The notes under the pieces are model-generated. The model worked only from the letters and a program-made list of their open reading frames with translations. It was not told the origin of the DNA and made no database searches. Positions 1 through 64,000 of a stretch of DNA of 64,000 nt are shown piece after piece (position 1 is the first letter of the stretch; every line of letters begins with the position of its first letter). Made by a program: the position numbers and the translations under genes. The DNA lies in NCBI RefSeq assembly GCF_017310035.1, contig NZ_CP022296.1, forward strand, positions 2,976,001-3,040,000. Direction: 5' to 3'. The DNA is from Nocardioides sp. S5. GTDB lineage: Bacteria > Actinomycetota > Actinomycetes > Propionibacteriales > Nocardioidaceae.

Positions 1-380
1 CGCTGGCGACCCTGACGCCCCGGGCGGTGCTGACGACCGCCGTCGACGACGCCGAGGCCGGTCTTGCCGGAGGCGCGCACCTTGGGCGCTGGGTGACCGG
101 GGTTGCGGGCCGAGGTCAGCGCCAGGATCGCGCCGCCGAGCATCACGACGAAGCCGAGAACACCCAGGCCGGTGCGGACCAGCGGGTTGTCACCCAGGAG
201 CACGGCCCCGATGAGCGCGCCGACGCCCACGAGGAGGATGCCGCCACCGAGCACCATGCGGCGACGGGCGGCGCGCTGGAACGAGGTGCCGCGCAGGGTC
301 GAGGCGAACTTGGGGTCCTCTTCGACGAGCGCGCGCTCCATCTGCTCGAGCAGTCGCAGTTCTTCCTCGGAGAGCTCCAC
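1..380 (-). CDS. DUF3040 domain protein (partial, runs off the left edge)
   Basis: Read from the GTG at 380 the protein begins VELSEEELRLLEQMERALVE and continues EEDPKFAS, the hallmark N-terminus of the DUF3040 family of small actinobacterial membrane proteins. Two hydrophobic segments follow (around residues 42-60 and 66-85), then a basic tail that leaves the window. A GAGGAGG ribosome site lies just upstream of the GTG. In actinobacteria this family typically sits between dinB and the mraZ/dcw division cluster, so mraZ is expected just beyond the left edge; that is inference. Molecular function is unknown. Confidence 0.85.
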   Translation of the reverse strand, partial: MELSEEELRLLEQMERALVEEDPKFASTLRGTSFQRAARRRMVLGGGILLVGVGALIGAVLLGDNPLVRTGLGVLGFVVMLGGAILALTSARNPGHPAPKVRASGKTGLGVVDGGRQHRPGRQGRQ

Positions 381-507
381 GGTTCCTCCTCACCTCGTGC
401 CTCAAGTCTAGGCACGGTCCTGCACCTACGGTAGGCGTGATGGTGAAATTCCCCCGACCCGGGCACGCGAACCACCCGTAGGGGTCCCTCCTGCACCGTG
501 CGAGCGG

Positions 508-1686
508 TCAGTCCCGACGGACGAGGCTCGCCGGACGCACCGCGGCGGCGCCGAACCTGCGCGTCGCCCGGTCAACCGCGCGGTCGGCCTCTGCCCACCC
601 CCGCTCGGGCTCCCCGAGCGCCAGCTGGTGGTGGACCGTCGCGCGCGGCACGAGTCCCTCCACGCGTACGCCGACCAGGCGGAGGCGCGCGCGCCGGAGG
701 CCGAGTGCGTCGTAGAGCCAGGTCACGGCACGGTGGATCTCGACGGTCACGTCGGTGGCCTCGGCCAACGTGCGTGACCGGGTGAGGGTGGTGAAGTCGG
801 AGAAGCGGACCTTGAGGGTGATCGTGCGCCCGGCCACCTGGGCCGAGCGCATGCGTCCGGCCACCCGTGCCGACAGCCGCAGGAGCTCGCGCACGACCAC
901 GTCGCGGTCGTCGGTGTCGCGGGCGAAGGTCTCGTCGGCGCCCATCGAGCGCTCCGGCTGGTAGGGCTCGGACCGGACGGTGAGCTCGCCGCGGTCGGTG
1001 CCCCAGGCGAGATGGTGGAGCTGGCGGCCGAGGTGGACACCCACGGCGCGCTGGAGGGTGGCCAGCGGCGTGTGGGCCACGTCGCCGACGGTGAGGAGGC
1101 CGCAACGGTGCAGCAGCGCCTGGGTCTTCTCCCCCACGCCGTAGAGCTCGCCCACGTCGAGCGGATGGAGGAAGGACGTGACCTCCGCGGGTGGCACCAC
1201 GACGACACCGTCGGGCTTCGCGCGCCGGCTGGCGACCTTCGCCACCGACACCGACGCCGCCACGCCGACCGAGCAGGTGATGCCCTGCTCGTCGTGGATC
1301 ACCGAGCGCAGCCGCTCGGCGATCTGTCGTGGCGTGCCGAGGCGCCGCGCGGACCCGCGCACGTCCAGGAACGCCTCGTCGAGGGACAGCGCCTCCACCA
1401 GTGGTGTGACCTCGCGGAAGGTCTCCATGACCGAGGCGGAGACGCTCGCGAAGGTGGCGTAGTCGGGCGCGAGCACCACGACGTGCGGGCACAGGCGGCG
1501 TACGCGCGTCATCGGCAGGGCCGAGCGGACGCCGTAGCGGCGGGCGACGTAGTTGGCAGCGAGCACCACCCCGCGCCCGCTGCCGCCGACGACCACTGGC
1601 TGGTCCACGAGGTCGGGGCGCTCGCGCAGCGCGACGGAGGCGTAGAACGCGTCCATGTCCACGTGCAGCAGCGGCGTGTCGGTCAC
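508..1686 (-). CDS. dinB: DNA polymerase IV (Y-family translesion polymerase)
   Basis: A 392-residue Y-family polymerase starting at a GTG. The palm motif DMDAFYASV (D10) and SLDEAFLDV (D103, E104) supply the metal-binding carboxylates, followed by a helix-hairpin-helix region (VGEKTQALL) and a little-finger domain. It performs error-prone lesion bypass and single-base extension in the cytoplasm. No clear QLxLF-type clamp-binding peptide is visible at the C-terminus (it ends SLVRRD). It lies 24 bases after the methyltransferase gene and is the last gene of the operon behind the LexA box at 3409-3424, so damage induction is plausible, although the upstream methyltransferase also has its own promoter-like hexamer. 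Confidence 0.95.
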   Translation of the reverse strand: MTDTPLLHVDMDAFYASVALRERPDLVDQPVVVGGSGRGVVLAANYVARRYGVRSALPMTRVRRLCPHVVVLAPDYATFASVSASVMETFREVTPLVEALSLDEAFLDVRGSARRLGTPRQIAERLRSVIHDEQGITCSVGVAASVSVAKVASRRAKPDGVVVVPPAEVTSFLHPLDVGELYGVGEKTQALLHRCGLLTVGDVAHTPLATLQRAVGVHLGRQLHHLAWGTDRGELTVRSEPYQPERSMGADETFARDTDDRDVVVRELLRLSARVAGRMRSAQVAGRTITLKVRFSDFTTLTRSRTLAEATDVTVEIHRAVTWLYDALGLRRARLRLVGVRVEGLVPRATVHHQLALGEPERGWAEADRAVDRATRRFGAAAVRPASLVRRD

Positions 1687-1710
1687 CGGACACCCCCGGT
1701 GACCGGCCGT

Positions 1711-2463
1711 TCAGCGGGTGGAGATGACGTGCAGCTGTGCGGCGAGAGGGAGGTATTCCGGGCGGGTGGCCACGGCCCGCTCGAGCTCGACCAGCGCCGC
1801 GGTGGCGCCGGGCTCGAGGTCGAGAAGGCTCCCGGGGACGAGGTCGGCGAAGACCCGCACGGCCTGGACGGCGGCGGGCTGGAGGCCGGCCCCGACGAGC
1901 AGGTCCACGAGCTCGTCGTGGGTGAAGCGGTGCCCGGTGCGAGCGGCGGAGGTGGGGTCGCCGTCGAGCAGCTCGCGCGCGGCCTGGAAGTGGCCGGCCA
2001 TCGCGCGGGCCACGACGGCGGCGTGGCGCTGGGCGACGAGGAGACTGAGGTGGCCGCCGGGACGCAGCACCCCGGCGATCGCGGACAAGGACGCCGCGGG
2101 GTCGTCGACCATCTCCAGCACGCCGTGGCACAGGACCAGGTCGGCGTCCTCGACGAGCCCGGGCAGGTCGGACAGGTCGCCCTGCTGCCCGGTGACCCGG
2201 TCGGCGACGCCACGCTCGCGCGCGCGACGGTCGAGCGATGCCAGCGCGTCGGGACTGGGATCGATGACCTGCACGGTGTGGCCGAGCTCGGCGAGGGGAA
2301 CGGCGAAGCCGCCGGTGCCGCCGCCGACGTCCACGATCCGCGCCTGCTGCTCGGGGAATGCACCGGGCGCGTCGAGCACCCGGCGCACGCCGTCCCAGAC
2401 CACGCCTGACCGCACGGACTGGCGACGCTCGCTGGCGGAGGAGCTGGCAGAGGGCTGCGGCAT
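1711..2463 (-). CDS. SAM-dependent class I methyltransferase
   Basis: A 250-residue protein with a Rossmann methyltransferase fold. Motif I is VDVGGGTGGF (about residues 44-53), the acidic end of strand 2 is VIDPSPDAL, and post-I motifs include DADLVLCHGVLEMV and LRPGGHLSLL. The order resembles CmoM/UbiE-like methyltransferases, but the substrate cannot be told from sequence. It sits in the minus-strand group DUF6504-HEPN-methyltransferase-dinB. The ATG at 2463 is preceded by TAGGGT with a 7-nt spacer, so it may also be transcribed as a leaderless message independently of the SOS promoter. Confidence 0.85.
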   Translation of the reverse strand: MPQPSASSSASERRQSVRSGVVWDGVRRVLDAPGAFPEQQARIVDVGGGTGGFAVPLAELGHTVQVIDPSPDALASLDRRARERGVADRVTGQQGDLSDLPGLVEDADLVLCHGVLEMVDDPAASLSAIAGVLRPGGHLSLLVAQRHAAVVARAMAGHFQAARELLDGDPTSAARTGHRFTHDELVDLLVGAGLQPAAVQAVRVFADLVPGSLLDLEPGATAALVELERAVATRPEYLPLAAQLHVISTR

Positions 2464-2579
2464 GGGAGCAACCCTAGTGGGAGCGGTGGTGCGGCAGGGC
2501 TCATCCCGGGCTCACGGGGCTGCCGTGCCACAGGCTGCGCGAGAGGCCGGTCCGCGCGCCTGCCGGCTCCGGCGCCACC

Positions 2580-2993
2580 TCACGCCACGCTGGCGTGCGG
2601 GACCAGGCCGAGCGCCTGCTCGATGACGGCCAGGAACCGGTCGGCGTCGCGCACCAGGTCGTCGGCCTCTCGCTCGCTGACGGCGCGGGTGGAGCCCGCC
2701 TCGGCGGCGGCGCGCTTGGCGGCACCCGAGGCGAAGAAGCTCGCCCACTCGGTGAGCTCGGGTGCGACCTCGGCGAGCAGGACCCAGGCGTTCTTCTGCC
2801 GTCGGCCCCGTGGCGCCGGCTTGGCCCGCGCCGCGAGCAGGGCGGCTGCTGCGCACAGCGCGGCGACGTGGGCGCAGGCATAGCGGGTGGGCACGTCACG
2901 CGCAGTGATGGCGTCGTGGAGCGAGGTGGCCGAGCGCTGGAGGTAGGAGTGGGCGGACGCGGGGATGAGGTGGGGGCTCAGGGTGTGGTCCAT
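2580..2993 (-). CDS. SAV_6107-type HEPN domain protein
   Basis: A small (137 residues) all-helical protein of the actinobacterial SAV_6107 HEPN family, recognised from the N-terminal helix (SYLQRSATSLHDAITARD), the conserved RYACAHVAALCAAAAL helix and the C-terminal DADRFLAVIEQAL helix. A typical HEPN RNase RX4-6H motif is not evident, so nuclease activity should not be assumed. It begins 9 bases after the DUF6504 gene and is almost certainly co-transcribed with it from the LexA-box promoter. The role in DNA repair is unknown. Confidence 0.8.
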   Translation of the reverse strand: MDHTLSPHLIPASAHSYLQRSATSLHDAITARDVPTRYACAHVAALCAAAALLAARAKPAPRGRRQKNAWVLLAEVAPELTEWASFFASGAAKRAAAEAGSTRAVSEREADDLVRDADRFLAVIEQALGLVPHASVA

Positions 2994-3002
2994 GCCAGCA
3001 CC

Positions 3003-3329
3003 TCAGTCCAGGCAGCCGACGAGCTGCCAGCGCCCGTCGGTCCAGTCGAAGGAGAGGTCGAACACGCCGTAGGACGGCGAGGACTCCTCGTCGGGCACAG
3101 GACGGGCGGGCGGGGCACCGCGCCCGGCCTCCACCCGCCACAGCTCCCGCTCGGCCAGCAGGTCGCCCGCGGCGCCGTCGCGGTCGGTGGCGCCCTGCCA
3201 CCACGGTCCGGTCTCCACCCAGTGCGCGACCACTGCGCGCACCTTCCACAGCCGGCCGCGCCACAGGAACTGGTCGGGGTCCTGCTCCTCGCCACGTCGC
3301 ACCTCGACGGGGTCGTCGTACTGCCTCAT
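3003..3329 (-). CDS. DUF6504 family protein, first gene of the LexA-box operon
   Basis: A protein of about 108 residues (MRQYDDPVEVRRGEEQDP, then FLWRGRLWKVRAVVAHW) matching DUF6504, a family often encoded beside actinobacterial translesion polymerases. The ATG at 3329 is preferred over an in-frame GTG at 3332 because AGGAGG ends only one base before the GTG but four bases before the ATG. A perfect LexA palindrome lies 80 bases upstream. The W-rich core suggests a compact beta fold. No enzymatic motif is visible and the function is unknown. Confidence 0.82.
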   Translation of the reverse strand: MRQYDDPVEVRRGEEQDPDQFLWRGRLWKVRAVVAHWVETGPWWQGATDRDGAAGDLLAERELWRVEAGRGAPPARPVPDEESSPSYGVFDLSFDWTDGRWQLVGCLD

Positions 3330-3408
3330 CACGCCTCCTCACGCTCCGTCGACCCCGGGGCCGACCCGGGCGGAGATGGGGGTCGAGGTCACCACCGCCC
3401 GGGTCGCA

Positions 3409-3424
3409 TCGAACATCTGTTCGA
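3409..3424. promoter_or_regulatory. LexA-binding SOS box
   Basis: The sequence TCGAACATCTGTTCGA matches the actinobacterial SOS consensus TCGAAC-N4-GTTCGA at every defined position. It lies 80 bases upstream of the DUF6504 start, heading the minus-strand operon that ends in dinB. A partial half-site (CGAACACCCCGAAC) overlaps its right side. LexA repression with release on DNA damage follows from the known mycobacterial and Corynebacterium consensus; binding here is inferred. Confidence 0.85.
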
Positions 3425-3497
3425 ACACCCCGAACGTTACTCCTCCCCACCGACAACGCGTCAAGAGCAGTCGGGCGGGCGGGGAGGCAGGAGGCGC

Positions 3498-3965
3498 TCA
3501 GACGTCGCGGAGGTGGGCGGTGGTCTCGCGCTGCCAGAGGAAGAACGAGAGCACCAGGCCCTCGAGGATGACCAGCGCCGACAGCACCACGAAGATCGTG
3601 GGGAGGTGGGAGTCGAGGCAGACCGCCCCCACCAGCACACCGACACCTGCGGTCGCGGTGAGCACCGGACGGGTCCACGCGTGGCCGCCCAGGAAGAACG
3701 AGGCGAGGACCATCGCCAGCAGGGCGAAGCCCACGAACGCCACCACTGCCAGCGCCACGAAGCCCGGCACGATCGGGTCGTCGCGCAGCTGCTCGATCCC
3801 GCCCTGGGCCAGGAGCTCCTGCGCCGTCGGGTTGCCCTGGGCCCAGCCGAGGATCACCTCGTCGCGCATCAGCCACGTCAGCAGGGTGATCACGCCCGAG
3901 GTGGCCACGATCAGGCCCAGCACTCGCACGCTGTTGGTCACGGACCGGGGCACGTCGCGCGCCAT
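3498..3965 (-). CDS. Hypothetical integral membrane protein (4 TM)
   Basis: A 155-residue protein not assigned to a family. Four hydrophobic segments are visible (about residues 13-31, 68-92, 99-117 and 122-142), with a hydrophilic loop of about 35 residues (DEVILGWAQGNPTAQELLAQ region) between the first two. An AGGAG site lies upstream of the ATG at 3965. It is transcribed divergently from the YbaK-like gene and stands alone on its strand, separated from the SOS operon by the LexA-box promoter. No catalytic motif is seen. Confidence 0.7.
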   Translation of the reverse strand: MARDVPRSVTNSVRVLGLIVATSGVITLLTWLMRDEVILGWAQGNPTAQELLAQGGIEQLRDDPIVPGFVALAVVAFVGFALLAMVLASFFLGGHAWTRPVLTATAGVGVLVGAVCLDSHLPTIFVVLSALVILEGLVLSFFLWQRETTAHLRDV

Positions 3966-3998
3966 CCATCACTCCTGAAGCTCATCGGTTGTCGTCGC

Positions 3999-4004
3999 TA
4001 GGCT
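3999..4004 (+). promoter_or_regulatory. -10 hexamer of a probable leaderless promoter
   Basis: TAGGCT followed by six bases and then the ATG at 4011 of the YbaK-like gene, with no Shine-Dalgarno sequence between. The same TANNNT-N6/7-start layout recurs before about twenty genes in this window, which supports a transcription start at or next to the initiation codon. Confidence 0.55.
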
Positions 4005-4010
4005 CGCATC

Positions 4011-4523
4011 ATGTCGACCGAGCACACATCGATCACCTCTTTTCGAGGCGAGCTCACCCGGCGCGGCGGGACAGGTGACGTGGTCATCCTGCCCGACAGC
4101 GCCCACACTGCGGCACTTGCCGCGGCGGCACTGGGGTGTGAGGTGGGCGCCATCGCCAACAGCCTGCTGTTCGACGCCGGGGGCGCGCCGGTCCTGATCC
4201 TCACCTCGGGGGCGCACCGGGTCGACACCGCAGCGGTCGCGCAACGGATCGGTGTCGGCCGGTTGAGGCGCGCGGACCCCGAGTTCGTGCGCCGTCACAC
4301 CGGGCAGGTCATCGGCGGCGTCTCCCCCATCGACCACCCGGACCCGGTCCGCACCTGGATCGACCCGTGGCTGCGCCGCCACGACGTCGTCTGGGCCGCG
4401 GCGGGCCACCCTGCTGCAGTCTTCTCCACGACGTACGACGAGCTCGTGGCGATGACAGGCGCGGTCGAGGTCGACGTGGAGCCCGACCCCGAGCCGGACG
4501 CGAGCCCGCAGGACGGTGCCTGA
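4011..4523 (+). CDS. YbaK/EbsC-type aminoacyl-tRNA deacylase
   Basis: A 170-residue member of the YbaK/ProX trans-editing superfamily that hydrolyses mischarged aminoacyl-tRNA. Family features include AALGCEVGAIANSLLF, the GAHRVD segment carrying a conserved basic residue, and the GQVIGGVSP loop (about residues 103-111) typical of the GxxxGGVSP signature. The acidic C-terminal tail (VDVEPDPEPD) is unusual but non-conserved. Which tRNA it edits cannot be said; Cys-tRNA(Pro) is typical of YbaK. It starts leaderless behind TAGGCT, and the DUF4126 gene follows after three bases, so the two probably form an operon. Confidence 0.88.
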   Translation: MSTEHTSITSFRGELTRRGGTGDVVILPDSAHTAALAAAALGCEVGAIANSLLFDAGGAPVLILTSGAHRVDTAAVAQRIGVGRLRRADPEFVRRHTGQVIGGVSPIDHPDPVRTWIDPWLRRHDVVWAAAGHPAAVFSTTYDELVAMTGAVEVDVEPDPEPDASPQDGA

Positions 4524-4526
4524 CCC

Positions 4527-5129
4527 GTGGACGCGCTGTCCCTGACCTTCTCCAGCGGGTGGGCGAGCGGCATCAACGCCTACCTCGTCGTCCTCGTGCT
4601 GGGCACCGCCGACCGGGTGGGCACGGTCGCGGAGATCCCGGACGCGCTGGGGCGGTGGGACGTGCTGGTGGTTGCGGGCTTCCTCTACGCGATGGAGTTC
4701 ATCGCCGACAAGATCCCCTACATCGACTCCACCTGGGACGCGATCTCCACCGCGATCCGTCCCACCGCCGGCGCCGTGATCGGCGTGCTGCTGGCCGGCG
4801 AGGCCTCGTCGCTCGACCAGGCGGTCCTCGGCGTCGTCGGTGGCGGCACCGCGCTGCTCAGCCACCTCGCCAAGGCCGGCGGGCGGCTGGCGATCAACAC
4901 CTCCCCCGAGCCCGCGACCAACATCCTGGCCAGCCTCACCGAGGACGCCGCGGTGCTGGCCGTCGTGTGGTTCTCGCTCGAGCACCCGCGAGCCGCGGCA
5001 GCCGTGGCCGGCGTGCTGCTCCTGCTCGGGCTGGTCATGCTGTTCTTCCTCTCCCGCCTGATCCGCCGCGGCTGGCGTCGGTGGAAGGCTGGTCCGACAC
5101 GCGCGGGCGTCGGAGGTCCGGTCGCCTAG
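4527..5129 (+). CDS. DUF4126 family membrane protein
   Basis: A 200-residue membrane protein matching DUF4126. It begins MDALSLTFSSGWASGINAYL, carries the EFIADKIPYIDSTWDAI segment characteristic of the family, and has hydrophobic stretches around residues 15-30, 85-105, 140-155 and 160-180. The C-terminus is basic (RRGWRRWKAG). It starts at a GTG three bases after the YbaK-like stop codon, which implies co-transcription. Function is unknown; transport or membrane-scaffold roles have no support in the sequence. Confidence 0.82.
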   Translation: MDALSLTFSSGWASGINAYLVVLVLGTADRVGTVAEIPDALGRWDVLVVAGFLYAMEFIADKIPYIDSTWDAISTAIRPTAGAVIGVLLAGEASSLDQAVLGVVGGGTALLSHLAKAGGRLAINTSPEPATNILASLTEDAAVLAVVWFSLEHPRAAAAVAGVLLLLGLVMLFFLSRLIRRGWRRWKAGPTRAGVGGPVA

Positions 5130-5138
5130 GGTTCACCC

Positions 5139-6440
5139 GTGGCGCGCGTGGTGGTGGTCGGTGGCGGGTTCGGCGGCATGGCAGCGGCAGCGCGGCTGGC
5201 CAAGCTGGGCCACGACGTCACCCTCCTGGAGCGCACCGACCGCCCGGGCGGCGCCCTGACCCCGGTCGAGCACGACGGCTTCGCGTGGGACGCCGGTCCC
5301 GCGAGCACCCTGCTCCCCGCCGTGGTCCGCGACCTGTTCCGCAAGTCGGGCCGTCCGCTGGAGCGCGAGCTCGACCTGCAGCCGCTCGACCCGGTCCGCG
5401 AGCACCGCTTCGGCGACGGGTCGTCGGTCCGGGTCCCCGGCGGTTCCCGCGCCGCCCAGCTCGCGGCCTTCGAGGGCCTGGGTCCGGGCCTGGGGCAGCA
5501 GTGGGTCGACCACGTGGCGTCGTACGGCGAGGCGTGGGAGCTGCTGCGCAAGGAGTGGTTCGAGCGAGCCTTCGACGCCGACGTCGCGCCGCGCGAGCTG
5601 ATCGACCTCCTCGGGCGACGCGAGTCGCTGGACAAGAGGCTGCGTCGGACGTTCCGCGACGAGCGGCTGCGGCTGGTCGCCGGGCACCGGCTGGTCATGG
5701 CCGGCCACGACCCGCGCAACGCCCCGGTGCACGCCGGCGTCGACGTCTACCTCGAGCAGCGCTTCGGCGCCTGGACCGTCCCCGGTGGCCTCGCCGCCCT
5801 CGGCACCGCGATGGCCGCACGGCTCGAGCTGCGCGGCGTCACGGTCCTGACCGGGACCGAGGCACTCGACCTCGTCGTGCGCGACGGACGGGTGGCGGCC
5901 GTCCGGACCGCCGACGGCGAGCTGGACGCCGACCACGTGGTGGTGGCGATCGACCCGCGCCGCCTGCCCGCGCTGGCGTCGTACGTCCGGCGCACGATGC
6001 CGGCGATGCCGCCCGTGGTCTGCCACGTCGGCCTGGCCGGTGACGTCCCGGACATCCCGCACGAGGTGGTGGTGCACGGCGACCCGCTGCTGGTCGTGCG
6101 CACCGGGGGCCGGGCACCCGACGGCGCCGCGGCCTGGACCGTGCTGGGCCGCGGCCGCATCGCCGAGGACGTGCTGCTGGCGCTGGCCCGCCAGGGCATC
6201 GACGTGCGCAAGCAGGTCGTCGCCCGCGTCGACCGCACCCCCCGAGACCTCGTCGAGCAGTGGGGCGGCTCGCCGTACGGCGTGCTGTGGCAGGGACCGC
6301 GCACGTCGCGCGACCGGCTCGGACCACGTACGCCGATCCCGGGCGTGCTCACCGCCGGGGCGCACGCGACCACCGGCTCGGGGCTCCCCTTCGCCGGCCT
6401 CAGCGCCGCGCTGGTGGCCGAGGTGGTCGGCCGCGCCTGA
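5139..6440 (+). CDS. FAD-dependent oxidoreductase, phytoene-desaturase-like
   Basis: A 433-residue flavoprotein. The N-terminal dinucleotide-binding motif is VVVVGGGFGGMAAAARLA (residues 4-21), followed by the ERTDRPGG cofactor segment and the C-terminal GAHATTGSGLPFAGLSAALV FAD-binding motif of the amine-oxidase/CrtI superfamily. The ATP-GG-like DAGPASTLLP and the GGLAALGTAMAA regions fit carotenoid-desaturase relatives, but no other carotenoid gene is adjacent, so the substrate is open. GTG start, leaderless behind TAGGGT with a 6-nt spacer. It converges on the SIMPL gene, nine bases away. Confidence 0.85.
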   Translation: MARVVVVGGGFGGMAAAARLAKLGHDVTLLERTDRPGGALTPVEHDGFAWDAGPASTLLPAVVRDLFRKSGRPLERELDLQPLDPVREHRFGDGSSVRVPGGSRAAQLAAFEGLGPGLGQQWVDHVASYGEAWELLRKEWFERAFDADVAPRELIDLLGRRESLDKRLRRTFRDERLRLVAGHRLVMAGHDPRNAPVHAGVDVYLEQRFGAWTVPGGLAALGTAMAARLELRGVTVLTGTEALDLVVRDGRVAAVRTADGELDADHVVVAIDPRRLPALASYVRRTMPAMPPVVCHVGLAGDVPDIPHEVVVHGDPLLVVRTGGRAPDGAAAWTVLGRGRIAEDVLLALARQGIDVRKQVVARVDRTPRDLVEQWGGSPYGVLWQGPRTSRDRLGPRTPIPGVLTAGAHATTGSGLPFAGLSAALVAEVVGRA

Positions 6441-6449
6441 CGCGTCCGG

Positions 6450-7058
6450 TCAGTAGGCGAGCTCCCAGACGACCGTGACCGTGCTGGTCACCGTCGCCTC
6501 CCCCGGCTCGATCGCGCCGCCGCCGTGCGCCATCGCCATCCGGGGCATCGGTCCCGGGCCGCCCTGTCCTGCGTCGCCCTCGACGATCGTCTGCACGGCG
6601 CCCAGGCCGGCACCGGCCAGCCGGGCGAGGGCTGCGGCGCGGTCGCGGGCATCGTGGAACGCGGCCTCGCGCGCCTTGTCGCCCGCGCCGTGGTCCTCGG
6701 TGACCTCGAGCCCGACGCCGTCGACCGCGAGGGCGTCGCCGATGCCGGCCGCGAGCTCGCCGAGCATCGCGCCGGCTGATGCCAGGTCGGCGCAGCCGAT
6801 GGCGAAGGCGTGGCGGGCCTCGTAGCCCAGGCGAGTGCCGGAGTGGTCGTGCCAGGGCCACACCGTGATCCCCACCGAGGCGATCCGGCGCTGCTCGGTG
6901 TGGCGCCGCGCCACCTCGACTACCGCGCCGGCCGCCGACGACATGGACTCGTAGGCCTCCGCGACGCCGTCGCCGCGGGCGACCGCGGACAGTCGGACGA
7001 CAGCGCTGTCGGGCGCGACGCGGGCGGTGCCGGTCCCCGTGACGGTGACGGTCATCAT
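6450..7058 (-). CDS. SIMPL (DUF541) domain protein
   Basis: A SIMPL-domain protein of about 202 residues: VTVTGTGTARVAPDSAVVRLSAVARG at the N-terminus and paired DAVGLEVTEDH and AREAAFHDARDRAAALARLAG blocks are family hallmarks. Family members are implicated in envelope or stress functions. No signal peptide is seen here, unlike many proteobacterial homologues, so it is probably cytoplasmic. The ATG at 7058 is chosen over the GTG at 7067 because TACGGT lies exactly 7 nt upstream of it, matching the leaderless pattern of the region. Confidence 0.82.
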   Translation of the reverse strand: MMTVTVTGTGTARVAPDSAVVRLSAVARGDGVAEAYESMSSAAGAVVEVARRHTEQRRIASVGITVWPWHDHSGTRLGYEARHAFAIGCADLASAGAMLGELAAGIGDALAVDGVGLEVTEDHGAGDKAREAAFHDARDRAAALARLAGAGLGAVQTIVEGDAGQGGPGPMPRMAMAHGGGAIEPGEATVTSTVTVVWELAY

Positions 7059-7094
7059 GCGAGTCACCGTAGCCGGAGCCGTGGCGGCGCCAGG

Positions 7095-7985
7095 TCACAC
7101 GGTGATGCGCAGGTTGGCGAAGATCTCGCGCGTCGCCTTCGAGCGGTTGAGGGTGTAGAAGTGCAGACCCGGGGCGCCCGCCTCGAGCAGGTCGCGGCAC
7201 AGCTCGGTCGCGATCGCGATGCCCTCCGCCCGCAGGCGCTCGGGCTCGTCCGCGAGGGGCTCGAGCCGGGAGGTGATCTCCGCGGGAAGCTGGCGGCGCG
7301 AGAACTCGACCATCCGCTGCATCGAGCGCAGGTTCAGGATCGGCATGATGCCCGGGATGATCGGCAGGTCGGCCCCCACCGCCCGCGCCCGCTCGACCAG
7401 GCCGACGTAGTCGGAGGCGCGCAGCACCATGTCGGTCACGGCGAACTCGGCACCGGCGTCGTGCTTGGCCTTCAGCACGCGCGCGTCGGTCTCGAGGTCC
7501 ACCGCGTCGACGTGGCCCTCGGGGAAGGCCGCGACGCCGATGCGCATGTCGGCCCGCTCGCGGATCAGCGCGACCAGCTCGTTGGCGTAGGTCAGTCCGC
7601 CCTCGGTCGGCGTCCAGGGGCTCCCGGGACCGCTCGGCGGGTCACCACGCAGCGCCATCACGTGGTGCACGCCGGCCCGGCTGAGGTCGTCGAGGATCGT
7701 GGTGAGCTCCTCGACCGTGTGGCCGACGCAGGTCAGGTGCGCGACCGGCAGCATGCTGGTCTCGCGGGCGATGCGCTCGGTGATGGCGACGGTGCGGTCG
7801 CGCGTGGTGCCGCCGGCGCCGTAGGTCACCGAGACGAAGGTCGGACCGTAGGGCTCCAGGTCGGTGATGGCCTGCCACAGCTGCTCCTCGCCGGCCTCGT
7901 CCTTCGGCGGGAAGAACTCGAAGGAGAAGGACCGCTCGCCGCGCGCGAGCAGGTCGCGCATGCTCAGGCCCCGTCCGTCGCTCAT
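7095..7985 (-). CDS. metF: Methylenetetrahydrofolate reductase
   Basis: A 296-residue FAD enzyme reducing 5,10-methylene-THF to 5-methyl-THF for methionine synthesis. Signatures are FSFEFFPPKDEAGE (about residues 19-32), the TYGAGGTTRDRT loop, AHLTCVGHT, ALRGDPP and the C-terminal APGLHFYTLNRS. The ATG at 7985 is 7 nt from TAGGCT and leaves the protein at the normal family length. A longer reading frame upstream would overlap the divergent prenyl synthase and is rejected. The pair metF/prenyl synthase in divergent orientation mirrors Rv2172c/Rv2173 of M. tuberculosis. Confidence 0.95.
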   Translation of the reverse strand: MSDGRGLSMRDLLARGERSFSFEFFPPKDEAGEEQLWQAITDLEPYGPTFVSVTYGAGGTTRDRTVAITERIARETSMLPVAHLTCVGHTVEELTTILDDLSRAGVHHVMALRGDPPSGPGSPWTPTEGGLTYANELVALIRERADMRIGVAAFPEGHVDAVDLETDARVLKAKHDAGAEFAVTDMVLRASDYVGLVERARAVGADLPIIPGIMPILNLRSMQRMVEFSRRQLPAEITSRLEPLADEPERLRAEGIAIATELCRDLLEAGAPGLHFYTLNRSKATREIFANLRITV

Positions 7986-8049
7986 GGGCGCAAGCCTACG
8001 GAGCCCCGCGATGCGCCGGTGCCCTTGTCCACTGATTAGGCTCCATGAC

Positions 8050-9114
8050 GTGACGACCTGGGACCCCGCACCCTTCCGCGACCAGGTCCAGCAGGTGCTG
8101 GATGCCTTCCTCGACCGCCGCGCCGCCGAGCTCGCGCCGCTGGGCCCCGACGCCGGTCGCCTGATCGACGAGGCGCGTACGGCGGTGCGCGGCGGCAAGC
8201 GGTTCCGTGCCGCCTTCTGCCACTGGGGCTACCGCGCGGTGCGGCCGGACGTCACCGACGACGCTGCGCTGGCCCGCGCGTGCGCGTCGCTGGAGGTGCT
8301 GCACGCGAGTGCGCTGGTCCACGACGACCTGATGGACGCCTCCGACACGCGGCGCGGCCGTCCGGCCACGCACCGCGCCTTCGAGGGCGAGCACCGCGCG
8401 GCCGGCTGGCGAGGGAGTCCGGAGCAGTACGGCGCCGCTGCCGCGATCCTGCTCGGCGATCTGCTGCTCGGCTGGTCCGGCGACCTGCTGCGGGGCTCCG
8501 GCTTCGCCGCCGACGACGTCGCCTCCGGCATGGCGCTCCTCGAGCTCTGCCGCACCGAGGTGATCGCCGGGCAGTTCCTCGACGTCTCGGTCCAGGCCCG
8601 CGGCCACGCCGACGTCGACACGGCGATGACCGTGCTGCGCTACAAGTCCGCGAAGTACAGCATCGAGCGGCCGCTCCACATCGGTGCCGGTCTCGCCGGC
8701 GCCACCGACGCGCAGCTCGAGCAGCTGGGCCGCTTCGGCCTGCCGCTCGGCGAGGCCTTCCAGCTGCGCGACGACGTGCTCGGTGTCTTCGGCGACCCGG
8801 CGGAGACCGGCAAGCCGGCCGGCGACGACCTGGTGGAGGGCAAGCGCACCGTGCTCGTCGCGCTCGCCCTCGACGCCGCTCCCCCGGCGGCCGCCCGGCG
8901 CCTCGACGCCGCGCTCGGCACCCCGCTCGACGCGGCCGACGTCGAGGAGCTGCGCGCGATCATCGAGGACTCCGGCGCCCGCGCGCAGGTCGAGGCGGTG
9001 ATCGGCTCGTTGGCCGACCATGCCGTCGAGACGTTGCACGCGGCCGAGATCGACGGCGGTGCCCGCGTGGTGCTCACCGAGCTCGCGGCCGCAGCGACCC
9101 AGCGCACCGTCTGA
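8050..9114 (+). CDS. Polyprenyl (geranylgeranyl-type) diphosphate synthase
   Basis: A 354-residue trans-prenyl synthase condensing IPP with allylic diphosphates. GGKRFR (residues 48-53) binds diphosphate, the first aspartate-rich motif is DDLMD (92-96) and the second is DDVLGVFGD with the following KPAGDD. Chain length cannot be fixed from sequence alone; the position equals idsA2 (Rv2173). The GTG at 8050 is chosen because TAGGCT lies 7 nt upstream, whereas an ATG at 8045 is out of frame. It converges on the barstar gene. Confidence 0.9.
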   Translation: MTTWDPAPFRDQVQQVLDAFLDRRAAELAPLGPDAGRLIDEARTAVRGGKRFRAAFCHWGYRAVRPDVTDDAALARACASLEVLHASALVHDDLMDASDTRRGRPATHRAFEGEHRAAGWRGSPEQYGAAAAILLGDLLLGWSGDLLRGSGFAADDVASGMALLELCRTEVIAGQFLDVSVQARGHADVDTAMTVLRYKSAKYSIERPLHIGAGLAGATDAQLEQLGRFGLPLGEAFQLRDDVLGVFGDPAETGKPAGDDLVEGKRTVLVALALDAAPPAAARRLDAALGTPLDAADVEELRAIIEDSGARAQVEAVIGSLADHAVETLHAAEIDGGARVVLTELAAAATQRTV

Positions 9115-9127
9115 GCGCGCAGGGGCC

Positions 9128-9562
9128 TCAGTCGAGGCTCGTGATCCCGGGGAGCACCGGGCCCTCGCCGCGCAGCAGCACCGCGAACGGCACACCCCGG
9201 TCGTCGTTGACCCGGGAGCCGAGGACGCTGAGGGCGATGCTGAACGCCCGCTCGTCGGCGCGGGCGAGGGTGGCCCACCCGTCCCAGAGCAGGACGACCC
9301 CGTCGCGCCCGGCGCCGATGTCGTGCAGGCAGTCGGCGAGGGCGTCGAAGTTCCGGCCGTAGTGCGCGGGGAAGTCGAGGGCATCCCCGACGGCGTCGAG
9401 GAAGCCTGCCTTGGTGTCCCCCCGGGTCCAGCCGTCGACGTGGGCGAAGCCCCACCCGGCGTGCTCGACGCTGTGGCGTACGTCGGCGGCGTCGAAGGCG
9501 CCGTGCCACGTGTGGATGCCGGGGGCCTCGCGCCCGGCCAGCACCGCGGCGAGCCCGCTCAC
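9128..9562 (-). CDS. Barstar-family ribonuclease inhibitor
   Basis: A 144-residue protein whose core (residues about 20-110) is the barstar fold. The signature FPAHYGRNFDALADCLHDIG contains the conserved HYGRN-DAL-D residues that plug the RNase active site in barstar. It would neutralise the RNase encoded immediately upstream. Its GTG overlaps the RNase stop codon as GTGA, so translation is coupled and inhibitor supply tracks toxin synthesis. The protein lacks a signal peptide and acts in the cytoplasm. It is longer than classical barstar (about 90 residues), with an extra C-terminal segment. Confidence 0.88.
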   Translation of the reverse strand: MSGLAAVLAGREAPGIHTWHGAFDAADVRHSVEHAGWGFAHVDGWTRGDTKAGFLDAVGDALDFPAHYGRNFDALADCLHDIGAGRDGVVLLWDGWATLARADERAFSIALSVLGSRVNDDRGVPFAVLLRGEGPVLPGITSLD

Positions 9563-10062
9563 GAGTCCACGTCCACGCGGGCGAAGGAGCTGTAGTGGTC
9601 GTCGGTCCAGTAGTACTCGCCGGGCGAGCCGGCCACGATGCGGCGCGCGCCACGGTCGTACGAGCCGGGCGTCGGCACGGTGTACTCGCGGTAGTAGCCG
9701 CGGGGTCGGTCGGGCAGGAGCTCTTCGCGGTTGCCGAACACCCCGCCGTCGTGCTCGGGCTCGGGGAACGGCCCGCCGGTTTCGATCAGCTCGACCGTCC
9801 GGGCGGCCTCCGGCGGGAGGTCGGAGAGCCCGACGAGCGGGAGGCCGCTCGCCGAGCCGGTGGACGGGAAGGTGGTCGGGGCGTCGGAGACCGCCTCGTC
9901 CAGCTGCGGCAACAGCTCTGACGGCGCGTCGCTGGTCCCGCTGCCGGCGCTGGGGTCGGTGCCGTCCCGGTCGGCCGGGATGAACATCGAGACCAGCAGG
10001 ATCACGGCCGCGGCGAGCAGCACCACCCACCGGTAGCGCTGCCGTGCGGCCGAGGCCGGCAT
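9559..10062 (-). CDS. Membrane-anchored barnase-type ribonuclease
   Basis: A 167-residue protein with one N-terminal hydrophobic segment (residues 12-28), a linker rich in Asp, Ser, Pro and Gly, and a C-terminal microbial-ribonuclease domain (about 75-165). Barnase-like catalytic residues are recognisable: E126 in YREYTVPTPG, R140/R141 in GARRIV and H156 in DDHYSSF, with spacing close to barnase E73/R87/H102. The conserved GGVFGNRE and LLPDRPRGYYREY blocks support the call. It is likely exported or tethered outside. It sits between the Rv2175c-like gene (TGATG overlap) and the barstar gene (GTGA overlap). Confidence 0.88.
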   Translation of the reverse strand: MPASAARQRYRWVVLLAAAVILLVSMFIPADRDGTDPSAGSGTSDAPSELLPQLDEAVSDAPTTFPSTGSASGLPLVGLSDLPPEAARTVELIETGGPFPEPEHDGGVFGNREELLPDRPRGYYREYTVPTPGSYDRGARRIVAGSPGEYYWTDDHYSSFARVDVDS

Positions 10063-10466
10063 CAGTACTCCAGCACCTGCGCGCGCCGCTTGACCTCGCT
10101 GCCGCGGTTCTCACGCAGCGCGTCGATCGGGCGCCCCGGGAGGTCGTCGTCGGTGAAGAGCCACGCGATGCACTCGCGGTCGTCGAAGCGGTGGTCGTGC
10201 AGCAGCGTGAGGAGGCCGGGCAGGCCCTTCACGATCAGCCCGTCCTGGAAGAAGTCGGCCGGCACGCACGGGCCCGCACCCGGCCTGGGTACGGCGGCGG
10301 CGAGCTCGTGCTCGCGGATCATCGTGCGGACCTTGGCCGGCGTCACGCCCAGCAGGGCCGCCACCTGGCCCCAGTCCAGCCACTCGGTGACGAGGGCGGC
10401 GAGGTCACGCTCGGCGAGGGGGACGTCACTCGTGCCGGGGGTGGCCGGCTCACTGCGCTCGCTCAT
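10062..10466 (-). CDS. Rv2175c-like DNA-binding protein
   Basis: A 134-residue protein with a winged/HTH segment WGQVAALLGVTPAKVRTMIREHEL (about residues 32-55) and the family C-terminal block FFQDGLIVKGLPGLLTLLHDHRFDDRECIAWLFTDDDLPGRPIDALRE. In M. tuberculosis Rv2175c is a DNA-binding substrate of the kinase PknL. Here a PASTA kinase gene lies 2 kb away, so a kinase-regulator relation is a reasonable inference. The N-terminus is Ser/Thr-rich, as expected of a phospho-acceptor. It is leaderless behind TAGGCT with a 6-nt spacer, and heads a three-gene unit with the RNase and barstar genes. Confidence 0.88.
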   Translation of the reverse strand: MSERSEPATPGTSDVPLAERDLAALVTEWLDWGQVAALLGVTPAKVRTMIREHELAAAVPRPGAGPCVPADFFQDGLIVKGLPGLLTLLHDHRFDDRECIAWLFTDDDLPGRPIDALRENRGSEVKRRAQVLEY

Positions 10467-10579
10467 GCCCGCAGCCTAGGCGAGGAGGGACGCAGGCGGT
10501 GAGTCGCGGCGCACCGGCACACGCTGAGGGACCGTGGACGGAGTTGTCGCCCCGGCACCGGATCCGTAGCGTGTCGTGG

Positions 10580-11380
10580 ATGCACCCCCTCCGATCTGCC
10601 CTCGCCGCAGCCCTCGTGGGCATGCTCGCCCTGGCACTCTCCCCCGTCGTCGCCCCCGCCTCGGCCGACCACTACGACGGCGCCCCCGGACCGGTCCACG
10701 CCGGCAACACCTTCGGCTGGTACCAGCACGGCGTGTTCCGCCAGGAGTTCATCGGGCCCAAGCCGGCCTTCTGGAAGAAGAAGGGCCGCGGGGTCGTCCG
10801 CACCCAGAACGGCATGCTCACGCTGATGAGCACCCGGCGCGGCAGCGTGTCCGCCACGCTCGACCTCAAGGGCCACACCTACGGCCGCTGGGAGATCCGG
10901 ATGCGGGCCCGCACCATGTCGAAGGTCAAGGGCGGCAAGCCCTTCAAGGTCGTCACCGAGCTCGTCCCCGGCGGCACCCGCGACCAGCACTGCGGCGGAC
11001 GCGACATCGGCCTCGAGAATTTCACCCTCGGCACTAACACCGTGAAGTCCTACGTCCACACCCTGCCGAGCAGCTCCTACCGCGGCTTCCTCGGCCGCCA
11101 CCTGCGCAACGACCGCTGGCACACCTACGGAGTCGAGGTCGCGAAGGACCACGTCTCCTGGTTCGTCGACGGACACGTCATCAACACCGAGCGCCGCGCC
11201 GACGCGCTGGACCCGGTGCCGCGGCAGCTGAAGTTCGAGCTGCGCGCGCAGGGCGGCAAGAAGATGGACCCGGCCCGGATGCAGATGGACTGGATGCGTT
11301 ACTGGTCGATGCGCGCGCCCAACGAGAAGTCGATCAAGGCCCCGCAGCTCGAGCTCAGCACCTTCAACGGCGCCTGCTGA
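10580..11380 (+). CDS. Secreted GH16-fold (concanavalin-like) protein, catalytic motif degenerate
   Basis: A 266-residue exported protein with a signal peptide (MHPLRSALAAALVGMLALAL, cleavage near ASA-DH). The rest resembles family 16 glycoside hydrolases: GRWEIRMRARTM, NDRWHTYGVEVAKDHVSWFVDG and a final QLKFELRAQ strand. The expected catalytic ExDxxE appears as RDIGLE, so the nucleophile Glu and the central Asp seem to be missing and only the last Glu remains. It may bind rather than cleave glycan. The ATG at 10580 is 7 nt after TAGCGT; an in-frame GTG at 10571 is the alternative. A strong hairpin follows the stop. Confidence 0.7.
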   Translation: MHPLRSALAAALVGMLALALSPVVAPASADHYDGAPGPVHAGNTFGWYQHGVFRQEFIGPKPAFWKKKGRGVVRTQNGMLTLMSTRRGSVSATLDLKGHTYGRWEIRMRARTMSKVKGGKPFKVVTELVPGGTRDQHCGGRDIGLENFTLGTNTVKSYVHTLPSSSYRGFLGRHLRNDRWHTYGVEVAKDHVSWFVDGHVINTERRADALDPVPRQLKFELRAQGGKKMDPARMQMDWMRYWSMRAPNEKSIKAPQLELSTFNGAC

Positions 11381-11405
11381 CCGCCGCACCACACGACCAC
11401 CGCCT

Positions 11406-11444
11406 CGGCGGCCGGGTCGGGCGACACGCCCGACCCGGCCGCCG
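11406..11444 (+). terminator. Long GC-rich hairpin terminator
   Basis: A perfect 17-bp stem (left arm CGGCGGCCGGGTCGGGC, five-base loop GACAC) begins 26 bases after the GH16-like gene. No U-tract follows, as is common for actinobacterial terminators. It isolates this gene from the downstream transglycosylase. Confidence 0.75.
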
Positions 11445-11552
11445 TTCGCGTTCGACGTACGGCGGTCGGTAGCGTCGATTGCTTCGTTCGCGCGCTTCCC
11501 TCCCGGGACCTCGTGCCCCGGGCGCAGCGGACGGGACGAGGAGCAGACCCCC

Positions 11553-12347
11553 GTGCCCCGAGCAGACCACCCCCGACATCCCCACCCCCGACACGACCGA
11601 GCTCGAGCCCGCGCGCTCGCCACCGCGGTCGGCGTCCTCGCCGCCTCGCTCGCGACGGTGCTGAGCGCGGCACCCGCCCATGCCGAGCACGAGCGGCTGC
11701 CCGCCGACCGGACCCTGCGGTCCCACGTCGTCCAGCCCGGCGACACCGCGTCGGGCCTCGCCGTGCGCTTCCACGCGTGGACGGCCGAGATCGTCTCCCA
11801 CAACCACCTCGACGGCGGCGGTTCGCTGCGCGTCGGCGACCGGATCGAGATCCCCGTGGTCGGGCGCACCGGCGACGGAAACAACGGCGACGGTCGCGAC
11901 GGCGGGCGTGCCACCTCGATGTGGCAGCACCCCGACGCGGACCGGGAGAAGGTCCGGCGGGTGGTCGCGGGAGCCGCGCGCCGCCACGGCGTCGACCCCC
12001 AGCTCGCCCTGGCCGTGTCGTGGCAGGAGTCCGGCTGGCAGATGGGCGTGGTCTCCAGCGCCAACGCCATCGGCGCCATGCAGGTCCTGCCGTCGACCGC
12101 GCGGTGGATGGAGCAGTACGCCGGACGCTCGCTGCGGCTGCGCAAGCTCGGCGACAACGCACAGGCCGGCGTGCTGCTGCTCAAGGTGCTGTCGGCGCAC
12201 ACACAGCGGCGTACGCACAAGATCGGCGCCTACTACCAGGGCCTCGGCGCGGTGCAGCGCCACGGGCTCTACGACGAGACCCGCACCTACGTCGACAACG
12301 TGGAGGCCATCAAGCGCCGCCTCGAGGACGGCCGCCCGCCGTCCTGA
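11553..12347 (+). CDS. LysM-containing lytic transglycosylase (SLT/GEWL type)
   Basis: A 264-residue exported cell-wall enzyme. After a long arginine- and histidine-rich start, the signal peptide is ALATAVGVLAASLATVL, with cleavage near AHA-EH. A LysM domain (about residues 57-101: HVVQPGDTASGLAVRF) binds peptidoglycan. The C-terminal transglycosylase domain carries SWQESGWQMGVVSSANAIGAMQVLP, with the catalytic Glu in QESGW and the GAMQVLP motif. It cleaves glycan strands during wall remodelling. The GTG start has GAGGAG 9 nt upstream. It lies just before the PASTA kinase, which senses wall fragments, a suggestive but unproven pairing. Confidence 0.9.
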   Translation: MPRADHPRHPHPRHDRARARALATAVGVLAASLATVLSAAPAHAEHERLPADRTLRSHVVQPGDTASGLAVRFHAWTAEIVSHNHLDGGGSLRVGDRIEIPVVGRTGDGNNGDGRDGGRATSMWQHPDADREKVRRVVAGAARRHGVDPQLALAVSWQESGWQMGVVSSANAIGAMQVLPSTARWMEQYAGRSLRLRKLGDNAQAGVLLLKVLSAHTQRRTHKIGAYYQGLGAVQRHGLYDETRTYVDNVEAIKRRLEDGRPPS

Positions 12348-12377
12348 GCGTGGCGGGCCGGGTGCGGCGCGCCACGC
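12348..12377 (+). terminator. Candidate hairpin terminator
   Basis: An 8-bp perfect stem GCGTGGCG/CGCCACGC with a 14-nt loop immediately follows the transglycosylase stop codon. It precedes the TACGAT-containing promoter region of the kinase gene. Confidence 0.45.
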
Positions 12378-12478
12378 CGGGACCGCGCCTGCGCGTGGCC
12401 GCGCCCCGCACTTCCGTACGATGAGCACGCCGGATCCTTCCCCGTCCGCTTGTGCGATCCGGCGCTGGAGGTCGAGCA

Positions 12479-14641
12479 GTGGAGCCATCCGAGCACGCCC
12501 GCGCGGCTGCGTCCGGCGGCTCCGGCGACCCCTTGGTCGGCCGGCTGCTCGACGGTCGCTACCGCATCGGCCCGCGCGTGGCCCGCGGTGGCATGGCCAG
12601 TGTCTACGAGGCCACCGACACCCGCCTCGACCGCACGGTCGCGGTCAAGGTGATGCACCCCGGCCTCGGTGACGACCGCGAGTTCGCCGAGCGCTTCGTC
12701 CGCGAGGCCCGCGCCGCGGCCCGGCTCAACCACCCCCACGTGGTGGGGGTCTACGACCAGGGCGACGACACCTCCGACGGGCAGGACACCGTCTTCCTCG
12801 TCATGGAGTACGTCCCCGGGCACACCCTGCGCGACGTGATCCGCAAGGAGGCGCCGATGCCGCCGGCCCGGGCGCTGGCGCTGCTCGAGCCGGTCGTGTC
12901 CGCCCTCGCCGCCGCCCACCGTGCCGGCCTGATCCACCGCGACGTCAAGCCCGAGAACGTGCTCATCGCCGACGAGGCCCACGGCGGTCGCGTCAAGGTC
13001 GCCGACTTCGGCCTGGCCAAGGCCGTCAGCGCCGACACCCAGCACACCGCGACCGGCGGCGTGCTGATCGGCACGGTGTCCTACCTCGCGCCCGAGCTGG
13101 TCGTCGACGGGCGGGCCGACGCGCGGGCGGACGTCTACGCCGCCGGCGTCGTCCTCTACGAGCTGCTCACCGGCAGCAAGCCCCACGAGGGCGAGTCGCC
13201 GATCCAGGTCGCCTACCGCCACGTCCACCACGACGTGCCGATGCCCTCGGTGGTGCAGCCCGGCATCCCCGACTACGTCGACGCGCTCGTCGCGCGCGCC
13301 ACCTCGCGCGACCGCGAGCACCGCGCCGCCGACGCAGGCGTGCTGCTGCACCAGCTGCACCGCGTCGAGCAGGCGCTGCGTGACGGCCTGGCCTCGGACC
13401 CCGACCTGACCTCCGACCTGCTCCCCCGGCGTACGCCCGAGGCCGACGACGCCGGCCCGGTCGGCAACGACACCACCCCCGAGCCGTTCGACGCCGGCGC
13501 CCTCGCGCTCCTGACCGAGGTCGACCCCCGCGACTCCGGGCTGGTCGACGACGGCAGCCCCGACCGCACGACCGCGCTCGAGCGCCACCTCGTGCCGACC
13601 TCTGCTGCTCCTGCTCCCACCGCGCCGGAGCCCGCCCCGGTGACCGAGCCGATGACCGCAGCCGCGCGCCCGACGGCTGCGGCCTCCGCCCCGCGCCCCG
13701 CACCGGGGCGCGCCCCGTCCAGGGTCGCGCCGGTCGGGACGACCGCGCGGCGCCGTTCGGCGAAGGGCCCGATCCTCCTGCTGCTCGCGCTCCTGCTGGT
13801 GGCCGGCATCGGCGTCGGTGCCTACTGGTTCGGCTGGGCGCGCTACACCACCACCCCCGCTGTGCTGAACCTCGACCAGGCCGCCGCGACCGCCGAGCTC
13901 GAGGCCGCCGGCCTGGAGGTCGAGGAGGGCGAGCCGGCCTACTCCGAGAACGTCGCCCCCGGCCTCGTCATCGGCACCGACCCCGGCCCTGGCGACCGGG
14001 TCCTCAGCGGAGGGACCGTCGCGCTCGTCCTGTCCCTGGGACCGGAGCGCTACGACGTACCTGCCCTCGAGGGGAGCACCGAGGACCAGGCGCAGGACGC
14101 GCTGGCCGCGACCAACCTCGTCTTCGGCGAGAGCCGCGGCAGGTGGAGCGAGACGGTGCCCGAGGGGCAGGTGATCCGCACCTCGCCCAAGGCCGGCACC
14201 ACGCTCAAGCCGGGCGCGGTCGTCGACCTGGTGCTCAGCCGCGGCCGCAAGCCGATCGAGGTCAGGGACTTCACCGGGAAGTCGTTCGACGACGCCCGCG
14301 ACGCGCTCGAGGCGCGGCGCCTCGAGGTGAGCGTGGCCGGCGAGGAGTTCAGCGACACGGTTCCCGAGGGGTTCGTGATCTCCCAGGACCCGACCGGCGG
14401 CACCCTCTTCCGCGGCGACACGGTCTCCTTCGTCGTCTCCCAGGGCCCCGAGCTCGTCGAGGTCCCGCGCGTGCGGGCGATGGGCGTCGAGGCAGCGACG
14501 TCGCTGCTCGAAGGGCTCGGCTTCGCGGTCGAGACCGACGAGGCCGACGGATACCTCGGACTCGGCTTCGTCTTCAGCTCCGACCCGGGGTCCGGGGAGT
14601 CGGTGCCGAAGGGCTCGACGATCACGTTGTTCCTCATCTGA
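12479..14641 (+). CDS. PASTA-domain Ser/Thr protein kinase (PknL position)
   Basis: A 720-residue membrane receptor kinase. The kinase domain (about residues 28-290) has RVARGGMASVYEA (P-loop), AVKVM (K57), HRDVKPEN (D155), VADFGLAK (D176) and a GTVSYLAPE activation segment. A Pro/Ala-rich juxtamembrane linker leads to one TM (about 430-450) and four extracellular PASTA repeats (starting near 457, 523, 590 and 659) that bind muropeptides. The start is the GTG at 12479, seven bases after GGAGG; an upstream ATG-like extension has no ribosome site. Synteny matches pknL beside Rv2175c and aroG, although M. tuberculosis PknL lacks PASTA repeats. Confidence 0.95.
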   Translation: MEPSEHARAAASGGSGDPLVGRLLDGRYRIGPRVARGGMASVYEATDTRLDRTVAVKVMHPGLGDDREFAERFVREARAAARLNHPHVVGVYDQGDDTSDGQDTVFLVMEYVPGHTLRDVIRKEAPMPPARALALLEPVVSALAAAHRAGLIHRDVKPENVLIADEAHGGRVKVADFGLAKAVSADTQHTATGGVLIGTVSYLAPELVVDGRADARADVYAAGVVLYELLTGSKPHEGESPIQVAYRHVHHDVPMPSVVQPGIPDYVDALVARATSRDREHRAADAGVLLHQLHRVEQALRDGLASDPDLTSDLLPRRTPEADDAGPVGNDTTPEPFDAGALALLTEVDPRDSGLVDDGSPDRTTALERHLVPTSAAPAPTAPEPAPVTEPMTAAARPTAAASAPRPAPGRAPSRVAPVGTTARRRSAKGPILLLLALLLVAGIGVGAYWFGWARYTTTPAVLNLDQAAATAELEAAGLEVEEGEPAYSENVAPGLVIGTDPGPGDRVLSGGTVALVLSLGPERYDVPALEGSTEDQAQDALAATNLVFGESRGRWSETVPEGQVIRTSPKAGTTLKPGAVVDLVLSRGRKPIEVRDFTGKSFDDARDALEARRLEVSVAGEEFSDTVPEGFVISQDPTGGTLFRGDTVSFVVSQGPELVEVPRVRAMGVEAATSLLEGLGFAVETDEADGYLGLGFVFSSDPGSGESVPKGSTITLFLI

Positions 14642-14658
14642 CGTCCTAGCCTTCCTCC

Positions 14659-15558
14659 GTGGAGCACGAGCAGAACCGGCGTACGACCCTGCTCGCGGCG
14701 GCCGCGCTGCTGGCCATCGCGGCCTGCTGGGGCTCGACGTTCTTCCTCATCAAGGACCTGCTCGACCGGGTGCCGACGCTCGACTTCCTCGCCGTGCGGT
14801 TCAGCATCGCGGCGGTCGTGCTGCTGCTCGTCGCACCCCGCGCGCTCGGTCGGCTCTCCCCGGTGGTGCGCCGCCACGCCGTCGTCCTCGGCGTGCTCTA
14901 CGGCATCGCGCAGATCCTGCAGACCGCCGGGCTCGCGCACACGCCGGCGAGCATCAGCGGCTTCGTGACCGGGCTGTACGTCGTCTTCACCCCGCTGCTC
15001 GCCGCCGCGATCCTCCGCACCCGGATCCCGCCGATCACGTGGGCCGCCGTGCTGCTGGCCACGATCGGCCTCGGCGTGCTGGCCCTGCGCGGCTTCAGCA
15101 TCGGCTACGGCGAGCTCATCACGCTCGCCTCCGCGGTCCTCTACGCCCTGCACATCGTGGGGCTCGGCGCCTGGTCGACGGCCCAGGACGCGGTCGGCAT
15201 GACGATCCTGCAGATCATCGTGATCGCGGTGATCTGCACCGCGGCCACCGCCCACGACGGGATCGTGCTCCCCGACCGCACGAGCGACTGGGTCTCGGTC
15301 GTCTACATGGCCGTCGTCGTCGGTGCGCTCGGACTGCTCGCCCAGACCTGGGCGCAGGCCCACCTGCCACCGACGCGCAGCGCCATCATCATGAGCATGG
15401 AGCCCGTCTTCGCCTCGCTCTTCGCCGTCTGGCTGGGCGGGGAGGACGTCACCACGCGCCTGCTGCTGGGCGGGTCGATGGTGCTCGTCGCGATGCTGAC
15501 CGTCGAGCTCGCCCCCCGTCGTGTGGTCGAGGGCGAGGTCCCGCACATCGTGGTCTGA
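14659..15558 (+). CDS. EamA/DMT-family transporter
   Basis: A 299-residue protein with ten hydrophobic segments in two EamA repeats. The first repeat begins LAIAACWGSTFFLIKDLL and includes FSIAAVVLLLV and the GLYVVFTPLL helix. The second includes ALHIVGLGAW and ends in MSMEPVFASLFAVWLGGE, the typical EamA C-terminal signature. Such proteins export small metabolites or amino acids; the substrate is unknown. GTG start, leaderless behind TAGCCT with a 6-nt spacer, so it is probably transcribed independently of the kinase 17 bases upstream. Confidence 0.9.
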   Translation: MEHEQNRRTTLLAAAALLAIAACWGSTFFLIKDLLDRVPTLDFLAVRFSIAAVVLLLVAPRALGRLSPVVRRHAVVLGVLYGIAQILQTAGLAHTPASISGFVTGLYVVFTPLLAAAILRTRIPPITWAAVLLATIGLGVLALRGFSIGYGELITLASAVLYALHIVGLGAWSTAQDAVGMTILQIIVIAVICTAATAHDGIVLPDRTSDWVSVVYMAVVVGALGLLAQTWAQAHLPPTRSAIIMSMEPVFASLFAVWLGGEDVTTRLLLGGSMVLVAMLTVELAPRRVVEGEVPHIVV

Positions 15559-15629
15559 GGCCCCGCCGCACGGCCCCCGACGTTCGCAGACCACGGGACG
15601 CGGTGGATCCGCCCGCCTAGGGTGGGGCC

Positions 15630-16631
15630 GTGGACAGCTGCGTGGCATGCGGGGCAGAGCTCGGCGTGGGCCGGTTCTGCCTCAACTGCGGGCACCCGAT
15701 CGGTGCGCCGGCGCCCGCCCCTGCCACCGCTCCCCCGCCCGCGCCCGCCCCGGCCCCTGCCCCGCCCCCTGTCGCAGCGGAGGCCGAGCAGCCGGTGGAG
15801 GTGCCGGTGCAGGCGGCCGACCCGACCCCGGTCCCGCCGGCCGGTCCCGTCGAGCCCCCGCCTGCCGACGTACGCCCCGCACGCAGGAGCACGTGGGACC
15901 CGCGCGACGACCTGCTCCCGTACGAGGAGGTCGACGACCTCGCGGCCGACGACCCGGTGCACGGGTGGGCGTGGGCCGTCTGGGTCGCGTTCGCCGTCGC
16001 CCTGGTGGTGCTGGTGGTCGTGCTGATCCGTGTGCTCGGCACCGACGGCGACGCGACCGCGTCCGACCCCGGCACCGACCCGACGAGCGCCGGTGCCCCG
16101 GTCGAGGAGGACCCGTCTGACGCTGCGAACGACGTCCCGACGGGTGTCGGCAAGCGCCTCGACCTCGCGGACTCCGCGACCTTCGGGGTGCCGGCGACCG
16201 CTCCTGCGACCAACGACCTCGACGGCACCCTGGTGGCCTACGAGGCCTCCCAGATGGCCGACGGCAACCCGGCCACGACGTGGCGCACCGCCGGCGACGC
16301 CACCGGCGGGCAGGTCGTCATCACCCTCTCCGAGCCGGGCGTGGTCACTCGCGTCGGGCTGGTCAACGGCTACGCCAAGCAGGTCGCCGGTGTCGACTGG
16401 TACCCCAACAACCGGCGCATCCTCGCCGTCACCTGGACCTTCGACGACGGCACCGAGGTCGAGCAGACCTTCGCGGAGCGGCCCGCCATGCAGCTGCTGA
16501 AGCTGCCGCCGGTGGAGACCTCGACGGTCACCGTGACGATCACCTCGGTGACGCCGCCGGGCAGCGGCACCCTGGGCCGCGACTACACCGCGATCAGCGA
16601 GGTCTCGGTCATCGGTCGCCGAGCCGGCTGA
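15630..16631 (+). CDS. Zinc-ribbon membrane protein with extracellular discoidin-like domain
   Basis: A 333-residue protein in four parts: an N-terminal zinc ribbon with CVAC and CLNC pairs (residues 4-21), a disordered region rich in Pro and Ala (about 24-95), one TM helix (about 113-135: [19 protein letters not shown]), and an extracellular beta-rich domain (about 185-325). The last part contains [15 protein letters not shown] and an ARNGYAK-like [23 protein letters not shown], typical of F5/8-type or NADase-type glycan-binding modules. Function is unknown; the layout suggests a wall-sensing or adhesin role near the PASTA kinase. Leaderless GTG behind TAGGGT. Its 3' end overlaps the convergent aldolase gene by 23 bases. 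Confidence 0.8.
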
Positions 16632-17610
16632 GCACCACCGCGGCCCGCTCGGCGTCGGCCCGCGACACGTCGAGGTGCGTCACGAGCCGTACGGCCCGGG
16701 GACCGACCGCCGCGATCCGCACGCCGTCCTCGGCCGCGCGCGCCACGAACGACGCAGCGTCGGGACGGTCGACGACCACGATGTTGGTGTCGACGGCGGC
16801 CGGGTCGAGGCCCAGCGCCTCGCCGAGCAGCCGGGCGTGGGCGTGGTCGTCGGCCAGCCGCTCGACGTGGTGCGCGAGGGCGTACGCCCCTGCCGCGGCC
16901 AGGATGCCGACCTGGCGCATCCCGCCGCCCATCCGCTTGCGCCGCACGCGGGCCTGGTCGATGGCGTCGGCCGAGCCGACCATGAGCGATCCCACCGGCG
17001 CGCCGAGGCCCTTGGAGAGGCAGACCGCGAGGACGTCGGCGATCCGGCCGTAGTCCGCCAGCGGCGTGCCGGTGGCGACGTGGGCGTTCCACAGCCGGGC
17101 TCCGTCGAGGTGCACCCGCGTGCCGGTCGTGTCCGCCCAGGCGCGCAGGTCGCGCAGGTCGTCGATCGGGACGACCGTGCCGCCCGCGAAGTTGTGGGTG
17201 TTCTCCACCGACACCGCCGCCGTGCGCACGAAGAACGGCCCCATGTCGGGCGCGTGCAGGCCCTCGATCGCCGCGAGGTCGACACGGCCGCGCTCACCGG
17301 TCCACGTACGCATCGTGATGCCGCTGATCGCGCCGTGCGCGCCCAGCTCGGCGCGGGCGATGTGGGCCGACGACTCGCACAGCACCTCCTCGCCCGGCTG
17401 CACGACGCTCGCCACGGCGAGCACGTTGGCCATCGACCCGGTCGGCGTGAAGAGCGCGGCCTCGTGGCCGAACAGCCCGGCCACGTGCTCCTGCAGGGCG
17501 GTGACCGTCGGGTCCTCGCCATAGACGTCGTCGCCGACCTCGGCACGGGCCATCGCGGCCCGCATCGCCTCGGTCGGACGGGTGAGGGTGTCGGAGCGCA
17601 GGTCGATCAC
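16609..17610 (-). CDS. Low-specificity threonine aldolase family (PLP)
   Basis: A 333-residue fold-type I PLP enzyme cleaving L-threonine/allo-threonine to glycine and acetaldehyde. Landmarks are [32 protein letters not shown], the [10 protein letters not shown] segment, the [10 protein letters not shown] cofactor-Asp motif and [10 protein letters not shown], whose Lys forms the Schiff base. Starts GTG, 7 nt from TAGGTT on the minus strand. It converges with the zinc-ribbon gene (23-base overlap). Beta-eliminating lyases share this fold, so the precise amino-acid specificity is inferred. Confidence 0.92.
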
Positions 17611-17783
17611 GGGGGCGAACCTACCCGGGGCACGGCGGAGCCGACCCGCCGGGCGGCGGTGAGCCAGACACGTTCCGAACGCCCAGGACCTGTCTCACGC
17701 ACCGCTCCCGGGGGTCTCTGCCTCCGGGGCCGTGTTTCGTCACGCCCGTCGTCCGGGTTCGCAGGCTCACCCGGCGGGGCTGC

Positions 17784-19172
17784 TCAACCCTGCTCGCGCA
17801 CGCCGCTCGCTCGTCCCTCGCGACCGGCTGCTCGCAGCATCTCTGCGACGAGGAACGACAGCTCGAGGGACTGGACCCGATTGAGGCGGGGGTCGCAGAC
17901 GGACTCGTAGCGGTTGGCCAGCTGGGCCTCGTCGATCTCCTCGCCGCCGCCGACGCACTCGGTGACGTCGTCGCCGGTGAGCTCGACGTGGACGCCGCCG
18001 GGCCAGGTGCCGAGGCTGCGGTGCACGTCGAAGAAGCCCTGGACCTCCTCGATCACGTCGTCGAAGCGCCGCGTCTTGTAGCCCGAGGACGCCTCGAAGG
18101 TGTTGCCGTGCATCGGGTCGCAGACCCACGCCACGTTGAGGCCCTCGGCGGTGACCTTCTCCACCAGCGCGGGGAGCCCGTCGCGGATCTTGCCGGCGCC
18201 GAAGCGGGTGATGAAGGTGAGGCGACCCGGGATGTTGTCGGGGTTGAGGCGCGCGGAGTAGGCCAGCGCGTCGTCGGGGGTCGTGGAGGGCCCGAGCTTG
18301 ATGCCGATGGGGTTCTTGATCTTCGACAGCAGCTCGATGTGGGCACCGTCGAGCTGGCGGGTGCGCTCGCCGATCCACACGAAGTGGGCCGAGACGTTGT
18401 AGGGCTCGTCGGTGCGCGAGTCGATGCGGGTCAGGGCCTGCTCGTACTCCAGGAGGAGCGCCTCGTGGCTGGAGTGGAAGTCGACGCGGTGGAACTCGTC
18501 GGGGTCGGCGCCGATGGCCTTCATGAAGGTCAGCGCGCGCTCGATCTCGTCCGCCATCGCCTCGTAGCGCTGGCCGAAGGGCGACGACTGCACGAAGTCG
18601 GTGTTCCAGGTGTGCACCTGGCGCAGGTCGGCGTAGCCGCCGGTGACGAACGCGCGCACCAGGTTGAGCGTCGCGGCCGAGGAGTTGTAGACGTCGACGA
18701 GGCGCTGCGGGTCCGGCACGCGCGACTCGGGAGTGAAGTCGTAGCCGTTGACCGCGTCGCCACGGTAGGCCGGCAGCGTCACCGGGCCGTCGGGCGACGG
18801 ACGGGTCTCGAAGTCGCTGCTGCGCGGCTTGGCGTACTGCCCGGCGAGGCGGCCGAGCTTCACGACGGGCACCGAGGCGGCGTACGTCAGCACGACGGCC
18901 ATCTGGAGCAGCACCCGCAGCTTGTTGCGGACGTTGTCGGCCGTGACGCCGGCGAAGGTCTCGGCGCAGTCGCCGCCCTGGAGCAGGAACGCCTCCCCGC
19001 GGGAGACCGCGGCGATCTTCGCGGTGAGGTCGTCGCATTCGCCCGCAAACACCAGCGGCGGCGCGGTCCTCAGTCGGGCCACGGCAGCATCGACCGCCCC
19101 GGAGTCGGGGTAGGTGGGCTGCTGGAGGGGCCCGAGCGCGTGCAGCTGCTCGAGGGTGGGGATGGCACTCAC
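17784..19172 (-). CDS. aroG: Class II 3-deoxy-7-phosphoheptulonate (DAHP) synthase
   Basis: A 462-residue plant-type (class II) enzyme condensing PEP and erythrose-4-phosphate, the first step of the shikimate pathway. Diagnostic segments are LLQGGDCAETF (metal-binding Cys), VVKLGRLAGQYAKPRS, HSSHEALLLEYEQALTR, KNPIGIKLGPST and WVCDPMHGNTFEASSGYKTR. Length equals M. tuberculosis AroG (Rv2178c), and its place near the kinase gene repeats that synteny. GTG start at 19172 with TACCCT 6 nt upstream, indicating a leaderless message. Confidence 0.96.
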   Translation of the reverse strand: MSAIPTLEQLHALGPLQQPTYPDSGAVDAAVARLRTAPPLVFAGECDDLTAKIAAVSRGEAFLLQGGDCAETFAGVTADNVRNKLRVLLQMAVVLTYAASVPVVKLGRLAGQYAKPRSSDFETRPSPDGPVTLPAYRGDAVNGYDFTPESRVPDPQRLVDVYNSSAATLNLVRAFVTGGYADLRQVHTWNTDFVQSSPFGQRYEAMADEIERALTFMKAIGADPDEFHRVDFHSSHEALLLEYEQALTRIDSRTDEPYNVSAHFVWIGERTRQLDGAHIELLSKIKNPIGIKLGPSTTPDDALAYSARLNPDNIPGRLTFITRFGAGKIRDGLPALVEKVTAEGLNVAWVCDPMHGNTFEASSGYKTRRFDDVIEEVQGFFDVHRSLGTWPGGVHVELTGDDVTECVGGGEEIDEAQLANRYESVCDPRLNRVQSLELSFLVAEMLRAAGREGRASGVREQG

Positions 19173-19178
19173 CCCACA

Positions 19179-19184
19179 AGGGTA
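19179..19184 (-). promoter_or_regulatory. -10 hexamer for aroG (leaderless)
   Basis: TACCCT on the minus strand, six bases before the GTG start of the DAHP synthase gene, with no Shine-Dalgarno sequence in between. It is separated from the neighbouring ABC operon by a strong terminator at 19204-19242. Confidence 0.55.
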
Positions 19185-19203
19185 CGGCGGCGGGGCGACC
19201 GCA

Positions 19204-19242
19204 CCCGAACCCTGACCGCTCTCCGGGCGGTCAGGGTTCGGG
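19204..19242 (-). terminator. Strong hairpin terminator of the Liv-type operon
   Basis: A perfect 16-bp inverted repeat (CCCGAACCCTGACCGC and its complement) with a 7-nt loop starts 24 bases after the stop of the substrate-binding protein gene on the minus strand. It ends the six-gene ABC operon before the aroG promoter. Confidence 0.8.
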
Positions 19243-19265
19243 CACGGGCTCTGCCCGACGTCGGA

Positions 19266-20555
19266 TCAGCCCTCGAAGCACGCGCCTTCGAAGGTGTGCT
19301 CGGACACCGTGGGGCCGGCGCCGAAGTCTTCGACGATGGCCACGCCGGACGGCGCGGACGGGTCGACCTTGCTCAGCACCGACTCGCGGAAGATCGTCTC
19401 GTCGGGGTCACCGGTCCTGTTGCCGGCCTCCTCCGGGAGCATCCCCTCGTAGTCGATCGTCTCCAGCGACTGCACCGCCTCGAGCAGTCCGCCGCGGTCC
19501 TTGTCGTAGTCGCCCTCGAGCCACTCCTCCAGCGCCGCCTTCAGCGGGTAGGACCACGCCCAACCGGCCGTGTAGCCGTCGTTGGGCTGGGCGACGTCGC
19601 CCAGTGCGTCGCGCATGGCCTGGTGGCCGGGCGTGTCGGTGCCGAAGGGTCCCCAGTAGCCGGACTGCATGTAGAGCGCCTCGAGGGCCGGGGCGGCCGG
19701 GGTCTCCAGCAGCGCCGGGTTCCACGTCGGGCCGAGGCCGATGAACTGACCCGTGAAGCCCTGCGCGGCCGCCTGACCGACGATGACGGCGGTCTCGGTG
19801 GGGCCGGTCCCGAGGATCACGAGTCCGGGCTTCTGCTTCACGATGGCGCTGATGGCGCCCGCCTGGGCCTCCTGGCCGGGTGCGGTCTCGACGCCGGTGA
19901 ACTCGATGCCGTTGGCCTCGGCGGCGATCTCGGCTCCCGCCGCCCCGTCACCGCCGTAGTCGCCGGGGAAGCCGACCGCCATCACCGAGGAGATGTCGTT
20001 CTCCGCCACCATGAAGTCGACGGCGTTCATCCCCTCGACGCAGTAGTTGGCTCCGGACTCCAGGATCGCGTCCTCGAAGGCCCACAGCGAGGTCCACGAC
20101 GCCGGGGCGCCGACCATCTCGTCGCGGTCCATGTCGGGGATGATCGCCAGCGTGGTCGGCGAGCCCAGCGTCTGCGCGAGCGCCAGCACCTCGCCCTCGA
20201 TCTCGCCGTAGACCTGCTGGTGGGTCTGCGGGTTGTAGAGGTTGTCCTTGACGTAGGTGGTGACGTCGATGTCGTAGCCACCGATGCCGCCGTCCTCGTT
20301 GACGCGGTTCCAGAACGCGGCCTGCGCCTCGGTGATCGGCACGCCCAGCGGGGCGAACGGTCCCTGGGTCAGGTCGGAGATGGTGCCGAGGTAGATGCAG
20401 CCGTTGTCGGCGTTGACCGCATCCGGGCACGCCTCGTCGGTGACCCCCGGTGCGCTGACGGCTGACGATCCGCCGTCCTCCTCCCCGCCACCGCGACAAC
20501 CGGTGGCGAGCAGCGCCAGCGCGACCAGCAGCACTGCTGACTTCCTTGACTTCAC
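19266..20555 (-). CDS. Liv-type ABC transporter substrate-binding lipoprotein
   Basis: A 429-residue exported lipoprotein. The N-terminus SAVLLVALALLATGC gives a lipobox with Cys near residue 19, then an acidic/Gly linker and a periplasmic-binding type I (Leu/Ile/Val-type) fold including YLGTISDLTQGPFAPLG and AFWNRVNEDGGIGGYDI. It captures the ligand outside the membrane for the permeases encoded upstream. The GTG at 20555 has AAAGGAG upstream; a longer reading frame from 21227 runs through the permease in another frame and is rejected. An acyl-CoA ligase in the operon argues that the ligand may be a carboxylic acid rather than an amino acid. Confidence 0.92.
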   Translation of the reverse strand: MKSRKSAVLLVALALLATGCRGGGEEDGGSSAVSAPGVTDEACPDAVNADNGCIYLGTISDLTQGPFAPLGVPITEAQAAFWNRVNEDGGIGGYDIDVTTYVKDNLYNPQTHQQVYGEIEGEVLALAQTLGSPTTLAIIPDMDRDEMVGAPASWTSLWAFEDAILESGANYCVEGMNAVDFMVAENDISSVMAVGFPGDYGGDGAAGAEIAAEANGIEFTGVETAPGQEAQAGAISAIVKQKPGLVILGTGPTETAVIVGQAAAQGFTGQFIGLGPTWNPALLETPAAPALEALYMQSGYWGPFGTDTPGHQAMRDALGDVAQPNDGYTAGWAWSYPLKAALEEWLEGDYDKDRGGLLEAVQSLETIDYEGMLPEEAGNRTGDPDETIFRESVLSKVDPSAPSGVAIVEDFGAGPTVSEHTFEGACFEG

Positions 20556-20584
20556 GGTGCTCTCCTTTGTGTGTGTCCGGCCGC

Positions 20585-21757
20585 TCAGTAGCTGAAGGGC
20601 CAGCCTTTCCAGTAGTTGCGAATCCGGATCCAGATGCCGAAGAGTCCGCGTGGCTCGAACAGCAGGAAGCCGACGATGAGGAGGCCGTAGAGGACCTGCT
20701 CGAGCTGGAAGACGTTGGGGGTGTCGGTGACCTGGCCCGAGATGAAGGGCAGGTACGCCGGGAGCTCGCGCGTCAGGGTCGGCAGCAGCGTGATGAACAG
20801 CGCGCCCATGATGGCGCCGCTTACCGTGCCCGCTCCCCCGATCAGCACCATCGCGATGAACTGCACCGACAGCAGGAGCCCGAAGCTGGACGGCTCGAAG
20901 AACCCGATGATGCTGTAGATCAGCGCGCCCGAGCAGCCGGCGTAGAACGACGAGATCGCGAAGGCCACCGTCTTGGCGCGCGGCAGGTTGATGGCCATCA
21001 TCTCCGCGGCCATGTCGCGGTCCCGGACCGCGGCGAAGGACCGCCCGGTGCGCGAGCGCGCCAGGTTGCGGGCGCCCAGCGCGAACACCAGCATCAGCAC
21101 CAGCATCAGCAGGTAGAACTTCTGGTCCGAGGTCAGGTAGTCGCCGTCGCGGGCGAACTCGATGCCGAAGAGCTCCGGCACGGCAGCCTCCCGACCCACG
21201 CCGGCGCCACCGGTCAGGTCGCTCCACTCGCGGAACAGGTGCTCGCCGATGAACACCAGCCCGAGGGTGACGATGGCGAGGTAGAGCCCGCGCAGCCGCG
21301 TCGCCAGCGGCGCCACCAGCACGCCCGCGAGCCCGGCCACCAGACCGGCGGCGGGCAGCCAGACCAGGATGTTGGTGATGCCGAAGCCGATCGTGCGGCC
21401 GTCCGGGTCCCCGGAGATCGCCGCCGCCGTGTAGGCGCCGACGCCGAGGAAGAAGGCGTGACCCAGGGACACCTGCCCGGCCAGGCCGGTGATGATGTTG
21501 AGGCCGAGCGCGCCGATCGCGAAGGCGTACGCCAGCGCCAGGGTGTTGAGGTGGTTGTCGGTCAGCATCAGCGAGAGCCCGAGGGCGACCAGCACGATGA
21601 GGCCGACCCAGATCCGCTTGGGCCGGGTGTTGAAGAGGGCCAGCTCCTGGGCGTACGACCGGTAGAGCTGGGGTCGTCCGGACAGCCGTGCGCCGCGTCG
21701 CGCGCGGGTCGCGGCCTGGCGGGGGGCTCGATCCGAGCCCGTCGAGAGGGTGGTCAT
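20585..21757 (-). CDS. Liv-type ABC transporter permease, LivM family
   Basis: A 390-residue inner-membrane permease. A hydrophilic arginine-rich N-terminus of about 45 residues precedes about ten TM helices. Family marks are NIITGLAGQVSLGHAFFLGVGAYTAA and the EAA-like loop RSRTGRSFAAVRDRDMAAEMMAINL that contacts the ATPases. Its ATG overlaps the LivH-type stop as ATGA, so the two permeases are translationally coupled. The substrate-binding protein follows after 29 bases. Confidence 0.93.
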   Translation of the reverse strand: MTTLSTGSDRAPRQAATRARRGARLSGRPQLYRSYAQELALFNTRPKRIWVGLIVLVALGLSLMLTDNHLNTLALAYAFAIGALGLNIITGLAGQVSLGHAFFLGVGAYTAAAISGDPDGRTIGFGITNILVWLPAAGLVAGLAGVLVAPLATRLRGLYLAIVTLGLVFIGEHLFREWSDLTGGAGVGREAAVPELFGIEFARDGDYLTSDQKFYLLMLVLMLVFALGARNLARSRTGRSFAAVRDRDMAAEMMAINLPRAKTVAFAISSFYAGCSGALIYSIIGFFEPSSFGLLLSVQFIAMVLIGGAGTVSGAIMGALFITLLPTLTRELPAYLPFISGQVTDTPNVFQLEQVLYGLLIVGFLLFEPRGLFGIWIRIRNYWKGWPFSY

Positions 21758-22665
21758 ACGCGCCTCACCTCCGGTGTTCCGAAGATGCCGTAGGGCTTGG
21801 CGAGCAGCACCAGCAGCATCAGGACGTAGGGCGAGACGACGGCGAAGTTGTCGCCCAGCCAGGGCGCGTAGTCGCGCTGGTAGGTGCCGACCAGGGACTC
21901 CACGACCCCGATGGCGAGCCCGCCGACCACGGCGCCCTCGAGCGAGTCGAGGCCGCCGAGGATGATCGCGGGGAGCGCGACCAGGGCCACGATCCAGATC
22001 TGCCGGTCGACTCCCGCGGAGATGGCGAGCAGCGACCCCGCCACGGCGGCGAGGGCGCCCGCCATCGCCCACGACAGGGCGAAGACGCTGCCGACGCTGA
22101 CGCCCTGGGTGAGCGCTGCCTCCTGGTCGAAGGCGGCGGCCCGCATGGCGAGGCCGTAGCGCGTGTAGCGGTAGAACCAGAAGAGGACCGCCACCACGAT
22201 GGCCAGCGTGGCCAGCGACACCAGGTGTCGCTCCTGGACCCGCAGGCCGGCCAGCTCGACCCGCTCGAGGCCCCACGGGTTGGGGATGTTGCGGGCGCCC
22301 AGGCCGATGAAGCCGCTGGTCACCACGCGGACCACGATGTCGATCCCGATGGTGATGATCGCGACCACGAAGGCCGGGCGTCCCACCATCGGCCGGATCG
22401 CACCTCGTTCGATCACCAGCGCGAGGACCGCGGTGAGGAGCGCCGCGACGGCCATCGACATGAAGAAGGAGAAGCCGGTGAAGAGCATCACGCCCAGGGC
22501 GGGACCGACGTAGCTGGTGATCGTCGCGCCGGTCAGCATCATCGCGGGCTGGGCGAAGCTGATCACGCCGGTGGACTTGTAGATGATCACGAAGCCGAGG
22601 GCCAGCAGCGCGTAGATCGAGCCCGAGCCGAGCCCGCGCAGGACCACTTCCAGGAACTGGGTCAT
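21754..22665 (-). CDS. Liv-type ABC transporter permease, LivH family
   Basis: A 303-residue permease with about eight TM helices: GLGSGSIYALLALGFVIIYKSTGVISFAQPAMMLTGA near the N-terminus and the cytoplasmic coupling loop TRYGLAMRAAAFDQEAALTQGVSV. It partners the LivM-type subunit as a heterodimer. It starts four bases inside the end of the acyl-CoA ligase gene (ATGA overlap), so ligase and permease are made together. Confidence 0.93.
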   Translation of the reverse strand: MTQFLEVVLRGLGSGSIYALLALGFVIIYKSTGVISFAQPAMMLTGATITSYVGPALGVMLFTGFSFFMSMAVAALLTAVLALVIERGAIRPMVGRPAFVVAIITIGIDIVVRVVTSGFIGLGARNIPNPWGLERVELAGLRVQERHLVSLATLAIVVAVLFWFYRYTRYGLAMRAAAFDQEAALTQGVSVGSVFALSWAMAGALAAVAGSLLAISAGVDRQIWIVALVALPAIILGGLDSLEGAVVGGLAIGVVESLVGTYQRDYAPWLGDNFAVVSPYVLMLLVLLAKPYGIFGTPEVRRV

Positions 22666-24494
22666 CGTGTCGCTCCGGTGTACATGTCGCTGACGGTGTC
22701 CTCGAACATCTGGGAGATCGCGGAGCGCTTGACCTTCTGCGTGGCGGTCAGCTCACCGTCCTCGTGGTCGAGCTCCTTGGGCAGCAGCCGGAAGACCTTG
22801 ATGCGCTCCACCTGCGACAGGTTGGCGTTGACCGCGTCGACCACGCCGGAGACCAGCTCCACGACCTCCGGCTTGGCGCTCAGGTCGCGGTAGGTGCTGT
22901 AGCCGAGCTGGCGGCGCTGCGCCCACTCGCCCACGGTGTCGAGCTCGATGCCGATCAGGGCGGTGAGGAACTTGCGGCCGTCGCCGATCACGATCGCCTC
23001 GCGGATGAACGGCGAGGCCTTGAGCTCGTTCTCGATCATCGACGGCGAGATGTTCTTGCCGCCCGCGGTGATGATGATGTCCTTCATCCGGTCGGTGATC
23101 TTCACGTGCGTCCCCTCGACCCACTCCCCGACGTCGCCGGTGTGCAGCCAGCCGTCCGGGGTCAGCGCCATCCGGGTCGCCTCCTCGCGCTGCCAGTAGC
23201 CGGCGAAGGTCGCCCCGCTGCGGGTGAGGATCTCCCCCGTCTCCTCGTCGATCCGCAGCTCGGTGCCGGGGTGCACCTCGCCCACGGTGCCGAGGCGGAT
23301 CCGGCCCGGACGGTTGCCGGTGGCGACCGCGGTGTTCTCCGTCATCCCGTAGACCTCGTGCATCGGCACCCCGATCCCCATGAAGAACCGCAGCACCTCC
23401 GGCGCGATCGGGGCGGCCCCGGACGCGGCGTAGCGGACCTTCCTCATGCCGAGCCGGTCCTTGAGCGCGCGGTAGAAGAACACGTAGCCCACGGCGTAGC
23501 GCAGGCGCGTCGACGTGCTGTGCACACCGCCCTGCGCGACCAGGCGCTGTCCGATGTCCTCCGCGACGCCCAGCCAGAACCGCGACACCGTGCGCTTGAG
23601 CCAGGAGGCGCCGGACAGCCGCGTCTCCACGCCGGCCAGCAGCTTCTCCCAGATGCGGGGTACGCCGAACAGGATCGTCGGCTGCACCTCGCGGAGGTTG
23701 ACCGGGACCGTCTCGATGGACTCGGCGAAGTTGACCTGCGTCCCCGCGGCGGCGTTGAACCAGGTGGAGAAGATCCGCTCCGCGACGTGCGCCAGGGGCA
23801 GGTAGGACAGGGTCAGGTCCCCCGGCCCGGGCGGCGGGTCGGTGAAGGCGCCCTGCTCGACGAGGACCTCGATCGCGCACTCCACGTTGCTGACGGTGAG
23901 CATCGCCCCCTTCGGGGGGCCGGTGGTGCCGGAGGTGTAGATCAACGTGGCGAGGTCGGAGGGCTCCTGCTGGGCCAGCGCTTGAGCGAGCGCGTCCGGG
24001 TGGGACTCCCGGTGGTCGCGGCCGAGCTCGAGGAAGTCCTCCCACGAGAGCAGCAGCTCGCTGTCGTAGCGGTGACGGATGCCTCGCGGCTCGAGGTAGA
24101 CGACGCGGACCAGGTTCGGCGCCTGGTCGAGCACGGCGAAGGTCTTGTCGACCTGCTCCTGGTCCTCCGCGACGAGCACCTTGGCCCCGGAGTCGTTGAG
24201 CAGGAAGCCCACCTCGGCGGCGGGGTTCGTGGGATAGACGCCCACCGACGCCGCACGGGCGGCCAGCGCCCCCATGTCGGAGATCAGCCACTCCGGCCGG
24301 TTCTCGGAGTGGATGGCGACACGGTCGCCGGGCACGACGCCCAGGGCGAGGTAGGCGTGGCCGGCCAGCTGGACGTGCTCCCAGTAGGACGCCCAAGTCC
24401 ACTCCCGCCAGACGCCGAGGTGCTTGTCGCGCAGCGCCACCGCGTCGGGCATCGACTCGGCGTGCGCCCGGATCCGGGTGACGGGGCTGGTCAC
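22662..24494 (-). CDS. AMP-dependent acyl-CoA ligase embedded in the ABC operon
   Basis: A 610-residue ANL-superfamily ligase that would activate a carboxylic acid as acyl-AMP and then acyl-CoA. The P-loop is LIYTSGTTGPPKG (about residues 182-194), the A5 motif is EVYGMTENTAVATGN, the hinge is WLHTGDVGEW and KITDRMKDIIITAGGKNISP, and a long-chain-ligase-like C-terminus follows. The GTG at 24494 forms a GTGA overlap with the upstream ATPase gene, and its end overlaps the LivH gene. Tight coupling on both sides shows it is an integral part of the uptake system, implying import followed by CoA trapping of an organic or fatty acid. Confidence 0.92.
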   Translation of the reverse strand: MTSPVTRIRAHAESMPDAVALRDKHLGVWREWTWASYWEHVQLAGHAYLALGVVPGDRVAIHSENRPEWLISDMGALAARAASVGVYPTNPAAEVGFLLNDSGAKVLVAEDQEQVDKTFAVLDQAPNLVRVVYLEPRGIRHRYDSELLLSWEDFLELGRDHRESHPDALAQALAQQEPSDLATLIYTSGTTGPPKGAMLTVSNVECAIEVLVEQGAFTDPPPGPGDLTLSYLPLAHVAERIFSTWFNAAAGTQVNFAESIETVPVNLREVQPTILFGVPRIWEKLLAGVETRLSGASWLKRTVSRFWLGVAEDIGQRLVAQGGVHSTSTRLRYAVGYVFFYRALKDRLGMRKVRYAASGAAPIAPEVLRFFMGIGVPMHEVYGMTENTAVATGNRPGRIRLGTVGEVHPGTELRIDEETGEILTRSGATFAGYWQREEATRMALTPDGWLHTGDVGEWVEGTHVKITDRMKDIIITAGGKNISPSMIENELKASPFIREAIVIGDGRKFLTALIGIELDTVGEWAQRRQLGYSTYRDLSAKPEVVELVSGVVDAVNANLSQVERIKVFRLLPKELDHEDGELTATQKVKRSAISQMFEDTVSDMYTGATR

Positions 24495-25285
24495 GACCCC
24501 ACCTCGCTGCCGAGGTAGGCGCGCACCACGTCGGGGTGGCGCTGCACCTCGTCGGGCGTGCCCGTGACGATCGGCGTGCCGAAGTCGACGACCAGCACCC
24601 GGTCGGCGAGGTCCATGACCAGGCCCATGTCGTGCTCGACCATGATGATCGGGACGTCGAGCTCGTCTCGGATGTCGAGGACGAAGCGGGCGGTGTCCTC
24701 GGTCTCCTCCTGGTTCATCCCGGCCACCGGCTCGTCGAGCAGCAGCAGCTTGGGCTCCATGGCGAGCGCCCGGCCGAGCTCGACGCGCTTCTGCACGCCG
24801 TACGGCAGCAGCCCGACCGGCATGCTGCGCCACTGCTCGAGCTCGAGGAAGTCCACGATCTCCTCGACCGCGCGACGGTGCTCGACCTCCTGGCGGCGGG
24901 CTGCGCCCACCCAGGCGAAAGCCTGCAGGAAGCCGTAGGTGATGTGCTGGTGACGGCCCAGCATGAGGTTGTCGAGCACGGTGAGGTGCTCGAACAGCGC
25001 GATGTTCTGGAACGTCCGGGCCATCCCCATGGCGGCGATCCGGTGCGGGCGGCGACCCAGGATGCTCTCGCCCATGAACTCCACCGACCCCTGCTGCGGT
25101 CGGTAGACGCCGGAGAGCACGTTGAACAGCGACGTCTTGCCCGCGCCGTTGGGACCGATGATCGCGAACAGCTCGCCGGGTCGCACCTCGAAGCTCACGC
25201 CGTTGACGGCCTTCACGCCGGCGAAGGACAGGTGCACGTCGTCGAGCCGGGCCACGGGTGCCGGGTGCGGTGCCTGCTCCGTCAT
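24491..25285 (-). CDS. Liv-type ABC transporter ATPase, LivG family
   Basis: A 264-residue ATP-binding subunit. Walker A is IGPNGAGKTSLFN (about residues 41-53), the Walker B region is LLLLDEPVAGM, and a LivG-type insertion and the C-terminal IMVEHDMGLVMDLADRVLVVDFG complete the pattern. The ABC signature itself is atypical: VQKRVELGRALA replaces LSGGQ. The ATG at 25285 is preferred over the GTG at 25294 because it forms an ATGA overlap with the LivF stop and has GAGGTGG 5 nt upstream. It pairs with the LivF-type subunit to energise the two permeases. Confidence 0.93.
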   Translation of the reverse strand: MTEQAPHPAPVARLDDVHLSFAGVKAVNGVSFEVRPGELFAIIGPNGAGKTSLFNVLSGVYRPQQGSVEFMGESILGRRPHRIAAMGMARTFQNIALFEHLTVLDNLMLGRHQHITYGFLQAFAWVGAARRQEVEHRRAVEEIVDFLELEQWRSMPVGLLPYGVQKRVELGRALAMEPKLLLLDEPVAGMNQEETEDTARFVLDIRDELDVPIIMVEHDMGLVMDLADRVLVVDFGTPIVTGTPDEVQRHPDVVRAYLGSEVGS

Positions 25286-26070
25286 GCCGACCACCTCTTC
25301 TTGCGCCGGTAGTGCTTGGTGTCGCGGAAGGACTTGCGGCCGTCCTCGCCGGGGTGGAGGCCGAGGTAGAACTCGCGCACGTCGTCGTCCTTCAGCAGGG
25401 CGTCAGCCGGCTTGTCGAGGACGACCCGGCCGGTCTCCATGACGTAGCCGTGGTGGGCGATCGAGAGGGCCATGGTCGCGTTCTGCTCGACCAGCAGGAC
25501 GGCGGTGCCGCCCTTGTTGATCTCGAGCACCACGTCGCGGATGTTCTCCACCATCTTGGGCGCCAGGCCCAGGGTCGGCTCGTCGAGGAGGAGGTAGCGC
25601 GGCTCGGACATCATCGCGCGCCCGATGGCCAGCATCTGCTGCTCACCGCCGGAGAGGTAGCCCGCGGTCGCGGCCCGCCGGTCGCCCAGCACCGGGAACA
25701 GGGCGTACACCCGCTCGAGGTTGTCCGCCATGCGCGAGCGGGCGGTGTGCGCACCGACCTTGAGGTTCTCCTCGACGCTGAGCTCCACGAACACGCGACG
25801 GCCCTCGAGCACCTGGCGCACTCCCTGGCGCACGACCCGCTCGGGGCTGATCCGGTGGATCGGCTTGTCGTCCAGCGTCACGCGCCCCTTGGTGACCTCG
25901 CCCTGGTGGATGTCCAGCAGCCCGGTGAGGGCGCGCAGCAGGGTCGTCTTGCCGGCCCCGTTGGAGCCGAGGAGTGCGACGATGCCGTCCTCGGGCACGT
26001 CGATGCTCACTCCGCGCAGGGCCAGGACGACGTCGTCGTAGACGACCTCGAGGTTGCGGGCGGAGAGCAT
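25282..26070 (-). CDS. Liv-type ABC transporter ATPase, LivF family; first gene of the operon
   Basis: A 262-residue ATP-binding subunit with Walker A LGSNGAGKTTLLR (about 34-46), signature YLSGGEQQMLAIGRAMM, Walker B LLLDEPTLGLAP and a C-terminal VLLVEQNATMAL. The basic tail (KSFRDTKHYRRKKRWSA) is longer than usual. It is the promoter-proximal gene of the six-gene operon. The 190 bases upstream, shared with a divergent PucR-type regulator, contain two palindromes at 26100-26113 and 26172-26196. Confidence 0.93.
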   Translation of the reverse strand: MLSARNLEVVYDDVVLALRGVSIDVPEDGIVALLGSNGAGKTTLLRALTGLLDIHQGEVTKGRVTLDDKPIHRISPERVVRQGVRQVLEGRRVFVELSVEENLKVGAHTARSRMADNLERVYALFPVLGDRRAATAGYLSGGEQQMLAIGRAMMSEPRYLLLDEPTLGLAPKMVENIRDVVLEINKGGTAVLLVEQNATMALSIAHHGYVMETGRVVLDKPADALLKDDDVREFYLGLHPGEDGRKSFRDTKHYRRKKRWSA

Positions 26071-26099
26071 CGTGGACCGAGTTCCTTCCGAGAGGCAAA

Positions 26100-26113
26100 G
26101 TGACGACAGTCAC
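26100..26113. promoter_or_regulatory. Candidate operator palindrome GTGAC-N4-GTCAC
   Basis: A perfect 5-bp dyad (GTGAC GACA GTCAC), 30 bases upstream of the LivF-type gene start in the divergent livF/pucR-type intergenic region. It is suited to a dimeric regulator. Assignment to the adjacent PucR-type protein is inference. Confidence 0.45.
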
Positions 26114-26171
26114 ATCGTGGACCCGCTGTGCGGTCGGTGTCACTGGTCGTCGGCCCAAAGGCCCGGGCGCC

Positions 26172-26196
26172 CGCCCTGTGACCGGATCACAAGGCG
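26172..26196. promoter_or_regulatory. Candidate operator palindrome around TGTGA-N5-TCACA
   Basis: Ten-base arms (CGCCCTGTGA and TCACAAGGCG, one mismatch) flank CCGGA. The core resembles a CRP site but has N5 rather than N6 between TGTGA and TCACA. It lies about 65 bases upstream of the regulator's GTG, in the region shared with the ABC operon. Confidence 0.5.
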
Positions 26197-26261
26197 ATGA
26201 GGGGGGGTGGCGCAACCGCGATCGCGAGTCACCATGGGCGATCAGCTCGAGGGGAGACTCG

Positions 26262-27494
26262 GTGACGAACGGGACGGTGGCGCTGGCCGGCGAGGCGCAC
26301 GGCGCGGACAAGCTCGCCCAGTGGGTGCAGCGGCGCGAGTCGGTGATCGCGCACGACGCGACCAACACGATCTGGCACCAGGTGCCGGCGTACGGCACCC
26401 GAGCGGACGCGGGACTGCGTGATGACGTCGAGGCCCACTGCCGGCAGGTCTTCGCCGCGTTCCTCGCCAGCGTCAACGAGCGGCGTCATCCGCTCAGGTC
26501 CGACTTCCCCTGGAGCGGGCAGCACGCGATGCGCCGCGTCGAGCTGGGCATCACCCTGTCCGACTTCATGAAGGCCTTCCGCGTGGGCCAGCTGACCCTG
26601 TGGGACGACATCCTCGCGGGCGTCAACGAGTGGCCCTCGACCAAGGACGCCGCGCTCCTGCTCGTCAACCAGGTGATGCGCACGATCGAGGTCGGGAGCA
26701 CCGCAGCAGCCGAGGCCTACCTCGAGGCCCAGCAGTACCAGCTGGCCGACTCCGCCCGCCTGGCCCGTGACCTCCTCGAGGACCTGCTCGCCGGGAAGCC
26801 GCCGACGGTGGAGGAGCGCCAGCTGGCGCTGGCCCAGATGGGTCTGGCCGACGACGAGCCCCTCGTCGCCCTCGTGGCGACCCTGCCCTCCAAGCTGGTC
26901 GGGGCCGAGCAGCGGGCCCGGCTGCGAGCGGCGCTCACGGTGGCCGGCCGGGGCATGGTCGTCGCGCGGCACCACGAGGTGGTGGCCTTGCTGCCGGTGG
27001 GGCCCCACGGGCCGGTCCAGGTCGTGGACGGCGTCCGGACGGCCGTGGTCTCGCTCCTCGGCGACGGCATCCTGACCAGCGTGGGGCTCAGCTCTGCCCG
27101 CACCGGGTTCCGCGAGATCCCCTGGGCCTACGAGGACGCCCGGACCGCGATGGGCTCGCTGCTCGGCCGTGCCGGCGTGCGCGCCATGGACGAGATGTCG
27201 ACCCTGGACCTGCTCATCTCGAGCCAGAAGAACGCACGGCTCGTGCCGCCCGAGGTGCGGGCCTTCGTCGAGGAGGACCTCGCGACCGGCGGGATCCTGG
27301 TCGAGACGCTCAGCACCTACGTCTCCCACGACCTCAACGCCAAGCTCACCGCGATGCACCTGCACGTGCACGCCAACACCGTCTACTACCGCCTCGACCG
27401 GATCGCCGAGCGCACCGGCTGCGACGTACGCCGGGTCGAGGACCTCATCGACCTGCTGCTGGCCGTGCGCCTGGTCCGTGCCGAGGCGCCCTGA
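26262..27494 (+). CDS. PucR/CdaR-type transcriptional regulator
   Basis: A 410-residue regulator. An N-terminal alpha-helical RsbR-like region (WVQRRESVIAHDATNTIW onward) precedes a GGDEF-like middle domain (about 190-300), and the C-terminal helix-turn-helix of the PucR family is VSHDLNAKLTAMHLHVHANTVYYRLDRIAERTG (about 350-385). Such proteins often control uptake and catabolic operons in response to the substrate. It is divergent from the ABC/ligase operon and probably regulates it. The GTG at 26262 is preceded by GAGGGGAG; longer frames upstream run into the operon promoter region. Confidence 0.88.
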   Translation: MTNGTVALAGEAHGADKLAQWVQRRESVIAHDATNTIWHQVPAYGTRADAGLRDDVEAHCRQVFAAFLASVNERRHPLRSDFPWSGQHAMRRVELGITLSDFMKAFRVGQLTLWDDILAGVNEWPSTKDAALLLVNQVMRTIEVGSTAAAEAYLEAQQYQLADSARLARDLLEDLLAGKPPTVEERQLALAQMGLADDEPLVALVATLPSKLVGAEQRARLRAALTVAGRGMVVARHHEVVALLPVGPHGPVQVVDGVRTAVVSLLGDGILTSVGLSSARTGFREIPWAYEDARTAMGSLLGRAGVRAMDEMSTLDLLISSQKNARLVPPEVRAFVEEDLATGGILVETLSTYVSHDLNAKLTAMHLHVHANTVYYRLDRIAERTGCDVRRVEDLIDLLLAVRLVRAEAP

Positions 27495-27521
27495 GGGTCC
27501 GGGGCAGGACCAGGACCAGGG

Positions 27522-28961
27522 TCAGCGTCTCGGCGCGAGCACGCCTGCGGCGTCCTCGACCCGCAGCCCGCCGGAGCGGGTGCGGCTGGCGACGAGGGTG
27601 CCGGTGACGACCGACGGGAGCGGGTAGGAGATCGTCCCGGGCGCGCCCTGGCGCGACGTGGTCCACAGGCGGTCGGCGTAGCCGACCGTGCCCCGGAACT
27701 GGTGGTTCTCCAGGACCAGCCGCCCGGCCGTCGCCTGGCCGAGGACGTAGGACGCCTCCCCGCGGTAGAACAGCGAGCCGTGCGAGACCTCGAGGATGCC
27801 GTCGCGCTGGCGGACGGTCTGGTCGTGCACCTCGCCGCTGAGGTAGACGTCGACGCCTCCGTCGACCATCGTCCGCCACAGCTTCGAGGACCGGCCCTTC
27901 TCGTAGACCAGGTGCGTGGAGTTGCGGACCCGGACCGGGCCCGGCATCGGCGTGTGGCCCTGCACCATCACCCACGGCACCTCGTCGCGGCGCGCCTTGC
28001 GGAGCACGCGCTCGAGCCAGGCGAGCTGGGCGGCGTCGACGGACATGTGCACGTCTCCCCCGCGGCGCTCGAAGACGTCGAGCGTCACCAGCAGCACGTC
28101 GGCGTCGAGGCGGACGGCGTACGCCGTGTGCCGGGCCGGCCCGCGGCGGGGCCGATCGGCGAACCGCGGGCGGCCGTCGCTGCCGCTCAGCGCGTGGTCG
28201 GCGAAGATCTTCTTGAACTCCGGCACGTGGCGTCGCTTGAAGTCCACCCACGGGTGGCGTCCACGGACCCGCCACGGGTCGTCACCGACCTCGTGGTCGC
28301 CGACGGCGGGATAGGTCCTCAGCCCGTGGTCGTCGAAGCGCTGGAGCCACGCGGGGTAGTAGACGTCGGCGGCACGCCGCCAGGCCCGCAGCCGCTGCGC
28401 CTGGGTGCGGACCGGGCCGAAGACGCCGGTGCGCGAGTCGTCGCGTCCCCAGCGGCCCTCGACCAGGTCGCCGGCGACCAGCACGTCACGCGTGCCGTGG
28501 CCGGCCATCTCGTCCAGCACCCGGTCCAGCGCCGTCTCGTAGGAGGCGTTGGTGGAGTTGGCCACCCGGCCGGTCGCCTCGACGACGTACTGCTTGCGGC
28601 CGTCCGCCGTGAGGTCGGCGACGTCCTGGTTGAGGAAGTCGGGTGCGGAGATGAAGCGGTAGCCACCGGTGAGCTCGGGTGCGGGTGGCATGGCGGGGCG
28701 CTCGCGCGGGCCGCGGGCCGTCGTCTCGACGAGCGGCTCGGCGCGGGGCACGACCTGCTCCCGCTCCGACCCGTCCTCGTCCTCACCGTCGGCCCCGGCG
28801 GGCGTCTCGCGTGCCTCACGAGGGGCCGTGTCGATCGTGGGCGGCGGGTAGTCGGAGCCCGGCGCCGCGCCGGCGGGCTCCGCCGGCGGGGTGAGCGTGG
28901 TGCAGCAGAGCGCGCCGACGACCAGCAGCGCGGAGAGCGGTCCGAGAGGTCGTCGTGTCAC
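27522..28961 (-). CDS. Exported metallophosphoesterase-like protein with altered metal motifs
   Basis: A 479-residue protein with a signal peptide (LGPLSALLVVGALCC) that could also be read as a lipoprotein, an acidic low-complexity linker to about residue 95, then a calcineurin-like phosphoesterase domain. Recognisable metal-site blocks are VAGDLVEGRWG, VGDHEVGDD (GNHE altered to GDHE), VQGHTPM and SGEVHDQ (GHxH altered to GEVH). The first DxH block is not clear. Activity may therefore be altered or lost. Leaderless GTG start with TACGGT 7 nt upstream. Family assignment is fairly sure, the substrate unknown. Confidence 0.75.
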   Translation of the reverse strand: MTRRPLGPLSALLVVGALCCTTLTPPAEPAGAAPGSDYPPPTIDTAPREARETPAGADGEDEDGSEREQVVPRAEPLVETTARGPRERPAMPPAPELTGGYRFISAPDFLNQDVADLTADGRKQYVVEATGRVANSTNASYETALDRVLDEMAGHGTRDVLVAGDLVEGRWGRDDSRTGVFGPVRTQAQRLRAWRRAADVYYPAWLQRFDDHGLRTYPAVGDHEVGDDPWRVRGRHPWVDFKRRHVPEFKKIFADHALSGSDGRPRFADRPRRGPARHTAYAVRLDADVLLVTLDVFERRGGDVHMSVDAAQLAWLERVLRKARRDEVPWVMVQGHTPMPGPVRVRNSTHLVYEKGRSSKLWRTMVDGGVDVYLSGEVHDQTVRQRDGILEVSHGSLFYRGEASYVLGQATAGRLVLENHQFRGTVGYADRLWTTSRQGAPGTISYPLPSVVTGTLVASRTRSGGLRVEDAAGVLAPRR

Positions 28962-29040
28962 TCGACCAACCGTAGACGGCGCGAGCGACCTGCGGGCACA
29001 GGACCCGGCACGGGACCCGGCGGTGTCGCGGCGGCCTCGC

Positions 29041-30504
29041 TCACTCGCCGAGATGGTCGATGTCGCGGAACCCGGTCTTCTTGGCCCGGACGCCGCGGTT
29101 GGTCAGCCAGGTGAGCGCCCACAGCACGATCCCCGCGGCGAGCAGGAAGCCGGCGATGACGTACTGCTCCTGCTGCTCGTCACTGCGTGCCCACGGCCCC
29201 GCGAGGAACGCGCAGGTGACCGCGCCGACGTAGGGCAGCACGGTCGGGGCCGTGAAGTGCGGGTGCTCCTGGTCGGTGGGCCGGCGCCGGATGACGATGA
29301 GCGCGATGTTGACGATGGCGAAGACGCACAGCAGCAGCAGCGCGGTCGTGCCGCCGAGCAGCGCCACCGACGACGCGCCGTCGGACGAGGCGCTGGCCCG
29401 CACGACGTAGATGATCAGGGCGAAGGAGACGGCCGTGGTGAACAGGATCGAGACCCACGGCGTACGACGCGAGCGGTGCACCTTGCCGAGCACACGCGGC
29501 AGGACGTCCTGGTTGGCCATGCCGTAGAGCAACCGGCTCGCCATCAGCATGTTGATGAGGGCGGAGTTGGCGACGGCGAACATGCCGATGAACGGGAAGA
29601 TCGTGTCGAAGGGGAAGTCCGGGGCGCCGGCGGCCACGACCTGGGTCAGGGCCTGACCCTTGTCGGGGTCGGTCAGGTCGCCGACCGGCACGAGGGCGAC
29701 CGCGGTGATCGAGACCAGGATGTAGATCACGCCGGTGACCCCGAGGCCCGTGAGCATCATCTTGGGGAAGTCGCGGACGGGGTCCGTGCACTCCTCGGCC
29801 ATGTTGACCGAGTCCTCGAAGCCGACCATCGCGAAGAACGCCAGCGACGTCGCGGCCGTGATCGCGAAGAACGTGCTCTTGTCGCTGGGGCTGTCGAAGA
29901 CCACGACGCGCGAGAAGTCGGCGTTGCCCTGGGTCACGGCGAAGAGACCGATGAAGATGATCATCAGGAGGCCGGACAGCTCGACGAGGGTGAGCACGAC
30001 GTTGGCCTTGACGCTCTCCCCCACACCGCGGAAGTTGACCGCCGCCACGAGGGTCATGAAGGCGAGCGCCGTGACCAGGATGCCGACGCCGCCGACCTCG
30101 AAGCCGAGGTCGAAGCCGTCGTTGAGGAAGCCGGCGAACGCGTTGGAGGCGGTGGAGGCCGAGGTGATGCCCGAGCACATGACGGTGAACGCGACGAGGA
30201 ACGTCACGAAGTGCACGCCGAAGGCCTTGTGCGTGTAGAGCGCGGCACCGGCGGCCTGCGGATAGCGGGTCACGAGCTCGAGGTAGGAGAACGCGGTGAT
30301 GGTCGCGACCGCGAAGGCGACGAGGAACGGCGCCCAGGCGGCTCCGCCGACCTCGCCGGCGACGCTGCCGGTGAGGGCGTAGACGCCCGTGCCGAGGATG
30401 TCGCCCACGATGAACAACAGCAGCAACCGGGGCCCGATGACCCGCTTGAGCTCGGTCTCCCCCGGCCCGTTGGTGTCCTGCTGGCTGGCCTGTGTCGCAC
30501 TCAT
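29041..30504 (-). CDS. APC-family amino-acid permease
   Basis: A 487-residue transporter with about twelve TM helices. The first helix holds the unwound LLFIVGDILGTGVYALTGSVAG, which matches the GxG substrate-binding segment of the APC superfamily; SLAFFAMVGFEDSVNMAEE matches the TM6 region. It imports amino acids or related amines by proton symport. The ATG at 30504 has GGGGAG 5 nt upstream. Upstream the spacer is shared with the divergent phosphofructokinase gene. Confidence 0.9.
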   Translation of the reverse strand: MSATQASQQDTNGPGETELKRVIGPRLLLLFIVGDILGTGVYALTGSVAGEVGGAAWAPFLVAFAVATITAFSYLELVTRYPQAAGAALYTHKAFGVHFVTFLVAFTVMCSGITSASTASNAFAGFLNDGFDLGFEVGGVGILVTALAFMTLVAAVNFRGVGESVKANVVLTLVELSGLLMIIFIGLFAVTQGNADFSRVVVFDSPSDKSTFFAITAATSLAFFAMVGFEDSVNMAEECTDPVRDFPKMMLTGLGVTGVIYILVSITAVALVPVGDLTDPDKGQALTQVVAAGAPDFPFDTIFPFIGMFAVANSALINMLMASRLLYGMANQDVLPRVLGKVHRSRRTPWVSILFTTAVSFALIIYVVRASASSDGASSVALLGGTTALLLLCVFAIVNIALIVIRRRPTDQEHPHFTAPTVLPYVGAVTCAFLAGPWARSDEQQEQYVIAGFLLAAGIVLWALTWLTNRGVRAKKTGFRDIDHLGE

Positions 30505-30659
30505 CGAGACTCCCCTGGTCGGTCCGTGCCACGACACGGTGAGAGCACACCATGTCGCGACGGTGCGCGACGGGGCAACCACCGTGCGGGTGGACGGGGG
30601 TCGCGTCGCGGGCCTCGAACGCCCCGGTGGACGGACTTCCACACTTGGATCGATCAAAC

Positions 30660-30665
30660 TACCCT
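30660..30665 (+). promoter_or_regulatory. -10 hexamer for the phosphofructokinase gene
   Basis: TACCCT six bases before the ATG at 30672. The spacer GCTCCC contains no ribosome site, so the message is probably leaderless. Confidence 0.55.
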
Positions 30666-30671
30666 GCTCCC

Positions 30672-31868
30672 ATGCCGAAGCGTGTTGCACTCCTGACGGC
30701 CGGTGGCTACGCCCCGTGCCTGTCCTCCGCCGTGGGTGCCCTGATCGAGACCTACGACGCCACCGACCCCGACATCGAGCTGATCGCCTACAAGCACGGC
30801 TACCACGGCCTGCTCACCGGCACCAGCGTCGTGATCGGCCCCGAGGAGCGGGCGGGCGCCGCCCTGCTGCACCGCTTCGGCGGCAGCCCGATCGGCAACA
30901 GCCGGGTCAAGCTCACCAACGACGACGACTGCCGCAGGCGCGGGCTGATCGGCGAGGGCGAGACGGCCCTGCAGGTCGCCGCGGCAAGGTTGCAGGCGGA
31001 CGGCGTCGACGTGCTGCACACCATCGGCGGCGACGACACCAACACCGCGGCGGCCGACCTGGCGGCGTACCTCCGCGAGCAGGGCTCCGAGCTCACCGTC
31101 GTGGGCCTGCCCAAGACCATCGACAACGACATCGTCCCGATCCGCCAGAGCCTCGGTGCCCAGTCCGCGGCCGAGCAGGCCTCGCGCTTCGCGCAGAACG
31201 TGCTCGCCGAGCACGGCTCGAACCCGCGCATGCTCATCGTGCACGAGGTGATGGGGCGCGCGAGCGGCTGGCTCACCGCGGCCGCCGCGCGCGACTACAT
31301 GGCGTGGCACGCGGGGCAGGAGTGGCTGCCCGGCATCGGCCTCGACGGCCGCAAGTGGGCCATCCACGCGGTCTACGTCCCCGAGCGCGGCATCGACCTC
31401 GCGGCGGAGGCGACCCGCCTGCGTGCGGTCATGGACGAGATCGGCTGCGTCAACATCTTCCTCGCCGAGGGGGCCGGCATCGACGACATCGTCGCCGACC
31501 TCGAGGCCGCCGGCGAGACCGTGGGGCGCGACCCCTTCGGCCACGTCAAGATCGACACGATCAACCCGGGACGCTACTTCGCCGAGCGCTTCTCCCAGGA
31601 GATCGGCGCCGAGAAGCACATGGTGCAGAAGTCCGGCTACTTCTCCCGCTCGGCACCGGCCAACGAGACCGACCTCGCGCTGATCCGGGAGATGGCCGAG
31701 CTGGCCGTCACCTGCGCCCTCGACGGCCGCCCCGGCGTCATCGGGCACGACGAGGACCGCGGTGACGAGCTCCGCTCGATCGAGTTCGAGCGGATCGCCG
31801 GGCACAAGCCGTTCGACGACTCGCAGGAGTGGTTCACCGAGCTGCTGGTGAGCACCGGCCAAGCCTGA
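30672..31868 (+). CDS. Phosphofructokinase, pyrophosphate-dependent type
   Basis: A 398-residue group III phosphofructokinase. TAGGYAPCLSSAVGAL (residues 9-24) and GGDDTN (119-124) form the phosphoryl-donor site. Asp at the second D of GGDD and PKTIDND (147-153, Lys rather than Gly) are the residues that distinguish PPi-dependent from ATP-dependent enzymes. HEVMGRASGW binds fructose 6-phosphate. It would interconvert F6P and F1,6BP reversibly using PPi. Start ATG at 30672; upstream in-frame codons would read through the promoter. Confidence 0.92.
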   Translation: MPKRVALLTAGGYAPCLSSAVGALIETYDATDPDIELIAYKHGYHGLLTGTSVVIGPEERAGAALLHRFGGSPIGNSRVKLTNDDDCRRRGLIGEGETALQVAAARLQADGVDVLHTIGGDDTNTAAADLAAYLREQGSELTVVGLPKTIDNDIVPIRQSLGAQSAAEQASRFAQNVLAEHGSNPRMLIVHEVMGRASGWLTAAAARDYMAWHAGQEWLPGIGLDGRKWAIHAVYVPERGIDLAAEATRLRAVMDEIGCVNIFLAEGAGIDDIVADLEAAGETVGRDPFGHVKIDTINPGRYFAERFSQEIGAEKHMVQKSGYFSRSAPANETDLALIREMAELAVTCALDGRPGVIGHDEDRGDELRSIEFERIAGHKPFDDSQEWFTELLVSTGQA

Positions 31869-31920
31869 GGGCGCTCACGCCGGGGCCTCGTGCCGCTGTC
31901 TCCCCTCGTGCCGATCTGGG

Positions 31921-32064
31921 GTGGCGGCACACGACATCCCGTGCGTCCACCGTGGCGGCACACAACATCGTTTCCGGCCCCGCGCATGTTGTCTGCCGCC
32001 ACCCTGATGCCGGCGTACGTCAGGTGCCGCCACCCTGGCGCCGGGGTAGGTCACGTGCCAGCGC
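31921..32064. repeat. 31-bp-period repeat cluster with dyad symmetry
   Basis: Four copies of GTGGCGGCA are arranged symmetrically: direct copies start at 31921 and 31952, inverted copies end at 32002 and 32033, each pair exactly 31 bases apart. A degraded fifth inverted unit ends at 32064. The inner pair extends to GTGGCGGCAcACAACAT against GTGGCGGCAgACAACAT. The cluster fills the space between the stops of the convergent phosphofructokinase and MFS genes. It could be a repeat element, a bidirectional terminator or a protein-binding array. The intervening 20-base stretches are themselves related, unlike CRISPR spacers. Confidence 0.75.
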
Positions 32065-32077
32065 CCTCCCGCCGCCA

Positions 32078-33346
32078 TCAGGCCGGGGGCGCCTCCACGC
32101 GCTGGGTGACCCGCAGGCCCGACGCGGGCAGCACCCGCGGCAGCGTCTGGAGGTACGCCGCACTGGCGAGGGCGATCACCACGAGCACGGACCACAACGT
32201 GGTCGGTCCGTGGGCGAGCAGCCAGGTGAACGCGACCGGCGCCACGGCGCCGCCGAGGCCCCAACCGAGCTGGAACAGGCCGAGGTAGCGGCCGCGGAGG
32301 TGGTCGGGCGCAGCCTCGGCGGCGGTGGCGCTGAAGACCGGACCGCCGGTGAGCTCGCCGAAGGTGTAGACGGCAGCGCCGACGAGGATGACGACCACGC
32401 CGAGCCACACCGGCAACCACCCGGCCACGACGAAGAGCACGTAGCTGGCGACGAAGACGAGCTGCGCCAGGCCCATCATCCGGGCGCGGACCTGCCCGGT
32501 CATGCGGCGTACGACGAGTCCCTGGCCGAGCCCGACGAGCGCGGTGTTCACGGTGAAGATCGCCCCCACCACCCAGCCGGGCAGGTCGATGGTCTCGGCG
32601 GCGTAGACCGGCAGCGCGAAGTTGAGCACCATCATCCCGGCGACGAAGCCGAGCTGTCCGAGCACGAGGCGGAGGTAGGCCCGGTCGCGCAGCACGACGC
32701 CCCAGCCCTCGACGGGCGCGTCGTGCGCCCGCGCGACGCGGTGGTCGGGCACGTCGAGCAGGAGCACGAAGGCCACGACGAACGTCAGGGCGTTGAGCAC
32801 CACCACCGACTGGTAGGCCAGGTCCGTGCCGACCTGCAGGGCGACTCCGGCCAGCACGCCGCCGACCGAGTAGCCGAGGTTGCGGACCGCCTGGAGGAAG
32901 CCGAACCACAGCTCGCGCTCCCCCGGCGCCGAGATGGCGGCGACGACGTTGCCGAACGACCCCCAGAAGGCCTGGCGGCCGATGTTGAGCAGCGTCGTCC
33001 ACAGCGCGACCACCAGCAGCGAGTCGGCCCAGAGGTAGGCCAGCATGCCGACCGCCTGGACGAGGTTGCCCACGAGCATCATCCGGCGTGGGCCGAAGTG
33101 GTCGACCAGGCTGCCGATGACGAAGGCGCCCGGCATGGTGAGCAGGGCCGACAGCGACAACGCCGACCCGATCTGCACCAGCGACAGGTCGGTCATCGCG
33201 AGGAAGTAGAGCAACGTCATCGGCATGAACAGCCCGCTGCCGACGGTGTCGGCGACGATGGCCGTGACGAACCTGCGGTGCTCCCCGACGCGGGGGAATC
33301 CGAGACGGGTCAGCACGGAGCGCATCCTCGCACCCGGGTCTGACAC
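32078..33346 (-). CDS. Major facilitator superfamily transporter
   Basis: A 422-residue transporter with twelve TM helices. The loop between TM2 and TM3 carries GSLVDHFGPRRMMLVGN, the MFS motif A (GxxxDxxGRR type), and a second copy-like loop (RRMTGQVRARMMG) lies after TM8. It resembles drug or small-molecule exporters; the substrate is unknown. The start may be the GTG at 33346 or the ATG at 33325, which is preceded by GAGG. It is divergent from the DUF1028 gene. Confidence 0.88.
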   Translation of the reverse strand: MSDPGARMRSVLTRLGFPRVGEHRRFVTAIVADTVGSGLFMPMTLLYFLAMTDLSLVQIGSALSLSALLTMPGAFVIGSLVDHFGPRRMMLVGNLVQAVGMLAYLWADSLLVVALWTTLLNIGRQAFWGSFGNVVAAISAPGERELWFGFLQAVRNLGYSVGGVLAGVALQVGTDLAYQSVVVLNALTFVVAFVLLLDVPDHRVARAHDAPVEGWGVVLRDRAYLRLVLGQLGFVAGMMVLNFALPVYAAETIDLPGWVVGAIFTVNTALVGLGQGLVVRRMTGQVRARMMGLAQLVFVASYVLFVVAGWLPVWLGVVVILVGAAVYTFGELTGGPVFSATAAEAAPDHLRGRYLGLFQLGWGLGGAVAPVAFTWLLAHGPTTLWSVLVVIALASAAYLQTLPRVLPASGLRVTQRVEAPPA

Positions 33347-33384
33347 AGCGGCAGCTCGTGCCTGGCTGCCGCTATGTTCGGCAC

Positions 33385-34230
33385 ATGACCTTCTCGATCG
33401 TGGCCCGGTCCGACGACGGCGAGTCCTGGGGTGTCGCGGTGGCCTCCAAGTTCCTGGCCGTGGGCTCCGCGGTGCCGGCGGCGGCCGCGGGGGTGGGTGC
33501 CATCGCCACCCAGGCTGACGCCAACATCGCCTACAAGTACCTCGCCCTCGCCCACCTCGACGAGGGCGCCACCGCGCAGGTCGCCCTCGACCGGCTGCTC
33601 GAGGAGGACGAGGGTCGCGAGCACCGGCAGGCCGGCGTCGTCGACTCCGACGGCAACGCCGCCACGTGGACCGGTTCGGAGTGCTTCGCGTGGGCCGGCG
33701 GGACCACCGGCCGCAGCGGCGAGCGCGGTGGCTACGCCATCCAGGGCAACATCCTCACCGGCCCCGAGGTGGTGGAGGCGATGGAGCGCGCCTGGCTCGC
33801 CTCGGCCGACCGCCCGCTCGAGCGGCGCCTGCTCGAGGCGCTCGCCGCGGGTGACGACGCGGGCGGCGACAGCCGTGGGCGACAGTCGGCGGCACTGCTC
33901 GTCGTGCGCGACGGCGCGGGCTACGGCGGTCACGACGACGTCGCGGTCGACCTGCGGGTCGACGACCACACCGAGCCCGTCGCCGAGCTGGCCCGGCTGG
34001 TCGACCTCAACGAGCTCTACCTCACCGCGTCGACGCCCGAGGAGCAGGTGCCGGTCGACGACGCGCTGATGATGGAGCTCGAGGCGCTGGCCAAGGCTGA
34101 CGGCAAGGACAGCTTCCACATGTGGGTCGGGTCGGGTAACTACGAGATGCGTGTCAGCCCCGGCGCGCGCCCGGAGTGGATCGACCGACGGATCCTGGCG
34201 ATCATCCGCGGCGAGGAGGACGCCGTATGA
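33385..34230 (+). CDS. DUF1028 (predicted Ntn-hydrolase-like) protein
   Basis: A 281-residue protein beginning MTFSIVARSDDGESWGVAVA and continuing SKFLAVGSAVPAAAAGVGAIATQADAN, the unmistakable DUF1028 signature. A further conserved stretch is GGYAIQGNILTGPEVVEAM. The family is related to Ntn hydrolases; its substrate is not established. The ATG at 33385 lies 6 nt after TATGTT (leaderless). Its stop overlaps the glpK start as ATGA, so the two proteins are made in a coupled way, hinting at a shared pathway. Confidence 0.9.
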   Translation: MTFSIVARSDDGESWGVAVASKFLAVGSAVPAAAAGVGAIATQADANIAYKYLALAHLDEGATAQVALDRLLEEDEGREHRQAGVVDSDGNAATWTGSECFAWAGGTTGRSGERGGYAIQGNILTGPEVVEAMERAWLASADRPLERRLLEALAAGDDAGGDSRGRQSAALLVVRDGAGYGGHDDVAVDLRVDDHTEPVAELARLVDLNELYLTASTPEEQVPVDDALMMELEALAKADGKDSFHMWVGSGNYEMRVSPGARPEWIDRRILAIIRGEEDAV

Positions 34231-35696
34231 GCGTGTTGGCGATCGACGCGGGCACCACGGGAGTCACCGCCGTGGTCGTCACCCCCGACGGTCGGATCCA
34301 GGCCAAGGGCTACCAGGAGTTCCGCCAGCACTTCCCCCAGCCGGGATGGGTCGAGCACTCGGCGGAGGAGATCTGGCAGGCCACCCTGGAGGCCACCCGC
34401 GAGGTGCTCGGCAAGGTCGACGGCTCCGAGCTCACCGCGGTCGGCATCACCAACCAGCGCGAGACGATCGTGCTCTGGGACCGCGAGACGCTCGGCTCCC
34501 CGCGCCGCGCCATCGTCTGGCAGGACCGGCGTACGGCCTCGATCTGCGACCGGCTGCGCGAGGAGGGCCACGAGGACCGCGTCGCCGAGCTGACCGGCCT
34601 CCGGCTGGACCCCTACTTCTCGGGCACGAAGCTGATGTGGCTCGCCGAGAACGAACCCCACACGTGGGCGCTCGTCGAGTCGGGGCGCTACGCCGTGGGC
34701 ACGGTCGACTCCTACCTCATCGCCCGGATGACGCGCGGCACCTGGCACGTCACGGACGTCTCCAACGCCTGCCGCACCCTGCTCTTCGACCTCGAGGCGG
34801 GCGACTGGTCCGAGGAGCTGTGCAGCCTCTTCGGGGTGCCGCGCGACGCACTGCCCGACCTGGTCCCCAACTGGGGCGAGGTCGCCCCCACCGACCCGAA
34901 GTCCTTCCTCGGCCTGTCGCTGCCGATCGCGGGGATCGCCGGCGACCAGCAGTCGGCGCTCTTCGGCCAGACCTGCTTCGCCGACGGCGAGTCGAAGTGC
35001 ACCTACGGCACCGGCTCCTTCATCCTCACCAACACCGGTTCGTCGGTCGTGCGCAGCGATGCCGGGCTGCTGTCGACCGCCGCCTGGCGCTCCCCCGAGG
35101 GTGAGATGACGTACGCCCTCGAGGGCGCGATCTTCGTGACCGGGTCGGCGGTGCAGTGGCTGCGTGACGGCCTGCAGATCGTCGGCAACGCCGCCGAGAC
35201 CGCCGCCATCGCGCAGACGGTCGATGACACCGACGGCGTGGTGTTCGTGCCGGCGCTGACCGGTCTCGGTGCTCCGCACTGGGACCCGCACGCGCGCGGG
35301 ATGATCATCGGCATCACCCGCGGCACGACGCGCGCGCACCTGGTGCGCGCCACCCTCGAGGCGATCGCCTTCGAGGTGCGCGACGTGCTGGAGACCCTGC
35401 CCGAGCTGACCACGCTTCGCGTGGACGGCGGCGCGGCCGCCAACGACCTGCTCTGCCAGTTCCAGGCCGACCAGGTCGGGCGCGCGGTGGAGCGGCCCGA
35501 GATCGTGGAGACCACCGCCCTGGGCGCGGCCTTCCTCGCCGGGCTGGGCACGGGCGTGTGGGGCTCGACGGACGACCTGCGCGAGACCTGGGCACTCGAC
35601 CGACGCTTCGAGCCCGGCGGCGACCGCGGGGCGCTCGACGCGTCGTACGCGCTGTGGAGCCGGGCCGTCGAGCGCGCGAAGGGCTGGACGGAGTAG
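34227..35696 (+). CDS. glpK: Glycerol kinase (FGGY family)
   Basis: A 489-residue kinase phosphorylating glycerol to sn-glycerol 3-phosphate. Key segments are LAIDAGTTGVTAVV (phosphate 1), GITNQRETIVLWD, VWQDRR (substrate Arg), GTVDSYLIARMT, AGIAGDQQSALFGQ (catalytic Asp region), YGTGSFILTNTG, PALTGLGAPHWDP and RVDGGAAANDLLCQFQAD. No glpF or glpD is adjacent. The usual E. coli allosteric or PTS phosphorylation residues cannot be judged here. It is translationally coupled to the DUF1028 gene and converges on the coiled-coil gene. Confidence 0.93.
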   Translation: MSVLAIDAGTTGVTAVVVTPDGRIQAKGYQEFRQHFPQPGWVEHSAEEIWQATLEATREVLGKVDGSELTAVGITNQRETIVLWDRETLGSPRRAIVWQDRRTASICDRLREEGHEDRVAELTGLRLDPYFSGTKLMWLAENEPHTWALVESGRYAVGTVDSYLIARMTRGTWHVTDVSNACRTLLFDLEAGDWSEELCSLFGVPRDALPDLVPNWGEVAPTDPKSFLGLSLPIAGIAGDQQSALFGQTCFADGESKCTYGTGSFILTNTGSSVVRSDAGLLSTAAWRSPEGEMTYALEGAIFVTGSAVQWLRDGLQIVGNAAETAAIAQTVDDTDGVVFVPALTGLGAPHWDPHARGMIIGITRGTTRAHLVRATLEAIAFEVRDVLETLPELTTLRVDGGAAANDLLCQFQADQVGRAVERPEIVETTALGAAFLAGLGTGVWGSTDDLRETWALDRRFEPGGDRGALDASYALWSRAVERAKGWTE

Positions 35697-35709
35697 CCCG
35701 GGCGGATCG

Positions 35710-36615
35710 CTACAGGCGCTCGCGCGCGGCGCGGGCCGTCTCCACCTCGGCCGTCGCAGCGACGACGGCCTCCTGGGCCTCCTCCTGCAGCGCCTGCGCC
35801 TCGTCGAGCTCGTCGTCGACCTCCTCGACCTCGGCCTCGAGGTCGGCCATCCGGGCGCGCAGCTCGTCGATCTCCGCCTGGAGCTGCAGCGTCCGCGCCC
35901 GCAGCTTCTCGACCGTGCGACGCGTGGAACGGTGCTCCTTCTCGGCCTCCCCCAACGCAGCGCGCGCCTCGGCGACGCGCGCGTCGGCGGCCGCCCGCGC
36001 CTTCTTGTCGGCGTCCGGGTCGGGCACGACGTGCAGCTGGGGCCGGCGCGCGGGGTCCGGCGGGGCCGCGGGCCGGGCGGTGGCGCTGAAGCCGAGGGCC
36101 TCCGGCACGGCGACCGCGCCGCCCAGGTCCAGGTCGCCGAGACCGGTGGCGGCGATCGCCGTGACGAGCAGCCCGCTGCGCACCGCCTTCGCCGCGTCGG
36201 GCTCCAGCATGGCCGCGGTCAGCGTCGCCTCGACCTGGTCGGCGACCGCCTGCGTGGTCTTCACGCCCTCCTCGCGCGCCATCCGCCGCGCGGTGGTGGT
36301 CACCGATGCCGTCAGCTGGCGACGCTGCTTGGTGAACTCCTTCAGCTGTGCGGCGTCGAGGTTGTCCTGCGCGTCACGCAGGGCGACGCCGACGGCGAGC
36401 ACCTGGTCGACCTGGTCGGGGTCTCGCCGGACCAGCAGGTTCACCACCCAGGCCGCGACCGAGGCCTTGCGCAGGCCCTTGATCGCCGCCGCGAGGTGCT
36501 TGTCGGCCTTGTGCTCCTTGGCCAGGGCGTCGCGCGCGGGCGTGAAGTCGGCGAGCGGGAGCGCGTAGAGGTCGTCGGCGATCTCCAGCAGCGGGTCGTG
36601 CCTGGTCTCCGGCAT
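35710..36615 (-). CDS. Hypothetical coiled-coil protein
   Basis: A 301-residue actinobacterial protein without a recognised catalytic domain. The N-terminal half is helical (FTPARDALAKEHKADKHLAAAIKGLRKASVAAWVVN). A Pro-rich linker (about 178-195) leads to a long heptad-rich coiled coil (about 200-300), with many Glu/Ala/Leu repeats. ATG at 36615, leaderless behind TAGGAT with 6 nt. A scaffold or DNA/RNA-associated role is possible but unsupported. Confidence 0.7.
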   Translation of the reverse strand: MPETRHDPLLEIADDLYALPLADFTPARDALAKEHKADKHLAAAIKGLRKASVAAWVVNLLVRRDPDQVDQVLAVGVALRDAQDNLDAAQLKEFTKQRRQLTASVTTTARRMAREEGVKTTQAVADQVEATLTAAMLEPDAAKAVRSGLLVTAIAATGLGDLDLGGAVAVPEALGFSATARPAAPPDPARRPQLHVVPDPDADKKARAAADARVAEARAALGEAEKEHRSTRRTVEKLRARTLQLQAEIDELRARMADLEAEVEEVDDELDEAQALQEEAQEAVVAATAEVETARAARERL

Positions 36616-36624
36616 GGCTCGATC

Positions 36625-37080
36625 CTAGGGAGCGGCGTACTCGAGCTCGGTGGGGAAGGGTGGCCACGGGCACTCCTGGCTCGTCCCGCTGGGTCGCCAG
36701 CCGCACGACTCGTAGAGCGCCCGCGCCCGGCCGTTGTCCGCCAGCACCCACAGCCGGCGGGCACCCGCGGCCTCGGCCCGGGCGAAGCCCTCGCGTCCCA
36801 GGCCGCTGCCCCAGTGGTCCGGCCGCACGGCCAGGTGGCGCAGGCTGCTGCCGTCGTGCGCTGCCAGGGCGACCAGCCCGGCGTCGTCCTCGACGACCTC
36901 CACGACGACCTCCGGGTCGTCGAGGAGCAGCACCCACCGCGCCAGCACGTCGTCGTCGGGGTAGGGCAGGGCGCCGAAGACGTGCGCGAGCCCGGCGCGG
37001 CTGGCCGCGCGCTCGAGGTCGCGCAGCGCGACCACGTCGTCCGAGGTGGCGCGGCGCCACTGCCTGCGGGCCGACGTCAC
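36625..37080 (-). CDS. GNAT-family N-acetyltransferase
   Basis: A 151-residue acetyltransferase. Motif A is LRHLAVRPDHWGSGLGREGFARAEAAGA, with the acetyl-CoA pyrophosphate loop (RPDHWGSGLG), then RLWVLADNGRARALYESCGW (motif B). It transfers acetyl groups from acetyl-CoA to an unidentified amine. The GTG at 37080 overlaps the arylamine acetyltransferase stop (GTGA), so the two acetyltransferases are coupled. Confidence 0.85.
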   Translation of the reverse strand: MTSARRQWRRATSDDVVALRDLERAASRAGLAHVFGALPYPDDDVLARWVLLLDDPEVVVEVVEDDAGLVALAAHDGSSLRHLAVRPDHWGSGLGREGFARAEAAGARRLWVLADNGRARALYESCGWRPSGTSQECPWPPFPTELEYAAP

Positions 37081-37979
37081 GGGCGGCCCGCCTCGTCCCA
37101 CGCGCGGTGCGACGCCAGCGCGTGCTCCCACAGGCCGGACCACTCCTCGGAGGTCACGTCGGCCACGGGCAGCAGGAGGTCGTCGACCAGCGCGCCGCGC
37201 CAGTCGTCGTACGACGTCAGGTCGCGCGCCTCACGACCCGTCGGGGTCGTCACCTGCTGCACGAGGTTGCGCACGGCCCGCTGCACGCCCCGCTCGATGC
37301 GCTGCACCACGACGAAGCGACGGAAGGGCGACTCGTCGGCCGTGGTCAACCAGCGGTGCGACTCGGCGACGGCGTCGGCGGAGTGGTCGCGCGACGTCAC
37401 CACGACGCCGCGCAGGCCCCCGTCCGGGAAGTGGTGGTAGGTCCACGCAGCAGGACCGGTGGGACGCCCGGCGGCCTGCGCGCCGAAGCCGGCGCCGATC
37501 CGGAAGGTCCAGCCGTCCACCTCGTGCTCACCCCGCACGAGCGGCAGCGGCTCGGCGAAGCCCTCCCCCAGACCGGCGTCGACCCACCAGTGACCACCGG
37601 GGTTGCCGGTCGACGGCAGCCCCGACACGACCAGGACGAGGTGATTCAGGCGCGTGCCGAGCTCGTCCTCGGGACGCGTCCAGACGTGGCCGTGCCGGCG
37701 ACTCACTGCGAACCCGAGCGCCGTCAGCAGCGTCTCCAGCGCGGCGTTCTGCTGGAAGCAGTAGCCGACGCGCGCCCCGGACGCCGCCCGGGCGACAGCC
37801 GAGGCCGGATCGGCCGGGTCGGGCCGGTCGAGCATCGTGGAGAGGTTGTCGTAGGGGATCCGCGCGACGTGCGCACGGTGCAGCTCCTGCAGCCCGGCCA
37901 GTCCTACCGCCGGAGGTGCGTCGAGGCCGATCCTGGCGAGGTAGCGCTCGAGGAGCTCCTCCGGTGCCGTGCCGTCCAT
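37077..37979 (-). CDS. Arylamine N-acetyltransferase
   Basis: A 300-residue NAT-family enzyme. The catalytic triad is recognisable: Cys in RVGYCFQQNAAL (around residue 75), His in RLNHLVLVV, and Asp in WWVDAGLGEGFAEPLPL. The Glu normally found two residues after the Cys (CYEQN) is Gln here. It acetylates aromatic amines or hydrazines from acetyl-CoA. The ATG at 37979 has GGAGG 5 nt upstream. It precedes the GNAT gene with overlap and is divergent from the small secreted peptide. Confidence 0.88.
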   Translation of the reverse strand: MDGTAPEELLERYLARIGLDAPPAVGLAGLQELHRAHVARIPYDNLSTMLDRPDPADPASAVARAASGARVGYCFQQNAALETLLTALGFAVSRRHGHVWTRPEDELGTRLNHLVLVVSGLPSTGNPGGHWWVDAGLGEGFAEPLPLVRGEHEVDGWTFRIGAGFGAQAAGRPTGPAAWTYHHFPDGGLRGVVVTSRDHSADAVAESHRWLTTADESPFRRFVVVQRIERGVQRAVRNLVQQVTTPTGREARDLTSYDDWRGALVDDLLLPVADVTSEEWSGLWEHALASHRAWDEAGRP

Positions 37980-38141
37980 GTCGTCCTCCTCCGCGCTCCG
38001 CCGTACGTCTGCCGCCGCAACGTACCCGCAGAGGGGCGTCGGGCCGGGGCGTACCCCATATCGGGGTTGAGCCACTTCTGCGCCGGTGTTCAGGTGGAGA
38101 CAGTCCCCGGACCAGGGGTCGTTCGACAGGGGTGAAGACAG

Positions 38142-38267
38142 ATGCGCCGACTCGTTCTCTCGTGCCTGGCCACGCTGCTCGCGGTGCTGGGACTGAGTGC
38201 TGCCAGCTCGCAGGCGAGGTCCGAGGCGAGCGCGCCGCATCCCGGGACGAGCGTCGGCGTCGGCTGA
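38142..38267 (+). CDS. Small secreted peptide (41 aa)
   Basis: An ORF of 41 codons that starts ATG at 38142 with AGGGG nine bases upstream. The N-terminus MRRLVLSCLATLLAVLGLSA is a classic short signal sequence, with likely cleavage near SSQA, leaving a mature peptide of about 16 residues rich in Ser, Ala and Gly. It stands alone on the plus strand between the divergent NAT gene and the convergent LuxR-type regulator. The function is unknown. The signal-peptide shape and ribosome site favour a real gene; the shortness leaves doubt. Confidence 0.5.
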   Translation: MRRLVLSCLATLLAVLGLSAASSQARSEASAPHPGTSVGVG

Positions 38268-38284
38268 CCCGGCGCGGCCCTGCG

Positions 38285-38932
38285 TCAGGCAGGGCCTTCG
38301 TCGAGGCCGTGCTCGATGGCCCAGCGGGTGAGCTGGACGCGGTTGTTCATCTGCAGCTTGCGCAGCGTGTTCTGGACGTGGTTCTGCACCGTGCGGTGCG
38401 AGAGCACCAGCCGCGCGGCGATCTGCTTGTAGCTCATGCCGGTGGCGACCATCTTGAGGATCTCGGTCTCGCGCTCGGTGAGCTGGTCGCGAGGGTCGTC
38501 GGCCGGACCGTCGGCGATGCGGCGGAACTCGCCGAGGACCAGCCCGGCGAGGCCGGGCGTGAAGACGGTGTCGCCGTCGGCGACACGGGTGACCGCGTCG
38601 ATGAGCTCGGCGCTGGACGCAGACTTCACCAGGTAGCCGGTGGCACCGGCCTTGATCGCCTCGAGGACGTCGGCCTGCTCGCCGCTCGCCGACAGGATCA
38701 GCACCCGCGCGGTCGGGTCGTGCTCGAGCATCATGCTCGTGACCTGCACCCCGCTGTGGTCCGGCAGCTGGAGGTCGAGCACGACGACCTGCGGCGCGGA
38801 CGCGGGGAAGCGCGCCATCGCCTCACGGCCGTTGGACGCGACCGCCACGACGTCGTGCCCGGCGGCCTGCAGGTCGCGCTCGACGGCATCGCGCCACATC
38901 GGGTGGTCGTCGACCACCATCACCCTCACCAT
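38285..38932 (-). CDS. NarL/LuxR-type response regulator
   Basis: A 215-residue regulator with a receiver domain: VMVVDDHPMWRD acidic pocket, phospho-acceptor Asp in VVVLDLQLPDHSG (about residue 54), and Lys in GYLVKSAS. The C-terminal LuxR HTH is LTERETEILKMVATGMSYKQIAARLVLSHRTVQNHVQNTLRKL. It has a GGAGGGGGAG ribosome site. Its likely partner is the histidine kinase at 39483-40637, separated only by a flavin-reductase-like gene; the pair resembles MacRS-type systems. Confidence 0.9.
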   Translation of the reverse strand: MVRVMVVDDHPMWRDAVERDLQAAGHDVVAVASNGREAMARFPASAPQVVVLDLQLPDHSGVQVTSMMLEHDPTARVLILSASGEQADVLEAIKAGATGYLVKSASSAELIDAVTRVADGDTVFTPGLAGLVLGEFRRIADGPADDPRDQLTERETEILKMVATGMSYKQIAARLVLSHRTVQNHVQNTLRKLQMNNRVQLTRWAIEHGLDEGPA

Positions 38933-38968
38933 GGCTCCCCCTCCGAAGTTGAGGAGATCGTAGACCTC

Positions 38969-39478
38969 CTAGTCACCCGGAGGGAGGTAACGACCCCGCC
39001 GGTGGACGAGCGGCGCGTCGTCGTCGCCGACCTCGACCTCGCGCAGCACGCAGGTCACCAGTCGCGACCACCCGACCTCGACGTCCTGCTCGACCTCCAC
39101 CGTGGCCCACGTGGTCGCGTGCGCCAGGCGCGGGCCGTGGTCGGTCCACTCCCACCCGGTGGTCCGCCACGGGCCGCCGGGCGCAGGTGCGGTGCCCGCG
39201 AAGACGTCGGCCAGGTCGCGGTCCGGCCAGCCGAGCACCTGGACGACCCCGCGTCCGGTCCCGAGCAGCACGTCGGTGAGGTCGGCGTCGGGGTCGAGCA
39301 GACCCAGCACCCGACCGGGCTCGCCGCCCGCCACCAGCCACGACGACACCGTCAGCCCGGCCCGGTCGTCGTCGGAGGTGCCGGCCGTCCACAGCGACAC
39401 GGTTGCGCCGATCCGTCCGCGCAGGCGGCGTACGGGGTCGTCGGGGGTCGGGAACGGGTGGCCCGGGTGGATGGTCAC
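38969..39478 (-). CDS. Flavin-reductase-like (FMN-binding split-barrel) protein
   Basis: A 169-residue protein that reads like the flavin reductase domain: RGRIGATVSLWTAGTSDDDRAGLTVSSWLVAGGEPGRVLGLLDPDADL matches the N-terminal FMN-binding split barrel, with TVSS in the usual place. It may reduce flavin or bind FMN. It lies between histidine kinase and response regulator genes, four bases after the former, which suggests co-transcription. It also has TAGCGT 6 nt before its GTG. A redox-sensing accessory to the two-component pair is an inference. Confidence 0.65.
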   Translation of the reverse strand: MTIHPGHPFPTPDDPVRRLRGRIGATVSLWTAGTSDDDRAGLTVSSWLVAGGEPGRVLGLLDPDADLTDVLLGTGRGVVQVLGWPDRDLADVFAGTAPAPGGPWRTTGWEWTDHGPRLAHATTWATVEVEQDVEVGWSRLVTCVLREVEVGDDDAPLVHRRGRYLPPGD

Positions 39479-39482
39479 CCGT

Positions 39483-40637
39483 TCACGCTAGCGGGACCGT
39501 CAGCTCCCACTCGGTCCCCCACGACCCGCTCTGGACCGTCGCGGTGCCACCGAGCTCCTCGATGCGGCCCGCGATCGACGACACCACGCCCAGCCGTCCC
39601 TCCGCAGCCGCTTCCCGGAGGCGCCCCGGGTCGATGCCGGGGCCGTCGTCACGCACCGAGACCGTGATCTCGTCGCGACCCGCCTGCGCCAGCACCCACG
39701 CAGCCGCACCGTCGCCCGCGTGCGCCGCGACGTTGTCCAGGCACGCGCGCACGGCCGCGACGGTCTCGGACACCACGTGCGCGTCGACGAGCACCGCACC
39801 TCCCGGCGTGGCCACCTCGACGCGCACCGGGTGCGCGGTCGCCATCGCCTCCAGCGCCCCGGCCAGGTCGACCCGGCCGCCGGTGGCCGCCGGCACGGTG
39901 TCCTGCTGGCGGATGAGCGAGCGCAGGCTCCTCTCCTGCTCCCCCGCGAGCCTGCCGAGCTCGGCCCACTCCCCGCCGGCCGCCGCCCCGCGCCGCTGCG
40001 TCATCGCCAGCACCTGGAGCACCCCGTCGTGCACGGCTCGCGCCAGCCGGGTGCGCTCCTCCGCGGCCGCGGCCGCGCGCTCGGCGGCGTCACGCTCGCG
40101 CGCCATCCGCTGGAGCGAGGCGCACATGAAGCCGACGATCGGCCCCCCGATGAGGATCAGGAAGACGTTGCCGTAGATGCCCTGGTCGACCTCCGAGCGC
40201 GGCAGGAGGTCGGAGGCGGCGATGAGGACGGCGGCGACGAGGCCGCCGCGCCAGTGCCAGTGGATGGCCCAGGCAAGCAGGGCGCCCATCACCCAGAAGC
40301 CCGGGATGGTGACGTTGAAGTCGGGCGACTTCACCCACGGCGTCACCGCCATCGCAGCCAGCACGATGGCCAGGTCGACGAGCAGCAGCGCAGGCGTACG
40401 CCGTGCGCGGTCGTGGTAGAGCCAGATCGCGACGCCCGTCCAGAGGGCGAGCGTTACCACGATCGCCAGGCCGACCGTGGGGTGGTCGAAGTTGTCGCGG
40501 CGGTAGGCGTTGAGGCCGACCATGTTGAGCGTGACCACCACACGCACCAGCGCGAGCGCTGCGTAGAGCCGGTCCTCGACGGCGAAGGCCGAGTCGGTCC
40601 GCGGCTCCGCTGCCGGCGACCCCCCGCGCGTGGTCAG
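39483..40637 (-). CDS. Membrane sensor histidine kinase (MacS-like)
   Basis: A kinase of about 384 residues. Five to six N-terminal TM segments (LYAALALVRVVVTLNMVGL onward) form a DUF5931-type sensor, followed by a HisKA_3 dimerisation helix with RLARAVHDGVLQVLAM and a HATPase with VRACLDNVAAHAGDG and VSVRDDGPGIDPGRL. No ATG, GTG or TTG exists in frame near the expected start. A CTG at 40637 overlaps the plsC stop as CTGA and gives a full first TM helix; the next GTG (40547) would cut into that helix. The start is therefore provisional. It likely signals to the LuxR-type regulator downstream. Confidence 0.82.
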   Translation of the reverse strand: MTTRGGSPAAEPRTDSAFAVEDRLYAALALVRVVVTLNMVGLNAYRRDNFDHPTVGLAIVVTLALWTGVAIWLYHDRARRTPALLLVDLAIVLAAMAVTPWVKSPDFNVTIPGFWVMGALLAWAIHWHWRGGLVAAVLIAASDLLPRSEVDQGIYGNVFLILIGGPIVGFMCASLQRMARERDAAERAAAAAEERTRLARAVHDGVLQVLAMTQRRGAAAGGEWAELGRLAGEQERSLRSLIRQQDTVPAATGGRVDLAGALEAMATAHPVRVEVATPGGAVLVDAHVVSETVAAVRACLDNVAAHAGDGAAAWVLAQAGRDEITVSVRDDGPGIDPGRLREAAAEGRLGVVSSIAGRIEELGGTATVQSGSWGTEWELTVPLA

Positions 40638-41386
40638 GACGCCTTCTGCTCCGGCCCGCTGCCGGCCTTGTCCCGCTCGACCTGCTCTGCGGCCGCCTTG
40701 CGGGCCTTCTCCTTGTCGAGCTCCTTGGCCTTGCTGGCGTAGAGGTCGACGTACTCCTGGCCCGAGAGCCGCATGATCTCGTACATGATCTCGTCGGTGA
40801 TCGAACGCAGGATGTAGCGGTCGTTCTCCATCCCGGCGTAGCGCGAGAAGTCGAGCGGCTTGCCGAACCTCACCACCGGACGCGTCCACGACCCGTAGAC
40901 CTTGCCTGCCGGTGCGACCACGTCGGTGCCGACGACCGCGCACGGGATCACCGGTGCACCGGTCTCGAGCGCGAGGCGGGCGACGCCGGTCTTGCCGCGG
41001 TAGAGCTTGCCGTCGTGCGAGCGGGTGCCCTCGGGGTAGATCCCGAAGAGGTCGCCCTCGGCGAGGATCTTCATCGCGGACTTCATGGCCCCTTCAGCGG
41101 CGTTGGCGCCGGAGCGGTCGATCGGCACCTGGCCGGCGCCGGAGAAGAACTTCTTCTGGAACCAGCCCTTGATGCCGGGCGAGGTGAAGTACTCCGCCTT
41201 GGCCACGAAGGTGACGCGCCGGTTGAGCGTGAGCGGCATGAACAGCCAGTCGGCGTAGGACAGGTGGTTGCTGGCGAGGATGGCCGGACCCTCCTCCGGC
41301 ACGTGGCCGACGCCGAAGGCCTTGGGCCGGAAGACGAGTCGCAGCACCGGCCCGAGGGCGATCCACTTCAGGAACCAATAGAGCAC
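40634..41386 (-). CDS. plsC: 1-acyl-sn-glycerol-3-phosphate acyltransferase
   Basis: A 250-residue membrane-associated acyltransferase making phosphatidic acid. The catalytic HX4D is H41-LSYA-D46 in SNHLSYAD, and the substrate block is YPEGTRSHDGKLYRGKTGVARLAL. An N-terminal hydrophobic segment (MLYWFLKWIALGPVLRLVF) anchors it. The C-terminus is a charged helix (ELDKEKARKAAAEQVERDK). It corresponds in order to Rv2182c. The GTG at 41386 has TAGTCT 6 nt upstream, and that hexamer overlaps the stop codon of the preceding hydrolase gene. Confidence 0.9.
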   Translation of the reverse strand: MLYWFLKWIALGPVLRLVFRPKAFGVGHVPEEGPAILASNHLSYADWLFMPLTLNRRVTFVAKAEYFTSPGIKGWFQKKFFSGAGQVPIDRSGANAAEGAMKSAMKILAEGDLFGIYPEGTRSHDGKLYRGKTGVARLALETGAPVIPCAVVGTDVVAPAGKVYGSWTRPVVRFGKPLDFSRYAGMENDRYILRSITDEIMYEIMRLSGQEYVDLYASKAKELDKEKARKAAAEQVERDKAGSGPEQKAS

Positions 41387-41395
41387 GGGCCGAGA

Positions 41396-42226
41396 CTATC
41401 CCTGCTGCTCGGCGGTGACCCGCTCGATGAACTCCGCCGACTCCGCGAAGATCCGCGGGGCGTCGTTGTCGAGGGTGGCGACGTGATAGCTGTCCTCGAG
41501 CACGCGCTCCTCGAAGTCCTTCGAGGACAGGCCGGCGTTGAGCGCGCGCGAGGACGAGATGTCCACGACGTGGTCCTCGGCCGAGCGGAAGAACAGCACC
41601 GGGATCGTGATCCGCGGCAGGTCGCGACGCAGCTCGGCGTAGCCGGCGAACATCGAGGCGGCCGCCTTCAGGGGCGTCGTGGGGTAGCCGTGCTCGTCCG
41701 CTCCGGGCTTCTTGATGTCGTTCGCGATCCCGGGGAAGCCGGGCACGAGGTGCTTGAGCGCCGGCAGCAGCTTGACGTCCTTGCGCAGCGTGTCGACGGC
41801 GGCGTTGACGATCACGATGCCGGCGAGCTGGTCGCCGTGGTCGGCCGCCAGGCGCAGGCACAGCGCGCCGCCCATGGACAACCCGACGGCGACGACCGCG
41901 TCGTTCTCCGCCGCCAGCTTGTCGAGCGCGCCCTCGACGGTGGCGACCCAGTCCGCCCACGTCACCTTGTTGAGGTCCTGCCAGCGCGTCCCGTGCCCCG
42001 GCAGCAGCGGCATCTCGACCGCGTAGCCGCGGGCGGCGAGGTCCTCGGCCCAGGGCCGCATGGAGACCGGGTTGCCGGTGAAGCCGTGCTGCACCAGTAC
42101 GCCGATGCGGCGCCCGCCGGTGAGCTCGGGCCTGGCGGCGGTGGACATCGGAGCGACCAGTGCGGGGTCGAGGGGCGCCTCCTGGGCGCCACGGAAGGGG
42201 ATCCTCACGCGCACAGTGTGCACCAC
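41396..42226 (-). CDS. Alpha/beta hydrolase (carboxylesterase / monoacylglycerol lipase type)
   Basis: A protein of up to 276 residues with an alpha/beta-hydrolase fold. LVQHGFTGNPVSM forms the oxyanion region, GLSMGGALCL holds the nucleophile Ser, FFRSAEDHVV the Asp and DSYHVATLD the His. It likely hydrolyses acyl esters such as monoglycerides, which fits its position just before plsC. Several in-frame GTGs (42226, 42223, 42214, 42208) make the exact start uncertain, and GGAG lies close upstream of the first. Confidence 0.87.
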   Translation of the reverse strand: MVHTVRVRIPFRGAQEAPLDPALVAPMSTAARPELTGGRRIGVLVQHGFTGNPVSMRPWAEDLAARGYAVEMPLLPGHGTRWQDLNKVTWADWVATVEGALDKLAAENDAVVAVGLSMGGALCLRLAADHGDQLAGIVIVNAAVDTLRKDVKLLPALKHLVPGFPGIANDIKKPGADEHGYPTTPLKAAASMFAGYAELRRDLPRITIPVLFFRSAEDHVVDISSSRALNAGLSSKDFEERVLEDSYHVATLDNDAPRIFAESAEFIERVTAEQQG

Positions 42227-42291
42227 TCCGGCCCCGGTTCGAGGTGCGAAACCGACTGAGGTCCTGCTGGGGGTGCGGGTACCGTTGCCGC

Positions 42292-42771
42292 GTGACGACG
42301 CCAGGCGACGAGAGCCGCACCGAGCTGGCGTGGCGCGAGATCGTCGACAACTACGGCGAGCGCGTCGTGCTGCCCGACGACGACGCGTCCGGGTCCTCGC
42401 CCGCCACCCCCTCCTCCGCCTCCTCTACCGACGCCGAGGCCGAGGCACCGGGCGGCGCAGACGCACCCCTCCCGGACCACCTCGTCGACGACGACGAGGT
42501 CGAGATCCGCGAGCGGGCGATCGCCGAGGCGGAGCGCTTCCGCCCCCCGCCCGCGCCGCCCTTCCCGGTCCCTCGGACCTGGCAGCGCGGGCTGGCCTGG
42601 GCAGGCATCTTCGTCGCCCCGCTCCTCGCCCTCGTGGTCGCGCTGTTCTCGCTGTGGGTGACACCACTGGTCGGCTGGGCGCTCGTGGGGTGGTTCGTCG
42701 GAGGGTTCGCCTACCTCGTCCACGAGATGCCGCGCGGGCGCGACCCGTGGGACGACGGCTCGCGCGTCTGA
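42292..42771 (+). CDS. Hypothetical membrane protein with acidic N-terminus
   Basis: A 159-residue actinobacterial protein of unknown family. The N-terminal half is acidic and disordered (ELAWREIVDNYGERVVLPDDD, then a Ser/Ala/Glu linker). Two TM helices follow near the C-terminus (about 100-120 and 123-142), ending HEMPRGRDPWDDGSRV. GTG at 42292 with TACCGT 6 nt upstream, a leaderless arrangement. It is divergent from the hydrolase gene. No function can be assigned. Confidence 0.72.
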   Translation: MTTPGDESRTELAWREIVDNYGERVVLPDDDASGSSPATPSSASSTDAEAEAPGGADAPLPDHLVDDDEVEIRERAIAEAERFRPPPAPPFPVPRTWQRGLAWAGIFVAPLLALVVALFSLWVTPLVGWALVGWFVGGFAYLVHEMPRGRDPWDDGSRV

Positions 42772-42846
42772 GCACTCCCCGCCGGGTGGATCAGTCCACC
42801 GGGACGGACAACCCCTCAGGAGCGGCCCGGGAGTAGGGTCACGACG

Positions 42847-44082
42847 GTGGGTGCGAAGGAGACGGTGGAGGTCACGGGCCACCTCATGGACACCGGCATC
42901 CTGTCGCGCATCCTCGACGACATCCGCGACTACGGCGGCGACTACGTCCTCGACCAGTTCGAGGTCGGCCACGAGACCCACGACCCCAGCAGCGCGCGCA
43001 TCACCGTCGAGGCCGACGACGACGAGTCGCTCCAGCGGCTCCTGATGCGCCTGCAGACCCGTGGGGTCAACCCGATGAGCCTGGCAGAGGCCTCGACGTG
43101 CCCAGCCGAGCGCGACGGGGTCCTCCCGGACGGCTTCTACGCCACCACGAACCTCGACACGCGCGTGCACATCGACGGCGCGTGGCACGACGTGGAGAAC
43201 CCCGAGATGGACTGCGGGCTCGTCGTGGACCCCTCGCCACCGGCCCTGCGGGTCCGCACCGTCCCGATGACCGACGTCCGCACCGGCATGCGCGTCGTCG
43301 TCGGCACGGCCGGCATCAAGGTGTCGGTCCCGGACCGCGACGACGGGGTCGACAGGTTCGCCACCGTCGAGGCCGAGCTCGCGGGCGAGCGCCCGCAGGC
43401 CGTGCTCGTGCGCCAGGTCGCCGACGGCATGCGACAGGCGCGCGCCGACGGCAAGCGGCTGCTCTGGGTCGTCGGGCCGGGGGTGGTCCACACCGGGGCC
43501 GTCCCCGCGCTGGTCGCCCTCGTCCGTGCGGGGTTCGTCGACGTGCTCTTCGCCGGCAACGCACTCGCCACGCGCGACATCGAGACCGCTCTCTACGGCA
43601 CGAGCATCGGTGTCGAGGTGTCCACCCAGGGCGGCGAGCACGGCCACGAGCACCGCGTGCGCGCCCTCAACACCATCCGCAAGGCTGGCTCGATCGAGGC
43701 GGCGGTGGCCGAGGGCACCCTGACGAGCGGGATCATGCACGCACTGGTCACGGACCGGAAGCCGTTCGTGCTCGTCGGTTCGGTGCGCGACGACGGACCA
43801 CTGCCGGACGTCCACACCGACGTGCTCGCAGGACAGCGTGCGATGCGGGCCGAGATCCGCGACGTGGGTTACTGCCTGATGCTGGCCGCGCAGCTGCACG
43901 CGATCGCCACTGTCAGCATCCTGCCGGCGTCGGTGCCGCTCGTGTGCGTCGACCTGGACCCGGCCACGGTGACCCGGATCGTCGACCGCGGCACCAGCCG
44001 GGGCCGCGGCATCGTGACCGACGTCGGGCTCTTCCTCGAGCAGCTCGCGCTCGAGCTGGTGCCGGGCTACCCGCGCGACTGA
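42847..44082 (+). CDS. LOR/SDH-type protein (TIGR00300 family), possible alternative ornithine cyclodeaminase
   Basis: A 411-residue protein. The N-terminus ETVEVTGHLMDTGILSRILDDI begins a LOR/SDH bifunctional-enzyme domain (about 1-105), and the C-terminal half has a Rossmann-like region with LLWVVGPGVVHTGAVPALVALVRAGFVDVLFAGNALATRDIE. Archaeal and cyanobacterial relatives convert ornithine to proline. Applying that here is inference from family resemblance. No proline or arginine genes are adjacent. Leaderless GTG behind TAGGGT (7 nt). Its 3' end overlaps the convergent ROK gene by 16 bases. Confidence 0.72.
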   Translation: MGAKETVEVTGHLMDTGILSRILDDIRDYGGDYVLDQFEVGHETHDPSSARITVEADDDESLQRLLMRLQTRGVNPMSLAEASTCPAERDGVLPDGFYATTNLDTRVHIDGAWHDVENPEMDCGLVVDPSPPALRVRTVPMTDVRTGMRVVVGTAGIKVSVPDRDDGVDRFATVEAELAGERPQAVLVRQVADGMRQARADGKRLLWVVGPGVVHTGAVPALVALVRAGFVDVLFAGNALATRDIETALYGTSIGVEVSTQGGEHGHEHRVRALNTIRKAGSIEAAVAEGTLTSGIMHALVTDRKPFVLVGSVRDDGPLPDVHTDVLAGQRAMRAEIRDVGYCLMLAAQLHAIATVSILPASVPLVCVDLDPATVTRIVDRGTSRGRGIVTDVGLFLEQLALELVPGYPRD

Positions 44083-45026
44083 GGTCCGGCCACCAGGAGC
44101 GCCGCTCCCACCATGCCTGCCTCGGGCCCAAGACGGGCGGCGACGAGGGCGGGCACGCTGCGGTGCGCGGCGCCCACGAGCGTACGCCGCAGCGCTGCCC
44201 GGGCCGGGTCCAGCAGCTTGTCGCCGGCCGCCGACACCCCACCGCCGATCACGACCACCTCGGGGTCCAGCGCGGCCACGAGGTTCGCGGTGCCCACCCC
44301 GAGCCAGTCCCCCACGGAGGCGAACGCGCGCCGCGCGACGAGGTCGCCCTCCTCGGCCGCCGCGGTGACCATCGGTCCCGTCACCCGGTCGGGGTGGCCG
44401 CCGCTCATGTCGGACAGCACCGACGGTTGCTCGGCCATCAGCGTGCGGGCGTTGCGGACGAGGGCGTTGCCGGAGGAGTACTGCTCCCAGCAGCCTCGGC
44501 GTCCGCACTCGCAGGGCTGGCCGTCCGGGACGACCTGCATGTGCCCGAACTCCCCAGCCATGCCGTTGGCGCCGCGGAGCACCTCGCCGCCGACGAGCAC
44601 GGCACCGCCGATGCCGGTGCCCATCGTGATCATCAGCGCCGACGACGCTCCCCCGGCCGCGCCGTGGTGGGCCTCCGCACGGGCCGCGCAGTTGGCGTCG
44701 TTGTCGAGCAGCACCGGGCAGCCCAGGCGCGCCTCCAGCAGGTCGCGCAGGGGCTCCCCCTGCCACGGCAGGTGCGGTGCGAACATCACCCGTTCGCCAC
44801 GCGAGTCCACGAAGCCGGCGGCGGCGACCCCGACACCGGCGAGCAGGCTCCCCGCAGCCGCGTCCTGGACCGCGGCGACCAGCGCGTCCTCGACCTGGCT
44901 GGCGACGACGCGCCGCCCCGGTGTCGTACGGCGCGCGGTCTGGGTCACCGATCCGTCGGCCCGGACCACGCCGGCCAGCACCTTGGTGCCACCGATGTCC
45001 ACACCGACCACGACGCCCTCGCTCAT
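44067..45026 (-). CDS. ROK-family sugar kinase (probable glucokinase)
   Basis: A protein of about 319 residues. The phosphate loop is VVGVDIGGTKVLAGVV; LLDNDANCAARAEA carries the catalytic Asp; MAGEFGHMQV and CECGRRGCWEQYSSG form the ROK zinc site (CxCGxxGCxE); and VVVIGGGVSAAG is the adenosine motif. It probably phosphorylates glucose with ATP or polyphosphate. The ATG at 45026 is preferred because GAGG lies 9 nt upstream, whereas it abuts the alternative ATG at 45035. No HTH domain, so it is a kinase rather than a repressor. Confidence 0.88.
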   Translation of the reverse strand: MSEGVVVGVDIGGTKVLAGVVRADGSVTQTARRTTPGRRVVASQVEDALVAAVQDAAAGSLLAGVGVAAAGFVDSRGERVMFAPHLPWQGEPLRDLLEARLGCPVLLDNDANCAARAEAHHGAAGGASSALMITMGTGIGGAVLVGGEVLRGANGMAGEFGHMQVVPDGQPCECGRRGCWEQYSSGNALVRNARTLMAEQPSVLSDMSGGHPDRVTGPMVTAAAEEGDLVARRAFASVGDWLGVGTANLVAALDPEVVVIGGGVSAAGDKLLDPARAALRRTLVGAAHRSVPALVAARLGPEAGMVGAALLVAGPQSRG

Positions 45027-45073
45027 GGCGCTCATCCTCGCGCACCCGCTCCATGGGCCGATCGGGTCATCGG

Positions 45074-45093
45074 TCTAGTCACTTCTGACCATC
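45074..45093. promoter_or_regulatory. Tad-locus dyad, copy before tadE
   Basis: The 20-base element TCTAGTCACTTCTGACCATC lies about 95 bases upstream of the tadE ATG. It aligns without gaps to the dyad upstream of the flp genes (59704-59723), sharing TAGTCAC and GAC-ATC. Its half-sites resemble those before cpaB. It is a candidate binding site for the LuxR-type regulator of this locus. Confidence 0.55.
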
Positions 45094-45188
45094 TTCCGTC
45101 ACCACCCGGCCGAAGTGCCGTCATTCCAGCGACAGCCGGACCACCGACTCGTACGGTGACAGGCGGACAGTTCGGAGAAGGGGACTTC

Positions 45189-45656
45189 ATGCGCAGGCGC
45201 ACACATATCCACGGACGCACCGAGCGAGGTGCCTCCGCGGTGGAGTTCGCGCTCGTCGTACCTCTTCTCGCTGCACTGCTCTGCGGGATCATCGACTACG
45301 GACTGGTCTTCAACGATTCAGTAAGCACCCGAAACGGGATTCGCGAAGCGGCCCGGCAGGGCGTTGTCTCCGACTTTGGGAGTGGCGCAACGCTCGAGAC
45401 CCTGAAGACACAGGCCAAGGCGGAGATCGGGGCCATCACAGGCACTGCGTCTGTGAAGATCTATGTTCCCGGGAACAAGTGGGAGCGAGGCGCACCCCTC
45501 ATCGTCTGCGCCTCGATTCCCAACCCAGGGTTGATCAATTTCGTCCCCTTGCCTGACAATCTTCGTTCGCGGGTCGAGATGTCGATCGAGACACAGACCT
45601 TGCCGCCCTCAGGGGCCCTCTCGACCGCGGATACCGGAGACTGGTCATGGTGCTGA
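45189..45656 (+). CDS. tadE: TadE-like minor pilin
   Basis: A 155-residue protein with a pseudopilin-type N-terminus: RGASAVEFALVVPLLAALLCGIIDYG, with the Glu five residues after the Gly of the prepilin cleavage motif, then an exported domain ending WSWC. It would assemble in the Flp pilus base or tip. AAGGGG lies five bases before the ATG. It overlaps tadG by 10 bases. Codons are more AT-rich than those of the flanking housekeeping genes. Confidence 0.88.
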   Translation: MRRRTHIHGRTERGASAVEFALVVPLLAALLCGIIDYGLVFNDSVSTRNGIREAARQGVVSDFGSGATLETLKTQAKAEIGAITGTASVKIYVPGNKWERGAPLIVCASIPNPGLINFVPLPDNLRSRVEMSIETQTLPPSGALSTADTGDWSWC

Positions 45657-46939
45657 TCCCCCGGAGCCGCACTCGGAGCCCTCGCGACGAGCGCGGTGCT
45701 GTCCTAGTGTTGGTCGCCATCCTGGCCATCGTCCTGTTCATCGTGTCGGCGCTCGTTGTAGACCTGGGCATGGGCCGCGCCGAACGTCGAACCGTGCAAG
45801 CCACCGCCGACGCGTCCGCGCTGGCTGGGGGCAACGTTCTGTTCGCCGCGAACCCGACCACGCCGGACTACAACGCGGCACGAGACGCGGTCAAGAGCTA
45901 CGCGACCCAGAACCTGGGGCTCTCGAATGCGGACTGGGCGTCGTGCTCCGACTCGACGCCGCTACCGATCAGTTCTGGGACACCGTGCATCTCCTTCGAG
46001 GTGACGACCTCACGAGCACGCGTACGAGTAGTGATCCCGACCCGCACCGTCGGCACCTCGTTCGCCCGCGTCATCGGAGTCAATGAACTCGCGGTGTCCG
46101 CGACGGCGCGGGCCACGATCGAGAGGGACAGTGCGAGCGACTGCGGCCTGTGCGTCCTCGGTAGTGGCTCGACGCACGACATCCAGAACGGTGACGTCAC
46201 CGTCACGGGTGCAGACATCCACTTCAACGGCAATGTCAACGCATCTGCCAACGGGCTCGTGGCCACGAACGGCGAGATCACCGTCGAGGGCACTGCAACC
46301 GGTCCGTCGAGCAGCTATCAACCCGCGCCGACGACCGGCGCCAATGCCATCGCAGATCCGCTCGAGGACTACTACGAGCGCCCCGACATGTCCGGGCTCA
46401 CGGCTGGGTCGGACCCGTGCACCTCGGGCCCCGGAATCTACGGAGATCTCACTGTCAACGGAGGTACGTGCAACCTGTCGCCGGGCCTCTATGTGATCAC
46501 TGGCCTGTGGAAGATGGGCGGCTCCGGCGGCACCATCGCCGGCACTGGCGTGACCCTCTTCTTCGCGTGCGGCACCACCAGTTCGGTCACAGCGTGCGCG
46601 CAGGGCGGCGAGGACGGCGGCACGATCGACACCGGAGGCAATGGCGTGCTGTCGATCACGGCGCCGACGACGGGGAACTACAAGGGCATGGCGTTGTGGT
46701 TCGACCGCAACAACACTGAGGAGGCGCACCTGCACGGCAACGGGCTTGGCGCATTCTCCGGCACCATCTACGGCCAGTCCATCGAGCTCCGCATGAGCGG
46801 CAACGGGTGCAGCAACACCAACGCGCTGATCATCGTGAAGGATCTCGGGTTTGACGGCAACCCGTCATGCCTCACGTCCACCTACGTGCAGGGCGCCAAC
46901 GTGCAGCTGCCGCCCAACAACCTGCACCTGGATCAGTGA
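45647..46939 (+). CDS. tadG: TadG-like pilus-assembly protein with long exported domain
   Basis: A 430-residue protein. The N-terminus RGAVLVLVAILAIVLFIVSALVVDLGMGRAERRTVQATADASALAGG is the TadG-like pilin-type segment (about 17-62). The C-terminal half (about 165-430) is exported and Gly/Thr/Asn-rich with repeated short beta segments (GNGVLSITAPTTGNYKG, GNGLGAFSGTIYGQ), suggesting a solenoid. Several Cys may form disulphides. It is coupled to tadE. Relatively low GC compared with neighbours suggests later acquisition. Confidence 0.82.
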   Translation: MVLIPRSRTRSPRDERGAVLVLVAILAIVLFIVSALVVDLGMGRAERRTVQATADASALAGGNVLFAANPTTPDYNAARDAVKSYATQNLGLSNADWASCSDSTPLPISSGTPCISFEVTTSRARVRVVIPTRTVGTSFARVIGVNELAVSATARATIERDSASDCGLCVLGSGSTHDIQNGDVTVTGADIHFNGNVNASANGLVATNGEITVEGTATGPSSSYQPAPTTGANAIADPLEDYYERPDMSGLTAGSDPCTSGPGIYGDLTVNGGTCNLSPGLYVITGLWKMGGSGGTIAGTGVTLFFACGTTSSVTACAQGGEDGGTIDTGGNGVLSITAPTTGNYKGMALWFDRNNTEEAHLHGNGLGAFSGTIYGQSIELRMSGNGCSNTNALIIVKDLGFDGNPSCLTSTYVQGANVQLPPNNLHLDQ

Positions 46940-46949
46940 TCCGGCGACA

Positions 46950-47336
46950 TCAACCGTCCGCTGGCCAGTCGTCGTCGAGGTCGATGTGCTGGACGTCTGC
47001 CGCTGAAGGCTGCTGGTTCTCGACCGTCGCCATGAAGGCGGCCGCGGCGTGGGCGAGCGACTCCGCCGCGCCGCTCAGGTGGCCCTTGACCTCCGGGCTC
47101 AACCGGCGTACAGCATGGACCGTGCGGCAGAGGGGGCACACCGTGCACTTGGCCGATCCCGTCGACAGGTGGTCGTCGAGGTCGTGCACCGTGGCTGCGG
47201 CGTGGGCCGCGAACCCCGACAACCCCTCTCCCGCGTCTCCGACGTGCTCACGCGCCCAGCCGGAGAGGGCGCCGAAGAGCTTGGCGGCCTCCTCGCCCAA
47301 CGACCCGACCTCGTATGGGTCCCCCGGCTCACTCAC
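46950..47336 (-). CDS. Hypothetical protein with CxxCxxC motif, linked to ArsA ATPase
   Basis: A 128-residue protein resembling the small actinobacterial proteins (DUF5304-like) encoded beside ArsA/SRPBCC genes. Helical with a cysteine cluster CTVCPLC (about residues 64-70) that may bind metal or an FeS centre, and a conserved HAVRRLSPEVKGHLSGAAESLAHAA helix. The C-terminus is acidic (IDLDDDW). Its GTG overlaps the ArsA stop as GTGA. Function is unknown; co-expression with ArsA suggests a partner. Confidence 0.72.
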   Translation of the reverse strand: MSEPGDPYEVGSLGEEAAKLFGALSGWAREHVGDAGEGLSGFAAHAAATVHDLDDHLSTGSAKCTVCPLCRTVHAVRRLSPEVKGHLSGAAESLAHAAAAFMATVENQQPSAADVQHIDLDDDWPADG

Positions 47337-48505
47337 GTGGTCTCCTCGTCGACGAACCTGACCTGGAGCTCCCCGTCCTGCACGCGCGCCCCCGCCACGC
47401 GGAGCCGAGCCAGCCCGGGGGGAAGCGTCAGCAGGCGACGATACGACGCGACCGAGACGACCAGCTCGTCGCCCTTGCGCGCGAGGCGTACGTCGTCCCG
47501 GCTGGCCAGCGGCAGGGGCAGCGCCAGGACACGACCGCCAGCCTCTTGGCGTACGTCCAGGGGCGGGCGTCCCGCCCGTCGCGCCAGCGGGTCGTCACCG
47601 CCGTAGACGGCGCCCGCCAGTTCGAGCAGCTCGGCGCGGCCGACCGGCTCGATGTCGCGGTAGACCGACGTGCGCAGGTCCAGCCCCGCGAAGGAGTCGG
47701 CCGCGTCGGCCAGCACCTGCTGCTGCGCCCGGACCCAGGTCGTACGCCAGGCGTCCGCCCCGCCCTCAGGGAAGACGCGGTTCACCACTGCCGCGTCGAC
47801 GGCGTAGCCGAAGAGCGTGAGGAAGGTGTAGGCGCGGCGGGCCTCGGCGAGCACCACCGACTCCGGGGTCAGCACGAGGCGCACCGACGCGTCCGGCCCC
47901 GTCAGGAGCGTGCGTACGTCGTCGAGCTCGGCGTGCAGGCGCTCGATGGCGTCGAAGACCGAGTCGCCCGGCATCGGCACGCCGGCCGCGCGCGAAAGCA
48001 CGGGCTTGAGGGCCTTCACGACGCGGCGCTCCACGGGCAGCACCCGCGTCATGTACCAGCCGAGCGCCTCGGGCAGCGCGAGCAGGCGCAGCGTCTCCGC
48101 CGTCGGGGCGCAGTCCACAACCAGGACGTCCCACTCCCCCGACCGCGCCTGGGTCCGGACCTCGAGGAGGGCCAGCACCTCCTCGGCCCCCGGGATGACG
48201 GTCAGCTCCTCGGCGGCTACAGGGTCGACCCCGGCCACGTCGAGCACGCTCAGCAGGTAACCCTGGATGTCGCGCCACGACTGCTCGAAGCGCTGCTGGG
48301 CGTCGACGTGCTGCACCCAGAGGTTCGGCGCCGCCTCGGTCGGCTCGCTCGTGGCCAGGACGTCGAGGGCGTCCGCCAGCGAGTGCGCCGCGTCCGTAGA
48401 CAGCACCAGGGTCCGGTGCCCGGCGGACGCCGTACGGCAGGCCGTGGCCGCGGCGAGCGTCGACTTGCCGACGCCGCCCTTGCCGGTGAAGAGGAGGATC
48501 CGCAC
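47333..48505 (-). CDS. ArsA/Get3-family ATPase
   Basis: A 390-residue P-loop ATPase of the actinobacterial ArsA-like type (Rv2184c position). The deviant Walker A is FTGKGGVGKSTLAAATA (about 6-22), switch I is STDAAHSLADAL, and the A-loop-like segment is VVDCAPTAETLRLLALPEALGWYM. A C-terminal alpha-crystallin-like beta segment (VLALPLPLASRDDVRLARKGDELVVSV) fits this subfamily. No arsenic genes are nearby, so a role in protein targeting or complex assembly is more likely than arsenite efflux. It lies 14 bases after the SRPBCC gene. Confidence 0.9.
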   Translation of the reverse strand: MRILLFTGKGGVGKSTLAAATACRTASAGHRTLVLSTDAAHSLADALDVLATSEPTEAAPNLWVQHVDAQQRFEQSWRDIQGYLLSVLDVAGVDPVAAEELTVIPGAEEVLALLEVRTQARSGEWDVLVVDCAPTAETLRLLALPEALGWYMTRVLPVERRVVKALKPVLSRAAGVPMPGDSVFDAIERLHAELDDVRTLLTGPDASVRLVLTPESVVLAEARRAYTFLTLFGYAVDAAVVNRVFPEGGADAWRTTWVRAQQQVLADAADSFAGLDLRTSVYRDIEPVGRAELLELAGAVYGGDDPLARRAGRPPLDVRQEAGGRVLALPLPLASRDDVRLARKGDELVVSVASYRRLLTLPPGLARLRVAGARVQDGELQVRFVDEETT

Positions 48506-48519
48506 GCCGGACCCGGGCG

Positions 48520-48957
48520 TCAGAGTGACTCGACGCGCTTCTTGAGGCCTTTCAGCGCGGTGTCGATGAGGATCTTCTCGCCCTTACGCTTCAGCATACC
48601 GATCAGCGGGATGCTCACGTCGAGGGCGAGGCGGTAGGTCACCTCGGTGCTGCCGTCGCCGTGGTCGACCAGCGTGTAGGCGCCGTCGAGGGCCTTGAGC
48701 ATGTTGCCCTCGACCAGGGTCCAGGTCACCTCGCGGTCGGCGTCCCAGTCGTAGGCGAGGGTGTACTCGTCCTTGATGGGCGAGACGTCGAGGGAGAAGT
48801 AGACCTGCTCGGCACGACCGCCGGTCCCGGCCTCGGTCACCTCGGCCACCTGCACGCCCTTGGCCCACTCAGGGTAGGACTCGAAGTCGGCGATGACGGC
48901 CATGACGTCGGCCGGAGGAGCATCGATCGTGATCGACGAGGAGGTCTGTTCGGCCAT
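48520..48957 (-). CDS. SRPBCC-family protein (Rv2185c-like)
   Basis: A 145-residue START/SRPBCC-fold protein with a hydrophobic ligand cavity: TSSSITIDAPPADVMAVIADFESYPEWAKGVQVAEVTEAG and the C-terminal helix MLKRKGEKILIDTALKGLKKRVES. It matches the polyketide cyclase/COQ10-like family and the Rv2185c position. It may carry a lipid or aromatic ligand. The ATG at 48957 is 6 nt from TAGGCT and heads the operon with the ArsA ATPase and the CxxCxxC protein. Confidence 0.9.
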   Translation of the reverse strand: MAEQTSSSITIDAPPADVMAVIADFESYPEWAKGVQVAEVTEAGTGGRAEQVYFSLDVSPIKDEYTLAYDWDADREVTWTLVEGNMLKALDGAYTLVDHGDGSTEVTYRLALDVSIPLIGMLKRKGEKILIDTALKGLKKRVESL

Positions 48958-48963
48958 GGCCGG

Positions 48964-48969
48964 AGCCTA
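48964..48969 (-). promoter_or_regulatory. -10 hexamer for SRPBCC-arsA operon
   Basis: TAGGCT on the minus strand, exactly six bases before the ATG at 48957. The spacer has no Shine-Dalgarno sequence, so transcription probably begins at the start codon. Confidence 0.55.
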
Positions 48970-49108
48970 GCCCACCGCCCGGACGTGTTCAGGACCTCGT
49001 GCCGCAAGCGGCTGTGAGGCTCGGGCTGCTCGCCCGGCAAGCCGGACGAGATCCCTCAGGCGATAGCCTGCGCTTCGCAGTCGACCGCCCGATCCAGGAG
49101 GTTCCACC

Positions 49109-50905
49109 GTGCGTGAGTTCTCCACGCCGCTCTCCCTCTCCATCCCCACGACGGGGAACCTCACCGACGACGTCGTCACCAACGCCCGGGAGGCCGCCTC
49201 CACGGCGGTCTTCAGCCGCGCCACCCCTGACGGGTGGATCGACATCACCGCGGAGCAGTTCCACAGCGAGGTCTGCGCGGTCGCCAAGGGTCTCGTCGCC
49301 GCGGGCGTCGAGGTCGGGGACCGCGTCGCGCTGCTGTCGAAGACGCGCTACGAGTGGACCCTCCTCGACTACGCCATCTGGTTCGCCGGCGCCGTGACGG
49401 TGCCGATCTACGAGACGTCGTCGGCCGAGCAGATCGGCTGGATCCTCCATGACTCCGGCACCCGCGCGGTCGTGGCCGAGGGCCCCGACCACCTCGCCCG
49501 CGTCCGCGAGGCACGCCAAACCCACGACCTGCCCGAGCTGCAGCACGTCTGGTCGCTCCAGGACAACGCCGTCGACGTGCTGACGCGCCTGGGCTCAGAC
49601 ATCTCCGACGAGGTCCTCGAGCAGCGGCGCACGACCGCAGGCCCGGGCGACCTGGCCACCCTCATCTACACGAGCGGCACCACGGGCCGGCCCAAGGGCT
49701 GCATGCTCACGCACGGGAACTTCATGTTCGAGCTGGGCGTCGCAGTCGAGGAGCTGTCCGACCTCTTCGACACCGACGAGGCCTCCACGCTGCTGTTCCT
49801 CCCGCTGGCGCACGTCTTCGCGCGGATCATCCAGATCGGCGCGGTGAAGAGCCGGGCCCGGCTCGGGCACAGCTCCGACATCAAGAACCTGGTCGCCGAC
49901 CTGGGCGAGTTCCGCCCGACCTTCATCCTCGCCGTCCCGCGGGTGTTCGAGAAGGTCTTCAACACCGCGTCGCAGCGCGCGACCGCCGACGGCCGCGGCA
50001 AGGTCTTCGACCGCGCGTCCGACGTCGCGATCGCCTGGTCACGCGCGCTCGACGGCTCGAAGGTCCCTCTGCGGCTGCGGGCCCAGCACGCCGTCTTCGA
50101 CAAGCTGGTCTACGGAAAGCTCCGGCAGGCCCTCGGCGGCAGCTGCACGTACGCCGTCTCCGGCGGAGCGCCGCTGGGCGACCGGCTCGGCCACTTCTAT
50201 CGCGGCATCGGGCTGACGGTGCTCGAGGGCTACGGCCTGACGGAGACCACGGCCGCGCTGACCGTGAACCTCCCCGACGCCCAGAAGATCGGCACCGTCG
50301 GGCGTCCGATCCCGGGCACCAGCGTGCGCGTCGGCGACGACGGCGAGCTGCTCTTCACGGGTGGCCAGGTGTTCGCGGGCTACTGGGGCAACGACGCCGC
50401 CACGCACGAGGCGATCGACGGCGAGGGCTGGTTCCACACCGGTGACGTCGGCGAGGTCGACGACGAGGGCTTCGTGCGGATCACCGGGCGCAAGAAGGAG
50501 ATCCTGGTGACCGCGGGCGGCAAGAACGTCGCCCCGGCCGTCCTCGAGGACCGGCTGCGCGGGCACGCGCTGGTCGACCAGTGCCTCGTCGTCGGGGACG
50601 GGCAACCCTTCATCGGCGCCCTCGTGACGATCGACCGGGAGACCTTCCCGGGCTGGGCCCAGCAGCACGGCAAGTCCGGCGCCGTCGGCGACCTCCTCGA
50701 CGACCCGGACCTCGTGGCGGCCGTCCAGAACGCCGTCGACGAGGCGAACAAGGCGGTGTCGAAGGCCGAGGCGATCCGGAAGTTCACGATCCTGCCGGGC
50801 GAGTGGACCGAGGAGGGCGGTCAGCTGACGCCCAGCTTGAAGCTCAAGCGCAACGTCGTGGTGCGCGAGGCACGTGCGGAGATCGAGGCGCTCTACCTCG
50901 GGTGA
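49109..50905 (+). CDS. Long-chain acyl-CoA ligase, FadD15 type
   Basis: A 598-residue ANL-family ligase at the Rv2187 (fadD15) position. LIYTSGTTGRPKGCMLTHGNF (about 184) is the AMP-binding loop, LEGYGLTETTAALTVN the A5 motif, GEGWFHTGDVGEVDDEGFVRITGRKKEILVTAGGKNVAP the hinge and catalytic region, and LTPSLKLKRNVV carries the C-terminal Lys. It activates long-chain fatty acids. GTG start with an AGGAGG site 7 nt upstream. It lies divergent to the SRPBCC gene and is followed by the Tad operon. Confidence 0.93.
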   Translation: MREFSTPLSLSIPTTGNLTDDVVTNAREAASTAVFSRATPDGWIDITAEQFHSEVCAVAKGLVAAGVEVGDRVALLSKTRYEWTLLDYAIWFAGAVTVPIYETSSAEQIGWILHDSGTRAVVAEGPDHLARVREARQTHDLPELQHVWSLQDNAVDVLTRLGSDISDEVLEQRRTTAGPGDLATLIYTSGTTGRPKGCMLTHGNFMFELGVAVEELSDLFDTDEASTLLFLPLAHVFARIIQIGAVKSRARLGHSSDIKNLVADLGEFRPTFILAVPRVFEKVFNTASQRATADGRGKVFDRASDVAIAWSRALDGSKVPLRLRAQHAVFDKLVYGKLRQALGGSCTYAVSGGAPLGDRLGHFYRGIGLTVLEGYGLTETTAALTVNLPDAQKIGTVGRPIPGTSVRVGDDGELLFTGGQVFAGYWGNDAATHEAIDGEGWFHTGDVGEVDDEGFVRITGRKKEILVTAGGKNVAPAVLEDRLRGHALVDQCLVVGDGQPFIGALVTIDRETFPGWAQQHGKSGAVGDLLDDPDLVAAVQNAVDEANKAVSKAEAIRKFTILPGEWTEEGGQLTPSLKLKRNVVVREARAEIEALYLG

Positions 50906-50937
50906 GACGGACCGTTCGGTGAGCCGTCGGGACCGGG

Positions 50938-50961
50938 AATGACCATGCCCGGATAGTCATT
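50938..50961. promoter_or_regulatory. Tad-locus dyad, copy before cpaB
   Basis: AATGACCAT and ATAGTCATT (one mismatch as inverted repeats) are separated by GCCCGG. It is about 70 bases upstream of a TAGATT hexamer at 51030-51035 and 185 bases before cpaB. The half-sites TGACCAT/ATAGTCA are the same as in the dyads before tadE and flp, but face the opposite way. Confidence 0.55.
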
Positions 50962-51029
50962 TCGGGTGGCGCATGGGCCACGTCCGGGTGGTTTGGGCGG
51001 TTTAGCCCGCGACCTCCGCGAGACGCCCC

Positions 51030-51035
51030 TAGATT
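51030..51035 (+). promoter_or_regulatory. Candidate -10 hexamer of the cpaB-tad operon
   Basis: TAGATT lies about 110 bases before the cpaB ATG. No convincing -35 box precedes it, which would suit an activator-dependent promoter. The leader of about 100 bases contains a 7-bp hairpin (GGGGGTC-CCAC-GACCCCC) close to the ribosome site. Confidence 0.35.
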
Positions 51036-51144
51036 CGCATCGCTGGGAGGCACCGGGGCCGATTTCACGCAAGACCCTGGAACCACCTGCGCGCCCGGGA
51101 TCTCCGACCGTGGGGGTCCCACGACCCCCGCGAAGGATCGCACC

Positions 51145-51927
51145 ATGGCTCGCCGTTCAGTACTCCTCCTCGTCGCCGCCCTCATCGCCCTCGCCGGCAC
51201 GGCCATGATCGTGCTCTACGTCCAGGGCATCGACGCCCGCGCCACAAAGGACCAGGAGCTGGTCGAGGTGCTCGTCGCCACCGAGACGATCGACACCGGC
51301 GAGTCGGTCTCCGCGGCTCAAGAGGCCGGCAAGATCGAGAAGTCCGAGGTCCGGCTCGTGGACCTGGTCGAGGGCAGCCTCTCGTCCACGTCCTCGATCT
51401 CCGACCTTGTCGCCGTCGGCACGATCTACCCCGGCGAGCAGCTCATCGCCAAGAAGTTCGGCAGCCTCGGTGACACCCAGAGCTTGGTCGTCCCGGACGG
51501 CAAGATGGCAGTCTCGGTCGAACTCACCGACTTCGAGCGCGTGGCGGGCTTCGTCAACCCCGGCGACGAGGTCGCCGTCTTCGCAACACCACAGGACCTC
51601 ACGGCACTCCTTCCCGACGGCAAGGACAGGCCGTTGGGCGACTACACCCGCATCCTGCTGACGCGCGTTCCTGTTCTCGGGGTCGGCACCACGAGCGTAA
51701 CGTCGACCACCACCAAGACCGAGGACGGCGACCAAGTCGCCGAGCAGGTCGCGCGCACGATCCTGACTCTCGCGGTCACCCAGGAAGAGGCCGAACTGCT
51801 CATCCAGGCCGACCGTAACTCCGACATCACCTTCGCGTTATTGACAGACGAGTCCAAGGTAGAGGACAACGCGGGGATCCGGCCGGGCGACCTGTACCCC
51901 GAGCTCTTCCGCGGACTCCAGCCGTGA
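51145..51927 (+). CDS. cpaB: CpaB/RcpC-like Flp pilus assembly protein (SAF domain)
   Basis: A 260-residue protein with one N-terminal TM (VLLLVAALIALAGTAMIVLYV), a SAF domain (about 38-105: EVLVATETIDTGESVSAAQ and VAVGTIYPGEQLIAKKF) and an RcpC-type domain (MAVSVELTDFERVAGFVNPGDEVAVFAT). It would gate the pilus channel in the envelope. First gene of the cpaB-tadZ-tadA-tadB-tadC-HK-RR operon. ATG with AAGGA 7-8 nt upstream. The tadZ GTG overlaps its stop (GTGA). Confidence 0.9.
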   Translation: MARRSVLLLVAALIALAGTAMIVLYVQGIDARATKDQELVEVLVATETIDTGESVSAAQEAGKIEKSEVRLVDLVEGSLSSTSSISDLVAVGTIYPGEQLIAKKFGSLGDTQSLVVPDGKMAVSVELTDFERVAGFVNPGDEVAVFATPQDLTALLPDGKDRPLGDYTRILLTRVPVLGVGTTSVTSTTTKTEDGDQVAEQVARTILTLAVTQEEAELLIQADRNSDITFALLTDESKVEDNAGIRPGDLYPELFRGLQP

Positions 51928-53183
51928 CCGCCGTACTCGAACCCGACGGCGCCCAGCGGGCGATCCTCCAGGCGATGCTCCACGGGTCGGTGGCCTTCGC
52001 CGACGTGGAGGGCCTCGACGGGCACATCCGCACCACAGCCAACGAGTTCGCCGTCGTCATCGGTCCGTCGGTGCCGGGTGACGCGGCAGCCGAGCTGGCG
52101 CAGTGGGCCCGCGTGCACCGTCCGGACCTCGGCGTGATCCTGCTGCGCAACGACATCGACAGCAACACGCTCTCCCTGGCCTTGCGGAGCGGCATGCGCG
52201 AGGTCGTGGCCGCCCGTGACCTCGCCGGCATCACCACGGCGGTGGCGCGAGCGCGCAGCGTGGCCAACGCCATCGGGCAGACCCTGATGGACGAGGTCCA
52301 AGCGGCCGCACAGACGGCGCGGGCGGAGGTCGCGGCGGAGGTCGCGGAGGCCGCAGCCGTCGCTCAGGCGGAGGCGGACGCACCGCGCGGCAAGGTCATC
52401 ACCGTGTTCTCCACCAAGGGCGGCGTCGGCAAGAGTCTGGTCGCGACCAACCTCGGGGTGGCGATGTCCAGCAGCGGACGCTCGACGTGCCTGGTGGACC
52501 TCGACGTCAACAGCGGCGACGTGGCGATCATGCTCCAGCTGACACCCCAGCGCACGATCAACGACCTCGTCGGCTTCAACGGCGTCATCGACGCCGAAGG
52601 GATCTCGACAATCCTCACGCATCACTCCGACAACCTGTCGGTGGTCGCTGCACCGGTGCGCCTCGACTCCCCCGACCAGGCCTCGGTCGACGACATCGGC
52701 AAGCTGCTCGACGCGCTGCGGCGGATGGTCGACTTCGTGGTCGTCGACACCTCCGGGGTCTTCGACGACAACGCACTGTGCGCCCTCGACCGCTCAGACA
52801 TGATCGTGCTGGTCGGCACTCTCGACATCCCGTCGCTCAAGGCGCTCAAGCTCGCCACTAGCACGCTCGACATGCTCAACTTCCCCAAGGCCACGTGGAA
52901 GTTCGTGCTCAACCGTGCCGACGGCAAGGTCGGCCTGACCTCCGACGAGTACGAGAAGACCCTGGACCTCAAGGCGGACTGCTCGCTCGTGTCGAGCCGC
53001 GAGGTGCTCGCAGCCGTCAACCGGGGCGAGGCGCTCGTGAGCGCCTACCCCGGACATCCCAACAGCAAGGCCCTGGTCGCGTTCTCCCGCAACGTGACCG
53101 ACGCCCTCGGCGCCGCCGACGGCGCGGCCGACCCGTCCAGCCGGAAGTCCAGTGGCTCCCGGCTCCGCCTCAGGAGGGGCTGA
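51924..53183 (+). CDS. tadZ: TadZ/CpaE-like ParA-family ATPase
   Basis: A 419-residue protein. The N-terminal 130 residues look like a degenerate receiver domain (no clear phospho-Asp pocket), joined by an Ala/Glu-rich coiled linker to a MinD/ParA ATPase. The deviant Walker A is FSTKGGVGKSLVATNLGVAM (about residues 160-179), then LVDLDVNSGDVAIML and a VVVDTSGVFDD Walker B. It places the Tad secretion machine at its cell site. Coupled by GTGA overlap to cpaB. The tadA GTG follows one base after its stop. Confidence 0.9.
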   Translation: MTAVLEPDGAQRAILQAMLHGSVAFADVEGLDGHIRTTANEFAVVIGPSVPGDAAAELAQWARVHRPDLGVILLRNDIDSNTLSLALRSGMREVVAARDLAGITTAVARARSVANAIGQTLMDEVQAAAQTARAEVAAEVAEAAAVAQAEADAPRGKVITVFSTKGGVGKSLVATNLGVAMSSSGRSTCLVDLDVNSGDVAIMLQLTPQRTINDLVGFNGVIDAEGISTILTHHSDNLSVVAAPVRLDSPDQASVDDIGKLLDALRRMVDFVVVDTSGVFDDNALCALDRSDMIVLVGTLDIPSLKALKLATSTLDMLNFPKATWKFVLNRADGKVGLTSDEYEKTLDLKADCSLVSSREVLAAVNRGEALVSAYPGHPNSKALVAFSRNVTDALGAADGAADPSSRKSSGSRLRLRRG

Positions 53184-53184
53184 C

Positions 53185-54627
53185 GTGAGCCTGACAGACC
53201 GACTGGCCGCAGCACGCGGCCGTGGCCCCGAGACCATTGACAAGCCACCGGCGCCGGGCGCTGTTGCGGGCGCCCCCACCACCGTGCCTACCGCGACTGC
53301 GGCACCGTCGGGCGGAGGGGCCAAGCGCAAGCCAGCCTCGCCCAAGTCCGACCCCTTCCAGGACCTGAAGCGGATCGTGCACCAACGGCTCGTGGAGTCG
53401 CTCGGACCCAAGCTGTACGACGCCCACATGACGCAGTCGGAGCTCGAGCAGCAGGTGCGGCTGGCCCTCCAGACGGCCATCGCCGACGCCGACATCCCCA
53501 TGTCGTCCGCGGATCGCACCCGCGTCTCGCAGGAGATCGCCGACGACATCCTCGGTTACGGACCCATCGAGCCGCTGCTGCGCGACTCCAGCCTGTCTGA
53601 GGTCATGGTCAACTCCTACCAGGACATCTACGTCGAGCGCAGCGGCAAACTCGTCCGGGTGGACACGTCGTTCACCGACGAGGCCCACCTGCGTCGCACC
53701 ATCGACAAGATCGTCAGCAAGATCGGCCGCCGCGTCGACGAGACGAGTCCGATGTGCGACGCCCGCCTGCCCGACGGCAGCCGTGTCAACGCGATCATCC
53801 CTCCGCTGGCCCTCGACGGCTCCAAGCTCACCATCCGCAAGTTCTCCGAGGACCCCTACACCGTTGACGACCTGATCAACTTCGGCACGCTCACCCCGGC
53901 GTCAGCCGGTCTGCTCGAGGGCTGCGTGCGGGGTCGTCTCAACATCCTGGTCTCAGGTGGAACGGGCTCCGGAAAAACGACCACGCTCAACGTGCTCTCG
54001 TCCTTCATCCCCGAGGACGAGCGCATCGTCACCATCGAGGACGCCGCCGAGCTGCGGCTCGGTCAGGACCACGTGCTGCGCCTGGAGTCGCGCCCGGCCA
54101 ACATTGAGGGCAAGGGCGCGGTCACTATCCGCGACCTGGTGAAGAACTCCCTGCGCATGCGGCCCGACCGGGTGGTCGTCGGCGAGATCCGTGACGCTGC
54201 CGCGCTCGACATGCTTCAAGCGATGAACACCGGCCACGACGGCTCGATCTCGACCCTGCACGCCAACACACCGCGTGACGCCCTGGCCCGTCTGGAGACC
54301 ATGGTGCTCATGGCCGGCATGGACCTGCCCGTGCGCGCCATCCGCGAGCAGGTCGCCAGCGCTGTCGACCTGATCATCCAGCAGACCCGTCTCAAGGACG
54401 GCACCCGTCGCATCACCGCGATCACCGAGATCGTCGGCATGGAGGGCGACATCATCACCACCCAGGACGTGTTCATGTTCGACTACGCCGCGGGTGTGGA
54501 CGAGAACGGCAGGTTCCAGGGCGGCCTGAAGTCCATGGGCCTGCGGCCCCGCTTCCTCGAGCGCCTGACCGACCACGGCGTGCACGTGGACCCGGCCATC
54601 TTCGCCACAGGCGGAACCCTGCGATGA
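53185..54627 (+). CDS. tadA: TadA/CpaF secretion ATPase
   Basis: A 480-residue hexameric ATPase of the type II/IV secretion superfamily powering pilin export. Walker A is GGTGSGKTTTLN (about 257-268), the Asp box is IVTIEDAAELRL, Walker B is RPDRVVVGEIRDAAALDMLQAMNTGHDG, and the His box is STLHANTPRDALARLETM. The GTG at 53185 has AGGAGG seven bases upstream and is preferred over an in-frame ATG-type start at 53152 inside tadZ. Its stop overlaps the next ATG (ATGA). Confidence 0.93.
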   Translation: MSLTDRLAAARGRGPETIDKPPAPGAVAGAPTTVPTATAAPSGGGAKRKPASPKSDPFQDLKRIVHQRLVESLGPKLYDAHMTQSELEQQVRLALQTAIADADIPMSSADRTRVSQEIADDILGYGPIEPLLRDSSLSEVMVNSYQDIYVERSGKLVRVDTSFTDEAHLRRTIDKIVSKIGRRVDETSPMCDARLPDGSRVNAIIPPLALDGSKLTIRKFSEDPYTVDDLINFGTLTPASAGLLEGCVRGRLNILVSGGTGSGKTTTLNVLSSFIPEDERIVTIEDAAELRLGQDHVLRLESRPANIEGKGAVTIRDLVKNSLRMRPDRVVVGEIRDAAALDMLQAMNTGHDGSISTLHANTPRDALARLETMVLMAGMDLPVRAIREQVASAVDLIIQQTRLKDGTRRITAITEIVGMEGDIITTQDVFMFDYAAGVDENGRFQGGLKSMGLRPRFLERLTDHGVHVDPAIFATGGTLR

Positions 54628-56513
54628 AGTCGTCACGCACCACCCGAGCGGCGGCGACCCTGGCGGTCGGTGTGCTGCTCGCGCTCGGCACCACACTTCC
54701 CGCCCACGCGGAGGACGAGGTCAACATCGACCACATCGAGTCGGTCGACGGACAGGTGTCGCTCGTGCTCGCGGTCGACGGCATCCCCGGCGACAGCGAC
54801 GTCGATGCCTCCTCCGTGCGCGTGGAGGTCGACGGCCGGGCCGTGGAGTCCACCGCCAAGCTGATCTCCGCCGGCGACGTAGAGCGGACGACGGTGCTGG
54901 TGCTCGATGCCAGCAACAGCATGCGCCAGGGCGACAAGTTCACCGCGGCCACCAGCGCCGTCGACACCTTCCTCGCATCCGCCCCCGACGACATCCGGAT
55001 CGGACTTGTCGCCTTTGCCGGCGACATCGGCACGGTGGTGCAGCCCACCACCGACCACGCCTCCGTGCAGGCTGCCCTCACCAGCATCGAGCTCCGGAAG
55101 GGCACAGCCGTCTACGACGGCATCGCCGAGGGTCTCGACTTGGTCGGCGCGGAAGGCTCGCGCTCGCTCCTCGTGCTTTCCGACGGCGGTGACACCAGCA
55201 GTTCGACGACGCTCGACGTGGTCAGCAACGACGCCACCGACGTCGGCGTGGTCGTCGACGTCGTGTCGCTCGCGAACCCCAAGAACGCCGAGACCATGTT
55301 GGAGCTGGCCGAGGACACGGGCGGTCAGGTGATCCCAGCCGAGCAGGACGCCCTCTCGTCAGTGTTCTCCGCGCAGGCCGACGCGCTGGCCAAGCAGCTG
55401 CTGGTCGCCTTCGACCGCCCCGAGGACGCGTCGAGCGAGGTCAACCTCGGCGTGAGCGTCGACACTGCCGAGGCGACGTACACGGACTCCGCCTTCATCT
55501 CGATCGGTGCGGCACCCGCCGCCCCTGACCTTGTGTCGTCAGGCCGCTCGCTCGTGGGCACACCAGGCATGCTGATGGGCGCCGTCGCGCTCGGCCTCGG
55601 CTTCGCTGGCATCTTGGCCGTCGTCCTCGCAGGACCGAACAAGTCGTCCGCCGACCGACGCCTCGACGCGTACTTCGGCGGTGACGGCAAGAGCGGGAAG
55701 CGGAAATCGGACACAACGGCGGACCTCAAGGGGTCGGCGGTAGCGCTCACCGACAAGGTCGTCTCCGCGGACCTCGAGTCCCGGATCTCCCAGCGCCTCG
55801 CGGGCGCCGGATCCGCGCTGACAGCCTCGGAGTGGCTGCTACTGCACGCCGGCATCGCCGTCGCGTCGGCCCTCGTGGGATTCGTCCTGAGGGGGCCCGG
55901 CCTCGCCGGACTCGGCCTCGTCCTTGGCATCATCGTGCCGTGGGTCTACCTGAAGTTCCGCCACTCTCGGCGCCTGAATCGTTTCAACGGCCAGCTGGCC
56001 GAGACGCTGGGCCTGATGGCAGGTGGCCTCCAAGCCGGCTTGTCCCTTCCTCAAGCCATCGACAGCGTGGTCCGCGAGGGCATCGAACCGATGGCAGGTG
56101 AACTCCGGCGTGCCCTGATCGAGCAGCGCTTGGGGGTCGACATCACCGACGCCCTCGAAGGTGTCGGTTTCCGCATGGACAGCGAAGACTTCAATTGGAT
56201 CGTCATGGCCATCCGGATTCAACGCGAGGTCGGCGGCAACCTCGCTGAGATCCTGCACACTGTGGCTGACACCCTTCGTGAACGAGAGTATCTGCGCCGC
56301 CAGGTCAAGGCGCTGAGCGCCGAGGGGCGGCTGTCCGGTTACATTCTGACCGGTCTGCCACCGCTGATCGGCCTCTACATGCTGTTCGCCAACCCCGATT
56401 ACGTTGCTCTGCTCTACACCACGTTGCCCGGATTCATCCTACTCGGGGCCGCTGCTCTGTTGCTGGGGGTCGGCTCGTTCGCCATGTCCAAGCTCGCGAA
56501 GGTCGAGGTTTGA
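54624..56513 (+). CDS. tadB: Fusion of exported von Willebrand A domain with TadB-type (T2SS F) membrane protein
   Basis: A 629-residue composite. A signal peptide (TLAVGVLLALGTTLPAHA) leads to a VWA domain (about 85-260) with an intact MIDAS: DASNS (about 94-98), Thr in KGTAVYDGI and Asp in SDGGDTSS. A TM at about 314-336 (GMLMGAVALGLGFAGILAVVLAG) is followed by a cytoplasmic linker and the TadB-like F domain (about 395-625: GLMAGGLQAGLSLPQAI, MAIRIQREVGGNLAEIL, LREREYLRRQVKALSAEGRLSGYIL). Usual TadB has no VWA. It may link the pilus inner-membrane platform to an extracellular ligand. Confidence 0.87.
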   Translation: MKSSRTTRAAATLAVGVLLALGTTLPAHAEDEVNIDHIESVDGQVSLVLAVDGIPGDSDVDASSVRVEVDGRAVESTAKLISAGDVERTTVLVLDASNSMRQGDKFTAATSAVDTFLASAPDDIRIGLVAFAGDIGTVVQPTTDHASVQAALTSIELRKGTAVYDGIAEGLDLVGAEGSRSLLVLSDGGDTSSSTTLDVVSNDATDVGVVVDVVSLANPKNAETMLELAEDTGGQVIPAEQDALSSVFSAQADALAKQLLVAFDRPEDASSEVNLGVSVDTAEATYTDSAFISIGAAPAAPDLVSSGRSLVGTPGMLMGAVALGLGFAGILAVVLAGPNKSSADRRLDAYFGGDGKSGKRKSDTTADLKGSAVALTDKVVSADLESRISQRLAGAGSALTASEWLLLHAGIAVASALVGFVLRGPGLAGLGLVLGIIVPWVYLKFRHSRRLNRFNGQLAETLGLMAGGLQAGLSLPQAIDSVVREGIEPMAGELRRALIEQRLGVDITDALEGVGFRMDSEDFNWIVMAIRIQREVGGNLAEILHTVADTLREREYLRRQVKALSAEGRLSGYILTGLPPLIGLYMLFANPDYVALLYTTLPGFILLGAAALLLGVGSFAMSKLAKVEV

Positions 56514-56514
56514 G

Positions 56515-57450
56515 ATGACCGAGATGACGTTGTTGGCAGGCGCAGGCCTGCTCTGTGTCGCTACTGTTCTTGCTCTGTCAGTTATCGGAGTGGTGACCGC
56601 CGAGCGGCGTGGCGTCGCTCGGTCCGTGGCTGCCGTACAGGCACTCGACTCAGCCCCGGCCGTGCTGAAGGAGGAGATCGATCAATCGTTCGCCGAGCGC
56701 GTGATTGCGCCTCTCGGCGAGCGGCTCGTCGGCATTGGGCGAAGACTTGTCCGTGCTGACACCGCAGTGAAGCTCCAGTACCGCCTCGACATCGCAGGTA
56801 ATCCGCCAGCGTGGGACGTGAATCGCATCCTGGGCCTCAAAATTCTTGGTCTGGCTGTCTTTGGTCCGCTCTCCTTTCTATACCTCTTGGGCACGGGCTG
56901 GCCGTTCTACCGGGTGGTCATCGCGACCGGCCTGGCCGCGGGCTTCGGCTACGTACTGCCGAACGTGCTGCTTTACAACGCCGGATCAAAGCGCGAGACA
57001 CTCATGCGCAACGCTCTACCGGACGCCATGGACCTCCTCACCATCTCAGTAGAGGCTGGTCTTGGGTTCGACGCTGCCGTGAGTCGCGTCGCCAAGAACG
57101 GCGACGGACCCTTGAACATGGAGTTCACCCGCCTCTTGCAGGAGATGCAGCTCGGTGTCGGTCGGACGGATGCCATGCGCGCCATGGCCGAACGCTCGTC
57201 ACTCGCAGACCTGAAGTCGTTTTGTAGCGCCATGGTGCAGGCCGACAGCCTCGGAATCCCGATCGCACGAGTCCTGCGCATCCAAAGCCAGGAAATGCGC
57301 ACCAAGCGCCGTCAACGGGCCGAGGAAAAAGCGCAGCAGGTGCCTATCCGAATCATGATTCCCCTCGTCCTGTTCATCCTGCCGTGCCTCTTCATCGTCA
57401 TCCTGGGACCTGCCGGCATCCAGATTGCCGACTCGTTCTCGAACATGTGA
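56515..57450 (+). CDS. tadC: TadC-like inner-membrane platform protein (T2SS F domain)
   Basis: A 311-residue F-domain protein, partner of TadB. N-terminal TM (LLAGAGLLCVATVLALSVIGVV), a two-helix membrane pair (ILGLAVFGPLSFLYLLG and VVIATGLAAGFGYVLPNVL), then the F domain with LPDAMDLLTISVEAGLGFDAAVSRVAK and FCSAMVQADSLGIPIARVLRIQSQEMRTKRRQRAEEKAQQVPIR. ATG one base after the tadB stop. An upstream extension within tadB is rejected. Its codons are noticeably less GC-rich than those of housekeeping genes here. Confidence 0.9.
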   Translation: MTEMTLLAGAGLLCVATVLALSVIGVVTAERRGVARSVAAVQALDSAPAVLKEEIDQSFAERVIAPLGERLVGIGRRLVRADTAVKLQYRLDIAGNPPAWDVNRILGLKILGLAVFGPLSFLYLLGTGWPFYRVVIATGLAAGFGYVLPNVLLYNAGSKRETLMRNALPDAMDLLTISVEAGLGFDAAVSRVAKNGDGPLNMEFTRLLQEMQLGVGRTDAMRAMAERSSLADLKSFCSAMVQADSLGIPIARVLRIQSQEMRTKRRQRAEEKAQQVPIRIMIPLVLFILPCLFIVILGPAGIQIADSFSNM

Positions 57451-57457
57451 CCCGTTG

Positions 57458-59035
57458 ATGACCCCCACCGCGCCGCAGGACGGCAGTGCGCCCAGCCCCG
57501 CGCTCACGTCCTGGCGCACGACGACAGCCGTGCGCGTGTTCGCCCTGGCCCTGGCCACGGGCACGGCACTCAGCAGCGGTGTCTTCGTCCAGTCCACCCC
57601 GATCCTGGTGGTGCTCGTCATGACTGCCGCGGTCACCTCGCTGGTCGAGTGGGTGACTCGCAACCGCCCTCTGCACTGGCATGTCGTGGCTGAGGCCGTG
57701 GCGGTGACCGCCCTGCTCGTCGCCACCCAGTCCACGTTCGAGCTCGGCGCCTACCTCGCCGTGCCACCGATCGCTGCCGGGGTCCGCCACGGTCTCGTCA
57801 CCACTCTCAACGTGACCCTCGTGTCCGTCCTGACCGTCGCGGCGACGGTCGCGACAGATCCCGCCTCCGACACCCTTCGGCGGATGGGCGAGACGGTGCT
57901 CTGGCTCGCGATCGGATTGGGCGTGGGGCTGCTCGCGAGCCTCCAGTCGCGCTCGACCCGCACGATGGCGGCGCGCCAGGCGCCGTACGCCACCGCCCAC
58001 CAGCTCATGGAACGCATCCACCGTCTCGCACGCTCGGGCAACCTCGGGCTCGACAGCGCCGCGCTCGCCTCCGACCTCGACAGCGCCATGCAGCGAGCCA
58101 GTGGGTGCGCCAGGTCGACGGTCTTCGTCGTGGATCCCGACGAGACGCTCCGCTCGCTGAACGCCGGGGACGACGCCGAGCGACTGGCGACGGAGATCGG
58201 GCTTCCGGAGTGGGAGCGCACCCCGGGCGCGGCGGTGGTGCCTCTACGCGGCTCCCAGCAGGTGCTGGGCTACTGCGTCCTCGTCGGCGTGCCTCGTTGG
58301 ACGGCGGAGCTGGACGAGCGAGCACTCGAGGTCGCCGACGAGTTCGCCCTACGACTCGACACGGCGATTCTCTTCGACGACATCCGCGTCCTGGCCACCT
58401 CCGAGGAGCGCACCAGGATCGCGCGCGAGATGCACGACGGGGTCGCCCAGGAGATCGTGGGCCTGGGCTACATCGTTGACGAGATCGAGTCCATGAGCGA
58501 CCACGAGCAGACCAGGGCGCTGGCCTCGGAGCTGCGCGAGGAGATCACCCGACTCGTCTCGGAGATCCGCTTCTCCATCTTCGACCTGCGCCACGAGGTC
58601 ACTGACGGCCGCCTGTCTAGCCCGTTGGCCGACTACGCGCGCGAGGTCAGCCATGCGACCGGCCTCCGGGTCCACCTCTCGCTGGCCGAGTCCGGCCCCC
58701 CTCTGCCTCCCCGGACCGCCACCGAGGTGCTGCGGGTGGCGCAGGAGGCCATCGGCAACGTCCGCAAGCACGCCCGCGCCGAGAACCTCTGGGTCACCCT
58801 CGACTCCGACGGATCGTCACTGCGGCTCGAGGTCGCGGACGATGGGATCGGCAACGCCGAGCCCCGCGATCACCACTGGGGACTCCAGACGATGCGGGAG
58901 CGTGCTGCCACTGTCGGCGCCCAGCTCGCGGTCACCCCCCGCCACGACGGCGGAACCGTCGTCAGCCTGCGGTCGCCGACGACCGCTCCCCCCGAAGGAG
59001 ACAACGCCCATGGGCACCACCGTGCTACTGGTTGA
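57458..59035 (+). CDS. Sensor histidine kinase of the Tad locus
   Basis: A 525-residue NarX-type kinase. An N-terminal membrane region (about 30-165, five or six TM) precedes a GAF-like domain (about 190-300: RSTVFVVDPDETLRSLNAG), a HisKA_3 helix with IAREMHDGVAQEIVGLGYIVDEIE (His about 325) and a HATPase (EVLRVAQEAIGNVRKHAR, VADDGIGN). It starts seven bases after tadC and overlaps the regulator by 26 bases, so it belongs to the Tad operon and presumably controls pilus expression. Confidence 0.9.
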   Translation: MTPTAPQDGSAPSPALTSWRTTTAVRVFALALATGTALSSGVFVQSTPILVVLVMTAAVTSLVEWVTRNRPLHWHVVAEAVAVTALLVATQSTFELGAYLAVPPIAAGVRHGLVTTLNVTLVSVLTVAATVATDPASDTLRRMGETVLWLAIGLGVGLLASLQSRSTRTMAARQAPYATAHQLMERIHRLARSGNLGLDSAALASDLDSAMQRASGCARSTVFVVDPDETLRSLNAGDDAERLATEIGLPEWERTPGAAVVPLRGSQQVLGYCVLVGVPRWTAELDERALEVADEFALRLDTAILFDDIRVLATSEERTRIAREMHDGVAQEIVGLGYIVDEIESMSDHEQTRALASELREEITRLVSEIRFSIFDLRHEVTDGRLSSPLADYAREVSHATGLRVHLSLAESGPPLPPRTATEVLRVAQEAIGNVRKHARAENLWVTLDSDGSSLRLEVADDGIGNAEPRDHHWGLQTMRERAATVGAQLAVTPRHDGGTVVSLRSPTTAPPEGDNAHGHHRATG

Positions 59036-59657
59036 CGACCACGAGCTGATCCGGCAGGGCCTCGCCCGTGCCTTCGAGCGCGACGTCGACATGACCGTGA
59101 TCGGCCAGGCGGGCAGCGTCGAGGGGGGCATCTCCTTCTGGGATGACCTCCAGCCCGACGTGGTCGTTACCGACCTCCAGATGCCGGACGGCAGTGGCCT
59201 CGACGTCGTGCGCGCGATCCGCGCGAAGAGCGACACCACCGGCGTCGTGGTCCTCACCATGCACGCGGGCGACGACCAGATCTTCGCCGCCATGGAGGCG
59301 GGAGCGTCGGCCTTCGTGGGCAAGGACACCCGTGCCACCGAGGTGGTGAGCGCTGCCAAGCACGCGGCAGTGGCCCCACGCACGTTCCTCTGCGCCGGCC
59401 TCAGCCGGGCCGTGATGCGCCGGGCAACCTCACCTGCGCCGCCCAGGCTGTCGGGACGCGAGTCGGAGGTCCTCGCGCTGCTGGCCGACGGGCTCGGCAC
59501 CGGTGAGATCGCCGGCTCGCTCTTCATGAGCGAGTCGACGGCCAAGACCCACATCACCCACATCTACCAGAAGCTGGGCGCCGCGAACCGCGCCCAGGCG
59601 CTGGTGACGGCCATGCGGCTCGGGCTCCTCGACCACACCTCACCGCAACGGTTCTGA
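59010..59657 (+). CDS. LuxR-type response regulator of the Tad locus
   Basis: A 215-residue regulator: VLLVDDHELIRQGL, phospho-Asp in VVVTDLQMPDGSG, Lys in AFVGKDTR, and C-terminal LuxR HTH LSGRESEVLALLADGLGTGEIAGSLFMSESTAKTHITHIYQKL. AAGGAG lies 8 nt before the ATG at 59010, within the kinase gene. Its own DNA target may be the TAGTCA/TGACYA dyads before tadE, cpaB and flp. The nearest copy is only 47 bases downstream of its stop. Confidence 0.92.
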   Translation: MGTTVLLVDDHELIRQGLARAFERDVDMTVIGQAGSVEGGISFWDDLQPDVVVTDLQMPDGSGLDVVRAIRAKSDTTGVVVLTMHAGDDQIFAAMEAGASAFVGKDTRATEVVSAAKHAAVAPRTFLCAGLSRAVMRRATSPAPPRLSGRESEVLALLADGLGTGEIAGSLFMSESTAKTHITHIYQKLGAANRAQALVTAMRLGLLDHTSPQRF

Positions 59658-59703
59658 GCCAGCGACCGAGTGGTGTCCCCCGGCCCTGCGCGGGTGGTCG
59701 GCA

Positions 59704-59723
59704 GATAGTCACAAGGGACTATC
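59704..59723. promoter_or_regulatory. Tad-locus dyad, copy before flp
   Basis: GATAGTC-ACAAGG-GACTATC, a perfect 7-bp inverted repeat, lies 115 bases upstream of the first flp ATG and directly after the response-regulator gene. It aligns without gaps to the element before tadE and shares half-sites with the one before cpaB. Confidence 0.6.
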
Positions 59724-59837
59724 CAGAGGAGGCCGATCACCCGATTCAACAAGTGCCGGAACTTGGCAGAGTTCTCTCGACGGGTCCTCGTGGACTCGGA
59801 ACCGAGACTCATCACACATACACCAAGGGGAAACACC

Positions 59838-60011
59838 ATGCTCGAGAAGTTCATCACCCTCATGCTTGTTGGCCGCGACGAGGAGAAGGGCGCCACCGCA
59901 GTGGAGTACGCCCTCATGGTTGCGCTCATCGCCGTGTTCATCATCGGCGCCGTCCAGTTCCTCGGCGGTGCGCTCGACGGCCTGTTCCGTCGGATTGGTG
60001 GCGCGGTCTGA
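59838..60011 (+). CDS. flp: Flp-family pilin 1
   Basis: A 57-residue Flp/Fap pilin. The short basic leader ends in EEKGATAVEYALMVALIAVFI. The Glu-Tyr pair after the Gly-Ala cleavage site is diagnostic, followed by one hydrophobic helix and the short C-terminus FLGGALDGLFRRIGGAV. After cleavage by a TadV/CpaA peptidase (none in the window) it polymerises into the pilus. AAGGGG lies seven bases before the ATG; a longer start at 59763 has no ribosome site. A terminator follows at 60030-60065. Confidence 0.92.
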   Translation: MLEKFITLMLVGRDEEKGATAVEYALMVALIAVFIIGAVQFLGGALDGLFRRIGGAV

Positions 60012-60029
60012 CGCGCACAAAACAGATCT

Positions 60030-60065
60030 TCGAGGGCCGGTGTCCATATCGACGCCGGCCCTCGA
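60030..60065 (+). terminator. Hairpin terminator after flp pilin 1
   Basis: An 11-bp perfect stem (TCGAGGGCCGG/CCGGCCCTCGA, 14-nt loop) begins 18 bases after the pilin stop. Placed between two pilin genes, it may cause partial read-through and give unequal pilin dosage. Confidence 0.7.
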
Positions 60066-60317
60066 CGTCTGCTCTTCCAAGCGCATTGGCCCCGCTTCGC
60101 CCCGGTCCGTCGTTCCCCGAAGAGCGGCGTTGGTGAGTTTTTCCCACGGTCACCGCCGGGCTGCCCAGGAACGGAGAAGGTGACTCGCAAGTGGCCCTAA
60201 CGAACTATCGCGTTGGAGCCGATCGCCTGACCCGCGGCACCGTCGTGAGGCGACATGCTTGTCTCGGACGGGTCTGAAAGGCTCGCCAATTCATTCTTAT
60301 CACTGCAAGGGGAATCC

Positions 60318-60488
60318 ATGTTCGACAAGTTCATCACCCTTATGCTTAGTCGCGACGAAGAGAAGGGCGCCACCGCAGTGGAGTACGCTCTCATGGTTGC
60401 GCTGATCGCCGTGTTCATCATTGGTGCCGTCCAGTTCCTGGGCGGTGCACTGGACGGTCTCTTCCGTCAGATTGGTGCCGCGATCTGA
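60318..60488 (+). CDS. flp: Flp-family pilin 2 (near-duplicate of pilin 1)
   Basis: A 56-residue pilin almost identical to pilin 1 through EEKGATAVEYALMVALIAVF and the remainder of the helix. It differs mainly in the leader (MFDKFITLMLSRD against MLEKFITLMLVGRD) and the last residues (QIGAAI). AAGGGG five bases before the ATG. It arose by tandem duplication with about 300 bases of distinct leader. A hairpin (60502-60533) follows. Confidence 0.92.
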   Translation: MFDKFITLMLSRDEEKGATAVEYALMVALIAVFIIGAVQFLGGALDGLFRQIGAAI

Positions 60489-60501
60489 CGTTTGCATCTC
60501 G

Positions 60502-60533
60502 GAGACCGGTGTCGCACGCTCACCACCGGCCTC
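60502..60533 (+). terminator. Hairpin terminator after flp pilin 2
   Basis: Arms GAGACCGGTG and CACCGGCCTC pair over nine of ten positions around a 12-nt loop, followed by a pyrimidine-rich tract. It sits between the second and third pilin-like genes. Confidence 0.55.
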
Positions 60534-60568
60534 TCTTCATTCCAGCGTCTGGAAGGACGGGTAAAGGT

Positions 60569-60730
60569 ATGTCGCTATTTGTGATGCCGAGCCGTGAAGA
60601 TTGCGGCGCCACCGCTACGGAGTACGCGCTACTGGGGGGGTTCATCGCTGTGGTCATCGCAACATCCGTGGGGTTCTTCGGTCGAGCTGTCGCTGCGGTG
60701 TTCATGAACTTTCCCAACATCTGGCCCTGA
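60569..60730 (+). CDS. Divergent Flp-like pilin 3
   Basis: A 53-residue protein with a pilin-like cleavage region CGATATEYALLGGFIAVVIA. The TEYALL motif and single helix match Flp pilins, but the rest (FFGRAVAAVFMNFPNIWP) is unlike pilins 1 and 2. The ATG at 60569 is chosen because the region before it holds a terminator and the purine-rich GGAAGGACGGGTAAAGG. It could be a minor pilin or pseudopilin. Confidence 0.75.
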   Translation: MSLFVMPSREDCGATATEYALLGGFIAVVIATSVGFFGRAVAAVFMNFPNIWP

Positions 60731-60856
60731 GGTCGAACGAGTCACAGCGGCGCAGTGGTTCCCGCAGGGTGGGCGTTGAGGCGATCATCAGCGCGTAAGC
60801 GATGCCGGTGCGTCGATCCGCCAACAGCCACAGCACCGAACGTCGACGAGTTGCTG

Positions 60857-60882
60857 AGGGCGACCCGGTCAACGGTCGCCCT
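60857..60882. terminator. Candidate bidirectional terminator
   Basis: A 9-bp perfect stem (AGGGCGACC/GGTCGCCCT, 8-nt loop) lies between the plus-strand pilin 3 and the minus-strand metalloprotease gene, and could stop transcription from both sides. No gene is seen in 60731-60925. Confidence 0.55.
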
Positions 60883-60925
60883 GTTGCGATCACAAATTCG
60901 GGGTCCCGATGCGGTGGTTGGGTTC

Positions 60926-62224
60926 CTACGTCCCCGCCAAGTCGTGAAGACGCGCTTGCCACGCGCGTAGCAACGCCAGTCCGGTCACGCCCGCGCTGCG
61001 CAGTTCGACAGCGAGCTCAGAATCCGCGTCGACGCGCTTGTAGATCCCGACCAGCCGCCGTTCCCCCAGCCGCTCTGCGATGATCCGACAGGCGAGCCAG
61101 GCTTCCTCGTAGCGGGCCTGGAGGTCAGGTGCACGCGTGTCGAAGTCCTTGGCCGAGGGGAGGGACCTAGGTACGCCGTTACGCCGGGCCACCTCGATCG
61201 CCCGCCCGAGGGTCGTGCGGTCGGGCAGCCGCGTGTCACGCAGTGCGACGTAGTCGGCGAAGCCCTCCAGCAGCCACGGTTCGACGGGCCTGCGGACCGC
61301 GTCGGTGGCGACGTGGACCAGCTCGTGGCTCATCACGACCTGTGCGCCCGCGCGACGGAGGCGCGAGGTGACGTCGGGGTTCAAGAAGACGTGCACCGGC
61401 GCGTCCTGCTCCGCCGTGCTGCCGACCGGTGCCGTGACGGCGGCGATGCCGGCGTAGGTCCCGGGCTGCACGCCGAGCGTGTCGTCGAGGTCACCCGCAC
61501 TGGCGGGGACCTCGACCACCACCGGACCGATGCGTTCGGGCAGCACGCGACGTACGACGTCGATGCCGCGCTCCACCCGCCGCACCACCGCCTTCGCCTC
61601 GGACGGGGTGCCGTCCACCATGACCAGCACCCCACGGGCGGTCGCCACGGACAGACGACCGCGAAGCCACAGCGGCACCCGGGCGGTACCGCCGGCGCTG
61701 AAGTCGGCGATCGCCAGCCCGTCGTCGTCCGGGACGAAGGTGACGACCACCTCGGCCCGAGCGGGCGCAGCATCGAGACGCGCGACCTGCCAGGTGAGGT
61801 CGACGGTCCCCGACCACGTCCCGTCGCTCGCGACTGTCCCGACCTGGTCGACGTAGCGCGCGGAGAGCGCGCGCAGGTCGAGGTCGGCTGCTGTGTCGGC
61901 GATCCCCGCGAACCTCTCACCGACGACGGCGTCCCCGGCAGGCGCAAGCGAGGCCAGCACATCGGCGTCCCGGGACGCGACACCGTCCACGAAGCTCGCC
62001 AGCGCCTCGGCTGCGTCGCGTGGGCTCGCCCGCGGCACGTCGACGGGCGCAGGATCGACGTCGTGGCGCCCGCCCTGCACCAAAGTGACCAGGACCGCGG
62101 CCACTACGAACAGCAGAAGGCCGGCCGCCCACCAGAGTGGGCGACCGGCCTTCGAGGTCGGTGCGTCAGCCAGGACGGACCGCGCCGACGTAGGGCATCG
62201 AGTGGAGGCCTGCGACCGCGACAC
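60926..62224 (-). CDS. Membrane-anchored zinc metalloprotease-like protein (HExxH)
   Basis: A 432-residue protein: a short cytoplasmic N-terminus, one TM (about 30-50: PLWWAAGLLLFVVAAVLVTLV), a beta-rich NTF2-like region (about 70-180), and a C-terminal peptidase MA-type domain with VMSHELVHVATD (HExxH about 297-301) and LLEGFADYVALRD (third ligand Glu about 318). Likely an exported gluzincin. The only plausible start is the GTG at 62224, which overlaps the NlpC/P60 gene by 59 bases in another frame. Confidence 0.78.
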   Translation of the reverse strand: MSRSQASTRCPTSARSVLADAPTSKAGRPLWWAAGLLLFVVAAVLVTLVQGGRHDVDPAPVDVPRASPRDAAEALASFVDGVASRDADVLASLAPAGDAVVGERFAGIADTAADLDLRALSARYVDQVGTVASDGTWSGTVDLTWQVARLDAAPARAEVVVTFVPDDDGLAIADFSAGGTARVPLWLRGRLSVATARGVLVMVDGTPSEAKAVVRRVERGIDVVRRVLPERIGPVVVEVPASAGDLDDTLGVQPGTYAGIAAVTAPVGSTAEQDAPVHVFLNPDVTSRLRRAGAQVVMSHELVHVATDAVRRPVEPWLLEGFADYVALRDTRLPDRTTLGRAIEVARRNGVPRSLPSAKDFDTRAPDLQARYEEAWLACRIIAERLGERRLVGIYKRVDADSELAVELRSAGVTGLALLRAWQARLHDLAGT

Positions 62225-63155
62225 CGGTGCCGGGGTTGGCGGCGTGAACGATCATGCCGTTGCCGATGTACATGCCGACGTGGCTGATCGGGCTGTAGTA
62301 GAACACCAGGTCGCCGGGCTGCAGGTCGCTCGCAGCGATGCGCGGACCGGAGCTGAACTGGGCGCTGGAGGAGTGCGGCAGCGAGACACCGGCCTGCGCC
62401 CACGCCCGCATGGTGAGCCCGCTGCAGTCGAAGGCGTTCTCACCCATCGCGCCGTAGACGTAGGCATCGCCCACCTGGGCCATGGCGTACTGGATGGCCG
62501 CGGCGGCACGCCCCGAGGCCGGGACGGAAGCGGGGACCCGGGTGGTGCTGCCGCGCGAGGCGAGCACGCGCTCGCGCTCCTCGGCCTCGAGGTCGGCGAG
62601 CAGCTCCTTGGCCTCGGCGAGATTGTCGTCGACCGTCTCCTTCTCAGTGCTCAGCTGCTCGGTGAGCTCAGCGATCTCGTCCGCGCGGGCGTCGGTGGCC
62701 TCCTGCCGGATGGCGAGGGCCTCCAGCTCGGTGTCGTAGTCGGAGAGCAGCGAGGACTGGAGGTCGTTGAAGGACGACATGGTGGAGAGCGTGTCGAGGA
62801 AGGAGCCCGGGTCCTCGGAGACGACGATCTGGCCGACCGTCGAGATGCCCTCGCCCTCGAGCTGGCGGACCACCGCGTCGGACACCTGGTCACGGACGGT
62901 CTCGAGGCGCTCGTCCTGCCGCTCCTGGTCGGCCCGCAGGCCAGACAGGTCACGGCGCAGTTCAGCGAGGTCGAGAGTCGCGTCGTGGAGGCGCTCCTGG
63001 GCGACCTCGGCCTCGTGGTAGAGACGGTCGACGCGGACCTTGACGTCCTCGATGTCGGGTTCGGCCTGCGCGGGGGTCGCGGGCACGAATGAGATGGCGG
63101 CGATCGCGGTCAGGCCGAGAACGGTCGCGCCAGCTCGCTTGCGGGTGTGAGCCAC
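62166..63155 (-). CDS. NlpC/P60 peptidoglycan endopeptidase under a ydaO riboswitch
   Basis: A 329-residue secreted D,L-endopeptidase. Signal peptide ATVLGLTAIAAISFVPATPAQA; a long coiled coil (about 35-200); an NlpC/P60 domain with catalytic Cys in NAFDCSGLTMRAW (about 243), His in SPISHVGMYIG (about 290) and a third polar residue in MIVHAANP. It cleaves peptide stems during cell separation. The GTG at 63155 is preferred over a GTG further upstream at 63311, because that extension would translate the riboswitch. The position matches Rv2190c. Confidence 0.92.
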   Translation of the reverse strand: MAHTRKRAGATVLGLTAIAAISFVPATPAQAEPDIEDVKVRVDRLYHEAEVAQERLHDATLDLAELRRDLSGLRADQERQDERLETVRDQVSDAVVRQLEGEGISTVGQIVVSEDPGSFLDTLSTMSSFNDLQSSLLSDYDTELEALAIRQEATDARADEIAELTEQLSTEKETVDDNLAEAKELLADLEAEERERVLASRGSTTRVPASVPASGRAAAAIQYAMAQVGDAYVYGAMGENAFDCSGLTMRAWAQAGVSLPHSSSAQFSSGPRIAASDLQPGDLVFYYSPISHVGMYIGNGMIVHAANPGTGVAVAGLHSMPYVGAVRPG

Positions 63156-63174
63156 GAGCGGGGGTACTCCCTCA

Positions 63175-63309
63175 GGGTGTCGTACGCCTACCGGGTGAGC
63201 TGACGGGTTCGGCACGACGTGTCCTACCCCTGCTCCACGCACCGCTCGCGCAGTGCGCCTCACAAGGGATTCACCCCAGGGGGAAGGTTGGTTCCCCGGC
63301 TCGTCGACC
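63175..63309 (-). promoter_or_regulatory. ydaO/yuaA-type c-di-AMP riboswitch
   Basis: On the minus strand the leader contains the ydaO consensus in order: GCCGGGGAACC, then GGGGTGAATCC, a variable hairpin, AGGGGTAGGACA, CCGAACCCGTCAGCT and ACCCGGTAGGCG. It ends about 20 bases before the NlpC/P60 GTG. A TAGGGT hexamer at 63393-63398 is a possible promoter. In actinobacteria this aptamer typically controls wall-lytic genes in response to c-di-AMP, usually switching them off; the direction here is inferred. Confidence 0.9.
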
Positions 63310-63450
63310 ACGGGTGGTGCGGGGGTGTGGTCGACAATTCGGCGCGACGCCCGCGCGGGCCTGGTGACCCACTGCCACGGACGTCAGCCCACACCCTAGA
63401 CCGGAGGTGCAGGCCCCGCCAATCTTCGCGACAACTTCTCGAGATGTGTC

Positions 63451-63657
63451 TCAGGCCGATTCCACGACCGGGCCCGGGACGGGCTCCACGAGCCTCAGCG
63501 GCGGCACCAGTCCGCCCGTGGCCAGCGCGTCGAGCGCCGCCCTCTCGTCGTCGTCGATGGTCAGCTCCGGTGGCGGGCCCAGCAGCACCGTCACCACGCA
63601 GTCGTGGCAGTGCAGTCCGCGCACCACGCAGGTGTCGCAATCGATCCGTGTCGTCAT
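63451..63657 (-). CDS. Small cysteine-rich protein (68 aa)
   Basis: An actinobacterial protein of 68 residues starting MTTRIDCDTCVVRGLHCHDC, with CxxC pairs (C7, C10 and C17, C20) that could form a zinc knuckle, then a hydrophilic helix (DDDERAALDALATGG) and a Val/Pro-rich tail. It lies just upstream of the riboswitch leader on the same strand, but a promoter hexamer at 63393-63398 separates it from the NlpC/P60 gene. The function is unknown. Confidence 0.7.
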   Translation of the reverse strand: MTTRIDCDTCVVRGLHCHDCVVTVLLGPPPELTIDDDERAALDALATGGLVPPLRLVEPVPGPVVESA

Positions 63658-63737
63658 GTCCCGAACGGTGACAGGGACCACCGACAACGGGTCTACGGCG
63701 TGTCGTCCTCGGTGTGTCGCCGCAGCGAGGACGACGC

Positions 63738-64000
63738 TCAGCGCCGCACGAAGCAGATCCAGTCGTCCCCGCACGGCCGGGACTCGAACTCCTCGTCTTC
63801 CTCGACCAGGGCAGCCTGCGCCGAGCCTTCACGTGCCACCACGACGTCGACGGCGGCCACGGCCACCAAGCCCCCCGGGCGCCCGTCGAGGAAGTCGAGA
63901 TAGGCGGCCTGGTCGCGATGGGTGAAGGCGTCCAGCGGGTTCGACGCCCACAGACGCACGTCCTCCACAGCGAGCGCCTCCGACAATGGTGCCGGGACCA
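63738..64000 (-). CDS. C-terminal end of an unidentified protein (partial, runs off the right edge)
   Basis: The open frame continues to the window edge without a stop. A TTG at 63986 is in frame but has no clear ribosome site, so this is read as the tail of a longer protein. The visible 87 residues include VRLWASNPLDAFTHRDQAAY and FLDGRPGGLVAVAAVDVVV and end GDDWICFVRR. It is not recognised; a membrane enzyme or glycosyltransferase tail is possible but unsupported. Confidence 0.55.
   Translation of the reverse strand, partial: VPAPLSEALAVEDVRLWASNPLDAFTHRDQAAYLDFLDGRPGGLVAVAAVDVVVAREGSAQAALVEEDEEFESRPCGDDWICFVRR

What the first reader, a model, noticed from the sequence alone, without database searches (positions are those of the whole stretch)
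45074..59723. A shared TAGTCA/TGACYA dyad before all three Tad transcription units
The elements before tadE (45074-45093) and flp (59704-59723) align ungapped over 20 bases with TAGTCAC and GAC-ATC in common. The one before cpaB (50938-50961) has the same half-sites in everted order with a 6-nt gap. A LuxR-type regulator and its kinase lie in the operon, making a self-contained pilus regulon with an identifiable operator likely.
Basis: partly seen in the sequence, partly recalled or inferred. Interest (0 to 1): 0.7.

Follow-up and report, generated by a model that had tools for sequence, protein, structure and literature searches.

The report
Shared pilus, flagella and wblA operator
The repeated DNA signature before the pilus genes looks like a genuine docking site for a gene regulator in Nocardioides and its relatives, but it also sits before genes for a WhiB-type regulator and flagella and persists where the pilus cluster's own regulator is missing, so it probably belongs to a cell-wide switch, most likely the relative of the Streptomyces developmental regulator OrrA.

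Summary
The elements follow a 16-bp palindrome, TRGYC-M-N-WW-N-K-GRCYA. The window's genome (a Nocardioides) has six strict matches against 0.5 expected and none for the reversed pattern; two are the tadE and flp elements. All 32 related Tad loci carry the dyad just after the operon's regulator gene, before flp where flp was placed (28). The cpaB element is an asymmetric version, kept only in the close clade. It is not a self-contained pilus operator: the dyad stands before a wblA-type gene in Nocardioides lacking Flp pilins and that regulator; in a related genus it stands before flp although no kinase or regulator is in those Tad loci. It also precedes fliA/flgN, fliM and TadE-like genes in relatives. 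The operon regulator's DNA-reading helix varies; the site keeps its consensus. The best candidate is the orphan NarL-type regulator beside mtrAB and hpf, the syntenic counterpart of Streptomyces OrrA, which a review says directly regulates wblA. It was found in all 16 family genomes tested, with a nearly invariant reading helix. Binding was not tested; OrrA as binder is an inference.

The parts
45076..45091 (+). 16-bp palindromic operator before tadE, TAGTCACTTCTGACCA (16/16 to the consensus), at -113 of tadE
   Evidence: 16/16 counterparts at -113 to -142 in G007, G019, G017 and G005, 14/16 in G030, 13/16 in G020a (6 loci read)
45189..45656 (+). tadE
   Evidence: Pfam TadE 7.6e-13
45647..46939 (+). 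TadG-like gene
   Evidence: Pfam Tad 5.1e-07
50940..50945 (.). everted extra half-site TGACCA before cpaB, starting 14 bp before the core half-site
   Evidence: TGACYA at exactly -14 in 18 of 28 distinct close-clade loci with the core
50954..50969 (+). cpaB operator TAGTCATTTCGGGTGG at -191: left half and core as in the consensus, right half GGTGG instead of GACTA
   Evidence: core in 28 of 34 distinct close-clade loci but in only 8 of the 32 loci; right halves in the 28: GGTGG 13, GACTA 7, GGCCA 4, GGCTA 4
51145..51927 (+). cpaB/rcpC
   Evidence: Pfam RcpC 7.8e-22
51924..53183 (+). cpaE/tadZ-like ATPase
   Evidence: Pfam ParA/AAA_31
53152..54627 (+). cpaF/tadA ATPase (ORF; true start may be internal)
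   Evidence: Pfam T2SSE 1.3e-67
54624..56513 (+). tadB fused to a von Willebrand factor A domain
   Evidence: Pfam VWA_2 and T2SSF
56512..57450 (+). tadC
   Evidence: Pfam T2SSF 1.7e-19
57425..59035 (+). sensor histidine kinase of the Tad operon
   Evidence: Pfam HisKA_3, HATPase_c
59010..59657 (+). LuxR/NarL-type response regulator of the Tad operon
   Evidence: start at 59010; Pfam Response_reg and GerE; cpaB to regulator found in the same order in 32 of 32 relatives' loci
59706..59721 (+). 16-bp palindromic operator before flp, TAGTCACAAGGGACTA, at -132 of flp
   Evidence: counterpart (at least 8/10) within 230 bp after the regulator match in 32 of 32 relatives' loci
59741..59747 (+). CCGATTC, recurring block after the flp dyad, candidate -35-like element
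   Evidence: seen by eye in the dyad-anchored listing of 33 flp upstream regions; a sigma-70 scan found no promoter
59765..59773 (+). GGCAGAGTT, second recurring block, candidate -10-like element
   Evidence: inference
59838..60011 (+). flp pilin gene
   Evidence: Pfam Flp_Fap 1.2e-14
60192..60207 (+). weak match TGGCCCTAACGAACTA (15/16) before the second flp-like gene
   Evidence: not tested for conservation

Best explanation
The elements are operators of one NarL/LuxR-type response regulator that binds as a dimer to a 16-bp palindrome (TRGYC-M-N-WW-N-K-GRCYA). Across the family its regulon covers Tad pilus genes, a wblA-type WhiB regulator, flagellar genes (fliA/flgN, fliM), TadE-like and other exported proteins; in this genome, flp, tadE, an asymmetric site at cpaB, the wblA-type gene and a few others. 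The likeliest binder is not the Tad operon's own regulator but the orphan regulator encoded after mtrA-mtrB-lpqB-comF-hpf, the syntenic counterpart of Streptomyces OrrA, probably acting as an activator from about 60-70 bp before the start of transcription. The Tad operon's kinase and regulator would be a second, pilus-specific layer. SHOWN by sequence: the motif, its enrichment, its conservation at flp, its other targets, its persistence without the Tad regulator, and presence of the OrrA counterpart in the motif-bearing genomes sampled. INFERRED: binding by the OrrA counterpart, activation, and the role of the Tad regulator.
For: Motif: 32 of 32 loci at 8/10 or better and 27 of 32 at 9/10 or better within 230 bp after the regulator match, against 99 and 6 of 2077 control segments of equal length, mostly coding, from the same loci. 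Enrichment: 106 Nocardioides genomes with the Tad regulator hold 317 TAGTC-N6-GACTA sites against 105 for the reversed pattern. Independence from the Tad regulator: site before the wblA-type gene in 8 of 8 tested regulator-less Nocardioides and 7 of 8 g26 genomes; 4 of 18 g26 exact sites fetched lie before an flp gene, and tblastn of kinase and regulator against those Tad loci gives nothing at E<=0.1, while the same regulator query hits 32 times in the 32 Nocardioides loci (Pfam check of the G188 cluster). Tad regulator helix varies (SESTAKTHITHIYQ, SESTAKSHIARIYQ, SESTTKSHIARIYQ, GESTVKTHLNRVYR and others). OrrA counterpart: gene order mtrA, mtrB, lpqB, comF-like, hpf, regulator in the own genome (mtrA and hpf named by NCBIfam above cut-off; others by reading or weak Pfam); present in 16 of 16 family genomes tested and 1 of 6 outgroups at E<=1e-60; recognition helix S[ED]NTVKNH[VI]RN[IM]LEKLQ in all 17. 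A review states that wblA expression is directly regulated by OrrA (PMC9739842, section 3.20) and tabulates OrrA as SCO3008, close in number to MtrAB, SCO3012-3013. Five wblA-like loci from four outgroup genomes have no site (best 12-13 of 16); two of those genomes, G037 and G040, were tested for the OrrA counterpart and had none at that cut-off. The NarL 7-2-7 site TACCCCTAAAGGGGTA and the BldM site TCACcCgnncGgGTGA are also 16-bp palindromes.
Against: No binding data. No published OrrA binding sequence was seen, so no direct motif match. The OrrA counterpart is very common (7875 of 8000 scored candidates at E<=1e-60), so its presence everywhere is weak evidence; only six outgroup genomes were tested, and E<=1e-60 can miss diverged orthologs. 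A site before its own gene was seen only in G008 (16/16), G187 (15/16) and G036 (14/16), not in the own genome, the six other Nocardioides genomes read or G049, nor in six g26 genomes (best 11-13 of 16). G094 has the OrrA counterpart but no site at wblA. In 13 Nocardioides without the Tad regulator the total is 18 against 13 control, not significant: most extra sites go with the pilus. The three loci with the most divergent Tad regulator helix (G020a, G013b, G010) have weaker flp sites, 9/10, 8/10 and 8/10, as if site and helix changed together, although three loci with ordinary or nearly ordinary helices (G002, G003, G004) are also at 8/10. The name wblA is recalled; WhiB membership was tested. 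The test genomes without the Tad regulator were picked because they had motif hits.
Confidence: 0.55

Rival explanations
1. The Tad operon's own LuxR-type regulator binds these sites, and has recruited wblA and other genes into its regulon; elsewhere a paralog with the same specificity keeps the wblA and flp sites.
For: The operon regulator and the dyad co-occur in 32 of 32 loci; most sites are in genomes with the regulator (317 in 106 genomes against 18 in 13); the three loci with the most divergent helix have weaker sites; control of flp by a two-component regulator, PprB, is known in Pseudomonas (passages of PMC6821963; the regulator's class is recalled).
Against: Sites before the wblA-type gene in 8 of 8 tested genomes without the regulator; sites before flp where the Tad locus encodes neither kinase nor regulator; no paralog stands out there (best hit per genome 32-40 % identity); the helix varies more than the site.
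Confidence: 0.22
2. Another family-wide DNA-binding protein of a different class (XRE, CRP/FNR, Lrp/AsnC or PadR type) binds the palindrome.
For: The binder was not identified directly; 5-N6-5 palindromes with an A/T centre are compatible with several classes (recalled); an Lrp-type ligand-binding protein is a recurrent target.
Against: Length and layout match NarL-type sites; an independently described link exists from OrrA to wblA.
Confidence: 0.18
3. The shared elements are chance AT-rich dyads in a GC-rich genome.
For: Perfect 7-N6-7 dyads as such are common (15 in the window); the cpaB version is absent from 24 of 32 relatives' loci.
Against: Conservation after the regulator gene in 32 of 32 loci against controls; 6 sites against 0.53 expected and 0 reversed.
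Confidence: 0.02

Closest known systems
OhkA-OrrA pathway of Streptomyces coelicolor (OrrA = SCO3008)
   Same: Orphan NarL-type regulator near mtrAB (lpqB, comF and hpf as Streptomyces neighbours are recalled); wblA as direct target according to a review
   Different: Pilus and flagellar targets are not in the passages I saw; kinase ortholog not searched; OrrA's binding sequence not seen
BldM / BldM-WhiI regulons of Streptomyces (PMC4125116, passages)
   Same: NarL-type regulator (class recalled), 16-bp palindrome for homodimers, asymmetric sites with one shared half-site for heterodimers
   Different: Half-site TCACcC instead of TRGYCM; different targets; review passages put WhiI almost only in developmentally complex actinomycetes and BldM's distribution close to it
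PprA-PprB control of flp in Pseudomonas aeruginosa (PMC6821963, passages)
   Same: Two-component control of flp transcription
   Different: Putative PprB site GGCTAATAC; here the site persists without the operon's regulator
TcrA regulon of Actinoplanes missouriensis (PMC12691653, passages)
   Same: Orphan regulator with a global regulon in an actinomycete
   Different: TcrA box is a direct repeat of GCA(A/C)CCG, not this palindrome

Membership tests
Operator of a NarL/LuxR-type response regulator | About 16-bp inverted repeat of the 7-2-7 type | tested here: met
   TRGYCMNWWNKGRCYA from 33 sites, compared with NarL and BldM sites
Operator of a NarL/LuxR-type response regulator | Bound by such a protein | not testable with these tools
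   no binding data
OrrA regulon | OrrA ortholog encoded | tested here: inconclusive
   syntenic NarL-type regulator after mtrA, mtrB, lpqB, comF-like, hpf; the sequence of SCO3008 itself was not compared
OrrA regulon | Site before wblA | tested here: met
   own genome 354642; 15 of 16 other family genomes tested; that the gene is wblA is recalled
OrrA regulon | OhkA kinase ortholog | not tested
   -
OrrA regulon | Match to a published OrrA binding sequence | not testable with these tools
   none in the rows listed by the paper search for OrrA or the passages seen
Self-contained regulon of the Tad operon's regulator | Site absent where this regulator is absent | tested here: not met
Self-contained regulon of the Tad operon's regulator | Targets limited to pilus genes | tested here: not met
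   wblA-type gene in the own genome; fliA/flgN, fliM and a WXG100 gene in relatives
BldM regulon | TCACcCgnncGgGTGA | tested here: not met
   consensus differs in the half-site
TcrA regulon | Direct repeat GCA(A/C)CCG-n4-GCA(A/C)CCG | tested here: not met
   inverted, different repeat

The most novel reading that the evidence does not exclude
The asymmetric cpaB operator of this clade (TAGTC half plus core, then GGTGG instead of GACTA in 13 of 28 loci, with an everted half 14 bp upstream in 18 of 28) is read by a heterodimer or mixed complex of the OrrA counterpart and the Tad operon's regulator. A cell-wide surface switch and a pilus-specific signal would then be combined on one promoter, as BldM and WhiI are in Streptomyces, with flp and wblA under the homodimer.
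Probability: 0.08. Interest if true: 0.78.

Novelty: new member of a known kind. Interest (0 to 1): 0.55.

Why it matters
It turns a guessed pilus operator into a defined family-wide DNA motif with a testable binder, and gives a candidate binding sequence for OrrA, for which the passages I saw give none. If right, a regulator studied in Streptomyces for sporulation and antibiotics governs pili, flagella and WblA in other actinobacteria, which would suggest that the developmental circuit grew out of a surface-lifestyle switch. It also warns that a regulator gene inside an operon need not own the operators before that operon.

Tried and rejected
Rejected: chance (controls); BldM motif; TcrA box; the DosR-like regulator at G000:3842288 (recognised by recall from its HTH; its recalled binding site differs); a diverged Tad-type regulator in regulator-less genomes (no clear ortholog). 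My note that the everted parse at cpaB was 'probably wrong' was overturned. The same note's '4/4 tad loci' in g26 overstates: those four loci were found through the motif; the fair count is 4 of 18 fetched g26 sites. In three of these four (G076, G188, G094) the site lies between two flp-like genes. A draft of this report gave cpaB conservation without saying that one search covered the close clade only; one search corrected it (8 of 32).

Led nowhere: sigma-70 promoter scan (0 found, 0.8 expected by shuffling); Rfam (only a distant c-di-AMP riboswitch); NCBIfam gave no model above cut-off to either regulator among the rows shown, nor to the wblA-type protein; the protein search with the OrrA counterpart gave only generic names among its 120 listed rows; the gene after clpX had no Pfam match.

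Selection to bear in mind: the 8 regulator-less Nocardioides and 8 g26 genomes were chosen among genomes with at least one exact motif hit; 11 of 13 regulator-less Nocardioides had one. The site lists were cut by the tool and only the printed part was used; of the printed sites 48 loci (which also read L001 and L003), 18 g26 loci and the 20 loci were read, not all. One search drops six loci that repeat a genome. Distances after the regulator are from the end of its tblastn match. Gene calls at sites are ORFs picked by GC of codon positions; some picks are antisense; only genes named with a Pfam or NCBIfam call were confirmed. NCBIfam's FliA_WhiG match of L373 is just below its cut-off (178.4 against 189.6). 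In one search five outgroup loci were not read by my pattern and were read; one search missed the six g26 proteins, read.
Full report
What is there. The window lies in a 4.75-Mb genome whose closest named relatives by the Tad regulator are Nocardioides species. The flp element is a perfect palindrome; the tadE element has the same layout with two mismatches in the 12 specified positions; the cpaB element has the half-sites everted.

Is it real. In the 32 related Tad loci fetched (all 32 non-own hits at 59 % identity or more, from 30 genomes) cpaB, cpaE, cpaF, tadB, tadC, kinase and regulator are found in the same order. All 32 carry TAGTC-N6-GACTA, at 8 of 10 letters or better, within 230 bp after the regulator match: 21 at 10/10, 6 at 9/10, 5 at 8/10. 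In control segments of equal length from the same loci, mostly coding, 99 of 2077 reach 8/10, 6 reach 9/10 and 1 reaches 10/10. In four of the 32 loci (L091, L093, L097, L110) tblastn found no flp hit, so there the site is placed only by the regulator gene. The 33 flp sites (own included) give the palindrome TRGYC-M-N-WW-N-K-GRCYA. In the own genome this strict pattern occurs six times against none for the reversed pattern and 0.53 expected: before the wblA-type gene, tadE, flp and the gene after clpX, at a divergent pair with a protein that looks exported, and at one place with no clear target. Over 106 Nocardioides genomes with the Tad regulator the core pattern occurs 317 times against 105 for the control (Wilcoxon p about 1e-13); over 13 without it, 18 against 13, not significant.

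tadE and cpaB. The tadE site is 16/16 at -113 to -142 in four of six relatives' loci read (G007, G019, G017, G005), 14/16 in G030 and 13/16 in G020a. Before cpaB, 28 of 34 distinct loci of the close clade (own included) have the left half and core TAGTC[AC]nWWn[GT]G at -175 to -258; the right half is GGTGG in 13 (as here), GACTA in 7, GGCCA in 4 and GGCTA in 4. But over the 32 loci the cpaB core is present in only 8, all with a Tad regulator at least 80 % identical, and in none of the 24 others; three of those (G034, G014, G033) have an 8/10 dyad near -155. So the everted arrangement is real and kept within the clade, but it is an addition to an asymmetric, clade-specific site, not a third copy of the same dyad.

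Not a pilus-only operator. Exact or strict sites in the own genome or relatives also precede a WhiB gene that I take for wblA (Pfam Whib; the name is recalled), lying in the own genome between a PASTA penicillin-binding protein and an ArsA-type ATPase. In relatives they precede FliA-type sigma and FlgN genes (L373), fliM (L344), TadE-like genes (L114, L343), a WXG100 gene (L342), a single-domain response regulator (L146), a sigma factor (L122) and an Lrp-type ligand-binding protein (L126). Seventeen Nocardioides genomes without the Tad regulator have no Flp pilin match (0 of 17), yet 8 of 8 of those tested keep a 10/10 site before the WhiB gene, 134 to 147 bp before its ATG (chosen among genomes with motif hits). 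In genus g26 of the same family no ortholog of the Tad regulator was found at E<=1e-50, and the best hit in each of eight g26 genomes is 33-38 % identical; 7 of 8 have a site at wblA (8/10 to 10/10), G094 none. Of 18 g26 sites fetched, 4 lie before an flp gene, 2 before the wblA-type gene and 1 before another WhiB gene. In the four flp cases no kinase or LuxR-type regulator was seen in the Tad locus, tblastn with the Tad kinase, the Tad regulator and the OrrA counterpart gave nothing at E<=0.1 over the stretches fetched, and Pfam confirms the G188 cluster as cpaB, cpaE, cpaF, tadB, tadC followed by a desaturase. An unlinked regulator cannot be excluded.

Who binds it. The Tad regulator's recognition helix differs between clades while the site keeps its consensus. 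Against this argument, the three loci with the most divergent helix (G020a, G013b, G010) have sites at 9/10, 8/10 and 8/10; but G002, G003 and G004, with ordinary or nearly ordinary helices, also have 8/10. A strict site before the gene of an orphan NarL-type regulator in G008 led to a second candidate, encoded after hpf. In the own genome the order is mtrA (NCBIfam above cut-off), mtrB, lpqB, a ComF-like gene, hpf (above cut-off), then this regulator (mtrB and lpqB are by reading, the ComF-like gene has a Pfam phosphoribosyltransferase match below cut-off). It was found in 16 of 16 family genomes tested (10 Nocardioides, 6 g26) and 1 of 6 outgroups at E<=1e-60, with a nearly invariant recognition helix. 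I had recalled the Streptomyces locus SCO3008 as its counterpart (note); [quoted passage not shown]). Passages of PMC10608281 report wbl genes downregulated in an orrA mutant and similar morphology of orrA and wblA mutants. That a candidate chosen on other grounds has the independently found target as its known target is the strongest argument for it. The original OrrA papers were not seen.

How it may work. In the dyad-anchored listing the flp dyad is followed by CCGATTC-like and, about 19 bases later, CAGAGTT-like blocks in many loci, and the wblA dyad by TCTGAC- and TAGATT-like blocks; by eye this puts the dyad centre some 60 to 70 bp before transcription, an activator's place. That is inference: no start site is known and a sigma-70 scan found no promoter. 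Some wblA promoters have two dyads 14 bp apart.

Against this reading. Presence of so common a regulator proves little (7875 of 8000 scored candidates at E<=1e-60). Six outgroups are few. Sites before its own gene are confined to G008, G187 and G036 among the 17 read. Most sites go with the pilus system. No binding was measured. The Tad regulator may still bind, alone or jointly. After rechecking I lowered the main confidence from 0.58 to 0.55 for the helix-site correlation, raised the Tad-regulator rival from 0.20 to 0.22 and the other-class rival from 0.17 to 0.18, and lowered the heterodimer case from 0.10 to 0.08 for the limited spread of the cpaB site.

Literature seen. Passages of PMC4125116, PMC4255298, PMC8467076, PMC12691653, PMC8325347, PMC10608281, PMC6821963 and PMC4549865; one section and passages of PMC9739842. 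The rows listed by paper searches (capped lists of an open-access library) showed no paper on this motif or on Tad regulation in Nocardioides.

Noticed in passing
window 63184-63344 (-): c-di-AMP riboswitch (Rfam RF00379, 51.7 bits) at the start of the ORF 62166-63311 (-), which reads like an NlpC/P60-type secreted protein (by eye).
   Followed up: no
window 54624-56513: TadB is fused to an N-terminal von Willebrand factor A domain (Pfam VWA_2 plus T2SSF).
   Followed up: no
L284, L288, L133, upstream of the wblA-type gene: G036, G238 and G023 carry two exact dyads offset by 14 bp, the GACTA of one running into the TAGTC of the next.
   Followed up: partly
L003 (G000:C1:3324043-3327060): The gene after clpX (240 aa, no Pfam match) has a strict dyad and a second, imperfect one in tandem; sites also precede its apparent counterpart in relatives (L116, L145, L149, L152, L158).
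   Followed up: partly
L049 and L051 (other family, f4): TAGTCAACCCTGACTA lies at the start of a PadR-like gene (by eye) in two genomes, possibly an unrelated autoregulatory operator.
   Followed up: no
L252, L253 (family f3): NarL-type regulators 42-47 % identical to the Tad regulator sit among genes that read like type IV pilus genes, suggesting an old link of this regulator family with pili.
   Followed up: no
window 60255-60730: Two further flp-like genes follow flp; the last scores below the Pfam cut-off.
   Followed up: no
L096/L097 (G020) and L102/L103 (G013): Two genomes have two Tad loci each (cpaB to regulator), all four with a dyad of at least 8/10 after the regulator gene.
   Followed up: no
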